Below the pieces are notes generated by a model that saw only the letters and a program-made list of their open reading frames with translations, had not been told where the DNA came from and did no database searches. A program made the position numbers and the translations under genes. From NCBI GenBank assembly GCA_001630475.1, contig KV419445.1, forward strand, positions 50,599 to 114,598: 64,000 bases of DNA. Direction: 5' to 3'. Below are positions 1-64,000 of the stretch, piece after piece (the stretch's first letter is position 1; each line of letters begins with the position of its first letter). The stretch is from Sistotremastrum niveocremeum HHB9708 (lineage: Eukaryota > Basidiomycota > Agaricomycetes > Sistotremastrales > Sistotremastraceae).

Positions 1-2374
1 CTTTATTCTGGAGGTCAGCATCGTGAGCGAGTCGTGCAGCTTCACGACGAGCTTGGGCCGATGCCTGGAAGACGGCGAGATCTTCGGCTTGTTGGTGAGC
101 ATAATCTTCGGCCAGAAGGGGACGCTCTTCTTTGCGATAAGCTCGTTCGAGATGGTCGATGCGCTTGGATATGATGCGTAATCGTTCGCTGGTCTCGCGC
201 TTTTCTTTCTCTAATTGCTCGACTTGCAATTTCATGAGGCTGTCGGTGTTGAGATTTTCCATGTTCTAATACTCCAGATCAGGAAACAAGAAGAGAAGAA
301 AAGAGAGAGAGAGAAACGCACATCGATGTCGACCTTGAGATTTCCTCTCTTGCTAAGGTTCTGTGCAAGCTGTCGGGCTTCCTCCTTCTTAATATTTTCA
401 ACCTCTCGTCGGGCCCTCTCGATCTCCCTCTTTCTGACTTCCTCAATAGCTCTCTTCGCCTCCTCATCCTTTTCTTTCCTACTTGCCTCAGCTTTCCTCC
501 CCTGTTCCTCTTTCTCTTGGCGCGCAGTAAGCTCCAGATGAAGCTCGCGACGACGAACAATGAGCGCCCGCTTAATAGCCAACGACTTTCGTTCAGCTTC
601 AACAGCTTCGAGAAGCGAGGCGAGCTGAGTAGTGGGCGGCGGCGGCGAGAAGAGCACGCTAAGGGAAGTGGAGAGCACGGTGGCGAGGGTACTAAGACGA
701 GTTTGTACGATGTCTGCCGACGAAGGTTGTACTACGTCATCCAGGGTATTCGCGGATGTCGATGCGCCGTCGGATGAAGATGAGGTGAAGAGACCAGCTG
801 TGAAATACAATACTCCCGTCGCATGATCTATTTGGACAGGTATTTCGCCCCGCTTCGCAGCGGCGACGATGAAACCCTCGACTTTGACATGTCCGGCGCC
901 TTCGACCTGGATTGGGGCAACGAGTTCGTGAACTTGCAAAAGATTGATGCTGTCGTACACTTGGCCGAGTTGGCCGAGTAAGCGCCCGAGAATGGCATCA
1001 CGGAGCTGGGCTACGTAAGGCTGATAGATTCCCTCTTGGATCTCCTCCAATTCCTTGAGGACTGGCGCAGCGGATGAGCAAAGCTCGAGGGGGTCGAAAG
1101 AAGTTTCGAGGAGGTCATATAGCGCTTGGACAGGAGCGGGCACGAGTTTTAGGAGGGGCGTAGGCATGGTGGATGCGAGGGCCGATGCGAGAAGGCCGGC
1201 TCTGGTGGGAGTCTTAGAAAGACCCAGGAGAGCAGTCAACCTCGAAACTCGGCCGCTCGAGGCGGGGTCGACGGAATTTTGGTCTGCATGTAATGGCACG
1301 GCGAGAGCACTGACAAGAACGATGCCGGCCAATTTACTAAGCTCCTCTTCGTCTGCAGGTTTGACGGGATGTGCGGAAGGATTTGAGCGAACGATAGCGT
1401 AGAACCTATTCCACGCTGCAGCGTGGTATAGGGCATTTCCACTCATCAGGAAAATTTTGGTGAGCTTTTCGTAGTAGCCCGCCATCATGCTCGGACGGGG
1501 TGCCTTTTTGGCCATAGTCAAAAGGTTATGGACATCTTCGACGGAACGGAAGGCTTCTTGCCAGAGCTCGAGCTCGACTGCGGCAGAGAGCTGGGCGAAA
1601 CGCGTGTCGAGGTGACGCTGGAGGGTGTCAGGATCGGAGAGGTTGATGGCATGGGGTTGGTGGGCATATTTCGCAATGGTAGATAAGTGAAGGCGGATGG
1701 TCTCGCAAAGACGGCGGAATTCGACTTTGCGAGAGTGTTTCAAACAGAACTTGAATGCCTGTTGGGCTATTTGCTACGAAATTCGGTTAGTATCTGTATC
1801 GAAAGGCAAAAACATGTGGACGAACTTGGTAGATAGCCTCAAGTCTTGCATTATTCTTCAACGTCTCTAATGCAGTTCTGTAGCTCTCCCACAAGAATTT
1901 GAGCCAAGGAGTCACGAGCGCGCGATCCGTGCGGTCCTTGCTCTGGTCTCCACTGACGGCGCCAAGTAGAATGCTCTCCGGAGTCTCAGTGGCTTCCAGA
2001 TCGTCGACATCCTCTAATGTGCCCTTCACCGCGCCAGCCGACACCTTGTCTGCTTTCTCTTGGGCCTCCTGCACTTTCTGGTCGGCAAGCTGTACAAAGC
2101 GCTTGATGACGACTTCGATGCTAGCCACGCTAGCATTCTGAGCGATATTCTTGTACTGCATCAGACCTTCTTTCGCGGTACGTCCCTTTCGCATGTCGAC
2201 GCAGAGCTCGACAAACCGAAGCATGATAGGTTCTAGGGATGCGAGAGGCGTGGAACGGAAGCGTTTGGAGGAGAACATGTCGGTGAGGGATTGGAGGGCG
2301 GCGTGGGACTGTCCGACTGAGACAAGTCCCTCAGCTTGCTTGAGCACCGTTTCTGGCTTTGAAGACGGCGCCAT
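1..2374 (-). CDS. TIF32: Eukaryotic translation initiation factor 3 subunit a, 5' part (gene continues past the left edge)
   Basis: This is the N-terminal part of eIF3a, the large scaffold subunit of the eIF3 complex that helps load mRNA and initiator tRNA on the 40S ribosome in the cytosol. The protein begins MAPSSKPETVLKQAEGLV and continues with the helical repeat typical of the family (LWESYRTALETLKNNARLE, then KHSRKVEFRRLCETIRLHL). A PCI-domain region follows, then a long charged coiled coil rich in Glu, Arg and Lys (about 235-600) that runs off the window. Three coding exons are visible: 2374-1826, 1773-320 and 265-1. The introns are 52 and 54 bases with clean GT-AG ends. The start is the first ATG of the open frame and matches the family N-terminus. 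The next gene on the same strand ends 377 bases upstream. Identification is firm; the C-terminal part is not in the window. Confidence 0.93.
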
Positions 2375-2751
2375 ATTGGGTGGACTGTCGAGGACGGTGT
2401 GGACAGAAACTTTAAAGTTTCGGATATTTCCGACCAGCCTCGGTCATAAACTCCGACGTGAAGCCTTCAAGTCCATTCTCATCCAAGTGCTCATCTGCTC
2501 ACAGACAGTACTACGCGCGTTTCACACAAATGCATACTATATACATTGCAATCTACATTTAGCCCACGAACATGCAATAAAAGTACATGAATTGAATAGT
2601 CCAGTATATGCCCAATGCCGAAGGAGTCTATAAAAGTCCGTGATGCCAGTGAAAAGTCATGAGTCATGATGAGTCTCTAGAAAGGGTATGCAGATGCAGA
2701 GGTATGAGTTCAGCAGCACAACAAAGCGATAGCAAAGGAAAAGAGGAGGTA
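2375..2751. promoter_or_regulatory. Intergenic region: promoter side of eIF3a, 3' side of the calcium channel gene
   Basis: Both flanking genes are on the minus strand, so these 377 bases must carry the 3' UTR and terminator of the channel gene and the promoter and 5' UTR of eIF3a. I see no convincing open frame and no clear TATA box. Confidence 0.5.
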
Positions 2752-5700
2752 TCATTCATTCGGGTCATCTTCGTCGTCTTTCTTCACTTTGCCCATTACA
2801 TCTGTCGTTGACAGTCAGAATAACTGCTTGCTTTGATGCTTAAAAAATTTGAGCTTACCTCCCCATTTTGATTCACGCAATGTACTCCAACGTCCCAATG
2901 CGCTTCCTTCCGCAAAGTTCGTCTCATTTGGCGATCTAGTCGGGGACGGGGAACTATCGCGCCTGGAGGGAATTCAAAGGGGAGAACTTAAGAAAAGACG
3001 CGGTGGGAGAGTGGAGATAGGTAGACTTACACGTAGTGATCATAAATGTCTGTAGTGCGCGTACTGACATCGCTGACGCGTCGGGAGCCTTCGCGAAGTA
3101 TTGACATGAAGGATGGCGAAGAAGGTGATGGAGAGGGAGTAGGTCCATCTTCGGCAAATACGGTGGTAGGCGAATAAACAGTCTGACGCGTTGGAGACGG
3201 CGTCTCTTCCAGGCCAGCCAGGGTTATATCTCGCGATTGGGAGGGAGGGGTGGTCATGAGAGAGTCAACAACGATCGCGGGAATATCTAATGGCAAGTCA
3301 GTATCGTGCGCAAGGCCTCCTGTGTAGCATTGAACGTACCAGGTCGCTGTTGGCGGGCTACCTCTGCAGCCTTTTCTTCGCGATAAGCGAGGAATCTTCT
3401 TCGATCATACACCATCTTTAACAACCCACGCACTCGCTCCAGGTCAACCAAGTCCTTCACGAGTTTGTTAACCTCAGTTCTACGAATCCATTCCTTCAAT
3501 CTGCGGGGACGGTCAGAGGTCTTCATTCCTAACATGAAATTCGATGGTTTGACATACTCGAGAGCATCCTTATCGTTGATCAGAGTATAGTGTGAGATCA
3601 TCAGAAGCACGGAGGTGAAGGAGAGTCCTCGTCCTGGCTCCGTCGAGATACTCGCTTCTTGTATCAATCGATTATACAAGCGCCTTCGTCGTCGGATCTC
3701 GGCGGGGTCAATGGAGGACAATGCTCTCGCCAGCTTGTAAAGGTCTATGCCGTCAATGATTCGACCTCCGCTGCGGAAGTCCATGTCTTCGTCAAAGTGA
3801 GCGACTTTCTTGAGGTTGGCGATGCTTAGTTCCGAGGGATAGATCCGTACTTCGAAGCAATTAGAAAGTTTCTGTTGGTGGCTTATGAGATCGTATAAGG
3901 AATCTAATCATGTACGTACCGCAAAGAAGGGGATGAAGTTCCGCTTCTCAAGGTATCCGGTGTTGTGGTTGGCAAACTCGGCCCAGATCTTCTTAAACGA
4001 ACGCATTTCTTCGCGAGTGATAGAACGGGAACCTCCAGCCTGTTGGGTGACGTAGGAGAAACTTTCGACGACCACACCTGGGAGCATGTCAGTTAAGACG
4101 TTTCAAAGAATGAAGGAGCTTTTACCAGTGAACATGTTGACGAAGATATACTATCATGAAGAGTCAGACACATAATGACCTGGCCCTTAATAGTGTACGC
4201 ACCATGCTTAAAATATTCCATGCGATGAATAGGGAGAATGCCCATCCCACACTTCCACAATCAGAGTCGGGTTCTGATGGCGACGAATTCGTGCATCGCG
4301 GATATGTCAATGCACTAGGGTCATTGAATGAGAAACTCGACATCTAGGGTAATATGAACCTACTAGTCGTGCATGTATTGATTCCATCCTTCCCTGCACA
4401 GAGATGAGAGGTGCAGACCACCGGACAAGCACGAACTTACCCGGTACTCATGAAGGCCAACATGAGAAGTGCCCTCCCAAGCGTTGAGTAATTTTCTTCT
4501 CGAGTCTCGGCACTTTCCCATCTCGTCAAACCGAAGACTTCGACGTAAAGTATTCCGAAGAACAGGAAGAGCGTAAACCAAAGAATCATCAAACTAGATA
4601 TGACGGGCAAGCTCGACCTGGAGCGAAAGGTTATGAATATAGGCAAAACAGAGAGACCTGCGCGCCGACCTCGAGGTCTTGAATAATTGATTCATGCGAT
4701 TCGACCTTTGGACGAGCTTGAAGGCGATACTAGTCAAGAATATTTTCTGCATCTGTTGTGTACTGAAGGACGCCGATCCTGCCCGGATTGGAATCGTCGT
4801 TGCAGCGCTGCCTATCACAACGATGAGATCGAACGAATTCCAGCCATTTGCAAGAAAGCTCCGCAGCCCTAGGCCGTAGAAACGAATAGATACGTCGAGG
4901 GCATAAATGCAAATGACGGCGAGGAAGTAATCGTCTAAGCAACGTCAGGTTAAGGGCCCAGATACAGTGCAGCGACTCACCTCTAAAATCGTCTCTGAGC
5001 TTTCCTCGGGTGAAAGTTTCGGTCCTACGGTATGATGTGAGAATGTTGTGATGCATAAGCGGAAAGAAGCCTACATCAAGACAAGAATGTGAACCACGAA
5101 GACGAATGTCATCATCTTCGCCCACCATCCGTGCTTATTGACGGCTCGATCGTAGCACCAGGATCGGAATCTGCCGACCGGTCTAGTCTTGGGTCTTTTG
5201 GATGGCTTCTGTCGCATGATAAGCCGACGAAGATCGATCCAGTCTCGTTGAGCTTGAGTAAGATAAGCTGTCCCTGTCTTCGTACTAAAGTTGCCGATAA
5301 TGACACTGTAAACCGAAAGTCAATCGGGATATAATCAGGACGGCTAAAATGAAGTTACCTGACGAAAACAGTGAGAATAACAACCGCGCCGAGGAGATTG
5401 AAGAACAAGAAGAATAGAGCATTGGCTTGGTTTGCATTTGTCAAAGGCTGGAGATCGTGGCCTGTGATTCCTACAGCAGCTTCCAAAACGTCAATCCACC
5501 CTTCCAATGACACAATCTCAAACAAAATCAGAAGAGACGAAGGGAAATTGTCAAATGACCATGAGGTCGATGTATGAGGATTGTCCCACACTCGCGGTGC
5601 ATAGAAGCCCAGATTCACGCTGTTGCTGTCCAGGACATAGCTAACGTATTCGTCCCGACATTGGTCCTTGCCCGCTACGCTTGAATCGTTGCAGGAGTAC

Positions 5701-8700
5701 ATGAGCCCGGTGAAGATATTCAACCCCCAGACGGCATAGGGAACGAGGTACAGCATGGCCAGCATGGCTGCGTCCAAAATTCTTGAGGCGCCCGCGAAGA
5801 TAAGTGATTCGAACGTTGAGCGATTCTTGTCGATAAGAGTGATGAGACGGAGGGCACGAAGGGCACGAAGAGATCGAGTAACCCGGTTCACACCGCCGAT
5901 GACAACGATGCTGCTGATAGTATTGACGATGAGTCCTGCGAGGATGATAAAGTCCACGATATTCCATTCATCTTTGAGATACGCGTTGGGAGTGAACGCA
6001 AAACCATCAGCAAGGACTTTGACGAAGAACTCGCAGAGCAATACGAGAACGAAAGTGGCTTCGGCAAGATCGAACCATGATCCGCGGATGAATCCATGCT
6101 GTTGATAGAACTCTCTGCGATATGCAGGTGTGGCAATGCCTGCGACGACGATGCCACCTATGACAGCCAACAGAATGATCAATTCAAAGATCGGATGTGC
6201 GATCGGCGAATGTGATCGGCCAAATATTCGCTTTCCGTTGGCAGGTTTGACAACAGATTGGGCGGTCCTTCGCAGCTTATTCGTTTGAGAAAAGATCCAA
6301 AGAGTCTTATCATATGACGGATGGGCCGCAATAAAGCGTGCCGTGCGTTGCCGACGATCGTAGAGTGCGTCTCTACTGGCCTGCACGGGAGAAGCGTTCG
6401 GCGCAACAGTGGCAAGGATGTCGCTAAATGAGAGATGCTCAGTCGAAGGGTTTGCGAAATCGCGGGTCTAAAGCTTACAGGTATCTCTCCGTTTCCTCCA
6501 ACTCGTCGATATTATCCATGGCCCCTCTTCGATCTTTGATGGTCATGGTTCGCAAAGGAATATGGTCTATCTGCTCTTCCCCGCTGAAGAAGTGATTCAA
6601 AGCTGCGATCGTTTTGATCGAGTACGTGGTCTTCAACGAGCTCCAGTTACCCTGAACATCAGTTAGCACTCAAGCGGTGGCAAGGGAATAAAGGTGAACA
6701 ACACACACTAGCACTCCTCGCCCTTCGATGCATCCTCAAGGTTTCCACTGAGCTCTTCTGGAACGGGAGTCCAACCGTCGAACTTCGTGGTCCCCATCCG
6801 TTCGAGCCGGAACTGACATCACTAGCGTCTTTGAAGTACCGATAAGGGTTTAGCCAGCCTAACCAGTCTCTCGAATGGACGTCGTCTATCTGCTGCGGAC
6901 CTAGGTGGGCGACGTAATATTGAGCCGCTTGTTGGCCGTTCTTTGATTCTTCGGCGACTTCGAAGTTCTCGCGGAGCACGGCAACGAACATTTGAAGGAT
7001 GATGACTTGACCCGTTTCAGGCCGTGACGTGAATAAATTCAAGGGTGACCACGTACAATTTGCGAAAAGGAACCATCCGGAGAGAAATACAACAGTGACG
7101 ATGACTTGCTTGAAAGGCACCTCAGCTTCTCCGGCCGAGTACAATACATCCGTCCAATTCTCAGAAGAGAAAATCTGATTGATGTGTTCAGTGACCGAAG
7201 GCTACGGTGGAATCAGGGCTGAAACCGCTGACCTGATACATAGCCAAAAAGCCGTTATAAATCTGACTAAAATTCATGCTCGCTTCTGGCGTCAAATCTC
7301 CTCGAAACAGTTGCACGGCCACGAGGGCCGCCAAGAAGTTCGTGAGGAGAAGAAACATGGTCATGTTCAGTAACCCGTAGAAGTTGCCAAATATTGCTAA
7401 CTGTGAATCATCAGACCATTTATAAACAGCCGAATAAGATTTGAAAGATGCGTACCAATAGAGGTTTCATGCGTGGGAACACAAGGATAACACGGTAGAA
7501 TCGTGCCAGCTGGAAGAACGTGAGCCATGGATATACGGCAGCATGCCGAATAACAGGGATTTGAATGGCGCTGCATATCAATCCAAGGAACAGATCGAGG
7601 AAATTTGAGGGGCTGCTCAGAAAGAGACGCCAGTCCGGCATATGACCGATGAAGCGCCACAAGATTTCGACGTCGAATAGCAATGTGAACACCAGTTCGG
7701 CGAAGTCTGGTGAAGGAATGAGCGATCCTGTACGCGGAAGCGAAGAGAATCAAACGTACTGATCCTGTCCAGAAAGCCCTGGCTACGATTAGGAGTTCTC
7801 GTGGCTTGGATGGAGACGCTCGCAAGAACAAGAAGAGGCCAGAAGAGTTGCGTTTTCTCGTACACAACTCTCACTATATTTCGCCTGCTCCCTCCCACAG
7901 TCAATCTACTGCCACTGCTATTCCCGTCAGCCAACATCCATTCTTCTTGCGCGGGCTTGACCCTGAGTGCGCGTTAGATAAAGTATATAATTGGAATGGT
8001 CAATACGACGAACCGATGAGCCCCAAAAGCGCTCTTCTTAGTTGCACTTCTAATACTTGAAAACGTGTTCGTAATCACAGCGACGAAGAGGTTCAGAAGC
8101 CAAAAGTTCAGAACGATGACGCCGAGTACATAGAATAAAGACGAGGCAAAGAATTCGGCGTCGATCGCGTCATACATATCCGTTGACCACTGGGAATTTA
8201 GATCAGATAACAAGACTATGTGATAGAGAAGATTCGCACAGTATTGACGCTTGCGATGACAATAACCTGCAGGAGTGCAGTAAAGATATTGTCGTAACTT
8301 TGGATCCCCATATTAGGATTCTGATCTTGCTCCTATAGCCACACATTTGTCAGGCTTCTCCACGTGGGAAGGTCAATGTCAACGTACCACACAAGTTTGC
8401 CCTAGAGGACAGATGAAGCCTCTCGGCGAACTCGTTGACAATGCACCAGATGCCGTGATGAAGGCGGACGTGTTCAGAGAGTGAGGGTCGACGAAGCCAC
8501 CACAAAATTGACCCCACGTTAGATTGTTGCCGTCCGGCATTGCTATATACGTACAGCGATTAGAGTCATTCGAGAGAGTCGCGATGACAGAGATGGCGAT
8601 AGAGCGGCGAATAAGGGTACGCACTCATGACACATTGTCTCAGAAAGCTTCCGTTGAACGATTGCACGCCGACGATCCTAGATGCCACGATCAACACGTC

Positions 8701-10529
8701 GAGTAATGCACGTATAACTGAGACGCGATACGTACGAGAATAAAACCATCGCAAAAATTACAAAGTAAGCTACATTTGCAAGTAGAGGTCTTGCAATCTT
8801 CAAACTCCTCATAATTGTCTAAAGCCGTCGAAATCAGCTTCTATCCGATGTCATAACAGAGCAGGACTCACCGAAGTACCATTGGTCACTGCCAAGAGTC
8901 TGCTACATCTCAACACGCTCAAGGCTCGAAACAACCCCAGATGCAATCCCGCCGTATGTTCTACCCCCACAGCACTTAGAATGAATGAAATCCAGAATGA
9001 AGTAACGGCAATCGCGTCAATGCGACTCCATGAATGACGAAGATAAGGCACCCCTCTATGCGCAAGAGATCTCTGCGCATGAAGTGCAAACTCAAAAGGA
9101 AGGACAGAGGACGAACGCCGGGACATCGGCGGTGGATTCGCATTCGTCGAATTCGAAGGGAGGGGATGCGATGGGTTTGGTGGTGGTGGAAAGGTGGCTG
9201 GGGCAGGGTTGATAGACGGATGTCTGGAATGGATGGGAGTCAGAGGCGGGATGACGATCTTGAGGGTATCGGGGATGAAGCCCTCGGTGCTCTTCCGTGC
9301 GTGTCCCTTCTCAGGTCCGCCTACTAGGACGGGAATAGGGCTTGGTTTAGGTTGATCCTGGGAGAGCTTGAATGGCGTGGTGAGGCGGGAGATTACCACG
9401 GGGAGAGGAGGGTTGTCGTGGAAGGGATTGGAGAATATCGAGGAGAGGTGTACGGCGGGATCTAGTAGTAGGCCAGATACTACAATTCTGGCGAACGATT
9501 CTAAGCTGTCAAAAACTACAGTCAGTCTGGGTATAACATTTGAGAGACGGAGACATACGTGAAAACACAAAAGAGAGCAAATATTCCGATATCTTCCCAG
9601 GTTGAAAGTGGACCGCGCGGTAAAGGGTCGTCGAGAAACAGTGTATTAGCAGATTGGATCGTAAGGAGGAGGGTGTTAATAATGATAAGCAGCAAAATCG
9701 CAGGTTCTGTCCAACTATCAAGGAAGGTCAGGGAGCGTGAATGAAAAGAGTGATGTCGGACATACTGATATACGAGCAGCTTGTACATCGCGAGACGTAC
9801 CGAACTGGTCGGATAGAGGAAACACAATGTCCTTCCTCGCAGAGGAGATATCTTCGTCTCAACGTCTTCCGGTTCGTCTCGAACCTCATCATCTCCTCTT
9901 GACTCGTCTGCGGGTTCGTCCAAGTCCAAATCACGCCGACCAGCAGCGCTCGCCTCTCGTTCTCTTCTGTCCTGCTCATCATCCTCATCTTGAATCCGCA
10001 TACTGCTCTCCATATCCATCGCCGCAAGGTTAACAACCCGCATGCTGACCCTCCTCATCTTCTTCCCAACAGCTCTCAACGTGTCGGTGCCCTTCTTCAA
10101 CGGCGAAGACTGCGCATACCGTTTCCTCGTCGCGACGCGTTCGATATCCGTATCACTGTCTCCCCTCGACGGAGCAGTAAGTCGAACATCATCCGCACTC
10201 GAATAAGTCGGCGAATCGAGCGAAGATTCAGATTGTTGCGGTCCAGGAAGATTATACGAGAAACCTTTCCCAGGGCCACTTCCGCCTCCAATAGGCCTCG
10301 GAGGGGCAAAATCAGAAGAGTCTAGATCATCCATGACAATAGCGCTGCCAACTTCGAGACTATTGCTGTTCGAATGAGTCCGAAACGGATTTGTATTGAC
10401 AGGAATCTGGATATCGCGAGGTCTGTTCCATGAATTGCGTCTGCTGAGTCCTTCGCTGGACGTTTTCGAGGGTGAGGAAGGCTGCGATATAGCAGGAGAT
10501 ATGGCTGTCGATGACGATGAAGGGTTCAT
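2752..10529 (-). CDS. CCH1: Cch1-type voltage-gated calcium channel alpha-1 subunit (many exons)
   Basis: Plasma-membrane calcium channel, the fungal counterpart of animal alpha-1 subunits; in fungi it works with Mid1 in high-affinity calcium uptake. The start [13 protein letters not shown] is the first true ATG (10529-10527), and the last exon ends KDDEDDPNE and stop at 2754-2752. All four repeats can be followed. Repeat I lies near 9.75-8.0 kb, with S4 [12 protein letters not shown] and S6 [13 protein letters not shown]. Repeat II is near 7.9-6.9 kb, repeat III is mostly in exon 6386-5355 with S4 [17 protein letters not shown], and repeat IV is near 5.3-4.1 kb. An EF-hand-like segment with [20 protein letters not shown] lies near 4.0 kb, followed by a basic C-terminal region and a Ser/Pro/Thr tail. 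The cytosolic N-terminus of about 200 residues is Ser-rich and acidic. Pore-loop residues are N, E, E, E for repeats I to IV. Introns are short and numerous; I resolved only some, so the span is given without exons. Confidence 0.9.
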
Positions 10530-10859
10530 CAACGCGCGAGGCGTAGGAAATTGCTCTTCGCTCGGTACTCAGTCGTATGCAGAGCAGTGCCTGTGTAGGC
10601 GCGTTTCGATTACGTAAGTGGCAACGGAAGCAGATTTTCTGCCAGACGAGGGGGAAAATTACAGGTTCAACAGCATAAAATTGGGTGAATATAAATCTGT
10701 TAGCTAAATATATGAGGTCGCAATAATGATAGTATCAAAGCAAAGCAAAGTGTCCAAATGTCCAAGACCCAACACTGGCGAAGATAGCGAAAGTCCATCC
10801 CAAACCAGGACAATCATACAAAACCAAGATATCAGGCGAGCAGTCAGATAAGTCGAAAG
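10530..10859. promoter_or_regulatory. Intergenic region: 5' side of the calcium channel, 3' side of the fucosyltransferase-like gene
   Basis: These 330 bases lie between two minus-strand genes. They should hold the channel promoter and the downstream gene's polyadenylation region. I see no supported coding frame or distinct motif. Confidence 0.45.
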
Positions 10860-12523
10860 TTAGTGAGCATCAGCATCTCTCGACCCCCATCTGACCGTGC
10901 TCCCCGCTCCCCCACTCCACTCCTCCGTCCTCCTCAACGCAATACTGCTCATCGTACTTCCCGCCGTCCCCACGAATCCAATCCCATAACTCTGAATAGC
11001 CGCATCCAAGAAAACGGTATACCACATCCCATACTTCTCCTCCGTCTTCCAAGTATCATGATCCACATGAAACCATCCCAAGTTCTTGACATCCCCCCAC
11101 CATTTTTCGGAAGACCCAGCGGGGTAGGATGGGTCGTTTGGAGGCGTGCGAAGGGGTTCGTCGGATAGGACGACGACTTTGAGATATTCCTCGGATGTAT
11201 CTTCGAAGCCTTTTCTCGCGAGCTCATCTCGAACCTCTTTGACACGTGTAGCATATGCGCTCAACGGAGCCATGCAGTCGTCCAAAGGTGTCGATCCGCA
11301 GATATTCCGGAAATCGCTCCTGCGAACGTGGACGGCAATATAAGGCGGGATTGGTCCTCCCACCACGAAAGGAATGTCGAGAATATGTGAGATGTATTCC
11401 GAGGCCATCGAACGGAGGCGCGGTGTCCAGTGCATGTGCCGTCCAACGGTATGCCACACCATCCCTGATTCTCTCCACCATTCATCATGATTATCATCAG
11501 CGCGAGAGCTGACATAATATAGATAATCAACGCAAAAGAGTTGATCGTCTGGATCGAGCTGGTTGCCTTTCGAATTAGGAATCGGTATTTTGTCCGGGAT
11601 GGTCTCGCTCAGTTTGTCCCCTCCAGGTTTTCGGCTGAGAATGTCGAGGAGAAGTGTCCTCCACTCCTTCCCTTTTTCGATTCCTTCACGTCGACCATTC
11701 GGATATCCCAAATCTGCGATAGCGTGCAAATTCCAATCTAATCCATCCACTCGATCCGGCTGCGCAGGTCGACCGAATGGAACAGGCGTCCATGAGATAT
11801 CGAGCGACATCGGATCCGCCCATTTTCCTCTGTGCCATTTCCCTTCGCTTCCCGAGAGAGCTTGAGTAGGCCAAAGTGTCCAACATCCCACTTCCTCTTT
11901 TTCACCTCCATAATATCCTCTCGTCTTTGGATCCGTGTTTGATGGAGTAGATAAATTTTTGATGTCGTGCCATTCGAGAATGGGGATGCCCATACCCTCC
12001 GATAGTCGTTCAACATCAAATACCTCACCGAAGGGTATTAGACCGGCTTCGAGAGGGAGATGTGAGGGAGAGTAAGGCGGGAGGATGGGTGTTCGGCGGG
12101 TGAGGAGAGCTAGGAGGAGCAGATAGCCTGAGGCCATTACGTCGTTTGCTACAGTGTAACGTCAATAAAAGAAAATGTTCAAATGGTGAAGAACTCACTC
12201 CATCCAGAATTAGGGAATGAGGTTACATATCCATGATGAGGGAGCAACAAATCTCGAAAGCGAGCGGTGACAGGTCCGCTTTGTAGCGGTAGAGGTAACG
12301 AAGGCTTCTGCTCCTTCGTGGGCTCTCCATGTATTAATGGGAGGTCTGATATGTCGAGCTCAGGTGGTGACGAAGAGGGCACATCATGAGATGGCGAAAA
12401 GCCTGCGAGTGGAGGTGGCAGGGCACTAGATGGTACTGAGAGATGCCACGGCCAGAAACTCGAGAGCGTGAATAAGACGAATATAACCAGAAAGAATCCC
12501 AAGACGGGACGTAGAGAACGCAT
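10860..12523 (-). CDS. Golgi-type membrane-anchored O-fucosyltransferase-like protein
   Basis: Two exons, 12523-12199 and 12148-10860, join across a 50-base GT-AG intron to give 537 residues. The start MRSLRPVLGFFLVIFVLF is a short basic stretch followed by one hydrophobic segment, which fits a type II signal anchor; a Pro/Ser stem follows. Downstream are the features expected of GDP-fucose O-fucosyltransferase-like folds: FPNSGWTNDVMASGYLLLL early, a central IAVHVRRSDFRNICG (a basic HxRRxDF nucleotide-sugar motif) and a C-terminal FVGTAGSTMSSIALRR. The protein most likely acts in the Golgi or ER lumen on a glycoprotein or glycolipid. The donor and acceptor cannot be told from sequence. An alternative reading is another GT-B enzyme with a similar donor site. 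Assignment to the superfamily is fairly safe; the exact activity is not. Confidence 0.7.
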
Positions 12524-13690
12524 CGTCGTCGTTGACGGGCACAAGTTCGTCCAGCGCTCGAAGATTGGTCGCGAAGGGCAAAGCTGCGCTTACGTCATTT
12601 TTAAATGCGAGAAAAAGTGTAGAATATGAATTTATGTGGAATTTTGTGTATTCCACGTCCTTGACCGGGACGATATGAGCAAGACGACCAATTTCTTTTT
12701 GGCCGTCGGCGTCGTCGATGGAAGATTTTGCTAAGCGATGAGCCCAAGTCGATTACGTAACATCCATCTTCTCCTCGCGAGCATCCATGTACCGCATACA
12801 TGTGTGTGCAGAACATGCCCATCTCCATCCAACAAATACCATCGGTCTAAGGCATTATACCATCCAGTTTCATTCACGGCTTTCCCCCGAAAATTCGTTC
12901 TTGAAAGAGCCTCCTGACGGCCTTGACTTCGCCAGTGGGTGTCGTCCTCGAACACCCCTGCCATCGCTCTTTGGCTTCGCTGAATGTATGCCTTTTCTTC
13001 CATCGTCACGTCTATATCCTTCTTGAGCTCACCTTATCCCACAGTATGCAGATCAAGACTTCATGCGGTGTCTCGTGTCACCATGATGGCAGGATCAACC
13101 TGTCGAGATCCTATCTCCGTCTTTCCCCTGGCCTCCCCTGAAGCTTCGAAATACCAAATTTGATGCAAGACTCGATAAACCAATCAAAATTAACATATCC
13201 CATTCATACTATACTCTCGTTCTTTCCATCCATCGTCGCCTCCTGCTTCACGAATTTCTTTGGACCGTCATCGGTTGCGTTTGGTCAAAGCCAAGCCAGA
13301 GAGCAATCTAAACTAGACACCCTGCTTCTCCTGCTCGATGTGGATCTCGCGAGCCGAGATATCAAACAGCTTGATTGATGCCACGGACATTTGGAGCTCA
13401 GTCCTTCGGTTCCCTTAGAGAGCCGGCTCAGAACGCGTATCTTAGGCATCATATAGGGGCAACAGAGAGAGAGATACACAATGCGCTTCTGTTCGATCCA
13501 CCGAAGATGGCATACAACTCTCTACTGCACGAGCTATCCCTACGAGAAGATGGAAGACCGACTTTCGTTCTTCGAAGGTGAGCTCTAGCTGAACCGGCGT
13601 TGCCTGTGACCAATATTACAACATTGCCAGGCCCGGACCATAAACATCTCCCATTGACAAGTCAACTCGTTGGAGTACCACTTCTCGTCA
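12524..13690. other. Intergenic region without a supported gene
   Basis: This is the divergent boundary between the minus-strand fucosyltransferase-like gene and the NLR island. Only short overlapping frames occur, without family motifs or consistent splice structure. The first part should carry the fucosyltransferase-like promoter. Confidence 0.4.
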
Positions 13691-13885
13691 GCGCATATAT
13701 TCGTCGGCTGACGCACCAAGAGATAGTGGGGTTCGCAGTATCTATACTGGTTGACACAACGTGTGAAGAGATCAAGGATCTATGGTGCCATCGCGATGTG
13801 CCTTGCCTGTTCCAGGAACCCGCTCTAATGGCATCCATGTGGTGCATGTCACGGCGTGTCGCCAAGGTCCCGGATGTACCTCGTC

Positions 13886-13975
13886 TCACTCTCTCCTTCC
13901 CTCTCCTCTCTCCCCTCCTCACTGTCCATCTACATCTCCATCTCTCCCTCTACTCGAGAGACGGATCCGCGCAAC
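13886..13975 (+). promoter_or_regulatory. Pyrimidine-rich tract before NLR1
   Basis: A run of almost pure C and T, broken by a few A and G, ends about 10-25 bases before the NLR1 ATG. Such tracts are common just upstream of transcription starts in basidiomycete genes. A shorter equivalent lies before NLR3 (about 33350-33425). Confidence 0.45.
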
Positions 13976-13982
13976 AATCGTA

Positions 13983-16900
13983 ATGGCGGACGATGGAGCA
14001 CAGTCCAGCGCAGTCATGCAAAATACGAGGTCTGCGTCGTTCAGCAGTCGAGTCGAATACCCGATTTGACCGTCATATGCAGCATAGCGGACGATCAGAG
14101 AACGCTCCGTATTTCAGGCTCGCTTTGAAACTTTCTTCAATCGCTGTCAAAAATTAAACGACCGACCAGACATCCGTGGGACTAATTTTCCAGTCTCCCG
14201 TGCACTAGCGCTCGTTCCCCAGAAAAGCCGTTTCGTGCTCCTCCTTCAATGTCATGGTCAGGAAAAGTCTTCTAAGCCTTCAGACCGGGCGCAGAACCCA
14301 GTTTGGGTTCAATCCTTCACTTTGTGGGGCCTTCCTTTACTTTTCAATGTTTTATTGCTAACGGTTACATGCAGCGATGATCCCAAACCCACTGATATTC
14401 TCCTCATCAAAGTCTTCATCAAGCATAAAATTGGGCGAGACGAGCTCTTTGGGGAGTTCCAGGGAGAGGTTGGGAACTTGCTGTCCGCAGGGGGACACGA
14501 TGGTACAGTACTCCGTAGATGACGCGAATCCGAAGGCTAATGATACTAATTCTAGGCCAGGTTACGCGCGCTCTCGACGTATCTCAGAGCTCGAAATCTA
14601 TCTCCGAGCGCAGTGCACTGGCGTTCAAACTGGCTGTCAGTTCGCCGTACCAGATCATGACCTCAGAAGTTGCTACTCCAGACAAGACCTGGAAGAGAGT
14701 CAGGGATGTTCCAGGAATCGTCAGCACCTTAGCAGAGGAAGGCTCTGCTGCGGGCGACTTAGCAGTGACTGTCGCAAAGCCAGTCGCGGACGGAATCGAG
14801 AAATTCCTGTATACGTTCAAGACATTCGTCGACATTGTGGATAGGATAGCCGCTGTATGTGTGCTCCTGATTCAGCCGTCAAACAGACAGTTCACTGATA
14901 TGAGACAGATTCATCCGTATACCTCCGCTGCGTGGGCGGTGATCTCGGCCGGGTTCAAGGTGAGGGCACGTCTTCTTCTTTTTATTGGCATCTGACCAAC
15001 ATTCTAAAGGTTTGGCAAGCACTACAGCAACGCGATGCGGCAATGTCAGACCTGGTGGATGTCATGGATGATGCTTGTGCATTAGTGAGCGCGTCGGCAT
15101 CGCTTGAGCTCCACACGGCCAATCCGCGGCGAAAGATAGCCGCTAAGCTGCTTCATCAAGCTACAGAATGTGGATACTTCATTCAGTGGTACGCCAAGGA
15201 CAAAGGCCTCCGTACGTCTGCCTGTCGGGTTTACTGTGCTCACGTTTCACAAATTGATCGATAATGTAGTGAAACGCACAGCGCAAAACCTGTCAGGATC
15301 GGCGGAGCCTAATATTAAGAGATTCATTAAGAGCTTTGAGAGGCTTCGGAAAGCATTCCAGGAACACGCAACTGCCGAAATCGACATTGCCGTATTACGG
15401 ATCGTCGGAAAGGTTGAAGATATCGGTGAGCCTCCCGTTCTGAATATCCGTCGTCATCGATGTGAGTTGGCTGACCGTTGTATCTAGTTGCCGCTGTAAA
15501 CTTGAACGACATGCCTTATGCTAAGGGCGCGGGTTACGCTCTCGAGCGAGGCTGCTTATCTGAGACCCGGACTAAGATCATAACCGAGATCACCGACTGG
15601 CTCCTCCGTCCTATTGTTGTTGACACTATCCGCCCATCAGATTCACCCGACGTTCGAGACGACCGGGCTTCCCTGTTCTGGTTGTCAGGTTTCGCTGGCT
15701 CAGGGAAGTCGGCAATTGCTCATACTATCGCAGCCAATTTGGCTGCAATAGGGCGCCTTGGCTCGGCTTTTTTCTTTGACGAGGCTACAGCGAATGACCG
15801 AAGCGCAGCAGTTCTCTTCTCGCACATATCTCGAGATCTTGCTGACACCATTCCCGAGTGGAAGCAAGCACTCGCTCCGATTGTCGAGAAAGCCAGCCTC
15901 CGATATAGTCCGTCTGTGACCGTTCAGTTTGACGAGTTAATCCTTCGACCCGCCCAAGCCTGCACATTTGTTGGACCAATTTTACTTGTCATAGATGCTC
16001 TTGATGAGCGCGGAGGAGATGGGGTATCGCGAAGGGAGTTACTCCGTATCCTCAGCTCTCGACTGCATGAGCTCCCTGTCAATTTCAGGGTGATCCTGAC
16101 ATCGCGTCCCGATAAGGAGATAGAAGATGCGTTGAACTCGACGCCGTACGTTGAAAGGCGTATACTGGACAAAGCGGCCGCAAATGATCTGGGAGTTTAC
16201 TTTCAATCTCGCCTCGGAGACCAACCGGCATTGGACCGTCGATGGCCGCACGACGAATGGATCCGAATACTGGTTCATAAGTCCGAGGGTCTGTTCCAAT
16301 GGGCGTTTACAGCCTGCGAGTTTATGCTTGAACGGGGTTGGGAGGTACCCGAACGTTTCGAAACCCTGCTAATCACAACTGAATTGGAGGGCATTGACAG
16401 TTTATACAAAGCCATCCTGCGCAGCCGATTCGGCTCTGATGTCAATGACATACGGATACCACGATTTCAGGCAGTCCTCGGTCGAGCGCTCTGTGTTCTC
16501 AGTCCACTCCGCGTCTCAGATCTTATCACACTTCGTGGGCCCAGCGAGAAACCAGAGACCACTGAAGCCATTCTGAAATGGATGGGCTCGGTTCTTACCG
16601 GGGTAACTCCTGGTTCGCAAGGTCGCGTCCAAGCCTTCCACACCTCGTTTCGAGACTTTCTTTTCAACCAGCATCGCAGCGGTATATTCCACGTTGACCC
16701 TCCCACACATCACCTCGCACTAGCAAGAGCATGTTTGGTCGTATTAAATAAGGAACTCAAGTTCAATATATGTGGTCTGGAGACATCCTACAATTCAAGT
16801 CACCCCAATGCGGACAACTTTCGTGATCGCATCCGCGAGCATGTATCTGGCGCGCTACTTTACGCCTCGGAATTCTGGTCGCATCACGTGGCCGAAATCG

Positions 16901-19422
16901 CCGGCGAAGCTGATCCGACTTTGATTGAACTCGTCCAAGAGTTCGTCAACACAAAATTCTTGTTCTGGCTCGAGCTGCTTGGTTTCACAAAGAAGATATA
17001 TTGGGCCGGTGGCGCCATGCGAACAATGGTCAAATGGGCATCTATGGTACGCTCTCCTATCTCCTCCTTTCAAGAGAGCCAGAATTGACATCTCCCGTAG
17101 AGTCATGTTAAATCGCTTATCACCTTTGGAGCAGATGCGCAAAGGTTCATCAGCAACTTTGCCGAGGTGATCGGACGCAGCCCAGCCCACCTCTACATAT
17201 CCTGTCTTCCTTTCGCGCCGGAGTCAAGTCTGGTTTCCCAACAATACCTCCCTCTGTTCAACAATACAATCCGCGCCCAGAGTGGCAAACAACCAATGTG
17301 GAGTGAAGTCATCCGGACCTTTGCAAGTCGTACAGAGTCCGGTGATCAACGCATATATTCAATGAGTTTCTCGCCAGACGGCACTCTATTAATCACTGCC
17401 GCTGAGAAGGCTGTATGCGTATGGGACCCCGAATCTGGCCAGCTCTTGAACACCTTTCCCATTGATTTCCATTCCCCTCAAATTGCTGTTTCTCCTGATG
17501 GAAAATTCTTTGCTGCGACTACATCCTGGAACTCTGTGGCTGTATGCGGTCTCCCTCTGGGCGACATAATCCAAGATGCCACGAAACTTTCCAACACCTC
17601 TATCATCTGTCTTCGATTTTCACCAGACTCCAAAATCCTTTGGATCGGATCGTACCGTGGACATGTACGCACGTGGGAGTTTGAGATGGAAAGATTGGCT
17701 GATCCCATTGAGTTGTGGGAGTCAGTGCCTGAGAGTTCATATCTTGGAGCAATGACAATATCAAGAGATACCTATCATTTCGCCTTTGCCCCACATGGTC
17801 ACTCCATATCCATCTTTGACCGACTGCCGGACAATATTAATATGGAGTGGGTGAATTGTCGTGAGATTCAGGTCAATGACGTATGGGCGCTTGATTTCTC
17901 TTCCGACGGACGATCTCTGGTCTCTGGACATGGATCGGGGTCTGTTTACGTATGGGATGTCGACTCTGCGACTCGGAAAGACACGGGAAGTTCTTCTGCC
18001 AAGCACGAGAGCAGAGTAAACACTGTGTCCTTCTCTGCGAATGATGCGGATTCTTTCATTGTCTCATCTTCGGATCGGAGCGTTCGAATGTGGGATGGAA
18101 CTTCTGGTTCACCAGTGGGAAAACCATTCCAAGGACAAAATGCCTACAGTGGTCTCTTTTCACCCGATGGACGATTCATCGCGACGGGTGCGTTGGATGG
18201 CACCATCTCTCTGTTGGATCGACAAGCAGTGCAGCAACCAATGGCAGAAGAGCAACCAGACAGAGCTTTCCTGACCAGAATTGTTCTTTCACCGGATGAA
18301 AAGTGTCTCTTTGCATCTTCTCCCGACTGCTCAATCCACCGTTTTGCTGTTGAAGATGGAGGACAAACCCGGTCCACCGGATCGCCGATGCGCGGACATA
18401 CCGGCTTGATAGGGGCGCTTGCGATCTCGCTCGATGGAAAATTGTTAGCATCTGGTTCAGCAGACAGGATCATTCGCATCTGGGACGTTGAGGCTAAAGA
18501 TCCACTTCAAAAACCGCAGGTGCTTCATGGACACACAGCTGGGGTCCGGGAGGTGGCTTTTGATCACCGAGGCAAACATCTGGTGTCGTGCAGCAATGAC
18601 TCGACGATACGCGTCTGGGATACAGTGAATTGGACATCGGTGAAGCTCAGAGGACACGATTCGGCAGTGTACTCTGTACAATTTTACGATTACGGAAATT
18701 GCATCATCTCGGGCTCTCGGGACAAGACCCTCCGTATTTGGAATGCAAACAACGGGGAACCTGTTGGCAACCCTTTGAGACTACACAACTCAACTGTCTG
18801 GCGCATAGCTCTGTCTCCAAATGAGAAGCTTGTTGCATCTTCATCAGTTGACGGCGTGATTTGCATATGGGATCTTCAATCTCGTGCCTCTGCACGTTGT
18901 CAGTACATGTATCATGGCACCGGCTACGTTGGCTCAATTGTCTTTACTTCTGACGAGCAGCGACTGCTATCAGCAGCTGATGACCATACTATACGATTAT
19001 GGGATCTCAGCACAGAGGACCCACAACAAGTTGGCAGGCCTTGGGAGGGCCACAATGCAGAAGTTAAAGATGCATTCTTCCTAAACAACGAATCGCAAAT
19101 CATCTCATGCTCAGACGACGGAACCATTCGTATCTGGGACGTCGATGAATCCTCCACCAATCCCAATTCACCAGCCGAACTACAGACATCATTCCCCCGA
19201 ATCGACCGCAATGGATGGGTCCACTCAGACGAAGAAGAGCCAAAGCTACTCTTCTGGCTTCCTCCGCACTATCGGTCGACTTTTGTGTGGGGTCGATGCC
19301 GGAGCTTGGTGAATGCAGAGCCTCTTCAGCTTGATTTCAGTCGATTTGTGCATGGAGAACGATGGGCGGAATGTTGGACAGGTCCCGTATCGGCTTCTTC
19401 TGGACCGGAGGCGTCATCGTGA
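13983..19422 (+). CDS. NLR1: C2-like / helical / NACHT / WD40 STAND receptor, class I
   Basis: Predicted cytosolic NLR-type sensor of 1650 residues. The NTPase switch and propeller suggest ligand-triggered oligomerisation, as in fungal non-self recognition. Ten exons: 13983-14029, 14083-14117, 14170-14323, 14375-14502, 14556-14854, 14909-14959, 15010-15211, 15270-15425, 15488-17046, 17101-19422; every junction keeps phase. Exons 1-4 encode a C2-like fold (RTLRISD, then RFVLLLQCHGQEK, NPVWVQSFTFDDP and DELFGEFQGEVGNLL). Exons 5-8 encode an all-helical region with HPYTSAAWAVISAGFK, resembling Goodbye-type fungal STAND N-termini. Exon 9 carries NACHT with Walker A GFAGSGKSAIA, Walker B LLVIDALDE and sensor RVILTSRP. 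Exon 10 carries about 14 WD40 repeats and the tail LLFWLPPHYR...LDFSRFVHGERW. Intron 2 has a GC donor where NLR3 has GT. The residue after Walker B is Arg (DER), not the Cys (DEC) of the other three. Domain calls are strong; the ligand is unknown. Confidence 0.9.
17101..19422 (+). other. Single-exon WD40 propeller module of NLR1
   Basis: The whole propeller part is one exon, entered through an intron just after the conserved WASM end of the NACHT exon. Blades end in the usual WD-type dipeptides (IWDVE, VWDTV, IWNAN, LWDLS, IWDVD). Diagnostic residues in the last third (SADR, HTAGVREV, NGEPVG, DLQS) match NLR2 rather than the class partner NLR3. Confidence 0.85.
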
Positions 19423-19439
19423 GTGAGACCGGAAGATAC

Positions 19440-20600
19440 TAGTCGGTAGAAGTATAACTCAAATTATGGACGCTAAGGGGCACATGTGTACGTGCTTTAT
19501 TCGGATCTCTAGTATATACACTTGTGAATTATACGTTGTAACGTGGCTTGAGCGAGACATCGACAAGATTTCAGATTGGAACAAGAAAGATAGGCACACG
19601 TACAGTCAACATACCACCATGATCCCCACCGAAGCGTACTTAGCACCCAAAGAGAGCTGCATCGAGTCCTCAAATCTCAACGCTCTCCTTCCATCCGTAT
19701 CCAAAACCCAGACTAGGCCGAGACTTCGCCGTCCAGCTTTCCAACCGATTTCATCGACCCAAGCCATCGACTGGCATCGAAGTTTCCTTGCGAAAGATCG
19801 ACAATTCTTGCTCCACATAGGCCTGTCAAGCTGTCAACTCGTCGATCTAACCGTAGATCCCAGCGTGGATCACTGGCGCTCAAAAAGACGACTGTCAATC
19901 CAAATTCGGCCTCGGGTCATCTCGGATGAGTAAAAATCGGGATATAGGCAGCTCAAGATTCTTTGGGTGAGATAGAACATGGAGAGGAGTAACAAGTGTC
20001 GGAAGCTCAGGAGGCGGCCTTGGCCTTGATGTCGTCGACCTCGCGGGCGGTGACCGGTGATCTCGGGTTCGGAAGCGGAATTGAGATGGAGGCTTGGAAA
20101 TCGAGTTTGACACTTCGAGTCTGAGCACGACGAGAGAAGGAGACAGATCTACGCAGAGACGCACAGGTATCATCAGGAGATTTTCGAACGAGCTGTAATA
20201 GCCTTGCCCACGAAATTTGAAATTTTTTGAGGGCAATATTGGTGTTCATACTCAAAAAAATAAAGAAATAAAGATTAAATACAGTTGTGCATGTGCCACT
20301 GATCTGGATGATACAAGATGTGGTCGTGCAAACAAGGTGTATGATATGAATGGCTATACGGAGGTTCAACTGAAGGAAGCAACTAATGGCGAGCGAAACG
20401 ACTTCGCCAGCTGGGCGCTTAATCGCTCGATATGATCGCTTGATGGGGAAGCAACGAAATGAACGGAGGGAGGGGACGATGTCAAGGCTAGAGAGAAGGA
20501 CATAAGGTCTTGAAAGATCGAGCTTAGTGGTTTGAAACGAGAAAGGAAATCAGGAAGACATACAAATGCGATTCGAAGGCTCTTTCAGTTCGGCGCGGAA
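19440..20600. repeat. NLR-downstream block, copy 1
   Basis: This is the first of four related blocks that follow the NLR stops. Shared landmarks in order are: a 3' UTR-like stretch with ggacg and taagaagggctg-like words (ggacgctaaggggcac here); the series tcctcaaatctc, aacgctctccttcc and tatccaaaaccc; the string actgtcaatccaaattcggc; and the string gagattttcgaacgagctgt. The last two are also found after NLR2. The block may be a decayed minus-strand gene or a conserved 3' element; see the small minus-strand frame at 20007-20249. Confidence 0.6.
20007..20249 (-). other. Small minus-strand open frame inside downstream block 1 (possible gene remnant)
   Basis: An ATG-started frame of 80 codons begins MNTNIALKKFQISWARLLQL and ends DDIKAKAAS. 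The equivalent frame after NLR2 begins at 30573, is nearly identical for about 33 residues and then stops, so the frame is not preserved between copies. After NLR3 the tail reappears as DDIEVKAAS, but the start is lost. The pattern fits a decaying exon of an older gene better than a living small protein. I recognise no family. Confidence 0.25.
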
Positions 20601-22480
20601 CGATAAAAGACATTCCATAGTATTTCCAGGCTAAGCAGCGCGGGGGCGCACCATTCTCGGACGTGTGTGAATTCAGCTTCGTCTCAAAGTCAAAGACCAG
20701 ACTGAGGAATCTCGCCCGATGGAGGTGTTGCGATAGGCTCCCATCGCAATCGGCTATGAGACTAGGCAGGGTATGTAGTCATACATCGGTGTCAGATCAG
20801 GCATCACGGCTTGACGAAGGCCACAATGTTCTACGTGACAGACTGCCCACGGCTCGGAGCGGGATAATCCGTCTGCAGGCAATTATAGCAGACACCAGAA
20901 ATGCTTTTCAATGTCCTTCAAATCGATGATCATCGATCAATCAACTGCAAGGCTCTGTCAAGAGGATGAGCGCCCTTGAAATTTCTTGCTGGCAGATGAA
21001 GCGAGAGAGACTGCAAGTGGACGCAGATATGATGATTGCAAATCGACGACGGGGTTCATTTAAAGAGGAAAGGATAGCATAAGTTGTAAGAATAGTGTGC
21101 AGATTCATACGGAGCGTTGTTGGTACGGCAGAGGGTCCTTCGATGCCATACAATGACGTCAACCAGTGAAGCTCCGCAAGCATAGACGCCAAGATAGAGA
21201 CTTCAAGACTTCGAGGACGTAAGGTTTCAAGACTCGGCCGGTAATGGAGATGGGAATGGCAAATTTTCTTTCATGCTGCTACGATTAAATAGGGCAACTC
21301 GGGAAGAGAAGAGCTAGACAAGGGCGGCGACCATGGAGAAAGCGAGAGCAGTACGACTCGATTGAATACGGATTGAGAGGAGAACGACGTCGCGAATGCT
21401 GTGAACCGTGAAAACGGAGAGGGCGGCGAATAAGAGGAGTCGGGGTTGGTGATACCTTGCGGTGACTGACATAGACTGAGTCCTGGGTCTGAGGCATGAC
21501 AAGAAATGGCTGGGAATCAGGGTCAGCGAGTTGAATGAGAGAGGAATACAAGATGTTCGAAAGCACCTTTAGAATGTCAGACGACCGTGGTCCTCTCTTA
21601 GGTTCCAGGACTTGCCAATGCTCCAACCGTTGCGAAAGCCTATGCTGAGGAGGTTCTTGGGTCGACATGGCTTCTTCTTCTGGTGCTTGGATATTCTTCG
21701 ATAACAGGAAACTCCTGCCCTAACTCTCAAAGGGAATGGAATCTGGACTCCCCGAATTGATGAGAGTGTACCCTCAAAAGCCCGAGACAACGGGGAGGGA
21801 GAACGCAGTTGGAAGAAGAGTTTCCTGGTAAATCAAGGCCGGAGGTCAGTCATGTGCGACAATGGAGGCTTCGGCGATGCGAAAGCTGCTCAGGCTGGTA
21901 GCTGTAGGTAGCTGTGGGTTGCAAGGGGCGGTGGCATGGATGACCATGATTGGAGATCCCATTTGACGTGCAGATTTGGTAAAACTCGGAGTCCTACCGG
22001 TAGGTTTCCGGCAGGCAGGGCATATGATGAGTTCTAGAGCAAATTTTCGCCAGATCGAGGAAGAATATTTGTGCAACGACCTCGTTGCTGGAGGCGAGAA
22101 GGGCTACTTACGATTATGTAAGCACTCCTCTTCCTTCAAGTTGCTGTACTCACAGCGAGCGATCACGAAGAAGATTCTCCTTCACGCAAAGCACACTAAT
22201 TCCATGTCGAACCGCTTAGAATGGCCTTACTCTGACTGCCTCTGTAACGTGAAGTTGAGGTTGACCTAGCTTTGCAACCGGCGCAACACAACGGTTCCTC
22301 CTTCCGAGTTGAGAGTTCGGCTGCAATCCATGTCGGTGGTTTATTCCATTTTCTGTAAGTCGAGCTCTCAATCATTATACGATGTACGAGTCTCATCACG
22401 TGTAACCTACGGAGCAGGACTCTGCACAGTGGCCCCATGGCGAACATAAATTTCGGCGATTGATGTCGTCGACAAGATTG
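20601..22480. other. Intergenic region between NLR1 and NLR2, left half; one weak minus-strand frame
   Basis: No family motif is found here. The best frame is minus 21668-21285, from a true ATG (MSTQEPPQHRLSQRLEHWQV) for 127 codons, with a possible 57-base intron after SHRK. It has no counterpart that I can see in the second duplication copy and no recognisable domain. I treat it as unproven. Diverged fragments of sequence shared with the other intergenic regions also occur here. Confidence 0.3.
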
Positions 22481-22839
22481 GCACCTCACTTCAAGTTGAC
22501 GTTGGCCTAATGCCCGTCATCCTATATCCTTCTCCTCATGGTCGTCACAACATTCCACCTAGCCTCCACTAGATCCACCTGGAAGCTATTGATACATCAA
22601 TGCCACGCCCACACCTTCTCCAACTGCCTTTCCGAGAATCTCCAGCGACCACTGCGAGTCGTCTTCATCAATCGATGGGCAACTTAGTGGACCTTTTCTC
22701 GTCTCAAGATCATTCATGCATTGTATCCCGGTCTATGGCTGCTTGACCGTTTTCCTGCCACGAACGTCTAGCCACCACATCCCATGGATACCCTTCGACT
22801 GCACGGTCATGATAAAAAGACGGCCACCAAATGGTGAGT

Positions 22840-24396
22840 TTTATTGCATCGACGAGTCTCTCAGCTCAGAAGCTCTGTAAGCTCAAGAACTGCTCCCCCT
22901 TCCCTTATAGGCCGGCTCCTTGGGCATGGCCGCTATCATCTAGTGCCGCCGATTCCGAACCGTTACTTCAGATTTGGAAAGCATTGTCATGGTCTTAGGT
23001 ACAGAATCTCCAGGCTCGTCACCTTCGCTCTCTGCAAAGAGCTCACTTCTTGTAGGTTGATATTTTTTGGAGTGAGCAGTCTAAGGTTCATATTCTCTCC
23101 GAGGCTGATGGCTCGGCATAGCTACATTGAGCATCTTCCTTTCATATCCAACCGCAGGGCACGTATCTCTCCTTTCCGTTGATGAAGACTATTATATTCG
23201 TACAGCTCGCGTTTGATTGATGCTGCGACGTACCCGTCCTAGTTTCTATATGCGGTGGGCGAGAGAGCATGGAGAGAGTTTCGGTTTCGGCTCTGAAGGC
23301 AGTCAAGGCCCAGAGCGGCCCCGATAGATGAATGTCAGTGTTATATGCCGCCAGCGATATCCCTTGCTGATAATCGCATCGTTACCTAGGCTTGTCACCT
23401 ACAGCGGCTGGGTGACAGAATGCCAGGGCTCTCAAAATTACTCGACATCGTTTCAATCTATCAATTTGGCGTCGAAAACCTGAAATTCTTGTCTCCATCG
23501 AGGGCATATCTTTATCAAGACGTTGGCGGACTCCTGCTATACATATCGTCTTTTTTGAACTCCAGAACTCTAATGTGCAACATTAAATTGGAGTTGTCGA
23601 GGTTTAGGGAAGGCCGACTCCGACTCCAGGGCAGCGGGTGCGAACGTTCTCTCGCCACCTCGATGATTTACTCGGAGAGAGCTATTCGACCATGATTATC
23701 TGCCGAGGCGGTTCGGAGTCGTGCGTCGGGTTTGGGGTTTGGTGAAGATGTGGCGATTTTTGAGACTCTGTCTCGTACGGAGTATTATAGTATGAATCCT
23801 GAGGGCTACTGAATGCCATAATGTACAGTACACCAGACAGCTCAGCAATAAATATGACGCTGTCGAATAAATTCATGATCTTCGCGCATATATGCCGACT
23901 GAAAGCGGAGTTTCAAACTCTTTCGTCCGTGCGTCCACCTTCCAGATTCGCTGGTGCTGTTACCGTTGGATGACCTCAGCTCGAATAGCGAGCAGCAAGT
24001 CTTTTTCGGCCTCTGTGAGTGTTCAAAAATCGCTGGTCGCATCCAGATTACCAATTCCTAAAGGCTGCTACACGTTCTTGCCTCCAACTCAGTCGACCAT
24101 ATTCGCCGTTCGTCCACCATTCCATCTCCTCGCATCAAGACCTCAAGTGGTATCAGGACATGGGAGATGTGAACGCTCTTCCCTTTCAGGACGCCCCCCC
24201 TGATTGCGTATATGCTGTGCATGTCCAACGCATCACCCCTATCAAAGTACGCTTGCACTCGTCGACAACGACCGACAGAGACCCAGTTGACTCCTCCTCC
24301 AAGGCTGTCAGACCATCAGACTGAACGCTCAGCACCTGAGATCTTCATTGTTGGCCGAAGAGATGACGCGCGCGGGCAAGGAAACAGCTAGTGCAG
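22840..24396 (+). repeat. Upstream flank of NLR2, duplicated upstream of NLR4
   Basis: The stretch before NLR2 matches the stretch before NLR4 (about 41990-43335) in order and spacing. Examples are the word tcgtcaccttcgct near 23017 and 42078, tactcgacatcgtttcaa against tactcggcatcgtttcaa near 23440 and 42380, and tcgcgcatatatgccgactg at 23882 and 42834. The promoter therefore travelled with the gene. Parts next to 23880-24200 are the best conserved and may contain regulatory sequence or an untranslated leader. Confidence 0.65.
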
Positions 24397-27300
24397 ATGA
24401 CGACGAGTTCAGTCACCTCATCTATCGCTTATGAGGCATTTCACTCAATCGACGATAGTCACCCTCAATCCCGTGTCCACACACAGCTTGAAATATCCAG
24501 TGAGTCTCCACTTCAAACGCGAATATTCCGATCTCCCATCCATTCGTCCAGATATCTATGGGACCGTCCCGGCACAGCCATGGCGCAAGTACTTGCCGTA
24601 CCGACCTCACTTTTATTTGACAATCGAATGCGGCGGGTCCAAGAGCGGGATGAAATCCGAGGCATTTCGATCTGAAACTTCGGCCCGGGGAAGAAATCCG
24701 CGATGGGACATCTTTCATACATTGTAAGATCGTTCATGCTTCTCAAGCCACTCGTTCTGACCATTGTGATAGCGATGACCCCTCAGGCATTCTCCGACTG
24801 CAGCTCTTCGAGGCACACGCATCATCCAAAGATGAGTTCATCGGCGAGATTAAAGGAAAGCTCAAAAATATGGTGCCTGGGTCAAAGAGTACGTCGTCAT
24901 CAGATTGTCGATAGTCTGCCCTGGTGCTCATACTCTGCAATTCTTCAGTCACAATCAAAGAACGAAAACTCTCAAATTATAATTCACCGTCGCGTGATAC
25001 TATGGCTCCTACACTCACTTTCAGCTTGTTGCTTGACACACCTTACAACATATTGAGAAGTCAATTGAATGATACCGATGCTGCGGTGGACAACCTGAAA
25101 CCCGCTTCTCGAAAGATTACCTTGTTCCTCCGCTCATTCGGAGTCTTTATGGACGTTGCAGAAGCCATCGCAGAGGTAGTTCATCGGATTGTTGGACTTG
25201 CGATTAGATCGTTGAGCATCCGTGTCAGATCAACCCTTATGCGAAAGCTGCGGTGACGGTCGTCGTTACTGGCTGCAAGGTGAGCGTGAAGCTGTCAGAC
25301 TTGATCAACGCTGACAAACGGTAAAGATGCTCAAGAACCAGGCCCAGCTTGACACCGATATGCATACCCTTTTTGACACGATGAAGACCGTGTTTGACTT
25401 GATTTCCGCATCCCAACACCTTTCAAATGTGTATCAACAGAAAATAGTAATGCAGCTGGTGCAGCAGACGGTCGAATGTGGGTACTTCATACACGCTTAT
25501 GCAAAGAATAAGAAGTTTTGTGGGTCCTTTATAATCCCCTTGAGGGCCATCGTTGATGGGATCTTTATAGCTACCCGGACACTCAACAATGCTTTCAGCG
25601 GAGCGTCGGACAAAATCAAGAACGTTAATGCAAACTTCATCAAGCTCAGGCAAGCATTCCAAGAGCAAGCCTTTCTGCAGACTGAGCTTGTGGCAATACG
25701 TGTCGAGATAGTTGTGCAAGATATAGGTCGGTTCTCTTGATCCTTTGAGAGATCTTGTCTGATCCTCCTGCAGCTCGCAAGGTTGACCTACTGGACATGC
25801 ACTACGCCAAGGGCGCGACGTTCATACCCGAGAAAGGGTGTCTTCCGGGAACACGGATCAAGCTGCTGGAACAGATCAGTCAGACGCTTATGCGATGGAC
25901 GGACCCAGATTTGAATGGAGCTTCCCTGCTCTGGTTGAAAGGGCCATCTGGATCGGGGAAGTCTGCTGTTTCTCACACCCTTGCAAGTCTCTTCGCAAGG
26001 GGAAAACGGCTTGGGTCTTCCTTCATCTTCGACCAGTCCGACGAGAACATCCGTCTTCCACAAGCTCTCTTCCGCACGATTGCTCTCGATTTGGCTGATC
26101 TTTTGCCAGAATGGAAGGACGCGCTGTGGACGATTATCCGTGACAATCGTGCCCTCCGGTACACAAAATCGGTCAAAGTTCAATTTGAGCAGCTGATTCT
26201 CGAGCCATCAAAGAGAATCAGATTGATCGGGCCCATCTTGATCGTCATCGATGCCCTGGATGAATGCGCCGGCGATTCGAGCGGGCGTCAAGAACTTCTT
26301 TCCATTCTCTCCTCTCGACTCAACGAACTTCCATCCAACTTCCATATATTCCTGACTTCGCGGCCCGAAAACGACATAGTGCGAGCGTTTAGGCATTGCC
26401 CTTATGTCACTCGCCTAGAAGTGGGAGGCGATACAGATGATCCGAGTGATATCGTTACTGTCTGCCGACGTCGCCTCGTCGATGACCATCCAAACCTAGC
26501 GAAGCGTTTGGACGAGGTGCCAGACAAGCACGATTGGCTTGGATCACTGTTCAAGCAATCAAAGGGCCTCTTCCAATGGGCTACTGCCTCATGCAATTTT
26601 GTCGTCGAGCCAGAATCAGAAGACGAGCAATTTGAACGCTATCAATTAGTCGTTGCGCGGTCTTCATCGATTGACGATGGCACTGCGCTCTCTGAACCCA
26701 ACTCTGACCCCTTGGGCGAGCTGTACAGCCTGATATTGACCACCGTCTTTCGCTCCCCTCACAAGAGTCACTTATTCGCTGACTTCCACACAATTATCGG
26801 GCGTGTGCTTATGGTCTTCAGACCCTTGTCCATCTCTGCACTCAATGCTCTTTGTATTCCAGGAGAAAACGAAGAAGTCCTGAAGTCTGTTCTCATGGGG
26901 TTGAGTTCAGTGCTTACGGGTGTTTCAGCGGAATCCAAGGATCCGGTCCGTGTTTTCCACACATCATTCCGCGACTTCCTCTTTGATGAACGACGGAGCG
27001 GTGTCTTCTACATCGACCCCTCCATACCCCATGTGGCTCTTGCCATTGCTTGTTTGCAAGTGATGAACACCGAGCTTAAATTCAACATGTGCAATCTGCC
27101 AACGTCTTATACTGTCCAAAGTCCGTCAAAAGACGTATTGCATTGTTGTGTCTCGGAGCAGTTACTTTATGCCTCGGAATTCTGGTCGCATCATTTGGCC
27201 GAAACCATAGGGGAAGCCGATCAGAGTCTGATTGAGCTCATCCAAGAATTCGTCAACACGAAATTCCTGTTCTGGCTTGAGCTACTTGGCTTGACCCAGA

Positions 27301-29718
27301 AGATATTTTGGGCCGGCAGCGCAATGAGAACAATGGTCAAGTGGGCATCTACGGTAAGTCTGCCTATCTTTCTCTCTTCTGAGCAAGAATTAACATATTT
27401 CGTAGTGTCGCATTGAATCGCTTGTGGATTTTGGAACAGACGCCGAAATGTTCATCAGCAACTTCGCCGAGGTGATCGCACGTAGCCCACCGCACCTCTA
27501 CATATCCGTTCTCCCTTTCGCACCAGAGAAAAGTCTGGTTTCCCAACAATACCTCTCCCTATTCGGTAATACGATACGCGCCCAGAGTGGCAAACAACAA
27601 GTGTGGAGTGAAGTTATCCGGTCCTTTGCAAGTCGTACAGAGTCGGGGAACCAACGCATATATTCAATGATTTTCTCGCCGGATGGCACATTCCTAATCA
27701 CTGCCGCGGAGAAGTCTATATGCATATGGGACCCCGAGTCTGGCCAACTCTTGAATTCCTTCCCTATTGATTTCAGTAGCCCCAAGGTCATTGCTTCACC
27801 CGACGGAAAGTTTCTTGCTGCAACCACATCACAGAACTCGGTGGTTGTACGGGGTCTCCCATCGTGTGATGTAATTAGAAACGCCAAGAAAGTTTCCAAC
27901 ACCTATATCATCTGCATTCAATTTTCACCAGACTCCCAAATCCTCTGGATCGGATCGGACGATGGATATGTACGCATGTGGGAACTTGAGACGGGAAGAT
28001 TGACTGATCCCATTGAGTTTTGGGATTCAGTGCCTGAGACCAAGTATGTGGGGAGGCTGACGATATCAAGAGATACCCGCCATCTCGCCTTTGCTCCATT
28101 TGGTCACTCCATCTCCATCTTTGACCGACGGGAAGACAGCATGGAGTGGGTGAACCGGCGTGAGATCGAGACCAATGATGTACTGGCGCTTGATTTCTCT
28201 CCCGATGGACGGTCTCTGGTCTCTGGTCATTTATCGGGATCTGTTCACCTATGGGATGTGGAATCCGCAACTCGGAAGGACACGGGAAGTTCTTCTGCCA
28301 AGCACGAGAGCCCGGTGCTCACGGTGTCCTTCTCTCCGAACGTTGCGGATCCTGTCATTGTCTCATCTTCGGATCGGAGTGTTCGATTGTGGGATGGAGC
28401 CTCAGGTTCACCCGTGGGAAAACCTGTTGAGGGACAAAATGGCATATGCAGTGTTCTCTTTTCCCCCGATGGACAGTTTATCGCGACGGGCGCCTGGGAT
28501 GGCACCATATCTCTTTTGGATCGACAAGCAGTGGAGCACCCAATGGCAGAAGAGCAGCCAGACGGAGCTTTCCTGAGCAGAATTGCTCTTTCACCGGATG
28601 AAAAGTGTCTTTTTGCATCTTCTCCCAACTACTCGATCCATCGTTTTACTGTTGAGGATGGTGCGCGAATCCGATCCACTGGGTCGCCGATGTGCGGACA
28701 TACCGGCACAATCTTGGCGCTTGCGATCTCGCTCGATGGAAAATTGTTAGCATCTGGTTCAGCAGACAGAACCATATGTATCTGGGACGTCGAGGCTGAA
28801 GATCCACCCCACAAACCGCGGGTGCTTCATGGCCACACCGCGGGGGTGCGGGAGGTGGTTTTTGATAAGCAAGGAAAACATCTGGTGTCATGCAGCGACG
28901 ACTCGACAATACGCGTCTGGGATATAGTGGATTGGACCTCGGTGGAGCTCAGAGGACACAAATTGGAAGTGTATTCTGTGCAATTCTACGACAACGGAAA
29001 TTCCATTGTCTCAGGCTCTCAGGACAGGACCATCCGTATCTGGAATGCAAACACCGGGGAACCTATTGGCGACCCTTTGAGACTACACAACACATATGTC
29101 TTTCGCATAGCCCTGTCCCCAAGTGAAGAACTTGTTGCATCTTCGTCAATTGACGGTGTGGTCTGCATATGGGATCTTCAATCTTGTGGCTCTGCACATC
29201 GTCAGTACATCCATCATGGCACCGGCTACGTTCGCTCGATTGTCTTCACTTCTGACGAGCAGCATCTGCTATCTGCAGCTGAAGACCATACTATACGATT
29301 ATGGGATCTTAGCGCAGAAGAACCACGTCAAGTTGGCCGGCCATGGGAAGGCCACAATTCAGAAGTTAAAAATGCATTCTTCCTAAACAACGAATCACAA
29401 ATAATTTCATCCTCAGACGACGGGACCATTCGTGTCTGGGACGTCAATGAATCCGCCACCAATCCCAATTCACCCGCCGAACTACAGATATCATTCCCCC
29501 GAATCGACTACGACGGATGGGTCCACTCCGACGAAGAAGAGCCCAAACTGCTCTTCTGGCTCCCTCCGCACTATCGGTGGAATTTTGTGTGGGGACGATG
29601 CCGGAGCTTGGTGAATGCAGAGCCTCTTCAGCTTGATTTTAGTCGATTTGTGCATGGAGAACGATGGGTGGAGTGTTGGACAGGTCCCGTATCGGCTTCT
29701 TCTGGACCCGATAAATAA
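24397..29718 (+). CDS. NLR2: C2-like / helical / NACHT / WD40 STAND receptor, class II
   Basis: STAND receptor of about 1611 residues with the ten-exon plan of NLR1: 24397-24411, 24487-24499, 24552-24723, 24773-24888, 24949-25175, 25229-25279, 25327-25519, 25571-25726, 25774-27353, 27406-29718. Its N-terminal exons are of a different class, shared with NLR4. The C2-like part has YRPHFYLTIECGG, RGRNPRWDIFHTFDDP and KDEFIGEIKGKL. The helical part has FLRSFGVFMDVAEAIAE and INPYAKAAVTVVVTGCK. NACHT Walker A is GPSGSGKSAVSHT and Walker B LIVIDALDECAGD. A spacer between NACHT and the winged/helical part is longer than in class I. The WD exon closely resembles that of NLR1 in its last third. The start is uncertain: the ATG at 24397 gives consistent phase with a GTCACC donor, while an upstream ATG at 24363 would need other splicing. 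The very short exons 1 and 2 rest on comparison with NLR4. Confidence 0.87.
27406..29718 (+). other. Single-exon WD40 propeller module of NLR2
   Basis: This is one exon starting CRIESLVDFGTD after the conserved intron, with about 14 blades. The last third carries the NLR1-type markers SADR, HTAGVREV, TGEPIG and DLQS. A middle stretch (REDSMEWVNRREIE, ALDFSPDGRSLVSGHL) is instead close to NLR3. The tail ends SSGPDK and stop, and that ending plus the following bases are shared with NLR4. Confidence 0.85.
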
Positions 29719-29734
29719 TTGTGAGCGAGACCAG

Positions 29735-30930
29735 AGGAGACGTAGATCTACAACTCAAATAATGGACGATAAGCAACGCCTGTGTATGAGTTTCATTCGG
29801 ATTTGAAGGATATACCATTGCGGATTACATGCAGTAAAATGCATCGAGCGAGTACGTGAATGGACTTTCGGAATAAACTCAAGAAAGATAGGTCATATGT
29901 CCACAGTTCACAACTTCACATACCATCATGATCCCACCGAACCGTACTCAGCCATCCACACAGAAACACCTGCATTAAGTCCTCAAATCTCGACGTTCTC
30001 CTTCCTCCTGTATCCAAAATCCCAGACCAGACCAAGTCTTCGCATGGGCATCCAGCTTCCCAACCGATTTCTTCATTCCAATGCATCGAGTGGCATTACA
30101 GTTTTCGTGAGAATGATCGACCGTCTTCGCTCCACCTAAGCCTGTCAAGCTGTCATCCCGTCGATCCAACCCTCGATCCCAGCGTAGATCACTGGGACTT
30201 CAAAATGACGACTGTCAATCCAAATTCGGCCATGGGTCTTCTCGGACAAGCGAAAACGGGGGTGTATAAGGAGCTCAATATTCTTCGGGGTGATATAGGT
30301 CATGGAGGGGAGTAGCAGGTGTCGGAAGTCGAGAGGGTGCTTTGACATTTTCACATTGATGTCGTCGAGGTTGCGGTCGGTGATCTCGGGTTCCGAATCG
30401 GCATCGGATATTCGCTTGAAAAGCGAGTCTGAGACTCTGACTCTCTGAGCTCGATGAGAGAAGAAGACTTAAACACGCAGAGACGCAGAGGTATCATCAG
30501 GAGATTTTCGAACGAGCTGTAATAGCCTTGCCCACGAAATTTGAATTTTTTTGAGGGCAATATGGGTGTTCATACGAAAAACAATTACTAGTAAATACAT
30601 CTGTACATTTGCCACCGATCTAGATGATACAAGATGTGGTCGGGCGAACGAGGTGTACGATTAGAATGGCTATAGGTAGGTCTCTTGGAGTGAAACCTGA
30701 AAGAAGCAACTAAGAGCGAGCGATACGACTTCGCCTCCTGGGCGCTTAATCGCCCGACATACTCGATCGAAGCTTGATGGGGAAGCAGCGGAACGAACGG
30801 AGGGAAGGAACGATAACAAGATTGGATAGAATCAGCATATGATCCTGGAAGATCGACGTCAGCAATCTGAAACGAGGATTAAAGAGAGGAAGACGTACGG
30901 GAGCAATTTCGATGGTTCTCTGAGACCGAG
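29735..30930. repeat. NLR-downstream block, copy 2
   Basis: This block shares with copy 1 the strings actgtcaatccaaattcggc and gagattttcgaacgagctgt and the order of the other landmarks. On the minus strand, starting at 30573, the peptide MNTHIALKK can be read and the frame stops after 34 codons. Further right, the minus strand reads IVPSLRSFRCFPIK, which also occurs in copy 1. This suggests an ancestral multi-exon gene. Confidence 0.6.
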
Positions 30931-33140
30931 GCAGACGGTACAAGTCATTCCGTCAAATTTACGGTTTGAATGAGAGAGAAGCGGGCCATTCATGAGCGGA
31001 TAAGACCTCGCCAGCGTGCGCATGCTACGAGAAATGCCCGAACTGCTTGAACTGCCTATAAATTGTCCGATAGAGATGTCGCGATAGGGAAGGGCGGGAA
31101 AGGAAGGAAGGGTCTGGCGCAATAGAAATTATCACTACAGATCCCGAATTGTGTGCATGAGTAGCTCGCGTCGATAGCAATGCTGGCACCACAGATCGCA
31201 CCCGCAACCTCCAGACCTTCGAAGAGAATCCTTCGACACTGACAGAGAAGGCGATGTCATTAGGATGTCGAGCAGAAGGAGCTCAAGATCTCGGATTCTG
31301 AGCATAGTGGCCTTGCACGATGGCTATGCGCATACTGCAAGACGTCGAATCCGCGGATCCGGACAAATGCGGCGGATGCATCCGGAAGGATAGGATATCT
31401 CGTCCAATCTGGCCCGTTCTGATACCATAGATTGATCACCGATGAACAAAAACAACGAAGAATCTTCAATTTAGATGATACTTTATTTGAGCGGTCGAAC
31501 GAAATCGCACAAGCAAGTGTCGCCAGCAATCCTCGCTCGGGGACCGATTAGTGACAGATCGATGTCATTGAATGGAGTAGCTTCGCCTCAGAGGTAGATG
31601 GAGAATCGAATGATAAGACCAAGTCAGATCACCGGGCTGGAATGGATGTCGTAGCAGCTGTCAAGTCATGAATCGTCTAAAACCCGGCCAATCCACGGAG
31701 GATTTGTCCTGAATACAGGCTCAGCGATCGAGAAAAGCTAGCCAGGGCAGAGGTGAAGAAGAATTTCGTGGATTCAGAAAGAGCTTTGCGGCTGCATAGA
31801 CAATTTGAAACTGATACTAGGTTCATAGACTGAGGAGCTGCGACGGCTGCACAAGCGGCTGCAGCTGCCACGCCAGATCATGAAGCTCGAAATCACGACT
31901 AGAACGGGTAGAAAATTCAGGTGAGCTCATTGCATCTCAGGTAAATTGTGATAGAGCGCATTGCAATGTCGTCTTTACTCCAAGGTTGGCAAGGAAAACT
32001 GAGTTCGACGCCGCTGCTAGGGCAGGTTACGCGGACAAATTTCCGGTGAAAAAAATTGGAGAATAAAGGTGACGGTTTAGGGCCAATCAGGATGGAATGA
32101 GCACGAGTAAGGCTCCAAGTCTTGACATTGTCGCCGGTGAGACATTTTTATGCGAGCCTGAGGAGCAAGCTGAGAAAGAGAGATCAAAGAGCTTACGTCA
32201 CACACTACTGCTTCCTCCGAGCTTTCATATCCGGCGACTCGTAGCTGATACAGAAGAGAGGACAGCGACGTGCCAGTTCCATGTTCTCATACGCTCAACG
32301 ACCATCGATGTCGTTCCTTCACCTAAGATGAATCCCTCGGAAACGCGCTTGATCTCCAACGCATTCAGACGAACACCTCTGCTTGACTGCCACCGTGCCA
32401 GGCAGTGAACGTAGATCTCTCCGGTTTCGCGGTGACAACGTCGTCATTCCTTCTTCGTTTCTCTCAGCCGAACACGTATGTCGACAATTCTAGCTCATCA
32501 TCATCATGTCTCCAATCTGACACGTTATGTAGCGCGTCGCTGAGAAATCCGTGCAAAAATGATAGTTGCATGCGCCGAAGTAATCACCAAACTCACAATT
32601 GTCGCGGAGCAATCGCCATCTTTCGTTATCCCTACTCTCCCGTCGCGGTCTGGCTCAAAGCTTCGCCTGTGTCTCAGCCGCCACCATCACCACATCACAC
32701 CGCTTCCGCCAAGTCGCCTGAAGCTTGGACGCATCCACAGCTGTCAGCGGAAGAGAGGGACTGAGACGGATGCGAGTCTCATGGAGCGATGACTGAAACG
32801 ATCAGTCTATCTATCGGACGCCTGTCCCTATCGCGAATGCCATCTATCGGGTACGTCAGAGAGACTCTGCCACCTAGACAAGGAACTCATAGGGTGTAAA
32901 CTAGGGCAGTGATCGATCAGGGGCCGGCATATATGTACGAAGTTCTTTCTCTGCTGGATTACAGGCGGCCCAGGAGTCGCTGTCATCTGAGTGAATCCAC
33001 GGGAAGAATATTTGATCAGCGTTTGTCAATGCAAAGGTCAGCGCTATAGCACTATAAGAGACACATGTAGCTCACTTCATTCTTTCTCATAGCAGAATCG
33101 TTCTTTAGTCCCGCTGCTGAATTGGCTAAGCTGTTCGAAA
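30931..33140. other. Intergenic region between NLR2 and NLR3 without a supported gene
   Basis: Short frames occur on both strands, but none has family motifs or consistent splice sites. The plus frame at 32097-32408 (MSTSKAPSLDIVAGE) and the Ala-rich minus frame at 31871-31677 were judged too weak. This stretch contains the junction between the two duplication copies. Confidence 0.35.
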
Positions 33141-33449
33141 TCTCGTAGACGCGCATACAGTCGTCGTGGCAGGGATAAAGACGGAGTTCAGATAATTTGT
33201 GATTATGAAGGCGACGTTCCCTAGGGTTAGGGATGAATGGTGCCATTGCAATGCTTTCTGCCTATTCCAGAAATCTACTTCAGGAGCGTCTATGCGGTGC
33301 ATGTCATGCGCGTTTTGCCCTGGTTCCAGGCTCACTTCGTCCCATTCTCTTGTTCGCCTCCGCTCGCAGTCTCCTTACCCTCTCCCCACCTTCGCTACCA
33401 CCCCACTCCCTCTCTCTTCATCGAACGCCAGATCTGCTCAACAACTGTC

Positions 33450-36400
33450 ATGGCGAATGCTGAAGCAGAACACGGTGCAGTCGTACAGAATGAAAGGTCT
33501 GCCCTTCCCGTGCCCGCAAAAGCTTGAATTGACCCCCAGATGCAGTTTCGAAGACGATCAGAGAACACTGCGGATCTCTGGTTCGCATTGATGTGTTCTT
33601 GCCGCTGATACACGCTAACCGTTCGTTCAGACATACGTGGCATCGATTTCCCAGTGGGCCATGTACTATCTTGTATACCCCATAGCAGTCGTTTCATCCT
33701 TGTGCTTCGATGCCACGGACAGGAAAAAGCTTCCAGACCCTCGAAACGGGCGCAGAATCCGGTTTGGATTCAATCCTTCACTTTGTAGGCTCTTCCTCTC
33801 CTACTTCATGTTCTATTGCTAAACATTACATGCAGCGATGATCCCGAAGCGACTGACCTCCTCCTTATCAAAGTCTTCATCAAGCATAAGATTGGGCAAG
33901 ACGAGCTCGTCGGAGAACTCCAAGGGGAAATTGAGGGCTTGTTATCCGCAGAAGGAGATGATGGTAAAGTGCTCTGCAAGCAACGTGGATTGTGACCCTA
34001 AGCTGATTTGATTCTCAGGAGAGGTGCTGCTCACTCTCGACGTTTCTCGGAGTTCAAAATTCGCCTCCGAGCGCTGTGCACTGGCGTTCAAAGTATCTAT
34101 CAGTACACCGTACGAGATAATGACTTCAGAAGTCGCCGCCGCAGACAAGTCCTGGAGCGCTGTGAAGGATGCTCCCAAGATTGTTGGTGCCGTATCTGGG
34201 CCAGGTTCTGCCACCGACACCCTGGCCGTGGCTATAGCAACGCCTGCTGTTGATGGAATCGAAAAATTCCTCGACACATTCAAGACATTCGTCGATGTTG
34301 TCGATAAGATAGCTGCTGTACGTGTGCTCCTTATCCTGCCTCCCATCAGATCGTTCATGTACGTGAAACAGGCACATCCATATACGTCAGCTGCATGGGC
34401 AGTGATTTCAGCGGGTTTCAAGGTGAGCATACCTGTCCGACTTATCATTCGGTTCTGATGGATTTGTGGAAGGTCTTGCAAGCGCAGCAGCAACGCGATG
34501 CGGCACTGTCAGATCTAGTGGACGTCATGGACGATGTGTGCGCGTTAGTGAGCGCATCGGCATCCCGTGAATTCCACACTACCAATCCTCTGAGAAAGAT
34601 CGCCGCCAAGCTGCTACATCAAGCGACGGAATGTGGATACTTTGTTCAGTGGTACGCTAAGGATAAAGGGCTCTGTACGTTCGCCTATCGGGTTGAATGT
34701 GATTTGGCCTTATTGATCGAAATGATAGTGGAACGCACTGTACAAAACCTATCAGGATCGGCAGATCCAGATATACAGAGATTCATCCAAAGCTTCGAGA
34801 GGCTAAGGAAAGCATTCCAGGAACATGAGACCGCCGAGATCGATCTCGTCGTGTTACGCATGGTCGAGAGTCTGAAGGATCTCAGTGAGCCTTCCGTCCG
34901 CCATACATCTGATTGACGATACTAATCATGTCATCGTCGTCTCCAGAAACCACTCTCAACGTGAACGACATGCCTTATGTGGATAGCGCCTGCTATGACT
35001 CGGACAAAGCCTGCATGTCAGACACCCGGACAGACATTGTCCGTGAGATCACTGCTTGGGTCTTGAGGCCGATACCTTCCGAAGATGAACACTCTTCGAG
35101 CCCTTCAGCTATAGAACAGCTTTCTTCGAGTTCTTCCGCTGTCAAGCGGAGCACGGCTTCTGTGCTCTGGTTGTCCGGTGTTGCCGGCTCGGGCAAATCA
35201 GCAATTGCTCATACTGTAGCCGCAAATTTGGCTGCGATCGGACGGCTAGGGTCCGCCTTCTTCTTTGACGAAGCCAGAGCAAACGAGCAAAATGCCGCAG
35301 CCCTCTTCTCCCACATATCTCGAGATCTCGCTGAGGCCATTCCTCAGTGGAAGAAGGCCCTTGATCCTATAATCCAGAACACCCGGATCCGCCGCACTTC
35401 TTCCGTGAAAGACCAATTTGAACATTTGATCCTCCATCCAGCCAGAGAATGCAAGTTCATTGGCCCCATACTAATTGTCATCGACGCTCTCGACGAGTGT
35501 GGAGATGACAGGGTGGCCAGAAACGCTCTTTTTGGGATTCTACGCGAACGTTTGCATGAACTGCCGCTCAATTTCCGCGTAGTTTTAACATCTCGACCGG
35601 AGAACGAAATAGCGACAATCTTTACTAACCCAACTTCGGACGTCAAAAAGATTGCTTTGCCTGGGGCAACCGAGCGTGATCTTGCGATCTATTATCGTTC
35701 TCAGCTTGGAGACCAACCCGTCTTGGATGGTCAACGGCCAGATGGCGCTTGGATTAGACTATTGGTCGAGAAATCAGAGGGTCTCTTCCAGTGGGCGTTC
35801 ACGGCCTGCGAGTTCATGCTTGAACCGGGGTGGGAAACACCTGAACGTTTTGAAACCCTGCTGCTCACAGCTGAACTGGAGGGCATTGACAACCTATACC
35901 GAGCCATCCTGCGTAGCAGGTTCGGCTCTGACGTCAATGACATCCGACTACCACGCTTTCATGCAGTCTTAGGTCGAGCCCTCTGTGTTCGTACTCCGCT
36001 CCCCGTCTCGGATCTCATTGCGCTTCGTGCACCCAGCGAGAAACCCGAGACTACTGACACCATCCTGAAATGGATGGGCTCAGTTCTTACTGGCGTCTCC
36101 CCTGGCTCTCAAGGTCGCGTCCAAGCCTTCCATACCTCGTTCCGAGACTTTCTTTTCGACAAGCATCGCAGCGGGATCTTTTTCATTGATCCTCCCACCC
36201 ACCATCTTTCGCTAGCGAAAGCCTGTTTAACAGTGTTGAATAAGGAACTCAGGTTCAACATATGTGAACTCGAGACATCCTACATGGCAAGGCACCCCAA
36301 TGCTGACGTCTTCGGTGATCGCATACGCCAGCATATCTCGGGCCCGTTGCTTTACGCCTCGGAATTTTGGTCGCATCACGTGGCCGAAGTCACAGGCGAA

Positions 36401-38902
36401 GCCGATCCAACTTTGATTGAACTCGTCCAAGAATTTATCGACATGAAATTTCTGTTCTGGCTTGAGCTGCTTGGCTTGACGCAGAAGATCTATTGGGCAG
36501 GTGGTGCGATGCGGACGCTGGTCAATTGGGCATCTTCGGTACGCTTTCCGATCTCTTTGGTTTGGGGGAGCCAGAATTAACATGATCTCTGCTAGTATCA
36601 TATTGACTCCCTTGTGCATTTCGGAACAGATGCGGAAAGATTCATCAGCAACTTTGCTGAAGTGATTGCACGCAGCCCACCGCACCTCTACATATCCGTT
36701 CTCCCCTTCGCGCCAGAGTCAAGTGTGGTTTCCCAACAATACCTCTCCCTATTCGGTAATACGATAGGCGCCCAGAGTGGCAAACAGCAAGTGTGGAGTG
36801 AAGTCGTCCGGACCTTTGCAAGTCGTACAGAGTCGGGTGCTCAATGCATACGGTCAATGGCTTTCTCGCCAGATGGCACTCTATTAATCACTGCCGCGGA
36901 GAAGTCTATATGCATATGGGACCCCGAGTCTGGCCAACTCTTGAATTCCTTCCCTATTGATTTGATTGGCCCCAAGGTCGTTGTTTCACCCGACGGCAAG
37001 TTTCTTGCTGCGACCACTTCATGGAACTCTGTGGTTGTACAAGGACTCCCTTTGGGTGATGTGCTTAAAAACGCCAAGTCATCTTTCTATCGTGATATCA
37101 TATGCCTTCAGTTTTCACCTGACTCCAAAATCCTCTGGATCGGACTGAACGATGGATGTTTATGCACCTGGGAACTTGAGACGGAAAGATTGACTGATCC
37201 GATTGAGTTGTGGGATTCGGTGCCTGAGACTCAGTATCGTGGAGTAATGACGATATCAAGGGATACCCGTCATCTCGCCTTTGCCCCAGATGGTCACTCC
37301 ATCTCCATCTTTGACCGACGCGAAGACAGCATGGAGTGGGTGAACCGTCGTGAGATTGAGATCAATGACGTATTGGCACTTGATTTCTCTCCCGACGGAC
37401 GATCTCTGGTCTCTGGTCATTTATTGGGATCTGTTCACGTTTGGGATGTGGAATCTGCAACTCGGAAGGACACGGGGAGTTCTTCTGCCAAGCACAGCAG
37501 CGGAGTAACTACTGTGTCCTTCTCTCCGAATGTTGCAGATCCTGTCATTGTCTCGTGCGCGAATTGGGATGTTCGATTGTCGGATGGGGCTTCCGGTTCT
37601 TCTGTGAGAAAAACTGTCAAGGGACAAAATATCCTATACAGTGTTCTCTTTTCCCCCGATGGACGATTCATCATAACGGGAGCATGGGATGGCACCATCT
37701 CTCTATTGGACCGACAAGCAGTGGAGCAACCAATGGCAGAAGAACAGGCAGACAGAGCTTTCCTGTCCAGAATTGCTCTTTCACGGGATGAAAAGTCTCT
37801 CTGTGCATCTTCTGCTGACTGCTCGATCCACCGGTTTACCGTTGAGGATGGTGCGCAAATCCGATCCACCGGGTCGCCGATGCGCGGACATATCAGCACA
37901 ATCTCGGCACTTGCGATCTCGCCTGATGGAAAATTGTTAGCATCTGGTTCAGCAGACAATACCGTTCGTATTTGGGGTCTTGAGCCTGAAGATCCACTCC
38001 ACGAACCGCGGATACTTGATGGTCACACAAACTGGGTCCGGGAGGTGGCTTTTGACCACCAAGGAGAACATTTGGTGTCATGCAGCGATGATTACACCAT
38101 ACGCGTCTGGGATACAGCGAATTGGACATCGGCTGAGCTCAGAGGGCATGATTTGGCGGTGTTCACGGCGCAATTCTACAATAACAAAAATTGCATCATA
38201 TCAGGCTCTGGCGACGAGACCATCCGCATTTGGAATGTAAACAGCGGGCAATCTATTGGCAACCCACTGCGATTACACAACTCAAGTCTCTGGCGCATAG
38301 CTCTGTCTCCGAGTGAAGAGCTGGTTGCATCATCGTTTGTTGATGGCACGATTTTAGTTTGGGATCTGGAATCTCGCGGGGCTGCACGATGTCAGTACAT
38401 GCGACACGGCATCCAGTTCGTTGAATCTTTGCTCTTTACTTTTAATGAGCAGCATTTGCTATCGGCTAGCGATGACCATGCTGTCCGTTTGTGGGATCTC
38501 AGCGCAGAGGAGCCGAAACAAGAAGGCAGGCCTTGGGAAGGGCATAGTGCGGCCCTCAATGATGCCTTCTTTTTGAATATCCAGTCACAGCTCATCTCAT
38601 CAGCAGATGACGGAGTCATTCGTATCTGGGAAGCCAATGAGTCCTCCACCAATCCCCATTCACCAGCTGAACTACAGACATCATTCCCCCGAATCGACCG
38701 CGACGGATGGGTCCACTCCGACGAAGAAGAGCCCAAGCTGCTCTTTTGGCTTCCTCCGCACTATAGGTCGAGTTTCGTATGGGGTCGATGTCAAAGCTTG
38801 GTTGGATCTGAGCCTCTCCAACTTGATTTCAGTCGATTTGTGCATGGAGATCAATGGGCAGAATGTTGGACTGCTTCTTCTTCACCCGATACGTCATCGT
38901 AA
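33450..38902 (+). CDS. NLR3: C2-like / helical / NACHT / WD40 STAND receptor, class I
   Basis: Class-I receptor of 1658 residues and paralogue of NLR1. Exons: 33450-33496, 33540-33580, 33631-33784, 33836-33963, 34019-34317, 34372-34422, 34473-34674, 34729-34884, 34947-36538, 36596-38902. Exons 3-8 have exactly the NLR1 lengths (154, 128, 299, 51, 202, 156), which supports both models. The start MANAEAEHGAVVQNER aligns with NLR1. C2-like strands include RFILVLRCHGQEK and NPVWIQSFTFDDPEATD; the helical region has HPYTSAAWAVISAGFKVLQA. NACHT Walker A is GVAGSGKSAIA and Walker B LIVIDALDECGDD. A Ser-rich loop (HSSSPSAIEQLSSSSSAVKR) precedes the P-loop and is absent from NLR1. In the WD exon one blade is unusual (CANWDVRLSDGASGSSVRKT), losing the WD-type Trp found in the others (RLWDGASGSPVGK). 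The C-terminal tail CWTASSSPDTSS differs from the other three genes. Confidence 0.9.
36596..38902 (+). other. Single-exon WD40 propeller module of NLR3
   Basis: One exon beginning YHIDSLVHFGTDAERF. Markers in the last third (SADNTV, PLHEP, HTNWVREVAFDHQG, SGQSIGNPL, DLESRG) match NLR4, although the upstream exons belong to the NLR1 class. The middle part has the NLR2-type stretch REDSMEWVNRREIE. Confidence 0.85.
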
Positions 38903-38919
38903 TTGTAAGCGCGATAGGA

Positions 38920-40120
38920 GGATATGTAGGTAGAACGAGTATCATTCAAATGATGGACGATAAGAAGGGCTGTTTCATAGTTTTATTCAGCTTTATATTC
39001 CATATATTCGTGGAATACAATTAGTAAAATGCATCTAGCGAATAAGTGGATGTTGGGTTAAACTCAAGAACGATGGGTCATCCGTACACAGATAACATAC
39101 CGTCATGATCCCACGTGCACCGTACCGCACTCAGCCATCCACAGAGCAAGGCCTGCCTCAAATCCTTAAATCTCGACGCTCTCCTTCCTCCTGTATCCAA
39201 GATCTCAGATCAGGCCAAGACTTCGCATCCCCATCCAGCTTTCCAACCGATTCCTTCATTCCAATCCACCGAGTGGCCCAAAAGTTTCTGTGAGAAGGAT
39301 TGATAGTCTTAACTCCATCTAGGCCTGTCAAGCTGTCGAACCGTCGACCGAACCGTCGATCCTAGCGTAGATCACTAGCACTCAAAAAGACGACTGTCAA
39401 TCCAAATTCGGCCTCGGGTCATCTCGGATGAGTAAAAGACGGGATATAAGCTGCTCAATATTCTTTAATGTGAGATGGGTCATGGAGAGGAGTTGCAGGT
39501 GTCGGAAGTTCAGGAGGCGGCTTTGACTTCGATGTCGTCGACGTCGTGGTCGGTGACCTCAGGTTCGGAATCGGCATTGGGCTGAAGGATTGACAATGCG
39601 GGTCTGACTCTCTGAACACGACGAGAGAAGAGCATGAAACCACGAAGAGACGCAGAGGAATCACAAGGCAATATTTGAGTCAAAGACAATATCCTTGTCC
39701 ACAAAAATCAAATCTTTGAGGACGATGTTGATGTTCAACCGAAAATAAAATTATAATAGGCTCAATACTCGTATCCAACGCCGACGTAAGTACTAGTGGA
39801 CATGATAGTTCATACAAGATGGAGAAATTCAATGAACATAGGGAAACTTCTTGGAATGAAACCGAAAGGGGCAACTGAAGACGACCCATACGACTTTGTA
39901 TGGCTGAGCGCTTAATCGCTCGACAAGATTACTCGGCGCATAATGAAGGAGCAGCGGAAGGCATGGCGGAAGGGAACGATGTTGAGTTTGAAGAGGAGAA
40001 GCATAAGGTCCTGAGAGATCGAAGTCACTAATTCGAAACGAGGAACAAATATAGGAAGGCGTACGAGAGTAATTCAGCATCTGACACCGAGGCGGAGGAC
40101 ACAGTTCATTCCGTCGCATT
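38920..40120. repeat. NLR-downstream block, copy 3
   Basis: This block follows NLR3 directly and keeps the landmark order of the other copies: ggacgataagaagggctgtt, the tcctccttcctcctgtatcc-like series and actgtcaatccaaattcggc, then the minus-strand coding-like tail DDIEVKAAS. The start of the small frame seen in copies 1 and 2 is destroyed here. Confidence 0.6.
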
Positions 40121-40486
40121 TCCGGCTCCAAGAAAAGAGAACAGAACCATTTTTGAGAGATTGAGACTGCGCTATCGTGCACATGCGCTTGCACTCGAAA
40201 CTGAAAGTGCCTTGAGGTCGTCCCAAGGAAATGCTGCGATAGACATCCGTTCTAGTCGAATGCGGACCAAAGGGGGTGCAGGTCACGAAAGATTGGAGTC
40301 ACATATAATATGCTTCAGAACTTGCCGCAGGATGTCAAGTTGTATATCACGAGCCACCTCGTGTCACCAGCGCGACGAGTCGCCGGCAGCCAAGGATATT
40401 CGCCGACCAGTCGGGGAATTTGAGTTCTGGTTGCTTTCTAAATCGATTCTGATGGAGCGCTTGATTGAAATGCTCTGATAGGTAGC

Positions 40487-41018
40487 TTAGCGCTCCACTA
40501 TTGCGGAAAGATGGTGCAGATGAAGCGAGGGAAAGACTTGAAGTGACGGCATGATGGATGGCTCATGCAGATAGGCAACAGAAGTCTCGAAGGGAGGCAA
40601 TGGTAGATGTAGATTCGAGGAGATGACCTGCACTTGGAACGGGCATTGTTGAAGGAGCCGAAAGGCCATCGTTGCTCTGTGATGACGATGATCTCCAGGC
40701 AATCGTAGAGGCAAGGTTGAACTTGGATAAGGTTCTTTGGGATTGCTAGTGGGAGGATGCGGATTTCAATTGAAGCGCCCAAAGTGGGTAATAGGGAGAA
40801 AATGCAGGTCTGTTCGCGCTGAAGATCCGGTAGGGGGCCAAGACATCCATCACGAGAGAATCGGCGACCAGGTGTCTTAATTGAGTGCAGCTCACTACGA
40901 AGATAACGCTAGGAAAGTTTCCAATGCAAGAATGAAGAGATGTCATTGGGGGTAATCGATCGAGAATGACACGGGCTGGTTTAAAAGTCGTAAATTCGAG
41001 GCTTGGTCTGCGTTGCAT
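40487..41018 (-). pseudogene. Possible decayed F-box/LRR-type fragment
   Basis: Two overlapping minus-strand frames read as pieces of one protein split by a frame change. The right piece has RVILDRLPPMTSLHSCIGNF and FVVSCTQLRHLVADSL, and the left piece has IRILPLAIPKNLIQVQPCLY. The spacing of Leu, Pro and Cys recalls the C-terminal LRR-like part of agaricomycete F-box proteins, and F-box genes lie nearby. There is no intact F-box and no single frame. The call is weak. Confidence 0.25.
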
Positions 41019-41989
41019 CGATGAGATGATAGAATGATGGATAGCTACAATCCGGAGTCCGTGAGTTGAAAAGCGCAGAAATGTTTAAAGATGGGAAAAT
41101 ACCTGCGTGATGATTATCCCAGAGCGACCCTTTGCACGATTACAGGATCAGTTGCGGCTAGGAACGGTGCGAGTCAAGCTCCTATCTTGAAGATGATACG
41201 GCGTTGTGTTCCTTATTTGCCCGGAGTCTCTGACATTCTTCAGCAACACCAGTGCAAGGACGCCTCGATTGAAAAGTTTGGGGTTGTAGATGGCTGATTA
41301 TGTACCGATTAAGGTTTATAGAGAGGCTGAAGCAGCATTGAGGAGACGTGTAGTGGACATCTCCCAGAGCAATTTCCTGTTGTATTTCAAATCGGGCGGT
41401 TTGGCATGTTCCATCTTCAAAGATCTGCCATTGAGTCCGGGGCTGACGTTCTGACCGAGCTCGATGTCGCATGATCAAACTGTACGAGGTCTGGCGGCGG
41501 TCGACTCTCATCTGTCAGAGTAAAGTGGCGGATATTCTCGGCTGCTGGCCTTCGAGATATATCGCAGGATCGAGGCAGACTTTACAAATTTGCAAAGAGG
41601 CAAGCGATGAGATCGGCGAAAGGAAGCTAATGTACATTACGTAAGAGCCCATGTTCTTGCTCGTCGACGTCGACGAAAGCTCCAGGTGCTTATCTGAAGC
41701 TCTCCTATCAGTGCACATGTACGCAGGGGCTATCATCGTGACTGAAACCACAACGGGAACTCTCATTGTCCTACACTTGTCGACGTGGATATCATAACCA
41801 AGAAAGGCCGGCTGGCAATCCAAAGCAATTCTTCTCGCTTTGAATTTTGAAACAAGCTTCGCAGTGCTAGCCAGTTTATTGGTTTTGACTCGGAGCGTGG
41901 AATCTCAACATGCTCTCTCCTTTCTTTGCCATTGTGACATTTGTCTGGTGAGATTCCTTGTTCATCGCGAGAGAAATACTCTCATCCAT

Positions 41990-43335
41990 CAAAGGGTACG
42001 TAGTGCTGCCGATTCTGAAACCGTTCCTTCAGATTGGGAACGCTTTGTCATGGTATTAGGTAAGGATTCTCCAAACTCGTCACCTTCGCTATCTCCAACC
42101 AGCCCACTTCTTTCAGGTCGATATTTCTAGAAGATAGTCTATGGCTCATAATCTCTTCGGAATTGGTTGGGCTCGCATACCACGGATTCCGGGCATCTTT
42201 CTCCCAGATTTGACCGTAGGGTATTTATTTCTCCTTTCTTTTGATGACGACGCTGATGTTCGTACAGATAGTGTTTGATCGAAGCTGCGACTTAGCCGTC
42301 ATGGGTTTTTATGTGCCGTATGCGAGAGGGCATTGAGAAAGTTTTAAGTCTCGGATTTGAAGTTAGTCAAGGGCCAAAATTACTCGGCATCGTTTCAAAT
42401 CTATCAATGCGGCGCCGAGGACTAGAAAGTCTCGTGTTATGTCCATTGAGAGCAGATCCTTGACAACACGTCGGAGCACTCTCCCCTAGCCCGTCTTCAT
42501 CGAACTCTAGAACTGCGAGGCGCAGCCTGAAATCCAACTTATCGATCTTTAGGACAGGATGGGACCGGTTCCAGGAACGCGTGGGGCGAACGTTCTTTCG
42601 CCGTCTCGATGATATATTCACACAGGGCCATCCGACTACATTTACCTGCCGAGGCGGCTCGTGGTAGTGCATCGGGATTGGGGTTTGGAGGACATATATG
42701 GATCTTGGCTCTGTCTCGTACAGAGTATTATCGTATGGACTCTAAACGCTACTGAATGCCTATGACATACTGTATAATGCAGCAGACTGGTAACGAATAA
42801 ATATGACGCTGTCGAAGAAATTCATGGTCTTCGCGCATATATGCCGACTGAAGGCGGAGTTTCAAACTATCTCGTCCGTGCGTCCACCTTCCAGATTCGC
42901 TGGTGCTGCAACAGTGCTGTTACCGTTAGATGACCTCAGCTGGAACAGCAAGCAGCATGTCTTGTTCACTCTCTGTGAGTATCTGAAAATCGCTGGCTGT
43001 TTGCAGATAACTAATTTTGAAGGGTGCTGCGCGTTCTTACCTCCGACTCAGACGACCATACTCGCCGCTCGTTCACGAGTGCATCTCCTCGCGTCGCGCC
43101 TCTCAAGTGATCATGGGAGATGTGAACGCTCTTCCATGTAGGGAGGTCACTCAACCATGTATGCTGAGCATATTCTCCGCATCACTCCTATCAAACTTCG
43201 CTTCTACTCCTCAAAAGCGGACGAGTGCTTGCACTTGAGTCGTCCTCCCTTCCACGGTCGTTGCAATCAACACTCAGCATTCAGCATTACCTTCGTCGAC
43301 TGCGCAAATAACGCCCCCGAGCATGGAGAACGACA
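41990..43335 (+). repeat. Upstream flank of NLR4, copy of the NLR2 upstream flank
   Basis: Collinear with 22840-24396; see shared words there. An extra short insertion, gctgcaacagtgctgttacc, at about 42905-42925 is present here and reduced in the NLR2 copy, so small indels have accumulated since duplication. Confidence 0.65.
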
Positions 43336-46300
43336 ATGCAGATAATGATGAGTTCAGTTACCGCATCTATTGCGCATGTCGCAGTTTACTGAATCATCTA
43401 TAGGCATCCTCAAACTCTTGTTCAGAGACAACTTGAGATCTCCAGTAGGCCTCCAACAATCATTGCATCTCGTCTCCGATCCAACCTCCACGCTCAGATA
43501 TCCATGGGATCGTGCCGGTGAAGCAATGGCGCAAGTACTTGCCGTATCGCCCTCATTTCTATCTAACAATGGAATGTGACGGAGTGAAAGGGGAGGGGAA
43601 GCTACAGCCGTTTCGATCAAACACGTCGGCGAGGGGAAGGAACCCGGCCTGGGATTTTGTTCATCTATTGTGAAGTCTTTCGTACTCTGCCCTTGTCCGT
43701 CACTGAAAGTTCGTGCAGTGATGATCCCGCTGGAGATCTATGCATTAAGCTATTGAGGGAGCGCCTATTTTCAAAAGACAGCTTCGTCGGGGAGATTAAG
43801 ACAGAGCTGGGCAAGTTGGTGTTGGGCTCTCCCCGTAGGTCGGTCTACTGTCGGGTCTGAAGTTTCGCTAAGAGTCCTAGCCGTATTATATGAAGCGCCG
43901 CTCTCTAACTTGAATCGCTCCTTCAATGAAGGCTCGCCCACACTCTTCTTCAGCTTACGGCTCGACACTCCCCACAATGTTATGAGCGGGGCACTCAATG
44001 GTGCGGCTACCGCATTGGAAGTCATGAAACCCGCTCCTGAAAGTGTCGCGGGGTTCCTACGGTTGTTTGGGACCTTTATGGACGTCGTCGGAACGCTTGC
44101 CGAAGTACGTGACTGAGGTTTAGCTCATATATGCGCCATTCTGACAGTCGGAATGAGATCAACCCATACGCACAAGCCGTTAAGGAGCTTGTCGTAATCG
44201 GTTGCAAGGTAGGCATAGTTATGGTTGGCTGGTTTGATGTATGCTCACTAAACTTATAGATGTTTCAAGATCAAGAACAACTCGATGAAGATATTCGTTC
44301 CCTTCTATTCGTCATGGGGAATGTGTTTGAGCTGGTGTCATCGTCAAGAGAGCTATCGCATGAATACCAGAGGAAGATCGCGTCGCAGCTAGTGCAGCAG
44401 ACCACCGAGTGTGGCTATTTCATTCAAGGTTATGGAAATCAAAAGCAGTTTTGTAGGCCGCTCTCTTTGTTCATGGGTGGGCTGTCTCGATGACGACGCA
44501 TAGTGACCCGGATGATCACCAGTTCGTCGAGACGCGTAGCAGATGAGATCAAGAGATTCAACGCGAACTTTATCAGGCTGAGGGAAGCCTTTCGCGAGCA
44601 AACGGTTGTGCAAATCGAACTTGCAGTGTTGCAGGTCGCGTCAACGGTGCAAGATATCGGTTAGTCCTCTTGTCGCACACGGAGACCCACCTGACCCTCG
44701 GTTAGTGCACAGCATTGACTTATTGGACATGCGATACGGCAAAGGAGCCAGCTTTATTCCCGAGAAAGGCTGTCTCCCTGGAACGCGGACTAGACTACTG
44801 GTCGAGATTACATGCTCACTCATGCGTTCAGCAAAAGTGGGACCTAAAGGTGCTTCTCTACTGTGGCTGAAAGGACCGGCTGGATCTGGGAAATCCGCAA
44901 TCGCTCACACCATTGCGCAGCTGTTTAAAGATGGAAAACGGCTCGGGTCCTCATTCATATTTGACAGATCCGATGAAAACATCCGTGTTCCCGAAGCACT
45001 CTTCTGTACGATTTCCCAGGATCTCGCCGCGCTGATCCCCGAGTGGAAAGAGGCGCTCTGGAACATCATCCGCGATGATCGTGCCCTCCGTAGCACGAAA
45101 TCAGTGAGGATTCAGTTTGAAAGGCTGATTCTTGAGCCTGCCAAACATATTGAATTCTTTGGGCCCATATTGATCGTCATCGACGCACTCGACGAGTGTA
45201 TCGGCGATTTCGAGTCGCGTAGAGAACTCCACGCCATCCTTTCGTCTCGTCTCCACGAGCTTCCTTCCAGCTTCCACATATTCATGACCTCCCGACCTAA
45301 CGATGAAATTGAGCAAGCATTTGACTCCTCACCCCAGGTCTCCTGCTTGGAAGTGGGAGGCGTCCTGGCTGATCCGACTGAAGATATTGTCGCCTTTTAT
45401 AAACAACGTCTCGTTGACGACCATCCGGATCTGGCGGCCCGTCTAGATGCCATCCCAGACAAACACAACTGGCTCCGACCACTAATTGAGAAGTCCCAGG
45501 GTCTCTTTCAGTGGGCTATCACTGCATGCCGGTTCATTCTTGAGCCACAGCTGTTGGAAGAACGTGTCGCACGATTCGGGATTTTGCAGAAACAAAGGAC
45601 ATCAAACGTAGCGAAGACTGCCAGTCCAACATACGAGCCCTCGAAGCACAACCCATCCCCTCTAAACGAACTCTACAGACAGATACTTAATTCGATCTTT
45701 GCATCGGCCGATAAAGAACACCTAGTGACTATATTCCCTGCTCTGCTCGGGCGTGTTCTTGCGGTGTACACGCCTCTGCCCGTGGATGCTCTCGATGCTC
45801 TCCGTGATCTGAACGAGGATCATGGATTGCTGAAGTCTGTGGTTGAACTGTTGGGCTCGGTTTTAACGGGAGTCGGCGCCGGCTCGCAGGATCCAGTTCG
45901 CGTCTTCCACACCTCTTTTCGAGATTTCCTTGTCAATAAGGAATGCAGCGGTGTGTTCTACATAGACCCCTCCTCGCAGCATGTGGCCCTCGCCAGCGCC
46001 TGTCTTAGAGTGTTGAACTCTGAGCTCAAGTTCAATATCGTTGACCTGCCAACATCATACGCATCCACAAATATGTTGAACGCAAAAGAACGCATGCGTG
46101 ATCGGGTCTCGGCCCAGCTGCTGTACGCGTCGGACTTTTGGTCGAATCATTTGGCCGAAACCACTGACGAAGCCTATCCCATGTTGATCGAACTTGTCCA
46201 AGAGTTCGTCAACACGAAATTTCTGTTTTGGCTTGAATTGCTTGGTTTGACACAGAAGATATATTGGGCAGGTGGCGCGATGCGAACGATGGTCAAATGG

Positions 46301-48674
46301 GCATCAATGGTAAGCCCTCCTATCATACAAACGAAAGAGCAAGAATTAACATCTCCGGTAGTGTCATGTTGAATCTCTGGTGGATTTTGGAACAGATGCG
46401 GAAAGATTCATCAGCAACTTTGCTGAAGTAATCGCACGCAGCCCACCCCACCTCTACATATCGATACTCCCTCTCGCGCCAGAAACAAGTTTAGTGTCCA
46501 AACAATACCTCCCCCTATTCAACAATACGATACGCGCCCAGACTGGCAAACAGCGAGTCTGGAGTGAAGTTATCAGGACCTTTGCAAATCGTGCAGACTC
46601 GGGTGATCAGCGCATATATTCAATAGCTTTCTCGCCCGATGGCACTCTATTAATCGCTGCCGTTGAGAAGTCTATATGCATATGGGATCCGGATTCTGGC
46701 CAGCTCCTGGACGCTTTCGCTATTGATTTCCAGTTCCCTCGAATTGCGGTTTCTCCTGATGGAAAGCTCCTTGCGGCGACCACATCATGGAACTCAGTGG
46801 TTGTACGCGGTCTTCCTTTGTGTGATATAATCAGCAACGCCGAGGAAGTTTCCAACAGACAGATCATATACCTTCAGTTCTCAGCTGATTCCAAAATCCT
46901 CTGGATCGGGTTGGACAATGGATATGTATGCACGTGGGAAACGGGGATGGGCAGACTGACTGATCCCATTGAGTTGTGGGATTCAGTGCCTGAAACTCAA
47001 GATTTCGACACGATGACAATATCAAGAGATACTCGTCATCTCGCCTTTGCCCCAGACGGTCATTCCATATCTATGTTTGATCGACTCGAAGACACCATGA
47101 AGTGGGTGAATCGTCGTGAGATTGAGGCCAATGACGTATGGGCGCCTTACTTCTTTCCCGACGGACGATCACTGGTCTCTGGTCATCAATCGGGATCTGT
47201 TCACATTTGGGATGTTGAATCCGCAACTCGGAAGGACACGAAATGTTCTTCTGCCAAGCATGAGAGCGGTGTGCGAGCGGTATCTTTTTCTCCGAACGTT
47301 GCGGATTCTATCATTGTCTCAGCTTCCGATCTGACTATCCGATTGTGGGATGGAGCCTCCGGTTCACCTGTGGGAAAACCTGTCAAGAGACAAAACCCCA
47401 TATTGAGTGCTCTCTTTTCCCCCAATGCAAGATTCATCGCGACGGGCGCCTATGATGGCACCATATCTTTGTTGGATCGACAAGCTGTGGAGCACCCAAT
47501 AGCAGAAGGACAGGCAGACAGAGCTTTGCTGACCAGGACTGTTCTTTCACGGGATGAGAAGCGTCTCTTTGCTTCTTCTGCTGATTGCTCGATCCACCGT
47601 TTTACCATTGAGGATGATGCGCAAATCCGATCAGTCGCGTCACCGATGAGCGGACATACCGGCCTGATCTTGGCGCATGCGATTTCGCCTAATGGGAAGT
47701 TGTTAGCATCTGGTTCAGCTGACAATACTGTTTGTATCTGGGACGTTGGGCCTGAAAATCCACTCCACGAACCGCTAATACTCCATGGTCACACAAACTG
47801 GGTCCGGGAGGTGGCTTTTGATCACCAAGGAACACATCTGGTGTCATGCGGCGACGACTTGACCCTACGCGTCTGGGATACAGTGACTTGGACATCAGTG
47901 GAGCTCAGAGGGCACAATTCAGCAGTGTACTCCGTGCAATTCTACAATGACGGGCATTGCATCATCTCGGGCTCTCGGGACAGGACCATCCGTATCTGGA
48001 ATGCAGAAAGCGGGCAATCCATCGGCAACCCTCTGGGATTACACAACTCAGCTGTCTGGCGCATAGCTCTTACCCCAAGCGAAGAACTCGTCGCATCTTC
48101 GTCGGTCGACGGTGTAATTTGCATATGGGATCTTGAATCTCGTGGCTCTGCACGTCGTCAGTACATCCATCACGGCATCGATTACGTTCGCTCGCTCGTC
48201 TTCACTTCCGATCAGCAGCATTTGCTATCTGCAGCTGATGACCATACTATACGATTGTGGGATCTCAGCACAGATGAATCACAACAAGTTGGCGGGCCTT
48301 GGGAGGGCCACAGTGCAAAAGTTCAAACTGCAGTCTTCCTAAACAATGAATCACAAATTATCTCGTCATCATCCGATGGAGTCATTCGTATCTGGGACGT
48401 CGACGAATGCTCCACCAATCCCGATGCACCAGCTGAACTGCAAACATCATTCCCCCGAATCGACCGCGACGGATGGGTGCATTCTGACGAAGAAGAGCCC
48501 AAATTACTCTTCTGGCTTCCTCCGCATTATCGGTCGACTTTTGTGTGGGGAAGATGCCGGAGTTTGGTGAATGCAGAGCCTCTTCAGCTTGATTTCAGTC
48601 GATTTGTGCATGGAGAACGATGGGCGGAATGTTGGACAGGTCCCGTATCGGCTTCTTCTGGACCCGATAAATAA
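43336..48674 (+). CDS. NLR4: C2-like / helical / NACHT / WD40 STAND receptor, class II
   Basis: Class-II receptor of about 1628 residues, paralogue of NLR2. Exons: 43336-43356, 43426-43444, 43498-43669, 43719-43834, 43863-44104, 44158-44208, 44260-44452, 44504-44659, 44706-46309, 46362-48674. Exons 3, 4, 6, 7 and 8 (172, 116, 51, 193, 156 bases) have the NLR2 lengths. Intron 4 is only 28 bases if the AG at 43861-43862 is used, which is suspiciously short, so that junction may differ. C2-like strands include YRPHFYLTMECDG and GRNPAWDFVH; the helical part has FLRLFGTFMDVVGTLAE and INPYAQAVKELVVIGCK. NACHT has Walker A GPAGSGKSAIAHT and Walker B LIVIDALDECIGD. Tail and stop context (SSGPDK) match NLR2. 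ATG alternatives at 43323 and 43345 exist; 43336 keeps phase. Confidence 0.86.
46362..48674 (+). other. Single-exon WD40 propeller module of NLR4
   Basis: One exon beginning CHVESLVDFGTDAERF. The last third carries SADNTV, PLHEP, HTNWVREVAFDHQG and SGQSIGNPL, shared with NLR3. The far C-terminus (ECWTGPVSASSGPDK) is shared with NLR2, so the exon is a patchwork. Confidence 0.85.
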
Positions 48675-48689
48675 TTGTGAGCGAGACCA

Positions 48690-49900
48690 GAGGAGACGTG
48701 GATGATTCGGATAATGGACGATAAGAAGGGCTGTTTCAGAGTTTCATTCAGATCTCTAGTATATAAATTCGTGAATTGCATGTAGAAAAACGCATCATCT
48801 AGCCAATACGTCGAGCCTTGGGTTAAACTCAAGAAAGCTGGGTCGCACGTACACAGTTCACATACCACCATGACCTCACCGCACCGTACTCAGCCATCCA
48901 CAGATATACACATGCATCACATCCTCAAATCTCGGACACTCTCCTTCCTCCGGTTTTAAAAACCCCAGACCGGGCCAAGACTTCGCATCCACATCCAGCT
49001 TTCGGACTGATTCCTTCGATCCAATCCATCGAGTGGCATATAAGTTTCCGTGAGAACGATCGACCGTCTTCGCTCCACGTAGGCCTATCAAGCTGTCAAC
49101 CCGTCGATCCTGGCGTAGATCACCAGCACTCGAAAAGACGACTGTCAATCCAAATTCGGCCGTAGGTCTCCGCGGGTGGGTGAGAGTCGGGATATGGTAG
49201 GAGCTCAAGATTTTTGAAGGATGAAATAGGTTATGTAGAGGTTCAGCAGATGCGGGAAGTGTGGGAAGTGTGCGTTGTTGCCTTGAATGCCGTCGAGGTC
49301 GCTGTCGGTGATCTCGGGATCGGAATCGGAATCGGGAAGGAGGCTTGAAGATGCAAATCTGAGCACGACGAGAGACTCTGAGAAGGGGACGAACCCACGC
49401 AGAGACGCAGAGACGTAGAGGAATCCCAAGAAACTTTGACACACAATTGAGTATAATTTTGCCCCATAAAAGTAATTTATTTGAGTGGAATATAGGTGTT
49501 CAGACGAAAATAAGGAAATAGTACAATAAACACAGCTGTACATCCAATACCGATGTAGGTGGTACTTGATGTGATAGTTCAGACGACGTACAGAGTGAAT
49601 GGCTAGAGGTAATCCCATTCAAACAAGAGTGACAGAAAAAAAGTTAACGCCAGCGATACGACTTTACATATGTGGGCGCTTAATCCTTAGCACGATGCAT
49701 GATCAATCGCGCGATTGCTCCGCGCGTAGTGCAGGAGCAGCTGAACGAAGAAAGGGAGGGGATGACGGTGAGTTCCAGTAGAAGTACTACTGCAAGTAGC
49801 ACGAGGTCCTGTTCGATAGACGTCAGTAAATTTTTTAAAGAGGAAGGAAGAGAGGGAACACATACGAGAGCCACTTGAAAGGTCTCTGAATGAGGTACAG
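48690..49900. repeat. NLR-downstream block, copy 4
   Basis: Last and most diverged copy. It keeps ggacgataagaagggctgtt, the cctcaaatctcgg series and actgtcaatccaaattcggc. On the minus strand it reads SDPEITDSDLDGIQG, which matches the SEPEITD-type reading of copies 2 and 3. Confidence 0.55.
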
Positions 49901-49950
49901 ACCATACAAAACATTCCCTCCCGCATCCCCAGTGCAGGTAAGTGAGACAA

Positions 49951-52640
49951 GCCATCTAGAAGCGTCTATGGTCTTGGTGTCACCCGCATGCGCTTCAGAG
50001 TCAAAGCCCATACTATCTTTCGATTGTAGAATGCAGATGTCGGCAGGGGCTGCCGGCGCAATCGAGTATCACAGCAGTCATGTTGACAAATCTGAGAGCC
50101 AGATGATGCGTTCCAACTTGAAGTTGAAGACAGTAGTCTATATCACGGACCACTTCTTGGCCGAGGCCGCGGTACTAGGATTCGCCTGGGGTCAAGTACA
50201 CAGCGCGGCCCAGTCGCAGAGAGGATCGGCATTTCTTTGTAGCTTCAGGGGTCGTCGAGACCTTGACTGCGCCATGCTAATGGGCAACTGAGCTCTCTCA
50301 AGGCTAACGGGAGAAGGGTCCGCATCAAATTGATGAAATTGAGGATAAACTTGAACGAGAGCCTGAGCCGATACTACTGGCTGATGGTCAAGAGTCAGAG
50401 TAGGCATGACTGCCCAGGATTGAGAAGGACAATGCGGTGAGGCAACGCGAACGGATTATTGATGGAAGGTCGAACCATTGTCTGCCAACAACTCTTGCTT
50501 CGGATTGTCGTATCCTTGGCGTACATTGACCGCGTGAGGTATACGATTGCGGAGGAGTGAACAGGTTGGCTTCCTACTAGTATGTTGCTGGTATTGAGGC
50601 CCTCGGCGGTCGTGGATTACAAAAGAAGAAGCCGCTGGTGAGATGATAGTGTGCCAATGTCAGTATGAGGCGACGATAGTGCCAAGACGAATAACTGCCA
50701 GTAACTCGTGCGAAACTTCTTCGTCTCTTCAACTGGAAGACAGACAACTATGCAAAGAAGTTAGTAGCTCCTCTGGGAGTGAGACCGATAGTGGCGTACC
50801 TTTGCTATGAGCCGTGAGCCAACGCTAGACTCGGACGGTTCTGTGACTATCATAGCGAGGCCCAACAGTGACTCGGAGGTCCACGAGGCCGCATCATCTC
50901 ACCGACCCAGTCTGAAGTCCTCCGTCTCCTTTTGGTCTTTTGAACGTCACAGCGGCGTAGGGAGGTTGTTTTTGGCTCAGTGAATGTAGCTTGATTAGCG
51001 ATTAGCAGGCATCGGAGGCCAGCAAAGAGCGACGGGCCGAAGGCCTAGGCTAAAACGAGGGAAGCCGCAATTACTTATGCCAGCGTGTTGATTCTAGAAA
51101 GCTTTTCTTTGCTCAAGATGAGAAGTTGACCGTCTTTTTGTTGATACCTGGATATCATACGATATCAGGGACGAGAAAAACATGAGGCCAGGTCTGCTGT
51201 ATCGGAACACTTGGCGTGGAGTCGAAGCGGCGGAGTTGATGCAGCTTGAACTTGACTCGTTCATCGGTTTAGTCGCTCGAATACTCAAACCTAGCGCTAG
51301 CACCCCATGAGACGTCTTCTCTTTCAAAGATCCTAACGGACTTCGAGACCTGCATTCAAGTGAGAAATTGCCTGCACTCGCCGAATAGCTTCAGCTGTTT
51401 TCGACTGGCTATGATAGCGCTATCGATGTAGCCGATTTGGACTAACTTGGAAACCGTGGCTACATGGGCGTCCTGATCCACTGACAAGTGTGACTGCTCG
51501 AGTATACGTTATCGGATGACTGGCAATATAACCATCAGCATCTGCGATGCGAAGATTACTGCATGTTTCAGAATTACTCAAGTCCTTGCATTTGCATCGA
51601 TATCGGGTATCCTAGCAGAGCGATGAACTGAGGATGGCCGATTGCTATGTTGCCGTTAGCGTTTGAAGATGAGAACATTTTTCAGACGACAAAACGAGTC
51701 CGTGGATCGTGGTGCTCATTCCTGAAATGTTCTAAGCCGACGCATAAATGCAAGATGTACTGGTACCACTCACCTCCTCTCTCAATGATGTCTAGCTCGC
51801 GAGGATCTGCCACAACCAGGATCACAGAAACTCTGCCATTCTCGAGCGCAATTTCCCAAAGTGCAGCCGAAAAACTTGAGATCCAGTTCTTCGGAGGGTC
51901 TTCTCTCAAAAATCGAAAGTCCGCCTAGTGACCATGAGCCCGATACTCCTGCGCATGCATTTATATTCTCGATGATAGATTTGATGGTGGCTTTCTGGAA
52001 ACTCACTGGTCTCTCAGCTTCTTCATGACTATTCTCCGAACGAGCCGGGTTATCAGACTCGCCCTAAAGCTTCCAATGCTCAATGCTAGAGTGGGAAGCG
52101 AACCTCGCACGGCTGCCCCCGCTTTGAGTCACCTTTGACTGGCCCAATATGAGTATGTCGCAAGCACAGAGTCTGGGGCAATCCCTTGAGGCATATAACC
52201 AAGAGACGCCCCCCAGTTGTCCACTTCGCCCTGCCATCTTCGGGGTCTTCTGAAGGCTACCTTATGATCATGGCCACCGTCGTACATTTCGTTGGGGATG
52301 GCGGGCGACGTTATCTGTGGCTTTATATCCCTCGAGGGAGTCTCAAAAATCGGGTCGAGTTTTCAACCACACGAACAACGCCTGTGCCACCTAGTCGCGC
52401 AGAATAAAACAACTAAATGCCGGTTTCACTCACCCAAGACCACCTCTCTCTTTTTTTCGTCTTCTGAATATTGGCAACTTGATCGCCGCGCAGAGTCTCG
52501 CTTTGGATATTTGTTTTGTCAGAAATTGGGAATGGTTGCACACCGACACAAACTCCGCCCAATTCGCCCTTCTGTTTTCACCCCCCACTCATCTGCCCGA
52601 TCTTCCTCTGATCTACCCCTGTCTCTGTCAAACATCTCTA
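49951..52640. other. Gene-poor region between the NLR island and the F-box gene
   Basis: About 2.7 kb without a gene I can support. The best coding-like frame is minus 51909-51682 (MREDPPKNWISSFSAALWEI), which has a plausible composition but no start context, partner exons or family match. The last 100 bases (about 52555-52655) are C/T-rich and probably form the leader of the F-box gene that follows. Confidence 0.35.
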
Positions 52641-52662
52641 TCCTTTCGTCTTCACTACATCC

Positions 52663-53938
52663 ATGGATCACAGAATGAACTCCATCTTCATTCCCGCAGA
52701 GTTGTGTCTTGAGATGGCGGAGACATTGATCGTCGTGGGATCTAAATGTGATCTCATCGGCCTCTCCTCCGTGGATAGAGCCTGGCGTAGTACATGCTCT
52801 CCTCTCATTTGGGCCAAATCCTGCCTAGTCTGGAGTCGGGAAAGGGTTCCTGACTTCGCGGATCACCTTGTTTTCTTGGCTCAGGTGGCGAGCCTCGTCA
52901 AATCACTGACGTTCGTGAGCGTTCCGCATTCGAATGAGAATGAGTACACCTTGGAACAAGAGATGCTGCGCGCCCATGGTGCCCTATTTGTGGCATCTTT
53001 AAAGCACCTTTCACACATCTCCTCAATCACTATCGACTCTCGCGGTGGCGATTCGAATCCGTTCATCATGGACGAGTTCTTCAATTCTGTTCTGTCCAAA
53101 GTAAAATTCAAATCCTTGAATGTATGCCACATACTCGCTCCGGGACGATTTCTTGCGGATGGCATCGCAAAGGGTATAGGAGCCTTTTTGGCCCGTCACC
53201 GGGGCATCTCTGACTTGCTCCTTGATATCCCTGAGTTTTACGTGCCCGCAATACAAACAAATGGTCATTTGGCATATTATTCGTCAATGATCCGAGCAGT
53301 TCCATCCCTGACCCGCCTGCACACCCAAGTAGCGATCGCTTTTTATGGGCCATTACAGACCAGCTTGCGTGTCTTGCATTTGACCGGCACAGAACTCTCA
53401 TTAATGAATGCTATGCGTTCAACAGATATTGTGATGCCTCAACTTGAAATCTTAAGTCTTCCCAGTGGGATCTTGGAATTTAATACCGAGAGTTTGAACC
53501 ATCTGGCTAGACATTTTCCGAATTTAAAAGAGCTCAGCTGGCTTGAAGAAGTCTATCACCGTCGTGTGAGTACAATACATCTCTGTTATAAGTTCTACTA
53601 TTGACTCATTTCTTGCCCAGATGGTCAGCGGTACGATGTTCGAGCGTCTAGAGAATGCGCCTCTATCCGGGTTACGGAAACTCAGTCTGTTTGTCGAGTG
53701 CAGTATACTTCCAAAGCCTAAGAATGCCAGTGCCCTTGAGACTTTGCAAAATTTGCAGAATGCTCTCGCATCCTTGATTCAGTACTTTCCTGATCTCCAG
53801 GAAGTAACTTTGGCCGTATGTCGATGCAATCTAATCAAGGGCCTTCGATACAAGGCCATCCGATGCGAGTTTATGCCCGACTCTAGCGCTAGATTCATCC
53901 ATCTGGCGGGAAAAGAGAACCGTGCACCCTCCCCATGA
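52663..53938 (+). CDS. F-box / leucine-rich repeat-like protein
   Basis: Two exons, 52663-53565 and 53621-53938, are joined by a 55-base GT-AG intron in phase 0, giving 406 residues. The N-terminus has an F-box-like motif: FIPAELCLEMAETL followed by LIGLSSVDRAWRSTCSPLIW. The rest is a set of irregular leucine-rich segments (SLVKSLTFVSVP, LTRLHTQVAIAF, LRVLHLTGTELSL, PQLEILSLPSG, FPNLKELSWLEE). Agaricomycete F-box proteins of this form are thought to recruit substrates to SCF ubiquitin ligases through Skp1; the target is unknown. A second ATG at 52675 could also start the protein. It borders the NLR island and has no clear relation to the two F-box genes that follow on the opposite strand. Confidence 0.75.
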
Positions 53939-54273
53939 TTTTTTATCCAGGCAACTTTGGAGTTTACCACGCTCAAACTGTGAGGCTGAATCAACCGGGT
54001 CTCTTTGGTGCCACTGATCATATCATGCAGACAATTCTGGAGTATCTCTTGCGTAAGTATATCCATGATATTCCGACGAGAAGCAGTCCTCGCAAGTCTA
54101 CTCGAGTAAAGAGTCCAGTCATGAGTGAAACGAGCTGAGCGAGGGAGTGCATGCAGTGAAGGCGACGATTACATGGGAGGATCATCTTAAGATACAAGAC
54201 ACTTTGATTTGATGATTATGCGTAGTAACAACTGAATTTTTCGCGAACAAACTCCCAAGTCCTTTCTCCGTAA

Positions 54274-56092
54274 TCAGAAACCGAACGCCTCTTTCATCTC
54301 AGCCGGCATAAGCGCCTCGATCTGTGGTCGCATCTCAGGGCACGCTCTCAACATATCTCGTAACAATCGTTCAACCAGAGTCGGCTCTGGGTCAACCTCC
54401 AAATGACGCTCCACCAGCGACGCGAAGCCCTCTGTATCCGGAGTCGAGAATCCTTTCGTGCTCTTCAGTTCCCGAATTCCGACACCCTTCGCCTTTCGGA
54501 ATTCCAGAAACTCGTACATTCTCGACCGTGTGAATTTCGTCTCCGTGCAATCGAGGCGCTCGAGTTGTGGACAGATGATAGCAGGGTCCTCCGATGACAA
54601 TACGACGAGGAAACGATCGAAGTCCGGTTCTTGTGCCCAGATACTGATTGAAGTGAGAGAAGACCAGGAGGTGAGGCTCTGAGCGAGATGCTCGGATGAA
54701 GGCAACGTCTGATATGAGAGGTTTAATCGAGTGAGATTGTTCGGTGAAGAAGCCAGCGTCGGGAGTGGGATGTCGCTGCTTCCAGTTATGCAGAGAGAAG
54801 GCTGTGTGGTTGACTTGAGGTCGTACATGCATTCTTGGTGAGGGCCGCTTCGTATGGTGAATTCGTCACACATGGGCATGCGAGGGAGGATCAAAGTGCT
54901 GATGGGTGCGTCGTTCTGGTTTCGGGAGATGGCGATTTCTATTCGGGCTGTGGGCGGCACATCGAGAGCGTTCAGGACGTAAGTTGTCCAGGGCATACTG
55001 AGAGACTTGAATTTGATATCCTGTAGTTTCGGGAGCGAAATGATCGAAGGAGAAGGCGTCGGCGAGTATCCGTAACCTGTATATGTCGAAACATCGCAAT
55101 GCTCGACTTTCGGGAATTGAGACAGTGCTTGTAAGATCGCGTTGGGTTTGCAAGGAGACGATTGGATCCGGAAGTCAGTCACATTATCGGTAATGACTTT
55201 CGGGAGGAACTCCAAATCCCCATTAATAGTTAATTTTTGCAGAGCGGGAGTTCGCAGGACGATTGTGGGATTTTCTCTACTGGAAGACGCATAGAATTCG
55301 GCGGTCTCGAGAGAAGGAAACTCTAATTCTTGGGCATGAGTTGCGAGAAATTTATTGAGGCTGAGAGAATTGTGAAGGGGCGCGTTCCAATAGAAGTGAA
55401 GGTGGGCAATTCGAGGGGCAAGCTGTTGCAGCTGTTTTCCGAGCACCTGATACTCTGGTTCTTTGTTGTGGATTTTCTGATCTGAGAAATGAACTTCTAG
55501 AGGATGTTTGCCGCTCCGCTCAAGGAAGATCGAGTACCATTCGGGAGCCATTGGGAGTTGCATCTTCGTCCACAACGATGGCGAAGAGTTGGCGATAAGC
55601 CTCCATCTCGTGCAGCTAGTACATCCAGTGAGTGGCACATCAAAAAGAATGAGGTGAGACGTACACCGAATATGCCGCAGGTATCTTTTTGCCTATCGTC
55701 GGCACGCAATACTGCAAAATCTCCAAGATAAGTTCGTCGTGCAAGCGATCAACGGCTGCTCTTCTATTGAATTCGGTTTTGACGGTCTGTATAGCCTGCG
55801 TAACTTCGGAATCGACCACGTGAAACACTGAGAGCGGATGGATTGGTTCCAGGACGCCCGTGACGCGTAGCCGTGTTGGACTCACTTTCTCGAGCGACGC
55901 GTGTTATTTCCTTGGGATCTTCGATATGGTGCGTCTGATGATGACTGTGTAGTGCTCGGTCATTACATACCCGATAATACCTGGAACGAGATAAGAAACG
56001 CACATTGAACTCGCGAGCATTGTCTTCAGGTGTTCACAGAACTGCGACAGCTCATCGGGGGCGTAAGATTCGGTTGCAGCAGCGGTCGACAT
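54274..56092 (-). CDS. F-box protein, tandem pair member 1
   Basis: Four exons (56092-56004, 55944-55886, 55827-55665, 55615-54274) with consistent phase give 550 residues. The N-terminal helix SQFCEHLKTMLASSM is followed by an F-box: VDRLHDELILEILQYCVP, then SVSCTRWRLIANSSPSLWTK. The C-terminal 400 residues are LRR-like, with phrases such as APRIAHLHFYW, FPKVEHCDVSTYTGYG and CPQLERLDCTETKFTRSRM. It probably acts as a substrate adaptor of an SCF ubiquitin ligase. It is paralogous along its full length to the next gene, with identical exon sizes 59 and 163, so the pair arose by tandem duplication. The 3' ends of this gene and the plus-strand F-box gene face each other. Confidence 0.8.
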
Positions 56093-56431
56093 TGAATTTG
56101 AGCTGTCACTGGACTCTCAGGATGGCGCAGGCCTCTGTCAATGATGAAGAGCGTACAGGTAGATGGCAGAGACAGGCTGGACGGATGTGGTTCAGAGGAT
56201 GGCCGCCATCTGATTACGTCATCACTGCGAGTCGCTTCAAGAGTCGAGTTGTGAAGAGAGCGCGGGGATCCGCGATGATACTGTATTATTGAATAAGTAC
56301 TTGACAATACGATTTTGAATATCCTATCATGGTTTGATAAAGTGATTCGATGCTATAAATGATAATACACGACACTCTGCCGCTCCTTGAACTTGTGAAT
56401 ACGGAACATCGGTAGCTTTGCCTTTCCTCTC
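56093..56431. promoter_or_regulatory. Spacer between the two paralogous F-box genes
   Basis: These 339 bases are between genes on the same strand. They hold the promoter of pair member 1 and the 3' region of pair member 2. No frame is supported here. Confidence 0.45.
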
Positions 56432-58294
56432 CTACTCCATCACATGTTCATGATCCTGCGGTTCATCCACCTCATCCACCTCATCCACCTCACCTGGTAC
56501 CGCCCCTTCCAAAACTCCTCGCAAACCAGGGAAAACCTTAAAAAAGAGCTCCATCGCAGACGGCTTCGCATCGACCTCCACATGATTCTCCACCAACTCC
56601 GCAAACCCTTCCGTATTAGGATCCGAAAAGCCTCTCGTAGTTTTCAATTCCCGAAGTGGCGCTCCTCTGACCTTCCGATGTCCTAGAAACGCGAGCATTC
56701 TCGAGCGGGTGAATTTTATCTCGGTGCATTCGAGGGATTCGAGTTGTGGACATATGAGTGTGGGTTGGTCGGTTGACAGTACGGCGAGGAATCTGTCAAA
56801 ATCGGGTTCGCAGGTCCATATACAGATGGAGGTGAGAGAGGACCAAGAGGTCAACGCTTGAGTGAGATGAGCGGATGAAGGCAATGCATGATATCTGAAG
56901 CGGAAGTGGGATAAACTGCTCGGATACGAAGCAAGTTCGGAGAGTAGTGTAGAATCGACATGATTTGCAGTTATCCGGAGCGAAGGCTGTGATTCCGATT
57001 TGAGAGTATAGACGGCCTCTCTATAACCGCCACCACTAATCTTGAGCTCGTCGCACGTCAACATACGGGGGCCGATCAAAGGGGCAACGGACTCCTCTTC
57101 CTCTTCCTTATCCGTGACCTCGAGGTCGATCATCGCAGATTTCGGAACATCAAGACAGTTCAGTGCGTAGATGGCGCTGGAGACGTCGAGGGACTTCACA
57201 GAGATGTTTTGCAGGCTCTTGAGCGATATAATGGAAGGAGGAGGAAGATTCGAGGGAGTGCTGTTATATGAGTAGGTCGATATGTCACAATGTTCAAGTT
57301 GGGGGAAACGAGCGAGTAAAGGTATAATTTCGTGCGATTTTTGAGAAGAAGATCGGATCTTCAGATCCGTCACATTATCCGTGATGACGTCTGGTGCGAA
57401 GTTTGTATTCACATCCATGGTGAGCTTTCGCAGAACCGGAGTGCGTAGGACAATTGTAGCCTTGTCTCGAGAGGATGATTCGTGAAATTCAGCGATTTTG
57501 AGAGCAGGAAAATCTAGGTCTGCGGCATGTGATGCGAGGAACGTATTGAGGCCTTTAAGATCGAAACCTGACATCCAAATGAAGTGCATATGTGCCATCC
57601 GTGGCGCGAGCTGACGCAGATTTTCTCCGAGAACTTGACACTTTTCTTTATTGTCTTGAATCCTCCAGTTTGAAAATTGGACCTCCAAGAGACTGTTTCC
57701 GCTACGTTGAACGAATATTGAATACCATTCGGGTGGCATCGGCAGGTACATCTTCGTCCACAGCGCTGGGGAACTGTTCGCGATATGTCTCCACCTGGCG
57801 CAGCTAATAGCAGACGTGAGTCATAGTTGATGAAGGAGGATGTGAAACGTACACCGCGAATGCTGACGGAAGCTTCCTCTCTTTCAACGGCACGCAATAT
57901 TTGAGAATCTCCAGGATGAGTTCGTCGTGTAAACGCTCCACGGGTGCTCTTCGATTAAAGTTGGTCTTAACGGTCTGTATAGCTCTCCCAATCCTTAGGT
58001 CGACGTATTCGAACGCTGTGAATGGGATGATCGATAGTAGCGTAAATAACGTGTCGCGTGATCGTATCTGACTCACTTTCGCGAGCGATGCGAGCTGCTT
58101 CATCGAGAGATTCTACGTCGTGCGTCTGAATATGACTGCACGATTTTCAATCTTCCTTAGCTCGAGCACATCATGCGAACGATGAAAGGTACGCACACCG
58201 AGTTTGCCAGCATCACCTTGAGTTTTTCACAGAACTCAGGCAGATCTCCCAAACCGATAGGAACATTAGGTTCGACAGTGTCTATACCAGACAT
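56432..58294 (-). CDS. F-box protein, tandem pair member 2
   Basis: Four exons (58294-58197, 58135-58077, 58015-57853, 57803-56432) encode 563 residues. The F-box reads VERLHDELILEILKYCVP and SVCARWRHIANSSPALWTK. LRR-like phrases parallel those of its neighbour: APRMAHMHFIW, FPQLEHCDISTYSYNS, CPQLESLECTEIKFTRSRM. Differences from the partner are an acidic insert (VTDKEEEEESVAP) and a C-terminal acidic repeat, in which VDE occurs several times before PQDHEHVME. That repeat comes from a short in-frame tandem repeat at 56462-56490. The start is the ATG that leaves the conserved LPEFCEKLKVMLANS helix intact; an ATG at 58375 would add 27 residues with no partner sequence. Confidence 0.8.
56460..56492. 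repeat. Short in-frame tandem repeat at the 3' end of an F-box gene
   Basis: On the plus strand the unit catccacct is repeated three to four times with small changes, next to tcacct. It encodes the acidic EVDEVDEVDE-type tail of the F-box protein. This kind of repeat easily changes copy number. Confidence 0.7.
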
Positions 58295-58375
58295 CGACCG
58301 GAGATTACTATGTTCCAGGCCGACGATGAGCGACGGCTTGAAGCAGGAGAGGGACTGGACGAGGGTCGAGGGCAC

Positions 58376-59800
58376 GAGCGCGTCCGAGTCGTGATTACGT
58401 CATTGCCACCTATTTGGTCCGAATTTAGGCGCTCATTCGGTCTTCTCGGTCCTTAGTTTTCTGCCTACAGCATCTACCGTATCAATCGCCAGTTCACCGC
58501 AATATGAGACATCTGTTCAGCTTTCAAACTGAATTATTCTCCCCTTGTGAGTTTGCTAGGTAGACAAGGACGTCATCAGACAGCTTCTCCAAATATCCAT
58601 TCAAAATTTAGTCCCTAAAGTGTACTGAAAGACTCCGTAATGTTCTAGGGCAGCCCATTACATGCTATTATTGATGTATCAACTCACCGCCAGGAGCACC
58701 ATTGAAGATAAATTCATGCGGGTCTAGGTCTGTACCGCATAGAATATAAACGCGACAAAATCGTTGAGAGAGGGACAATGAAGCAGAGCCTGGGGAGTTG
58801 GATTGAGCAGATGCTACGTACTTTTGAGAGGGTCGCTACATCCATAGGCTGGAGATACAGACGCTAAACGCAGAACGAGACTCTTATACCTGAATGTGTT
58901 TCACAACTGCCAGTGAAGAGAGACGCACACTGACAGGCACAGAGAATATACTGGACAGCGTCGGGAAAGTCAAGAAGCTCGGGCTCAAGAAGCTATGAAT
59001 TTCGATAAATGTTCGGCTCAAGGACTCATCCAGAGCACGTTGGTGTCCAGTAATTGACAGATCATCATGGACCTTGAGAAGCTCGATATCGAACAAGGGA
59101 TCTTCAAACGCTCCGCTTCAACCATATACAAGACCACAATCAACAAGCCCCACGAACGAGTACCCCATAGTACGAGAAATTTGTCGATGTGGAATGACAC
59201 TTTTAGCGCGGCGTACCAACACACTCTGAGAGCAGTGCCAGCAGGTTGAATGGGTGCGAAACATTTTAGCAAGCATTGTATCAGTTTCGTCAAAGAAGAT
59301 TGAATATTCAGAAGCATCGCTCGTGTGCGAACTTGAGTCAGAGGCGGGGCGAAGACAAAGCAAGAGAAGTGATCTTCAATTGTCCCAGTAAGTCCACTCG
59401 GACTTGGCGATCGTCCTGCGCCCTTGTCCGGCGATCAAATTGTGGAGACAGCCAAGACAGGAGAGAGGACTAGAGCTCATTTTTATGTCCCTGAATGGGC
59501 AATCGGTTTCAGCCTTTCGATTCGGTGCTAGGAGTACGACTCTGTAGGAGTGTACAGATCCGCGCGCAGATCAATGCCGTCAATTGAATATTAAAATTTG
59601 ACTGTACCTGAGAAGATCTTGAAATGGTGCGCTGTACTTATCGCCTGCAATATCTTGATCAATAGCAAACACGATGCTCAGCTTCAGAGATGAAAAACGC
59701 GCCCCTGTAGCGTTGATCGGCTGATGTAACCCGCGAGGGGCTTATCGGAGTTTAAATTCTGCGCCTAAGGAAACGTTTCAGTCCATTTCCATTTTAGACC
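58376..59800. other. Intergenic region without a supported gene
   Basis: About 1.4 kb between the divergent F-box pair and the glycosyltransferase-like gene. Only short unrelated frames occur (for example plus 59067-59249), with no family signal. A TATA-like attataag sits at about 59800-59810, roughly 45 bases before the next ATG. Confidence 0.4.
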
Positions 59801-59852
59801 TAATTATAAGAGACACGAGCTTGTGGCAGGCCCCTCTAGCATCGAGCTCGCC

Positions 59853-61696
59853 ATGAGTCACTATGCGCATAGCAGACGTCTCTTTGTACCATTCATCGCC
59901 GTCTCCTTGATCTCTATCTTTCTCTTACTCTTGAACGGGCTTCATTCAGAGTTCAACATCCCCCTCCCCGACCTTCACCAGTACTCCCTCACCTCCTCGT
60001 CGCTCTCAGCGAGCCACGTCGTACATAACCGTATCTATTTCTCATCATCATTCGGCGCGCATTATGATGTATATCTCGCCCTGGCTGGCTCTGTACAACG
60101 AATACTCAAGACAACTTATCCTAACGACTACGTTCTCAAGGTCTATGTCTCACTCCCTATGCGCTACGAATTCCAGGAGATCGTAGACCGCGGGACGGGG
60201 CTATACCAAGGGAACATGACTTCCAATGGTTTATTCCTCGACGACTTCAGGAGAGCATATGAGACAGGAGAGGATCCGACCTTGTTGGTACTGGGGACAT
60301 GTGAAGTGGAGTGAGTCTTGACTTCAGTATTATCATCACTCGTTACTGAACAGATATCTAGCATGCCAGATTGGGGCAACACCCTGCTCGAACTCTGGGA
60401 CTCGCTTCCCGATCATCGAAAGTTCTACGTCGTCTGTGGCATCCACAACATCGGGCAAACATGGACTGATGAACATCTCGCGGACTGGTCCAAACGAGGT
60501 GCTATCAGGACCTATGGCATCTCAGAACAGTGCGTCCTACCTCTTTCATTGATGATCAAAGTTCACATCTAATAATTGCGGTGCAGCGTCGCCAAGGGGT
60601 ATAGGGGCAAACTTTTGACCATGGCGGATAGTCCAGAAGAGAAGTATTACACGGCGGATCTGGAACACGTTCGAGTATGTGAAACCTTGACCTACCCTCT
60701 TGACTTGCCTGACACGGCCCCTCTTAGACCGATTATTTCGTTCCCATTTTAAATCTGAAGAATATGCCATGGCGCTCTTCTGTGGGCCAAGCGAAGAAGG
60801 CCAGCAAGAAGCCTCTGACGGATGTCGTCATACAAGGGAACTTCGAGCAAGAGCGCCGCGATTACGCTGAATTCTTCAAAGAATTCGAAGCTTCGATACA
60901 CCAGGATCCAGAAGCATGGGGATACACGAAGACCTTACCTTGGGAACCTGTGCCTTCCTTGAATCCTTTCACGATTCATCTTATGGGAAACGGCAAGGAA
61001 GACGAGTTGGACATCCCGAATAACGTTCGACCTCTGATCAAGATATGGAAAGATGTGGATTACCCCAAGTATTATGAGATGATCGCGAAGATGGATATCC
61101 TCGTGCCCAACTTCAACGCTCACGGAGGCTGTGAGTACTCTCTCTTACTACACTCTCGTCCTGAAGCTCATACACAATCATTAGACTACGTCGGTCAAGC
61201 AAGTTCCTCCGTCGTCATGGCAGTCGAATGCAATGTACGTCATCGCCCGCTCTAACAGCCTCGTCTTCGATTCTCAACTTCTCCACAGACACCTATCCTC
61301 GCGAACCACCGTCTTCGGGCAGCATACACCTATCTCAGCGACGCATTAACGATCGAAAGACCAAGCGCCCTCCGAGAGATCGACGCGCTCAAGGTCTTAC
61401 GCACCGGCACACTCCCAGCATCCAATTGGACATCACTGGACGCGCCGCCCAAAGCTAACATGGGACCCATCAACAACATACTCGACGACGGCCTGATACT
61501 CGATAATGGCCTATCTAATCGCGTTCGATGGACTGCTAATATTCCCCCGAGAGAAAGAGCGCCGGAGCTTTGGGATGATATGGAGATCATGTTGAAATCT
61601 GGATGGAGGAGATCGGACAAGGATATGGAAAGAGCCAAACAATCGATATGGACGAAGAACGACGAATTCTCTAAAAGACTTTTGCAGGGTATATAA
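59853..61696 (+). CDS. Membrane-anchored glycosyltransferase-like protein, GT-B type
   Basis: Six exons (59853-60310, 60362-60529, 60587-60674, 60728-61130, 61185-61234, 61289-61696) in consistent phase give 524 residues. The N-terminus MSHYAHSRRLFVPFIAVSLI is a type II signal anchor, placing the enzyme in the Golgi or ER lumen. The C-terminal half looks like a GT-B nucleotide-sugar domain: DVVIQGNFEQERRDYAEFF, FTIHLMGNGKE, DILVPNFNAHGGYYVGQASS, then SSVVMAVECNTPILANHRLR, where the Glu corresponds to the conserved donor-binding acid. I recognise the fold class and not a named enzyme. An upstream in-frame GTG was not used, because nuclear genes need ATG. Confidence 0.7.
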
Positions 61697-61864
61697 TGCC
61701 TTGTTGTGTGTTTCATCTTGCTGTGTTTTCTTGTTTCTGTACTCTGACATTGTATCGTTTTACTCGCTTTTTGGATATTGTTTTTGTAGGATGTATTCTT
61801 CACTGTAATAGGCGACATATGTACGTCTGGTAGTGTAGAAATTGACTGTTGAAGTAGACCCTCA

Positions 61865-62977
61865 TCAACCGACCATACTTCGCTTTCGACCTCGTATTCG
61901 AACTGTAGCCAAGTCAGAATATGACGAAATGGATGCAAATGTGATCTGACCTTCGTCCAGTCTTTTCTCGATAGCTGGCCATTTCGCCCCTGTCTCTTTT
62001 CCATATGCGTCTAACACCTTTGCAAATAAAGGTTCGGAATCGGGATGAGTCGAAGAGAAGGCTCGTTCGAGGACGTATAGATCGACTGCTTTATCTTCGG
62101 GCATGGACGAAGCAGATGATAGGCCAAAGTCGATCAAGAGCTATGAGAACCGATCTTGAGCGGATGAACGAACAAAGGAAGCCCGAACTTACGAGCTCGG
62201 CAGATAATGAGGGCGGGGAAGAGGATGTCGATGACGGTGAACGGGTACGGAGCATCATGTTCGATGTTGTCAGATCGCCATGTATTATATCTGCACGATG
62301 CATCTTCGCGATTTCGGTTCCTATCAGAGAAAGCAGTATATCTTGAGCCAGATTAGCAGTCGTCCACCCTCGAAAGCATGCGACAGACGTACCTTGAGAG
62401 ATACCAAACTTTTCCAAATGATCAACCCTCTCATCATCTGCCTCAGTATCGTCTTCTCCATCAGCGCCATCCTCATCATCGTCTCCTTCCGGTAGATCGT
62501 CATCAGCACCTCCACCCAATATCTGACGAACACTCATCCCGTCAATCCACTCAATCCCAAGCAAACCATTCTCCAGATCAACCATCCTTACACCAGGGAC
62601 CTTCACCCCAAACTTTCGACATCGTACAAGCGCACGAGCTTCGGTTCCGATTCGTTGTTTCGTGATAGACGCATTCAGAGAATGATGACGATACGTCTTC
62701 GGAAATCGATATTTCAGCAGTATTGGCTTGGGCTGGGTATCGTCTACATCCCAAGCCGTATCAAGTTTCAATTTTGATAGTTTGCCTGAGGTTGAGGGGA
62801 GTGGGGATGAAGGGAGGGGAGTTGTGAGGAAGGCTTTGTAGACTTTCTGTGGTTGATGTCGCAAGAGAAAAGAACCTATCGATAGGTTTTCATGCAGTGG
62901 ATATAGCGGGGAATCTAACTGACGGCTTCTGCTCCTTGAGCGATCAATGTGGCATCGTTTAAGATTTTCAAGCTCAT
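61865..62977 (-). CDS. BUD32: Bud32/PRPK kinase, EKC/KEOPS complex subunit
   Basis: Small atypical kinase of the EKC/KEOPS complex, which makes the t6A modification of tRNA together with Kae1. Five exons (62977-62924, 62846-62393, 62341-62193, 62140-61951, 61902-61865) encode 294 residues. Family signatures appear in order: [16 protein letters not shown] (degenerate glycine loop), [13 protein letters not shown] (catalytic Lys), [74 protein letters not shown] and the basic C-terminus [12 protein letters not shown]. The start was set by the first exon, [18 protein letters not shown], which long frames miss. An acidic insert of about 30 residues ([20 protein letters not shown]) sits after the hinge; Bud32 is usually nearer 230-260 residues. 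Identification is firm. Confidence 0.95.
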
Positions 62978-63270
62978 GGTAGCGAGATTGCACGGCGGCG
63001 CCGGCTTCCGAACCGTCGCTGGAACAAGGTCGCCGACAGCTTGCGAAGGGTCGGCCAGCTTGGAGGTCATCGAGCACCTTATTGAGAAAAAATGTGTACG
63101 AGGATATTCTACGGTTTCTCCCTCTGGAAAACACCGTCAATATTTTAAGAGAATGTGGGCTAAATATATTTGTCCCGAAATACAATTTCTGTGAATTTTC
63201 AACGTTCATCCTCAGTGTCTAAGCATTTGCATACATCGATTCATACATTGGTTCACGTTCTAGGAACTAT

Positions 63271-63987
63271 TCAACTGTTTCCGCCCTCCAAATTTGTCTC
63301 GTCAATTCCCAAGACTCGTTTCAAGAATCGTCTTTCTGCTTTACTGCAGCGAAACTTCGGGGTCTGAGTGAGAAGCTTATAAAGCTCGTTCTTCGAGGCC
63401 GCTTCTTGTAACTGGAAAGGCGGGATCAGACACTCATTGAAGGCCTTGTCATAAAGGACTCTGAGCCGACTAGTCTCCGCCTCGTTCTCGCATTTAGCAA
63501 ACCCGAACAGGTCTAGAAAGCTAGCGGGAACAACGTGCGCTGGCCAACGGCAGTGGACCTTGAAGTGCCAGATCGATGAAATCCGAGAAGGACTCTGGTT
63601 CATGACCGGTTCGAACTCGGCGGGTAGATTGATACGGCTTTGTTTCAAGCCCTTTCGATCCATCAGTGCGATGAGGGAGGATGTCTTGTAAGCCTCGCAG
63701 AATTCATCAAAGGTCGTTCGATCGATGAGATCACGATAGAGCTGACTGAGTGTCGTAGTGTTTCCCTCGTCTGGAAGGACGCAGAAGCCAAAGACTACCC
63801 ATAGTTTAGCTGCTCCAAGAGCTGGACCGGGCATCAATAAAACGGTGTCATAGAGCGCGAAGCACATCGTTTGATCGTCTGACCACTTCCTTTGAATGTC
63901 CCGAATGTTGAATGTAATGTAGACAGTAGTAGAAGAATAAAGAATGTGTTGATCACACGAGAGCAGATTAAGGGGGAAATATGCGAT
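63271..63987 (-). CDS. Unidentified protein, 3' part (probably continues past the right edge)
   Basis: The frame is open from about 63987 down to a stop at 63271. The first ATG is at 63867 (MCFALYDTVLLM), but the sequence before it also reads as protein (VYITFNIRDIQRKWSDDQT) and is preceded by an AG that could be a splice acceptor near 63988. The visible part is therefore probably a last exon of a larger gene. The protein is globular with many aromatic residues (IWHFKVHCRWPAHVVPASFL) and ends RFLKRVLGIDETNLEGGNS. I recognise no family. It lies upstream of Bud32 on the same strand. Confidence 0.5.
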   Translation of the reverse strand: MAYFPLNLLSCDQHILYSSTTVYITFNIRDIQRKWSDDQTMCFALYDTVLLMPGPALGAAKLWVVFGFCVLPDEGNTTTLSQLYRDLIDRTTFDEFCEAYKTSSLIALMDRKGLKQSRINLPAEFEPVMNQSPSRISSIWHFKVHCRWPAHVVPASFLDLFGFAKCENEAETSRLRVLYDKAFNECLIPPFQLQEAASKNELYKLLTQTPKFRCSKAERRFLKRVLGIDETNLEGGNS

Positions 63988-64000
63988 CTATTTCTAGGGG

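Follow-up and report, generated by a model that had tools for sequence, protein, structure and literature searches.

According to excerpts of Paoletti 2007 (PMC1805685), Chevanne 2010 (PMC2873952) and Ament-Velasquez 2025 (PMC12222747), WD sequence in the Podospora anserina HNWD/NWD genes (het-d, het-e, het-r) is exchanged between members of the separate NACHT clades N-I and N-II, and two repeats are identical between het-e and nwd6 despite highly diverged other domains. The same excerpts describe HNWD repeats that are >80-85% identical within a gene, are reshuffled as units and change in number; a double propeller was proposed, and surface positions diversify. In zebrafish NLR-B30.2 genes, NACHT groups are distinct and the C-terminal recognition domain has been converted across groups, as stated in excerpts of Howe 2016 (PMC4852459); according to its authors, variants could be combined by tracts that do not span the full recognition exon.

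The window analysed here, a stretch of 64,000 nucleotides of Sistotremastrum niveocremeum HHB9708, harbours four tandem C2-like/NACHT/WD40 receptor genes, NLR1 to NLR4 (N1 to N4), of two old classes alternating in the order A, B, A, B. The principal observation of the first-pass annotation, that the WD exons group these genes in conflict with the NACHT exons, is confirmed. We attribute the conflict, with a probability of about 0.86, to repeated ectopic recombination, most probably by gene conversion between neighbouring genes, which overwrote the C-terminal halves across classes and left the N-terminal exons and the larger part of the NACHT exon specific to each class. All evidence comes from one genome.

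Going by the cited excerpts, the window genes are like Podospora HNWD/NWD in being fungal NACHT-WD40 receptors with WD exchange across NACHT clades. Unlike HNWD, their repeats have a median within-gene identity of 22%, outside the >80-85% range, and the four genes share the same 14 repeats, exchanged in register with the linker and the 3' flank. They resemble zebrafish NLR-B30.2, as excerpted, in having private NACHT groups and a sensor half converted across groups; that system differs in being an animal family of nearly 400 genes with B30.2, an unrelated recognition fold, instead of WD40.

Four receptor genes with 14 WD repeats in register

Class A comprises NLR1 and NLR3, and class B comprises NLR2 and NLR4. 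The features are as follows.

13744-15480, + strand: NLR1 (class A) 5' region, 5' exons and C2-like stretch (tblastx N1-N3 matches; Pfam C2)
15490-17046, + strand: NLR1 NACHT exon (class A; Pfam NPHP3_N/NACHT; start from the reading frame, end at a GT splice site)
17101-19422, + strand: NLR1 WD exon (sequence; AlphaFold model; repeat anchors)
22957-25755, + strand: NLR2 (class B) 5' region, C2-like (tblastx N2-N4 matches; sub-cutoff Pfam C2)
25782-27353, + strand: NLR2 NACHT exon (class B; Pfam; exon end from alignment)
27406-29718, + strand: NLR2 WD exon (sequence, alignment)
33199-34913, + strand: NLR3 (class A) 5' region (tblastx)
34955-36538, + strand: NLR3 NACHT exon (class A; Pfam; alignment)
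36596-38902, + strand: NLR3 WD exon (sequence, alignment)
42018-44606, + strand: NLR4 (class B) 5' region (tblastx; sub-cutoff Pfam C2)
44711-46309, + strand: NLR4 NACHT exon (class B; Pfam; alignment)
46362-48674, + strand: NLR4 WD exon (sequence, alignment)

Pfam NACHT and NPHP3_N scored above cutoff in all four NACHT-exon frames, as did WD40 in all four genes. With a NACHT-type nucleotide-binding domain and C-terminal WD40 propeller(s), NLR1 to NLR4 thus fit the NWD type of fungal NLR/STAND proteins. N-terminal C2 matches were all below the cutoff of 22, with 20.4 bits in NLR1 (E=6e-4), 13.2 in NLR2 (E=0.11) and 12.2 in NLR4 (E=0.22), and the NLR3 N-terminal piece gave none. The proposal of a class-specific signalling half holds as divergence; two different signalling outputs do not follow from it, since both classes have these weak C2-like matches. 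Unlike the HNWD subfamily, which has an N-terminal HET domain, the genes gave no Pfam HET match in eight N-terminal reading-frame stretches (pieces with exons unjoined).

The AlphaFold model of the NLR1 WD exon (mean pLDDT 84.3) contains helices, 14 WD repeats, presumed to form two seven-bladed propellers, and a C-terminal cap. Its best Foldseek match was 2ymu, a designed-like repetitive propeller; modest matches to Apaf-1/Dark apoptosome proteins (3j2t, 3shf, 3sfz, 5juy, 8y6p) had query-normalised TM-scores of 0.36-0.48. In Apaf-1, helices and WD40 propellers come after a nucleotide-binding domain, an architecture that the window genes share; we know of no exchange between Apaf-1 paralogues.

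The 14 anchored repeats align across all four genes, with blade register and number kept. Over 27 anchored positions, same-numbered repeats of different genes have a median identity of 0.74 (minimum 0.52, n=84), against 0.22 (maximum 0.48, n=364 pairs) for different repeats within one gene, so that each blade is closest to its counterparts, as first noted. Of the two mechanisms then suggested, the data support conversion between paralogues; with 14 repeats kept in register and number, they give no support to unequal exchange between repeats of the Podospora HNWD kind. Variability focuses on the presumed top-face positions, 86% of which are variable compared with 41% elsewhere (mean distinct residues 2.36 vs 1.49, p=5e-5). 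Their codons have a dN/dS of 0.89 (0.52-1.55) vs 0.30 elsewhere, with point estimates by position of 1.75 at R1-2 and 0.37 at D-1; positive selection, i.e. dN/dS above 1, is not demonstrated at these codons. As the presumed ligand-binding surface lies in the exchanged half, exchange would couple sensor variants to either class and recombine portions of that surface without altering the order of the blades.

A boundary in the NACHT exon and a drop in silent divergence

We write 13|24 for the grouping of N1 with N3 and of N2 with N4, and likewise 12|34 and 14|23; boundary and mosaic coordinates are given on NLR1. Towards the 3' end of the NACHT exon, at about N1 16852, homology changes at a sharp boundary. 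Upstream, sequences are class-specific and group as 13|24, as had been claimed and as blastn and tblastx both indicate; downstream, they are exchanged. A change-point at residue 455 was found in all four cross-class pairs (LRT 91-147), and long cross-class blastn matches occur only from N1 16842 onward, at 79-82% identity. The boundary motif is a conserved LLYASxFW stretch heading a helical bundle.

16837-16863, + strand: homology boundary in NLR1, motif LLYASEFW, residue 455 (range 450-458) of the exon protein (change-point N1/N2, LRT 147; blastn)
27147-30856, + strand: NLR2 exchanged block (blastn to NLR1 16842-20521, 82%)
36336-40125, + strand: NLR3 exchanged block (blastn to NLR2 27151-30964, 79%)
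46107-49412, + strand: NLR4 exchanged block (blastn to NLR3 36336-39657, 79%)
19458-20493, + strand: NLR1 3' flank within the exchanged block, segments 12|34, 13|24, 12|34 (topology HMM)

Conversion between paralogues that left the front half class-specific is well supported. What is exchanged is the entire C-terminal half, made up of the final ~65 residues encoded by the NACHT exon, all of the WD exon and a 3' flank of ~0.7-1.2 kb, where N1-N2 identity is 84-85% at 20115-20385. The mosaic first placed in the WD exon therefore reaches past it on both sides. The continuation beyond the stop codons would also be expected if unequal crossing-over between chromosomes or haplotypes had moved WD halves, yielding chimeras with copy gain and loss. 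However, the block has two ends, as homology stops again in the intergenic spacers (in blastn and also among the matches listed in a second comparison), whereas a simple crossover would bring the whole downstream spacer, unless that spacer has since been replaced. Short tracts inside the WD exon also speak against it. We infer conversion rather than repeated crossing-over, which is a less probable but serious alternative.

Silent divergence drops across the boundary. Upstream in NACHT, dS is at least 2.2 or saturated in the four cross-class pairs and ranges over all pairs from 1.2 to >3 or saturation; in the WD exon it is 0.35-0.54 in all six pairs. Old silent divergence between classes in NACHT is thus combined with low divergence in the sensor domain, the pattern of zebrafish NLR-B30.2. 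This fall indicates that exchange between old paralogues took in the entire C-terminal half, from the linker helices through the WD repeats to the 3' flank. Homogenisation of that half is the main effect; the reshuffled recognition surface that had been proposed stands as a finer pattern within it.

Same-class pairs also drop, from 1.24 to 0.47 for N1-N3 and from 2.57 to 0.44 for N2-N4. This argues against a single founding swap of the WD half across classes followed by duplication of an A-B unit without later exchange. The alternating gene order would fit duplication of a two-gene unit, but such a history predicts 13|24 across the WD half, which two WD windows and repeats 8-14 reject (see below); we consider it very unlikely.

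Conflicting genealogies along the WD exon

Within the exchanged half, the favoured grouping is 14|23 in repeats 1-5, 13|24 in repeats 6-7, 12|34 in repeats 8-10 and mixed in repeats 11-14, where third positions split 6/6/2. The segments below were defined post hoc by a topology HMM, and several small ones have a low posterior.

17187-17885, + strand: 14|23 (NLR2 and NLR3 alike), WD repeats 1-5, interrupted by a 12|34 patch at 17597-17668 (topology HMM)
17952-18237, + strand: 13|24, WD repeats 6-7 (topology HMM; 7/7 third-position 2-2 sites)
18252-19176, + strand: 12|34 (NLR1+2, NLR3+4), containing a weak patch of 13|24 at 18816-18898 (topology HMM)
19245-19437, + strand: 13|24, C-terminus, N1-N4 tract, NLR3 apart (HMM; GENECONV-type test)

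The words first reported were present in the translated WD exons: SADR, HTAGVREV, GEP and DLQS in NLR1 and NLR2; SADNTV, PLHEP, HTNWVREVAFDHQG and SGQSIGNPL in NLR3 and NLR4; and REDSMEWVNRREIE in NLR2 and NLR3. At the C-terminus, NLR2 and NLR4 agree and NLR3 stands apart, also as reported. The 12|34 grouping had been placed in the last third of the exon; it is real, and is located in repeats 8-10, the segment starting at the presumed boundary of propellers 1 and 2.

In the part of the NACHT exon that precedes the boundary, there are 215 2-2 DNA sites, of which 164 support 13|24 without clustering (p=0.38); in NACHT this topology is favoured by a dlnL of 148. The 122 sites of the WD exon split into 48 (12|34), 32 (13|24) and 42 (14|23) and are clustered, with 64 adjacent matches vs 40.7 expected (permutation, p=5e-5). 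Among 900 simulated alignments, each generated on one WD tree, the observed adjacency was never reached and the observed PHI was reached three times, always on the 12|34 tree. Ten of the 13 windows past the boundary were fully read, and four of these reject 13|24 at 0.05 (p=0.004, 0.002, 0.018 and 0.026, uncorrected for the 13 windows). One of them, at 17368-17667, favours 14|23 (AU test, p=0.004) and one favours 12|34 (p=0.002); after correction by a factor of 13, the sole window below 0.05 is the 12|34 window 18265-18564. As one block, repeats 8-14 reject 13|24 (AU test, p=0.003), so that not all WD segments agree with the NACHT tree; repeats 1-7 as one block remain compatible with that tree at the 0.05 level (p=0.08), and with third positions alone neither set of seven repeats rejects it.

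With our own implementation of a GENECONV-type test (not the GENECONV program), short internal tracts were detected for N2-N3 at 17395-17514 and N1-N4 at 19248-19371. These were kept under a stricter mismatch setting (p=0.001 and p=0.02, respectively), and an N1-N2 tract was lost (p=0.12). The C-terminal segment contains a 101-bp exact N1-N4 match at 19306, and its own tree is non-significant. As this is the longest exact match between the copies, the window holds no very recent tract.

Parallel WD-surface residues might also arise by convergent selection, if receptor pairs see the same ligands. Many of the 12|34 differences in repeats 8-10 are indeed amino-acid changes, variability is concentrated at presumed top-face positions, and strictly synonymous sites support the mosaic weakly: the 32 available sites, too few for a decision, show non-significant adjacency (p=0.14) and PHI values of p=0.005, 0.033 and 0.07 as the window grows. 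Nevertheless, whole codons are shared between copies, silent positions included (CCC/GCT, CTC/CCT, GTG/ATA); third codon positions of the WD exon alone are clustered (PHI p=2e-4, 60 sites), as are conflicts in the presumed noncoding 3' flank (90 sites, p=0.006). Convergence would also not lower dS over a whole half. Clustering of the 42 amino-acid 2-2 sites (22/6/14) is non-significant (p=0.11) and that of DNA sites significant, so that proof of the mosaic lies in the DNA. The permutation, simulation and third-codon tests together support recombination, and convergence appears highly improbable.

In the recombination reading, exchange events would begin near the LLYASxFW stretch at the head of the helical bundle, run on through the WD40 repeats and end in the 3' flank, with later smaller tracts laying a patchwork over the block exchange. 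The NACHT half, the first seven and the second seven repeats would then have separate genealogies, each gene being another combination of the three, and donors and recipients would mostly be neighbouring genes. It is rather doubtful that the C-terminal half, with its linker helices and two propellers, forms a true swappable cassette with LLYASxFW as recurrent junction and the two propellers as separate sub-cassettes, homogenised by selection across the two alternating classes of NACHT to keep the A and B receptors of the array matched as functional pairs for the same ligand set.

Receptor clusters elsewhere in the genome

Similar exchange is found in other receptor clusters of the genome, so that the sensor half acts much as a swappable cassette would. 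Of 27 genes compared, trees covered 20, all but L023 and L026-L031, the latter six being examined separately. On contig C43, the boundary recurs in two cases with change-points at the same motif, residues 462 (443-471) and 457 (450-488), and the same dS fall. For one of these cases the WD exons likewise form a mosaic: in the C43 quartet L011/L012/L014/L016, sites are clustered in the WD exon (p=2e-4) and not in NACHT (p=0.43); the whole WD exon prefers another tree, the NACHT tree remaining at p=0.054, and none of six windows rejects the latter. In a third subfamily, C11/C23, exchange between classes is seen in later stretches of the WD exons: the whole exon and the first three of six windows support the NACHT tree, and one of the last three rejects it. 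The start of the L029-L030 block in this subfamily coincides with that of the WD exon instead of the LLYAS motif.

Physically close genes share WD sequence more often when window genes are included (15 near vs 175 far pairs, p=1e-4; pairs non-independent), and the association is borderline without them (p=0.059, 9 pairs), near pairs without sharing including L010-L011, L012-L014 and L020-L021. Separately, change-points in the opposite direction, with NACHT closer than the C-terminal half, were seen in L020/L021 (residue 397) and L013/L019 (residue 403), and L012/L014 has one at residue 188. We take these to reflect the faster WD half and do not count them as swaps.

The related patterns in two other subfamilies also bear on a possible assembly artefact, in which chimeric contigs were joined at stretches common to paralogues. 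Tandem paralogues are prone to misassembly, but exact matches between the four copies do not exceed 101 bp, the tracts are diverged, several switches would be required and the window contains no N. Such an origin is barely credible.

Podospora WD repeats and zebrafish NLR-B30.2 genes already exemplify the principle of exchange; new is its form here, in which whole modules are exchanged in register and a junction recurs. Diversification of fungal receptors has so far been described through near-identical WD repeats reshuffled as units. Here, ordinary diverged propellers are swapped in register as half-genes, giving a sensor pool common to old receptor classes, which may serve recognition and be of benefit. 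That change-points fall on one motif three times within a genome makes a specific chimera test possible. The close parallel to zebrafish NLR-B30.2 suggests, by analogy, that a private oligomerising half joined to a shared sensor half may have arisen in distant lineages.

Class-specific front halves and the homology boundary

The four receptor genes NLR1 to NLR4 lie in tandem on the + strand within the 64-kb window. In each gene, the 5' exons are followed by a NACHT exon, with the WD40 exon last. Their N-termini gave weak C2-like matches; such N-termini are known from few basidiomycetes only, according to excerpts of PMC4986451. The gene type, these N-termini included, points to a filamentous fungus and probably to a basidiomycete. 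Elsewhere in the window, two minus-strand ORFs (54274-55638 and 56432-57751, within 54274-57983) share two common blocks of 73-74% DNA identity and are, judging from their sequences, another tandem pair.

The first-pass annotation had grouped the front halves of NLR1 and NLR3 (class A) and of NLR2 and NLR4 (class B), and this was confirmed. Self-comparison of the window DNA showed 73-79% identity for both pairs over the 5' region and NACHT exon, where the single cross-class match is a 45-bp piece; proteins of classes A and B share ~43-54% identity there. The three possible groupings are denoted 12/34, 13/24 and 14/23. In the NACHT exon 5' of the boundary, 13/24 is backed by 164 of 215 informative sites, which are not clustered (p=0.38), and is best by 148 log units in maximum likelihood analyses.

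Long cross-class matches start at positions 16842 (NLR1), 27147 (NLR2), 36336 (NLR3) and 46107 (NLR4), ~200 bp 5' of the NACHT exon end, and reach ~0.7-1.2 kb past the stop codon at 79-82% identity. In the aligned proteins, all four cross-class pairs have a change-point at residue 455 of the NLR1 NACHT-exon protein, and the same-class pair NLR2-NLR4 has one at residue 454. A structure prediction (mean pLDDT 86.9) puts residue 455 at the start of helix 454-468, the first of three helices leading to the WD exon. The homology boundary differs in place from the NACHT/WD intron.

Between classes, dS 5' of the boundary is at least 2.2 or saturated, and it is also high within classes (NLR1-NLR3, 1.24; NLR2-NLR4, 2.57). 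In the WD exon, it is 0.35-0.54 for all six pairs. The genes are old, and their C-terminal halves younger. Within the NACHT exon, NLR1 and NLR3 become abruptly closer from residue ~256 (dS 1.92 to 0.76), probably a further same-class tract:

16258-16842 in NLR1, plus the NLR3 counterpart (+): closer NLR1-NLR3 stretch (change-point, dS)

Mosaic genealogies of the WD exons and 3' flanks

The 122 informative sites of the WD exon are split into 48 (12/34), 32 (13/24) and 42 (14/23) and are clustered along the sequence (p=5e-5). The observed adjacency was equalled in none of 900 simulated single-tree alignments, and the observed PHI in three, all on the 12/34 tree. The gap-free codon alignment holds 120 informative sites, versus simulated means of 73-82. 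A three-state topology model gave the following segments in NLR1 coordinates, with small patches being uncertain:

up to 16898 (+): 13/24
17187-17885 (+): 14/23
17952-18237 (+): 13/24
18252-19176 (+): 12/34
19245-19437 (+): 13/24
3' flank after 19437 (+): 12/34, then 13/24, then 12/34

Third-position counts, ordered 12/34, 13/24 and 14/23, agree with these segments: 5, 2 and 15 for repeats 1-5; 0, 7 and 0 for repeats 6-7; 5, 1 and 1 for repeats 8-10; and 6, 6 and 2 for repeats 11-14. GENECONV-type tests of the WD exon identified globally significant tracts for NLR2-NLR3 (17395-17514; 0 of 2000 permutations), NLR1-NLR4 (p=0.007) and NLR1-NLR2 (p=0.027), and none for the remaining three pairs. 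Neither the clustering of the 42 amino-acid 2-2 sites alone (p=0.11) nor the adjacency of the 32 strictly synonymous sites (p=0.14) was significant; PHI for the latter gave p=0.005, 0.033 and 0.07 as its window grew. Tree tests of windows along the sequence rejected 13/24 for 14/23 (p=0.004) and for 12/34 (p=0.002), both uncorrected for the number of windows. In separate tree tests with repeats taken by structure, 13/24 was rejected by repeats 8-14 (p=0.003) and not, at 0.05, by repeats 1-7 (p=0.08). Repeats 1-5 alone rejected it (p=0.005), this subset being picked post hoc, after the segments were known. Third positions alone did not reject the NACHT tree in either set of seven repeats.

Misassembly is an unlikely source of the mosaic, since the longest exact match among the four copies is only 101 bp. 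The C-terminal halves were most likely exchanged by gene conversion between neighbouring genes. Crossing-over could also have moved them, but conversion fits better, because the short WD tracts are bordered on both sides by other genealogies and because homology ends again in the spacers.

Predicted propellers and variability at their presumed top face

Sequence motifs anchored 14 repeats per WD exon, which we read as two putative 7-bladed propellers. The predicted structure (mean pLDDT 84.3) is composed of helices plus strands, and its Foldseek matches include Apaf-1 and other double propellers. As first proposed from the sequence, same-numbered blades across genes are far more similar than blades within one gene. 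The repeat 7/8 boundary, at NLR1 18241, falls inside the gap where the grouping switches (18237-18252), a single coincidence on which we place no weight. Positions R1-2, R1 and D-1 of each repeat are presumably the top-face hot spots of WD40 propellers. Of these 42 positions, 86% are variable, versus 41% of 557 others, with 2.36 versus 1.49 mean distinct residues (permutation p=5e-5) and a dN/dS of 0.89 (0.52-1.55) versus 0.30 elsewhere.

Recurrence in the genome and known systems

We compared related receptor genes across the genome (34.7 Mb in 111 contigs) using 20-member family trees. On contig C43, the WD exon of L011 is nested with those of L012 and L014 (support 96 and 100), with its NACHT outside their group; L016 and L017 have distant NACHT and close WD regions. 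The C43 change-points, at residues 462 (443-471) and 457 (450-488), both overlap the range of 450-458 in the four window genes. From NACHT to WD, dS goes from saturated to 0.54 for L011-L014 and from 1.98 to 0.40 for L016-L017. Control pairs showed no fall (L012-L014, 0.74/0.78; L020-L021, 1.13/1.23; L010-L011, saturated in both halves). For the quartet L011/L012/L014/L016, 115 of 163 NACHT sites, not clustered (p=0.43), group L012 with L014, and the alternatives are rejected. Its WD exon sites are split 103/60/37 and clustered (p=2e-4); the best tree there groups L011 with L014, but the NACHT tree still has p=0.054 and was rejected in none of six WD windows.

L014 (at ~201 kb of C43) has one in-frame TAG in its NACHT exon, and its WD exon is open and part of the exchange; it is possibly a pseudogene still giving or receiving WD sequence. 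L012 and L017 encode NACHT and WD within one open frame (1366 and 1331 codons); the intron between the two parts has either been lost or preserves the frame and contains no stop codon.

In the C11/C23 subfamily, the NACHT classes are clear. The complete WD exon follows them, as do windows 1-3 of 6. In windows 4-6, a tree other than the class tree is best, and one of these windows rejects the class tree (p=0.027); some stretches there have a cross-class identity as high as 88-95%. L029 and L030, of different NACHT classes and ~19 kb apart on C11, share an 83% block from the WD exon start, not the LLYAS motif, to past the stop. Their 3' flanks match exactly over at least 400 bp ~0.5 kb downstream of the genes, which suggests recent exchange or duplication unless the stretch is a mobile repeat. 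The WD/NACHT distance ratio has a median of 1.39 over 190 gene pairs; its seven lowest values (0.17-0.34) all belong to genes at most 35 kb apart.

Excerpts of earlier reports describe WD repeats exchanged across NACHT clades in Podospora NWD genes (PMC1805685, PMC2873952, PMC12222747) and a recognition domain converted across NACHT groups in zebrafish NLR-B30.2 genes (PMC4852459); that of a Sordariales survey suggests that conversion may occur within clusters (PMC12258605). Judged by title and abstract, none of the papers listed in a search covering few subscription papers deals with in-register half-gene exchange in basidiomycete NACHT-WD genes. We therefore take this exchange to be a new form, exchange across NACHT groups being already known.
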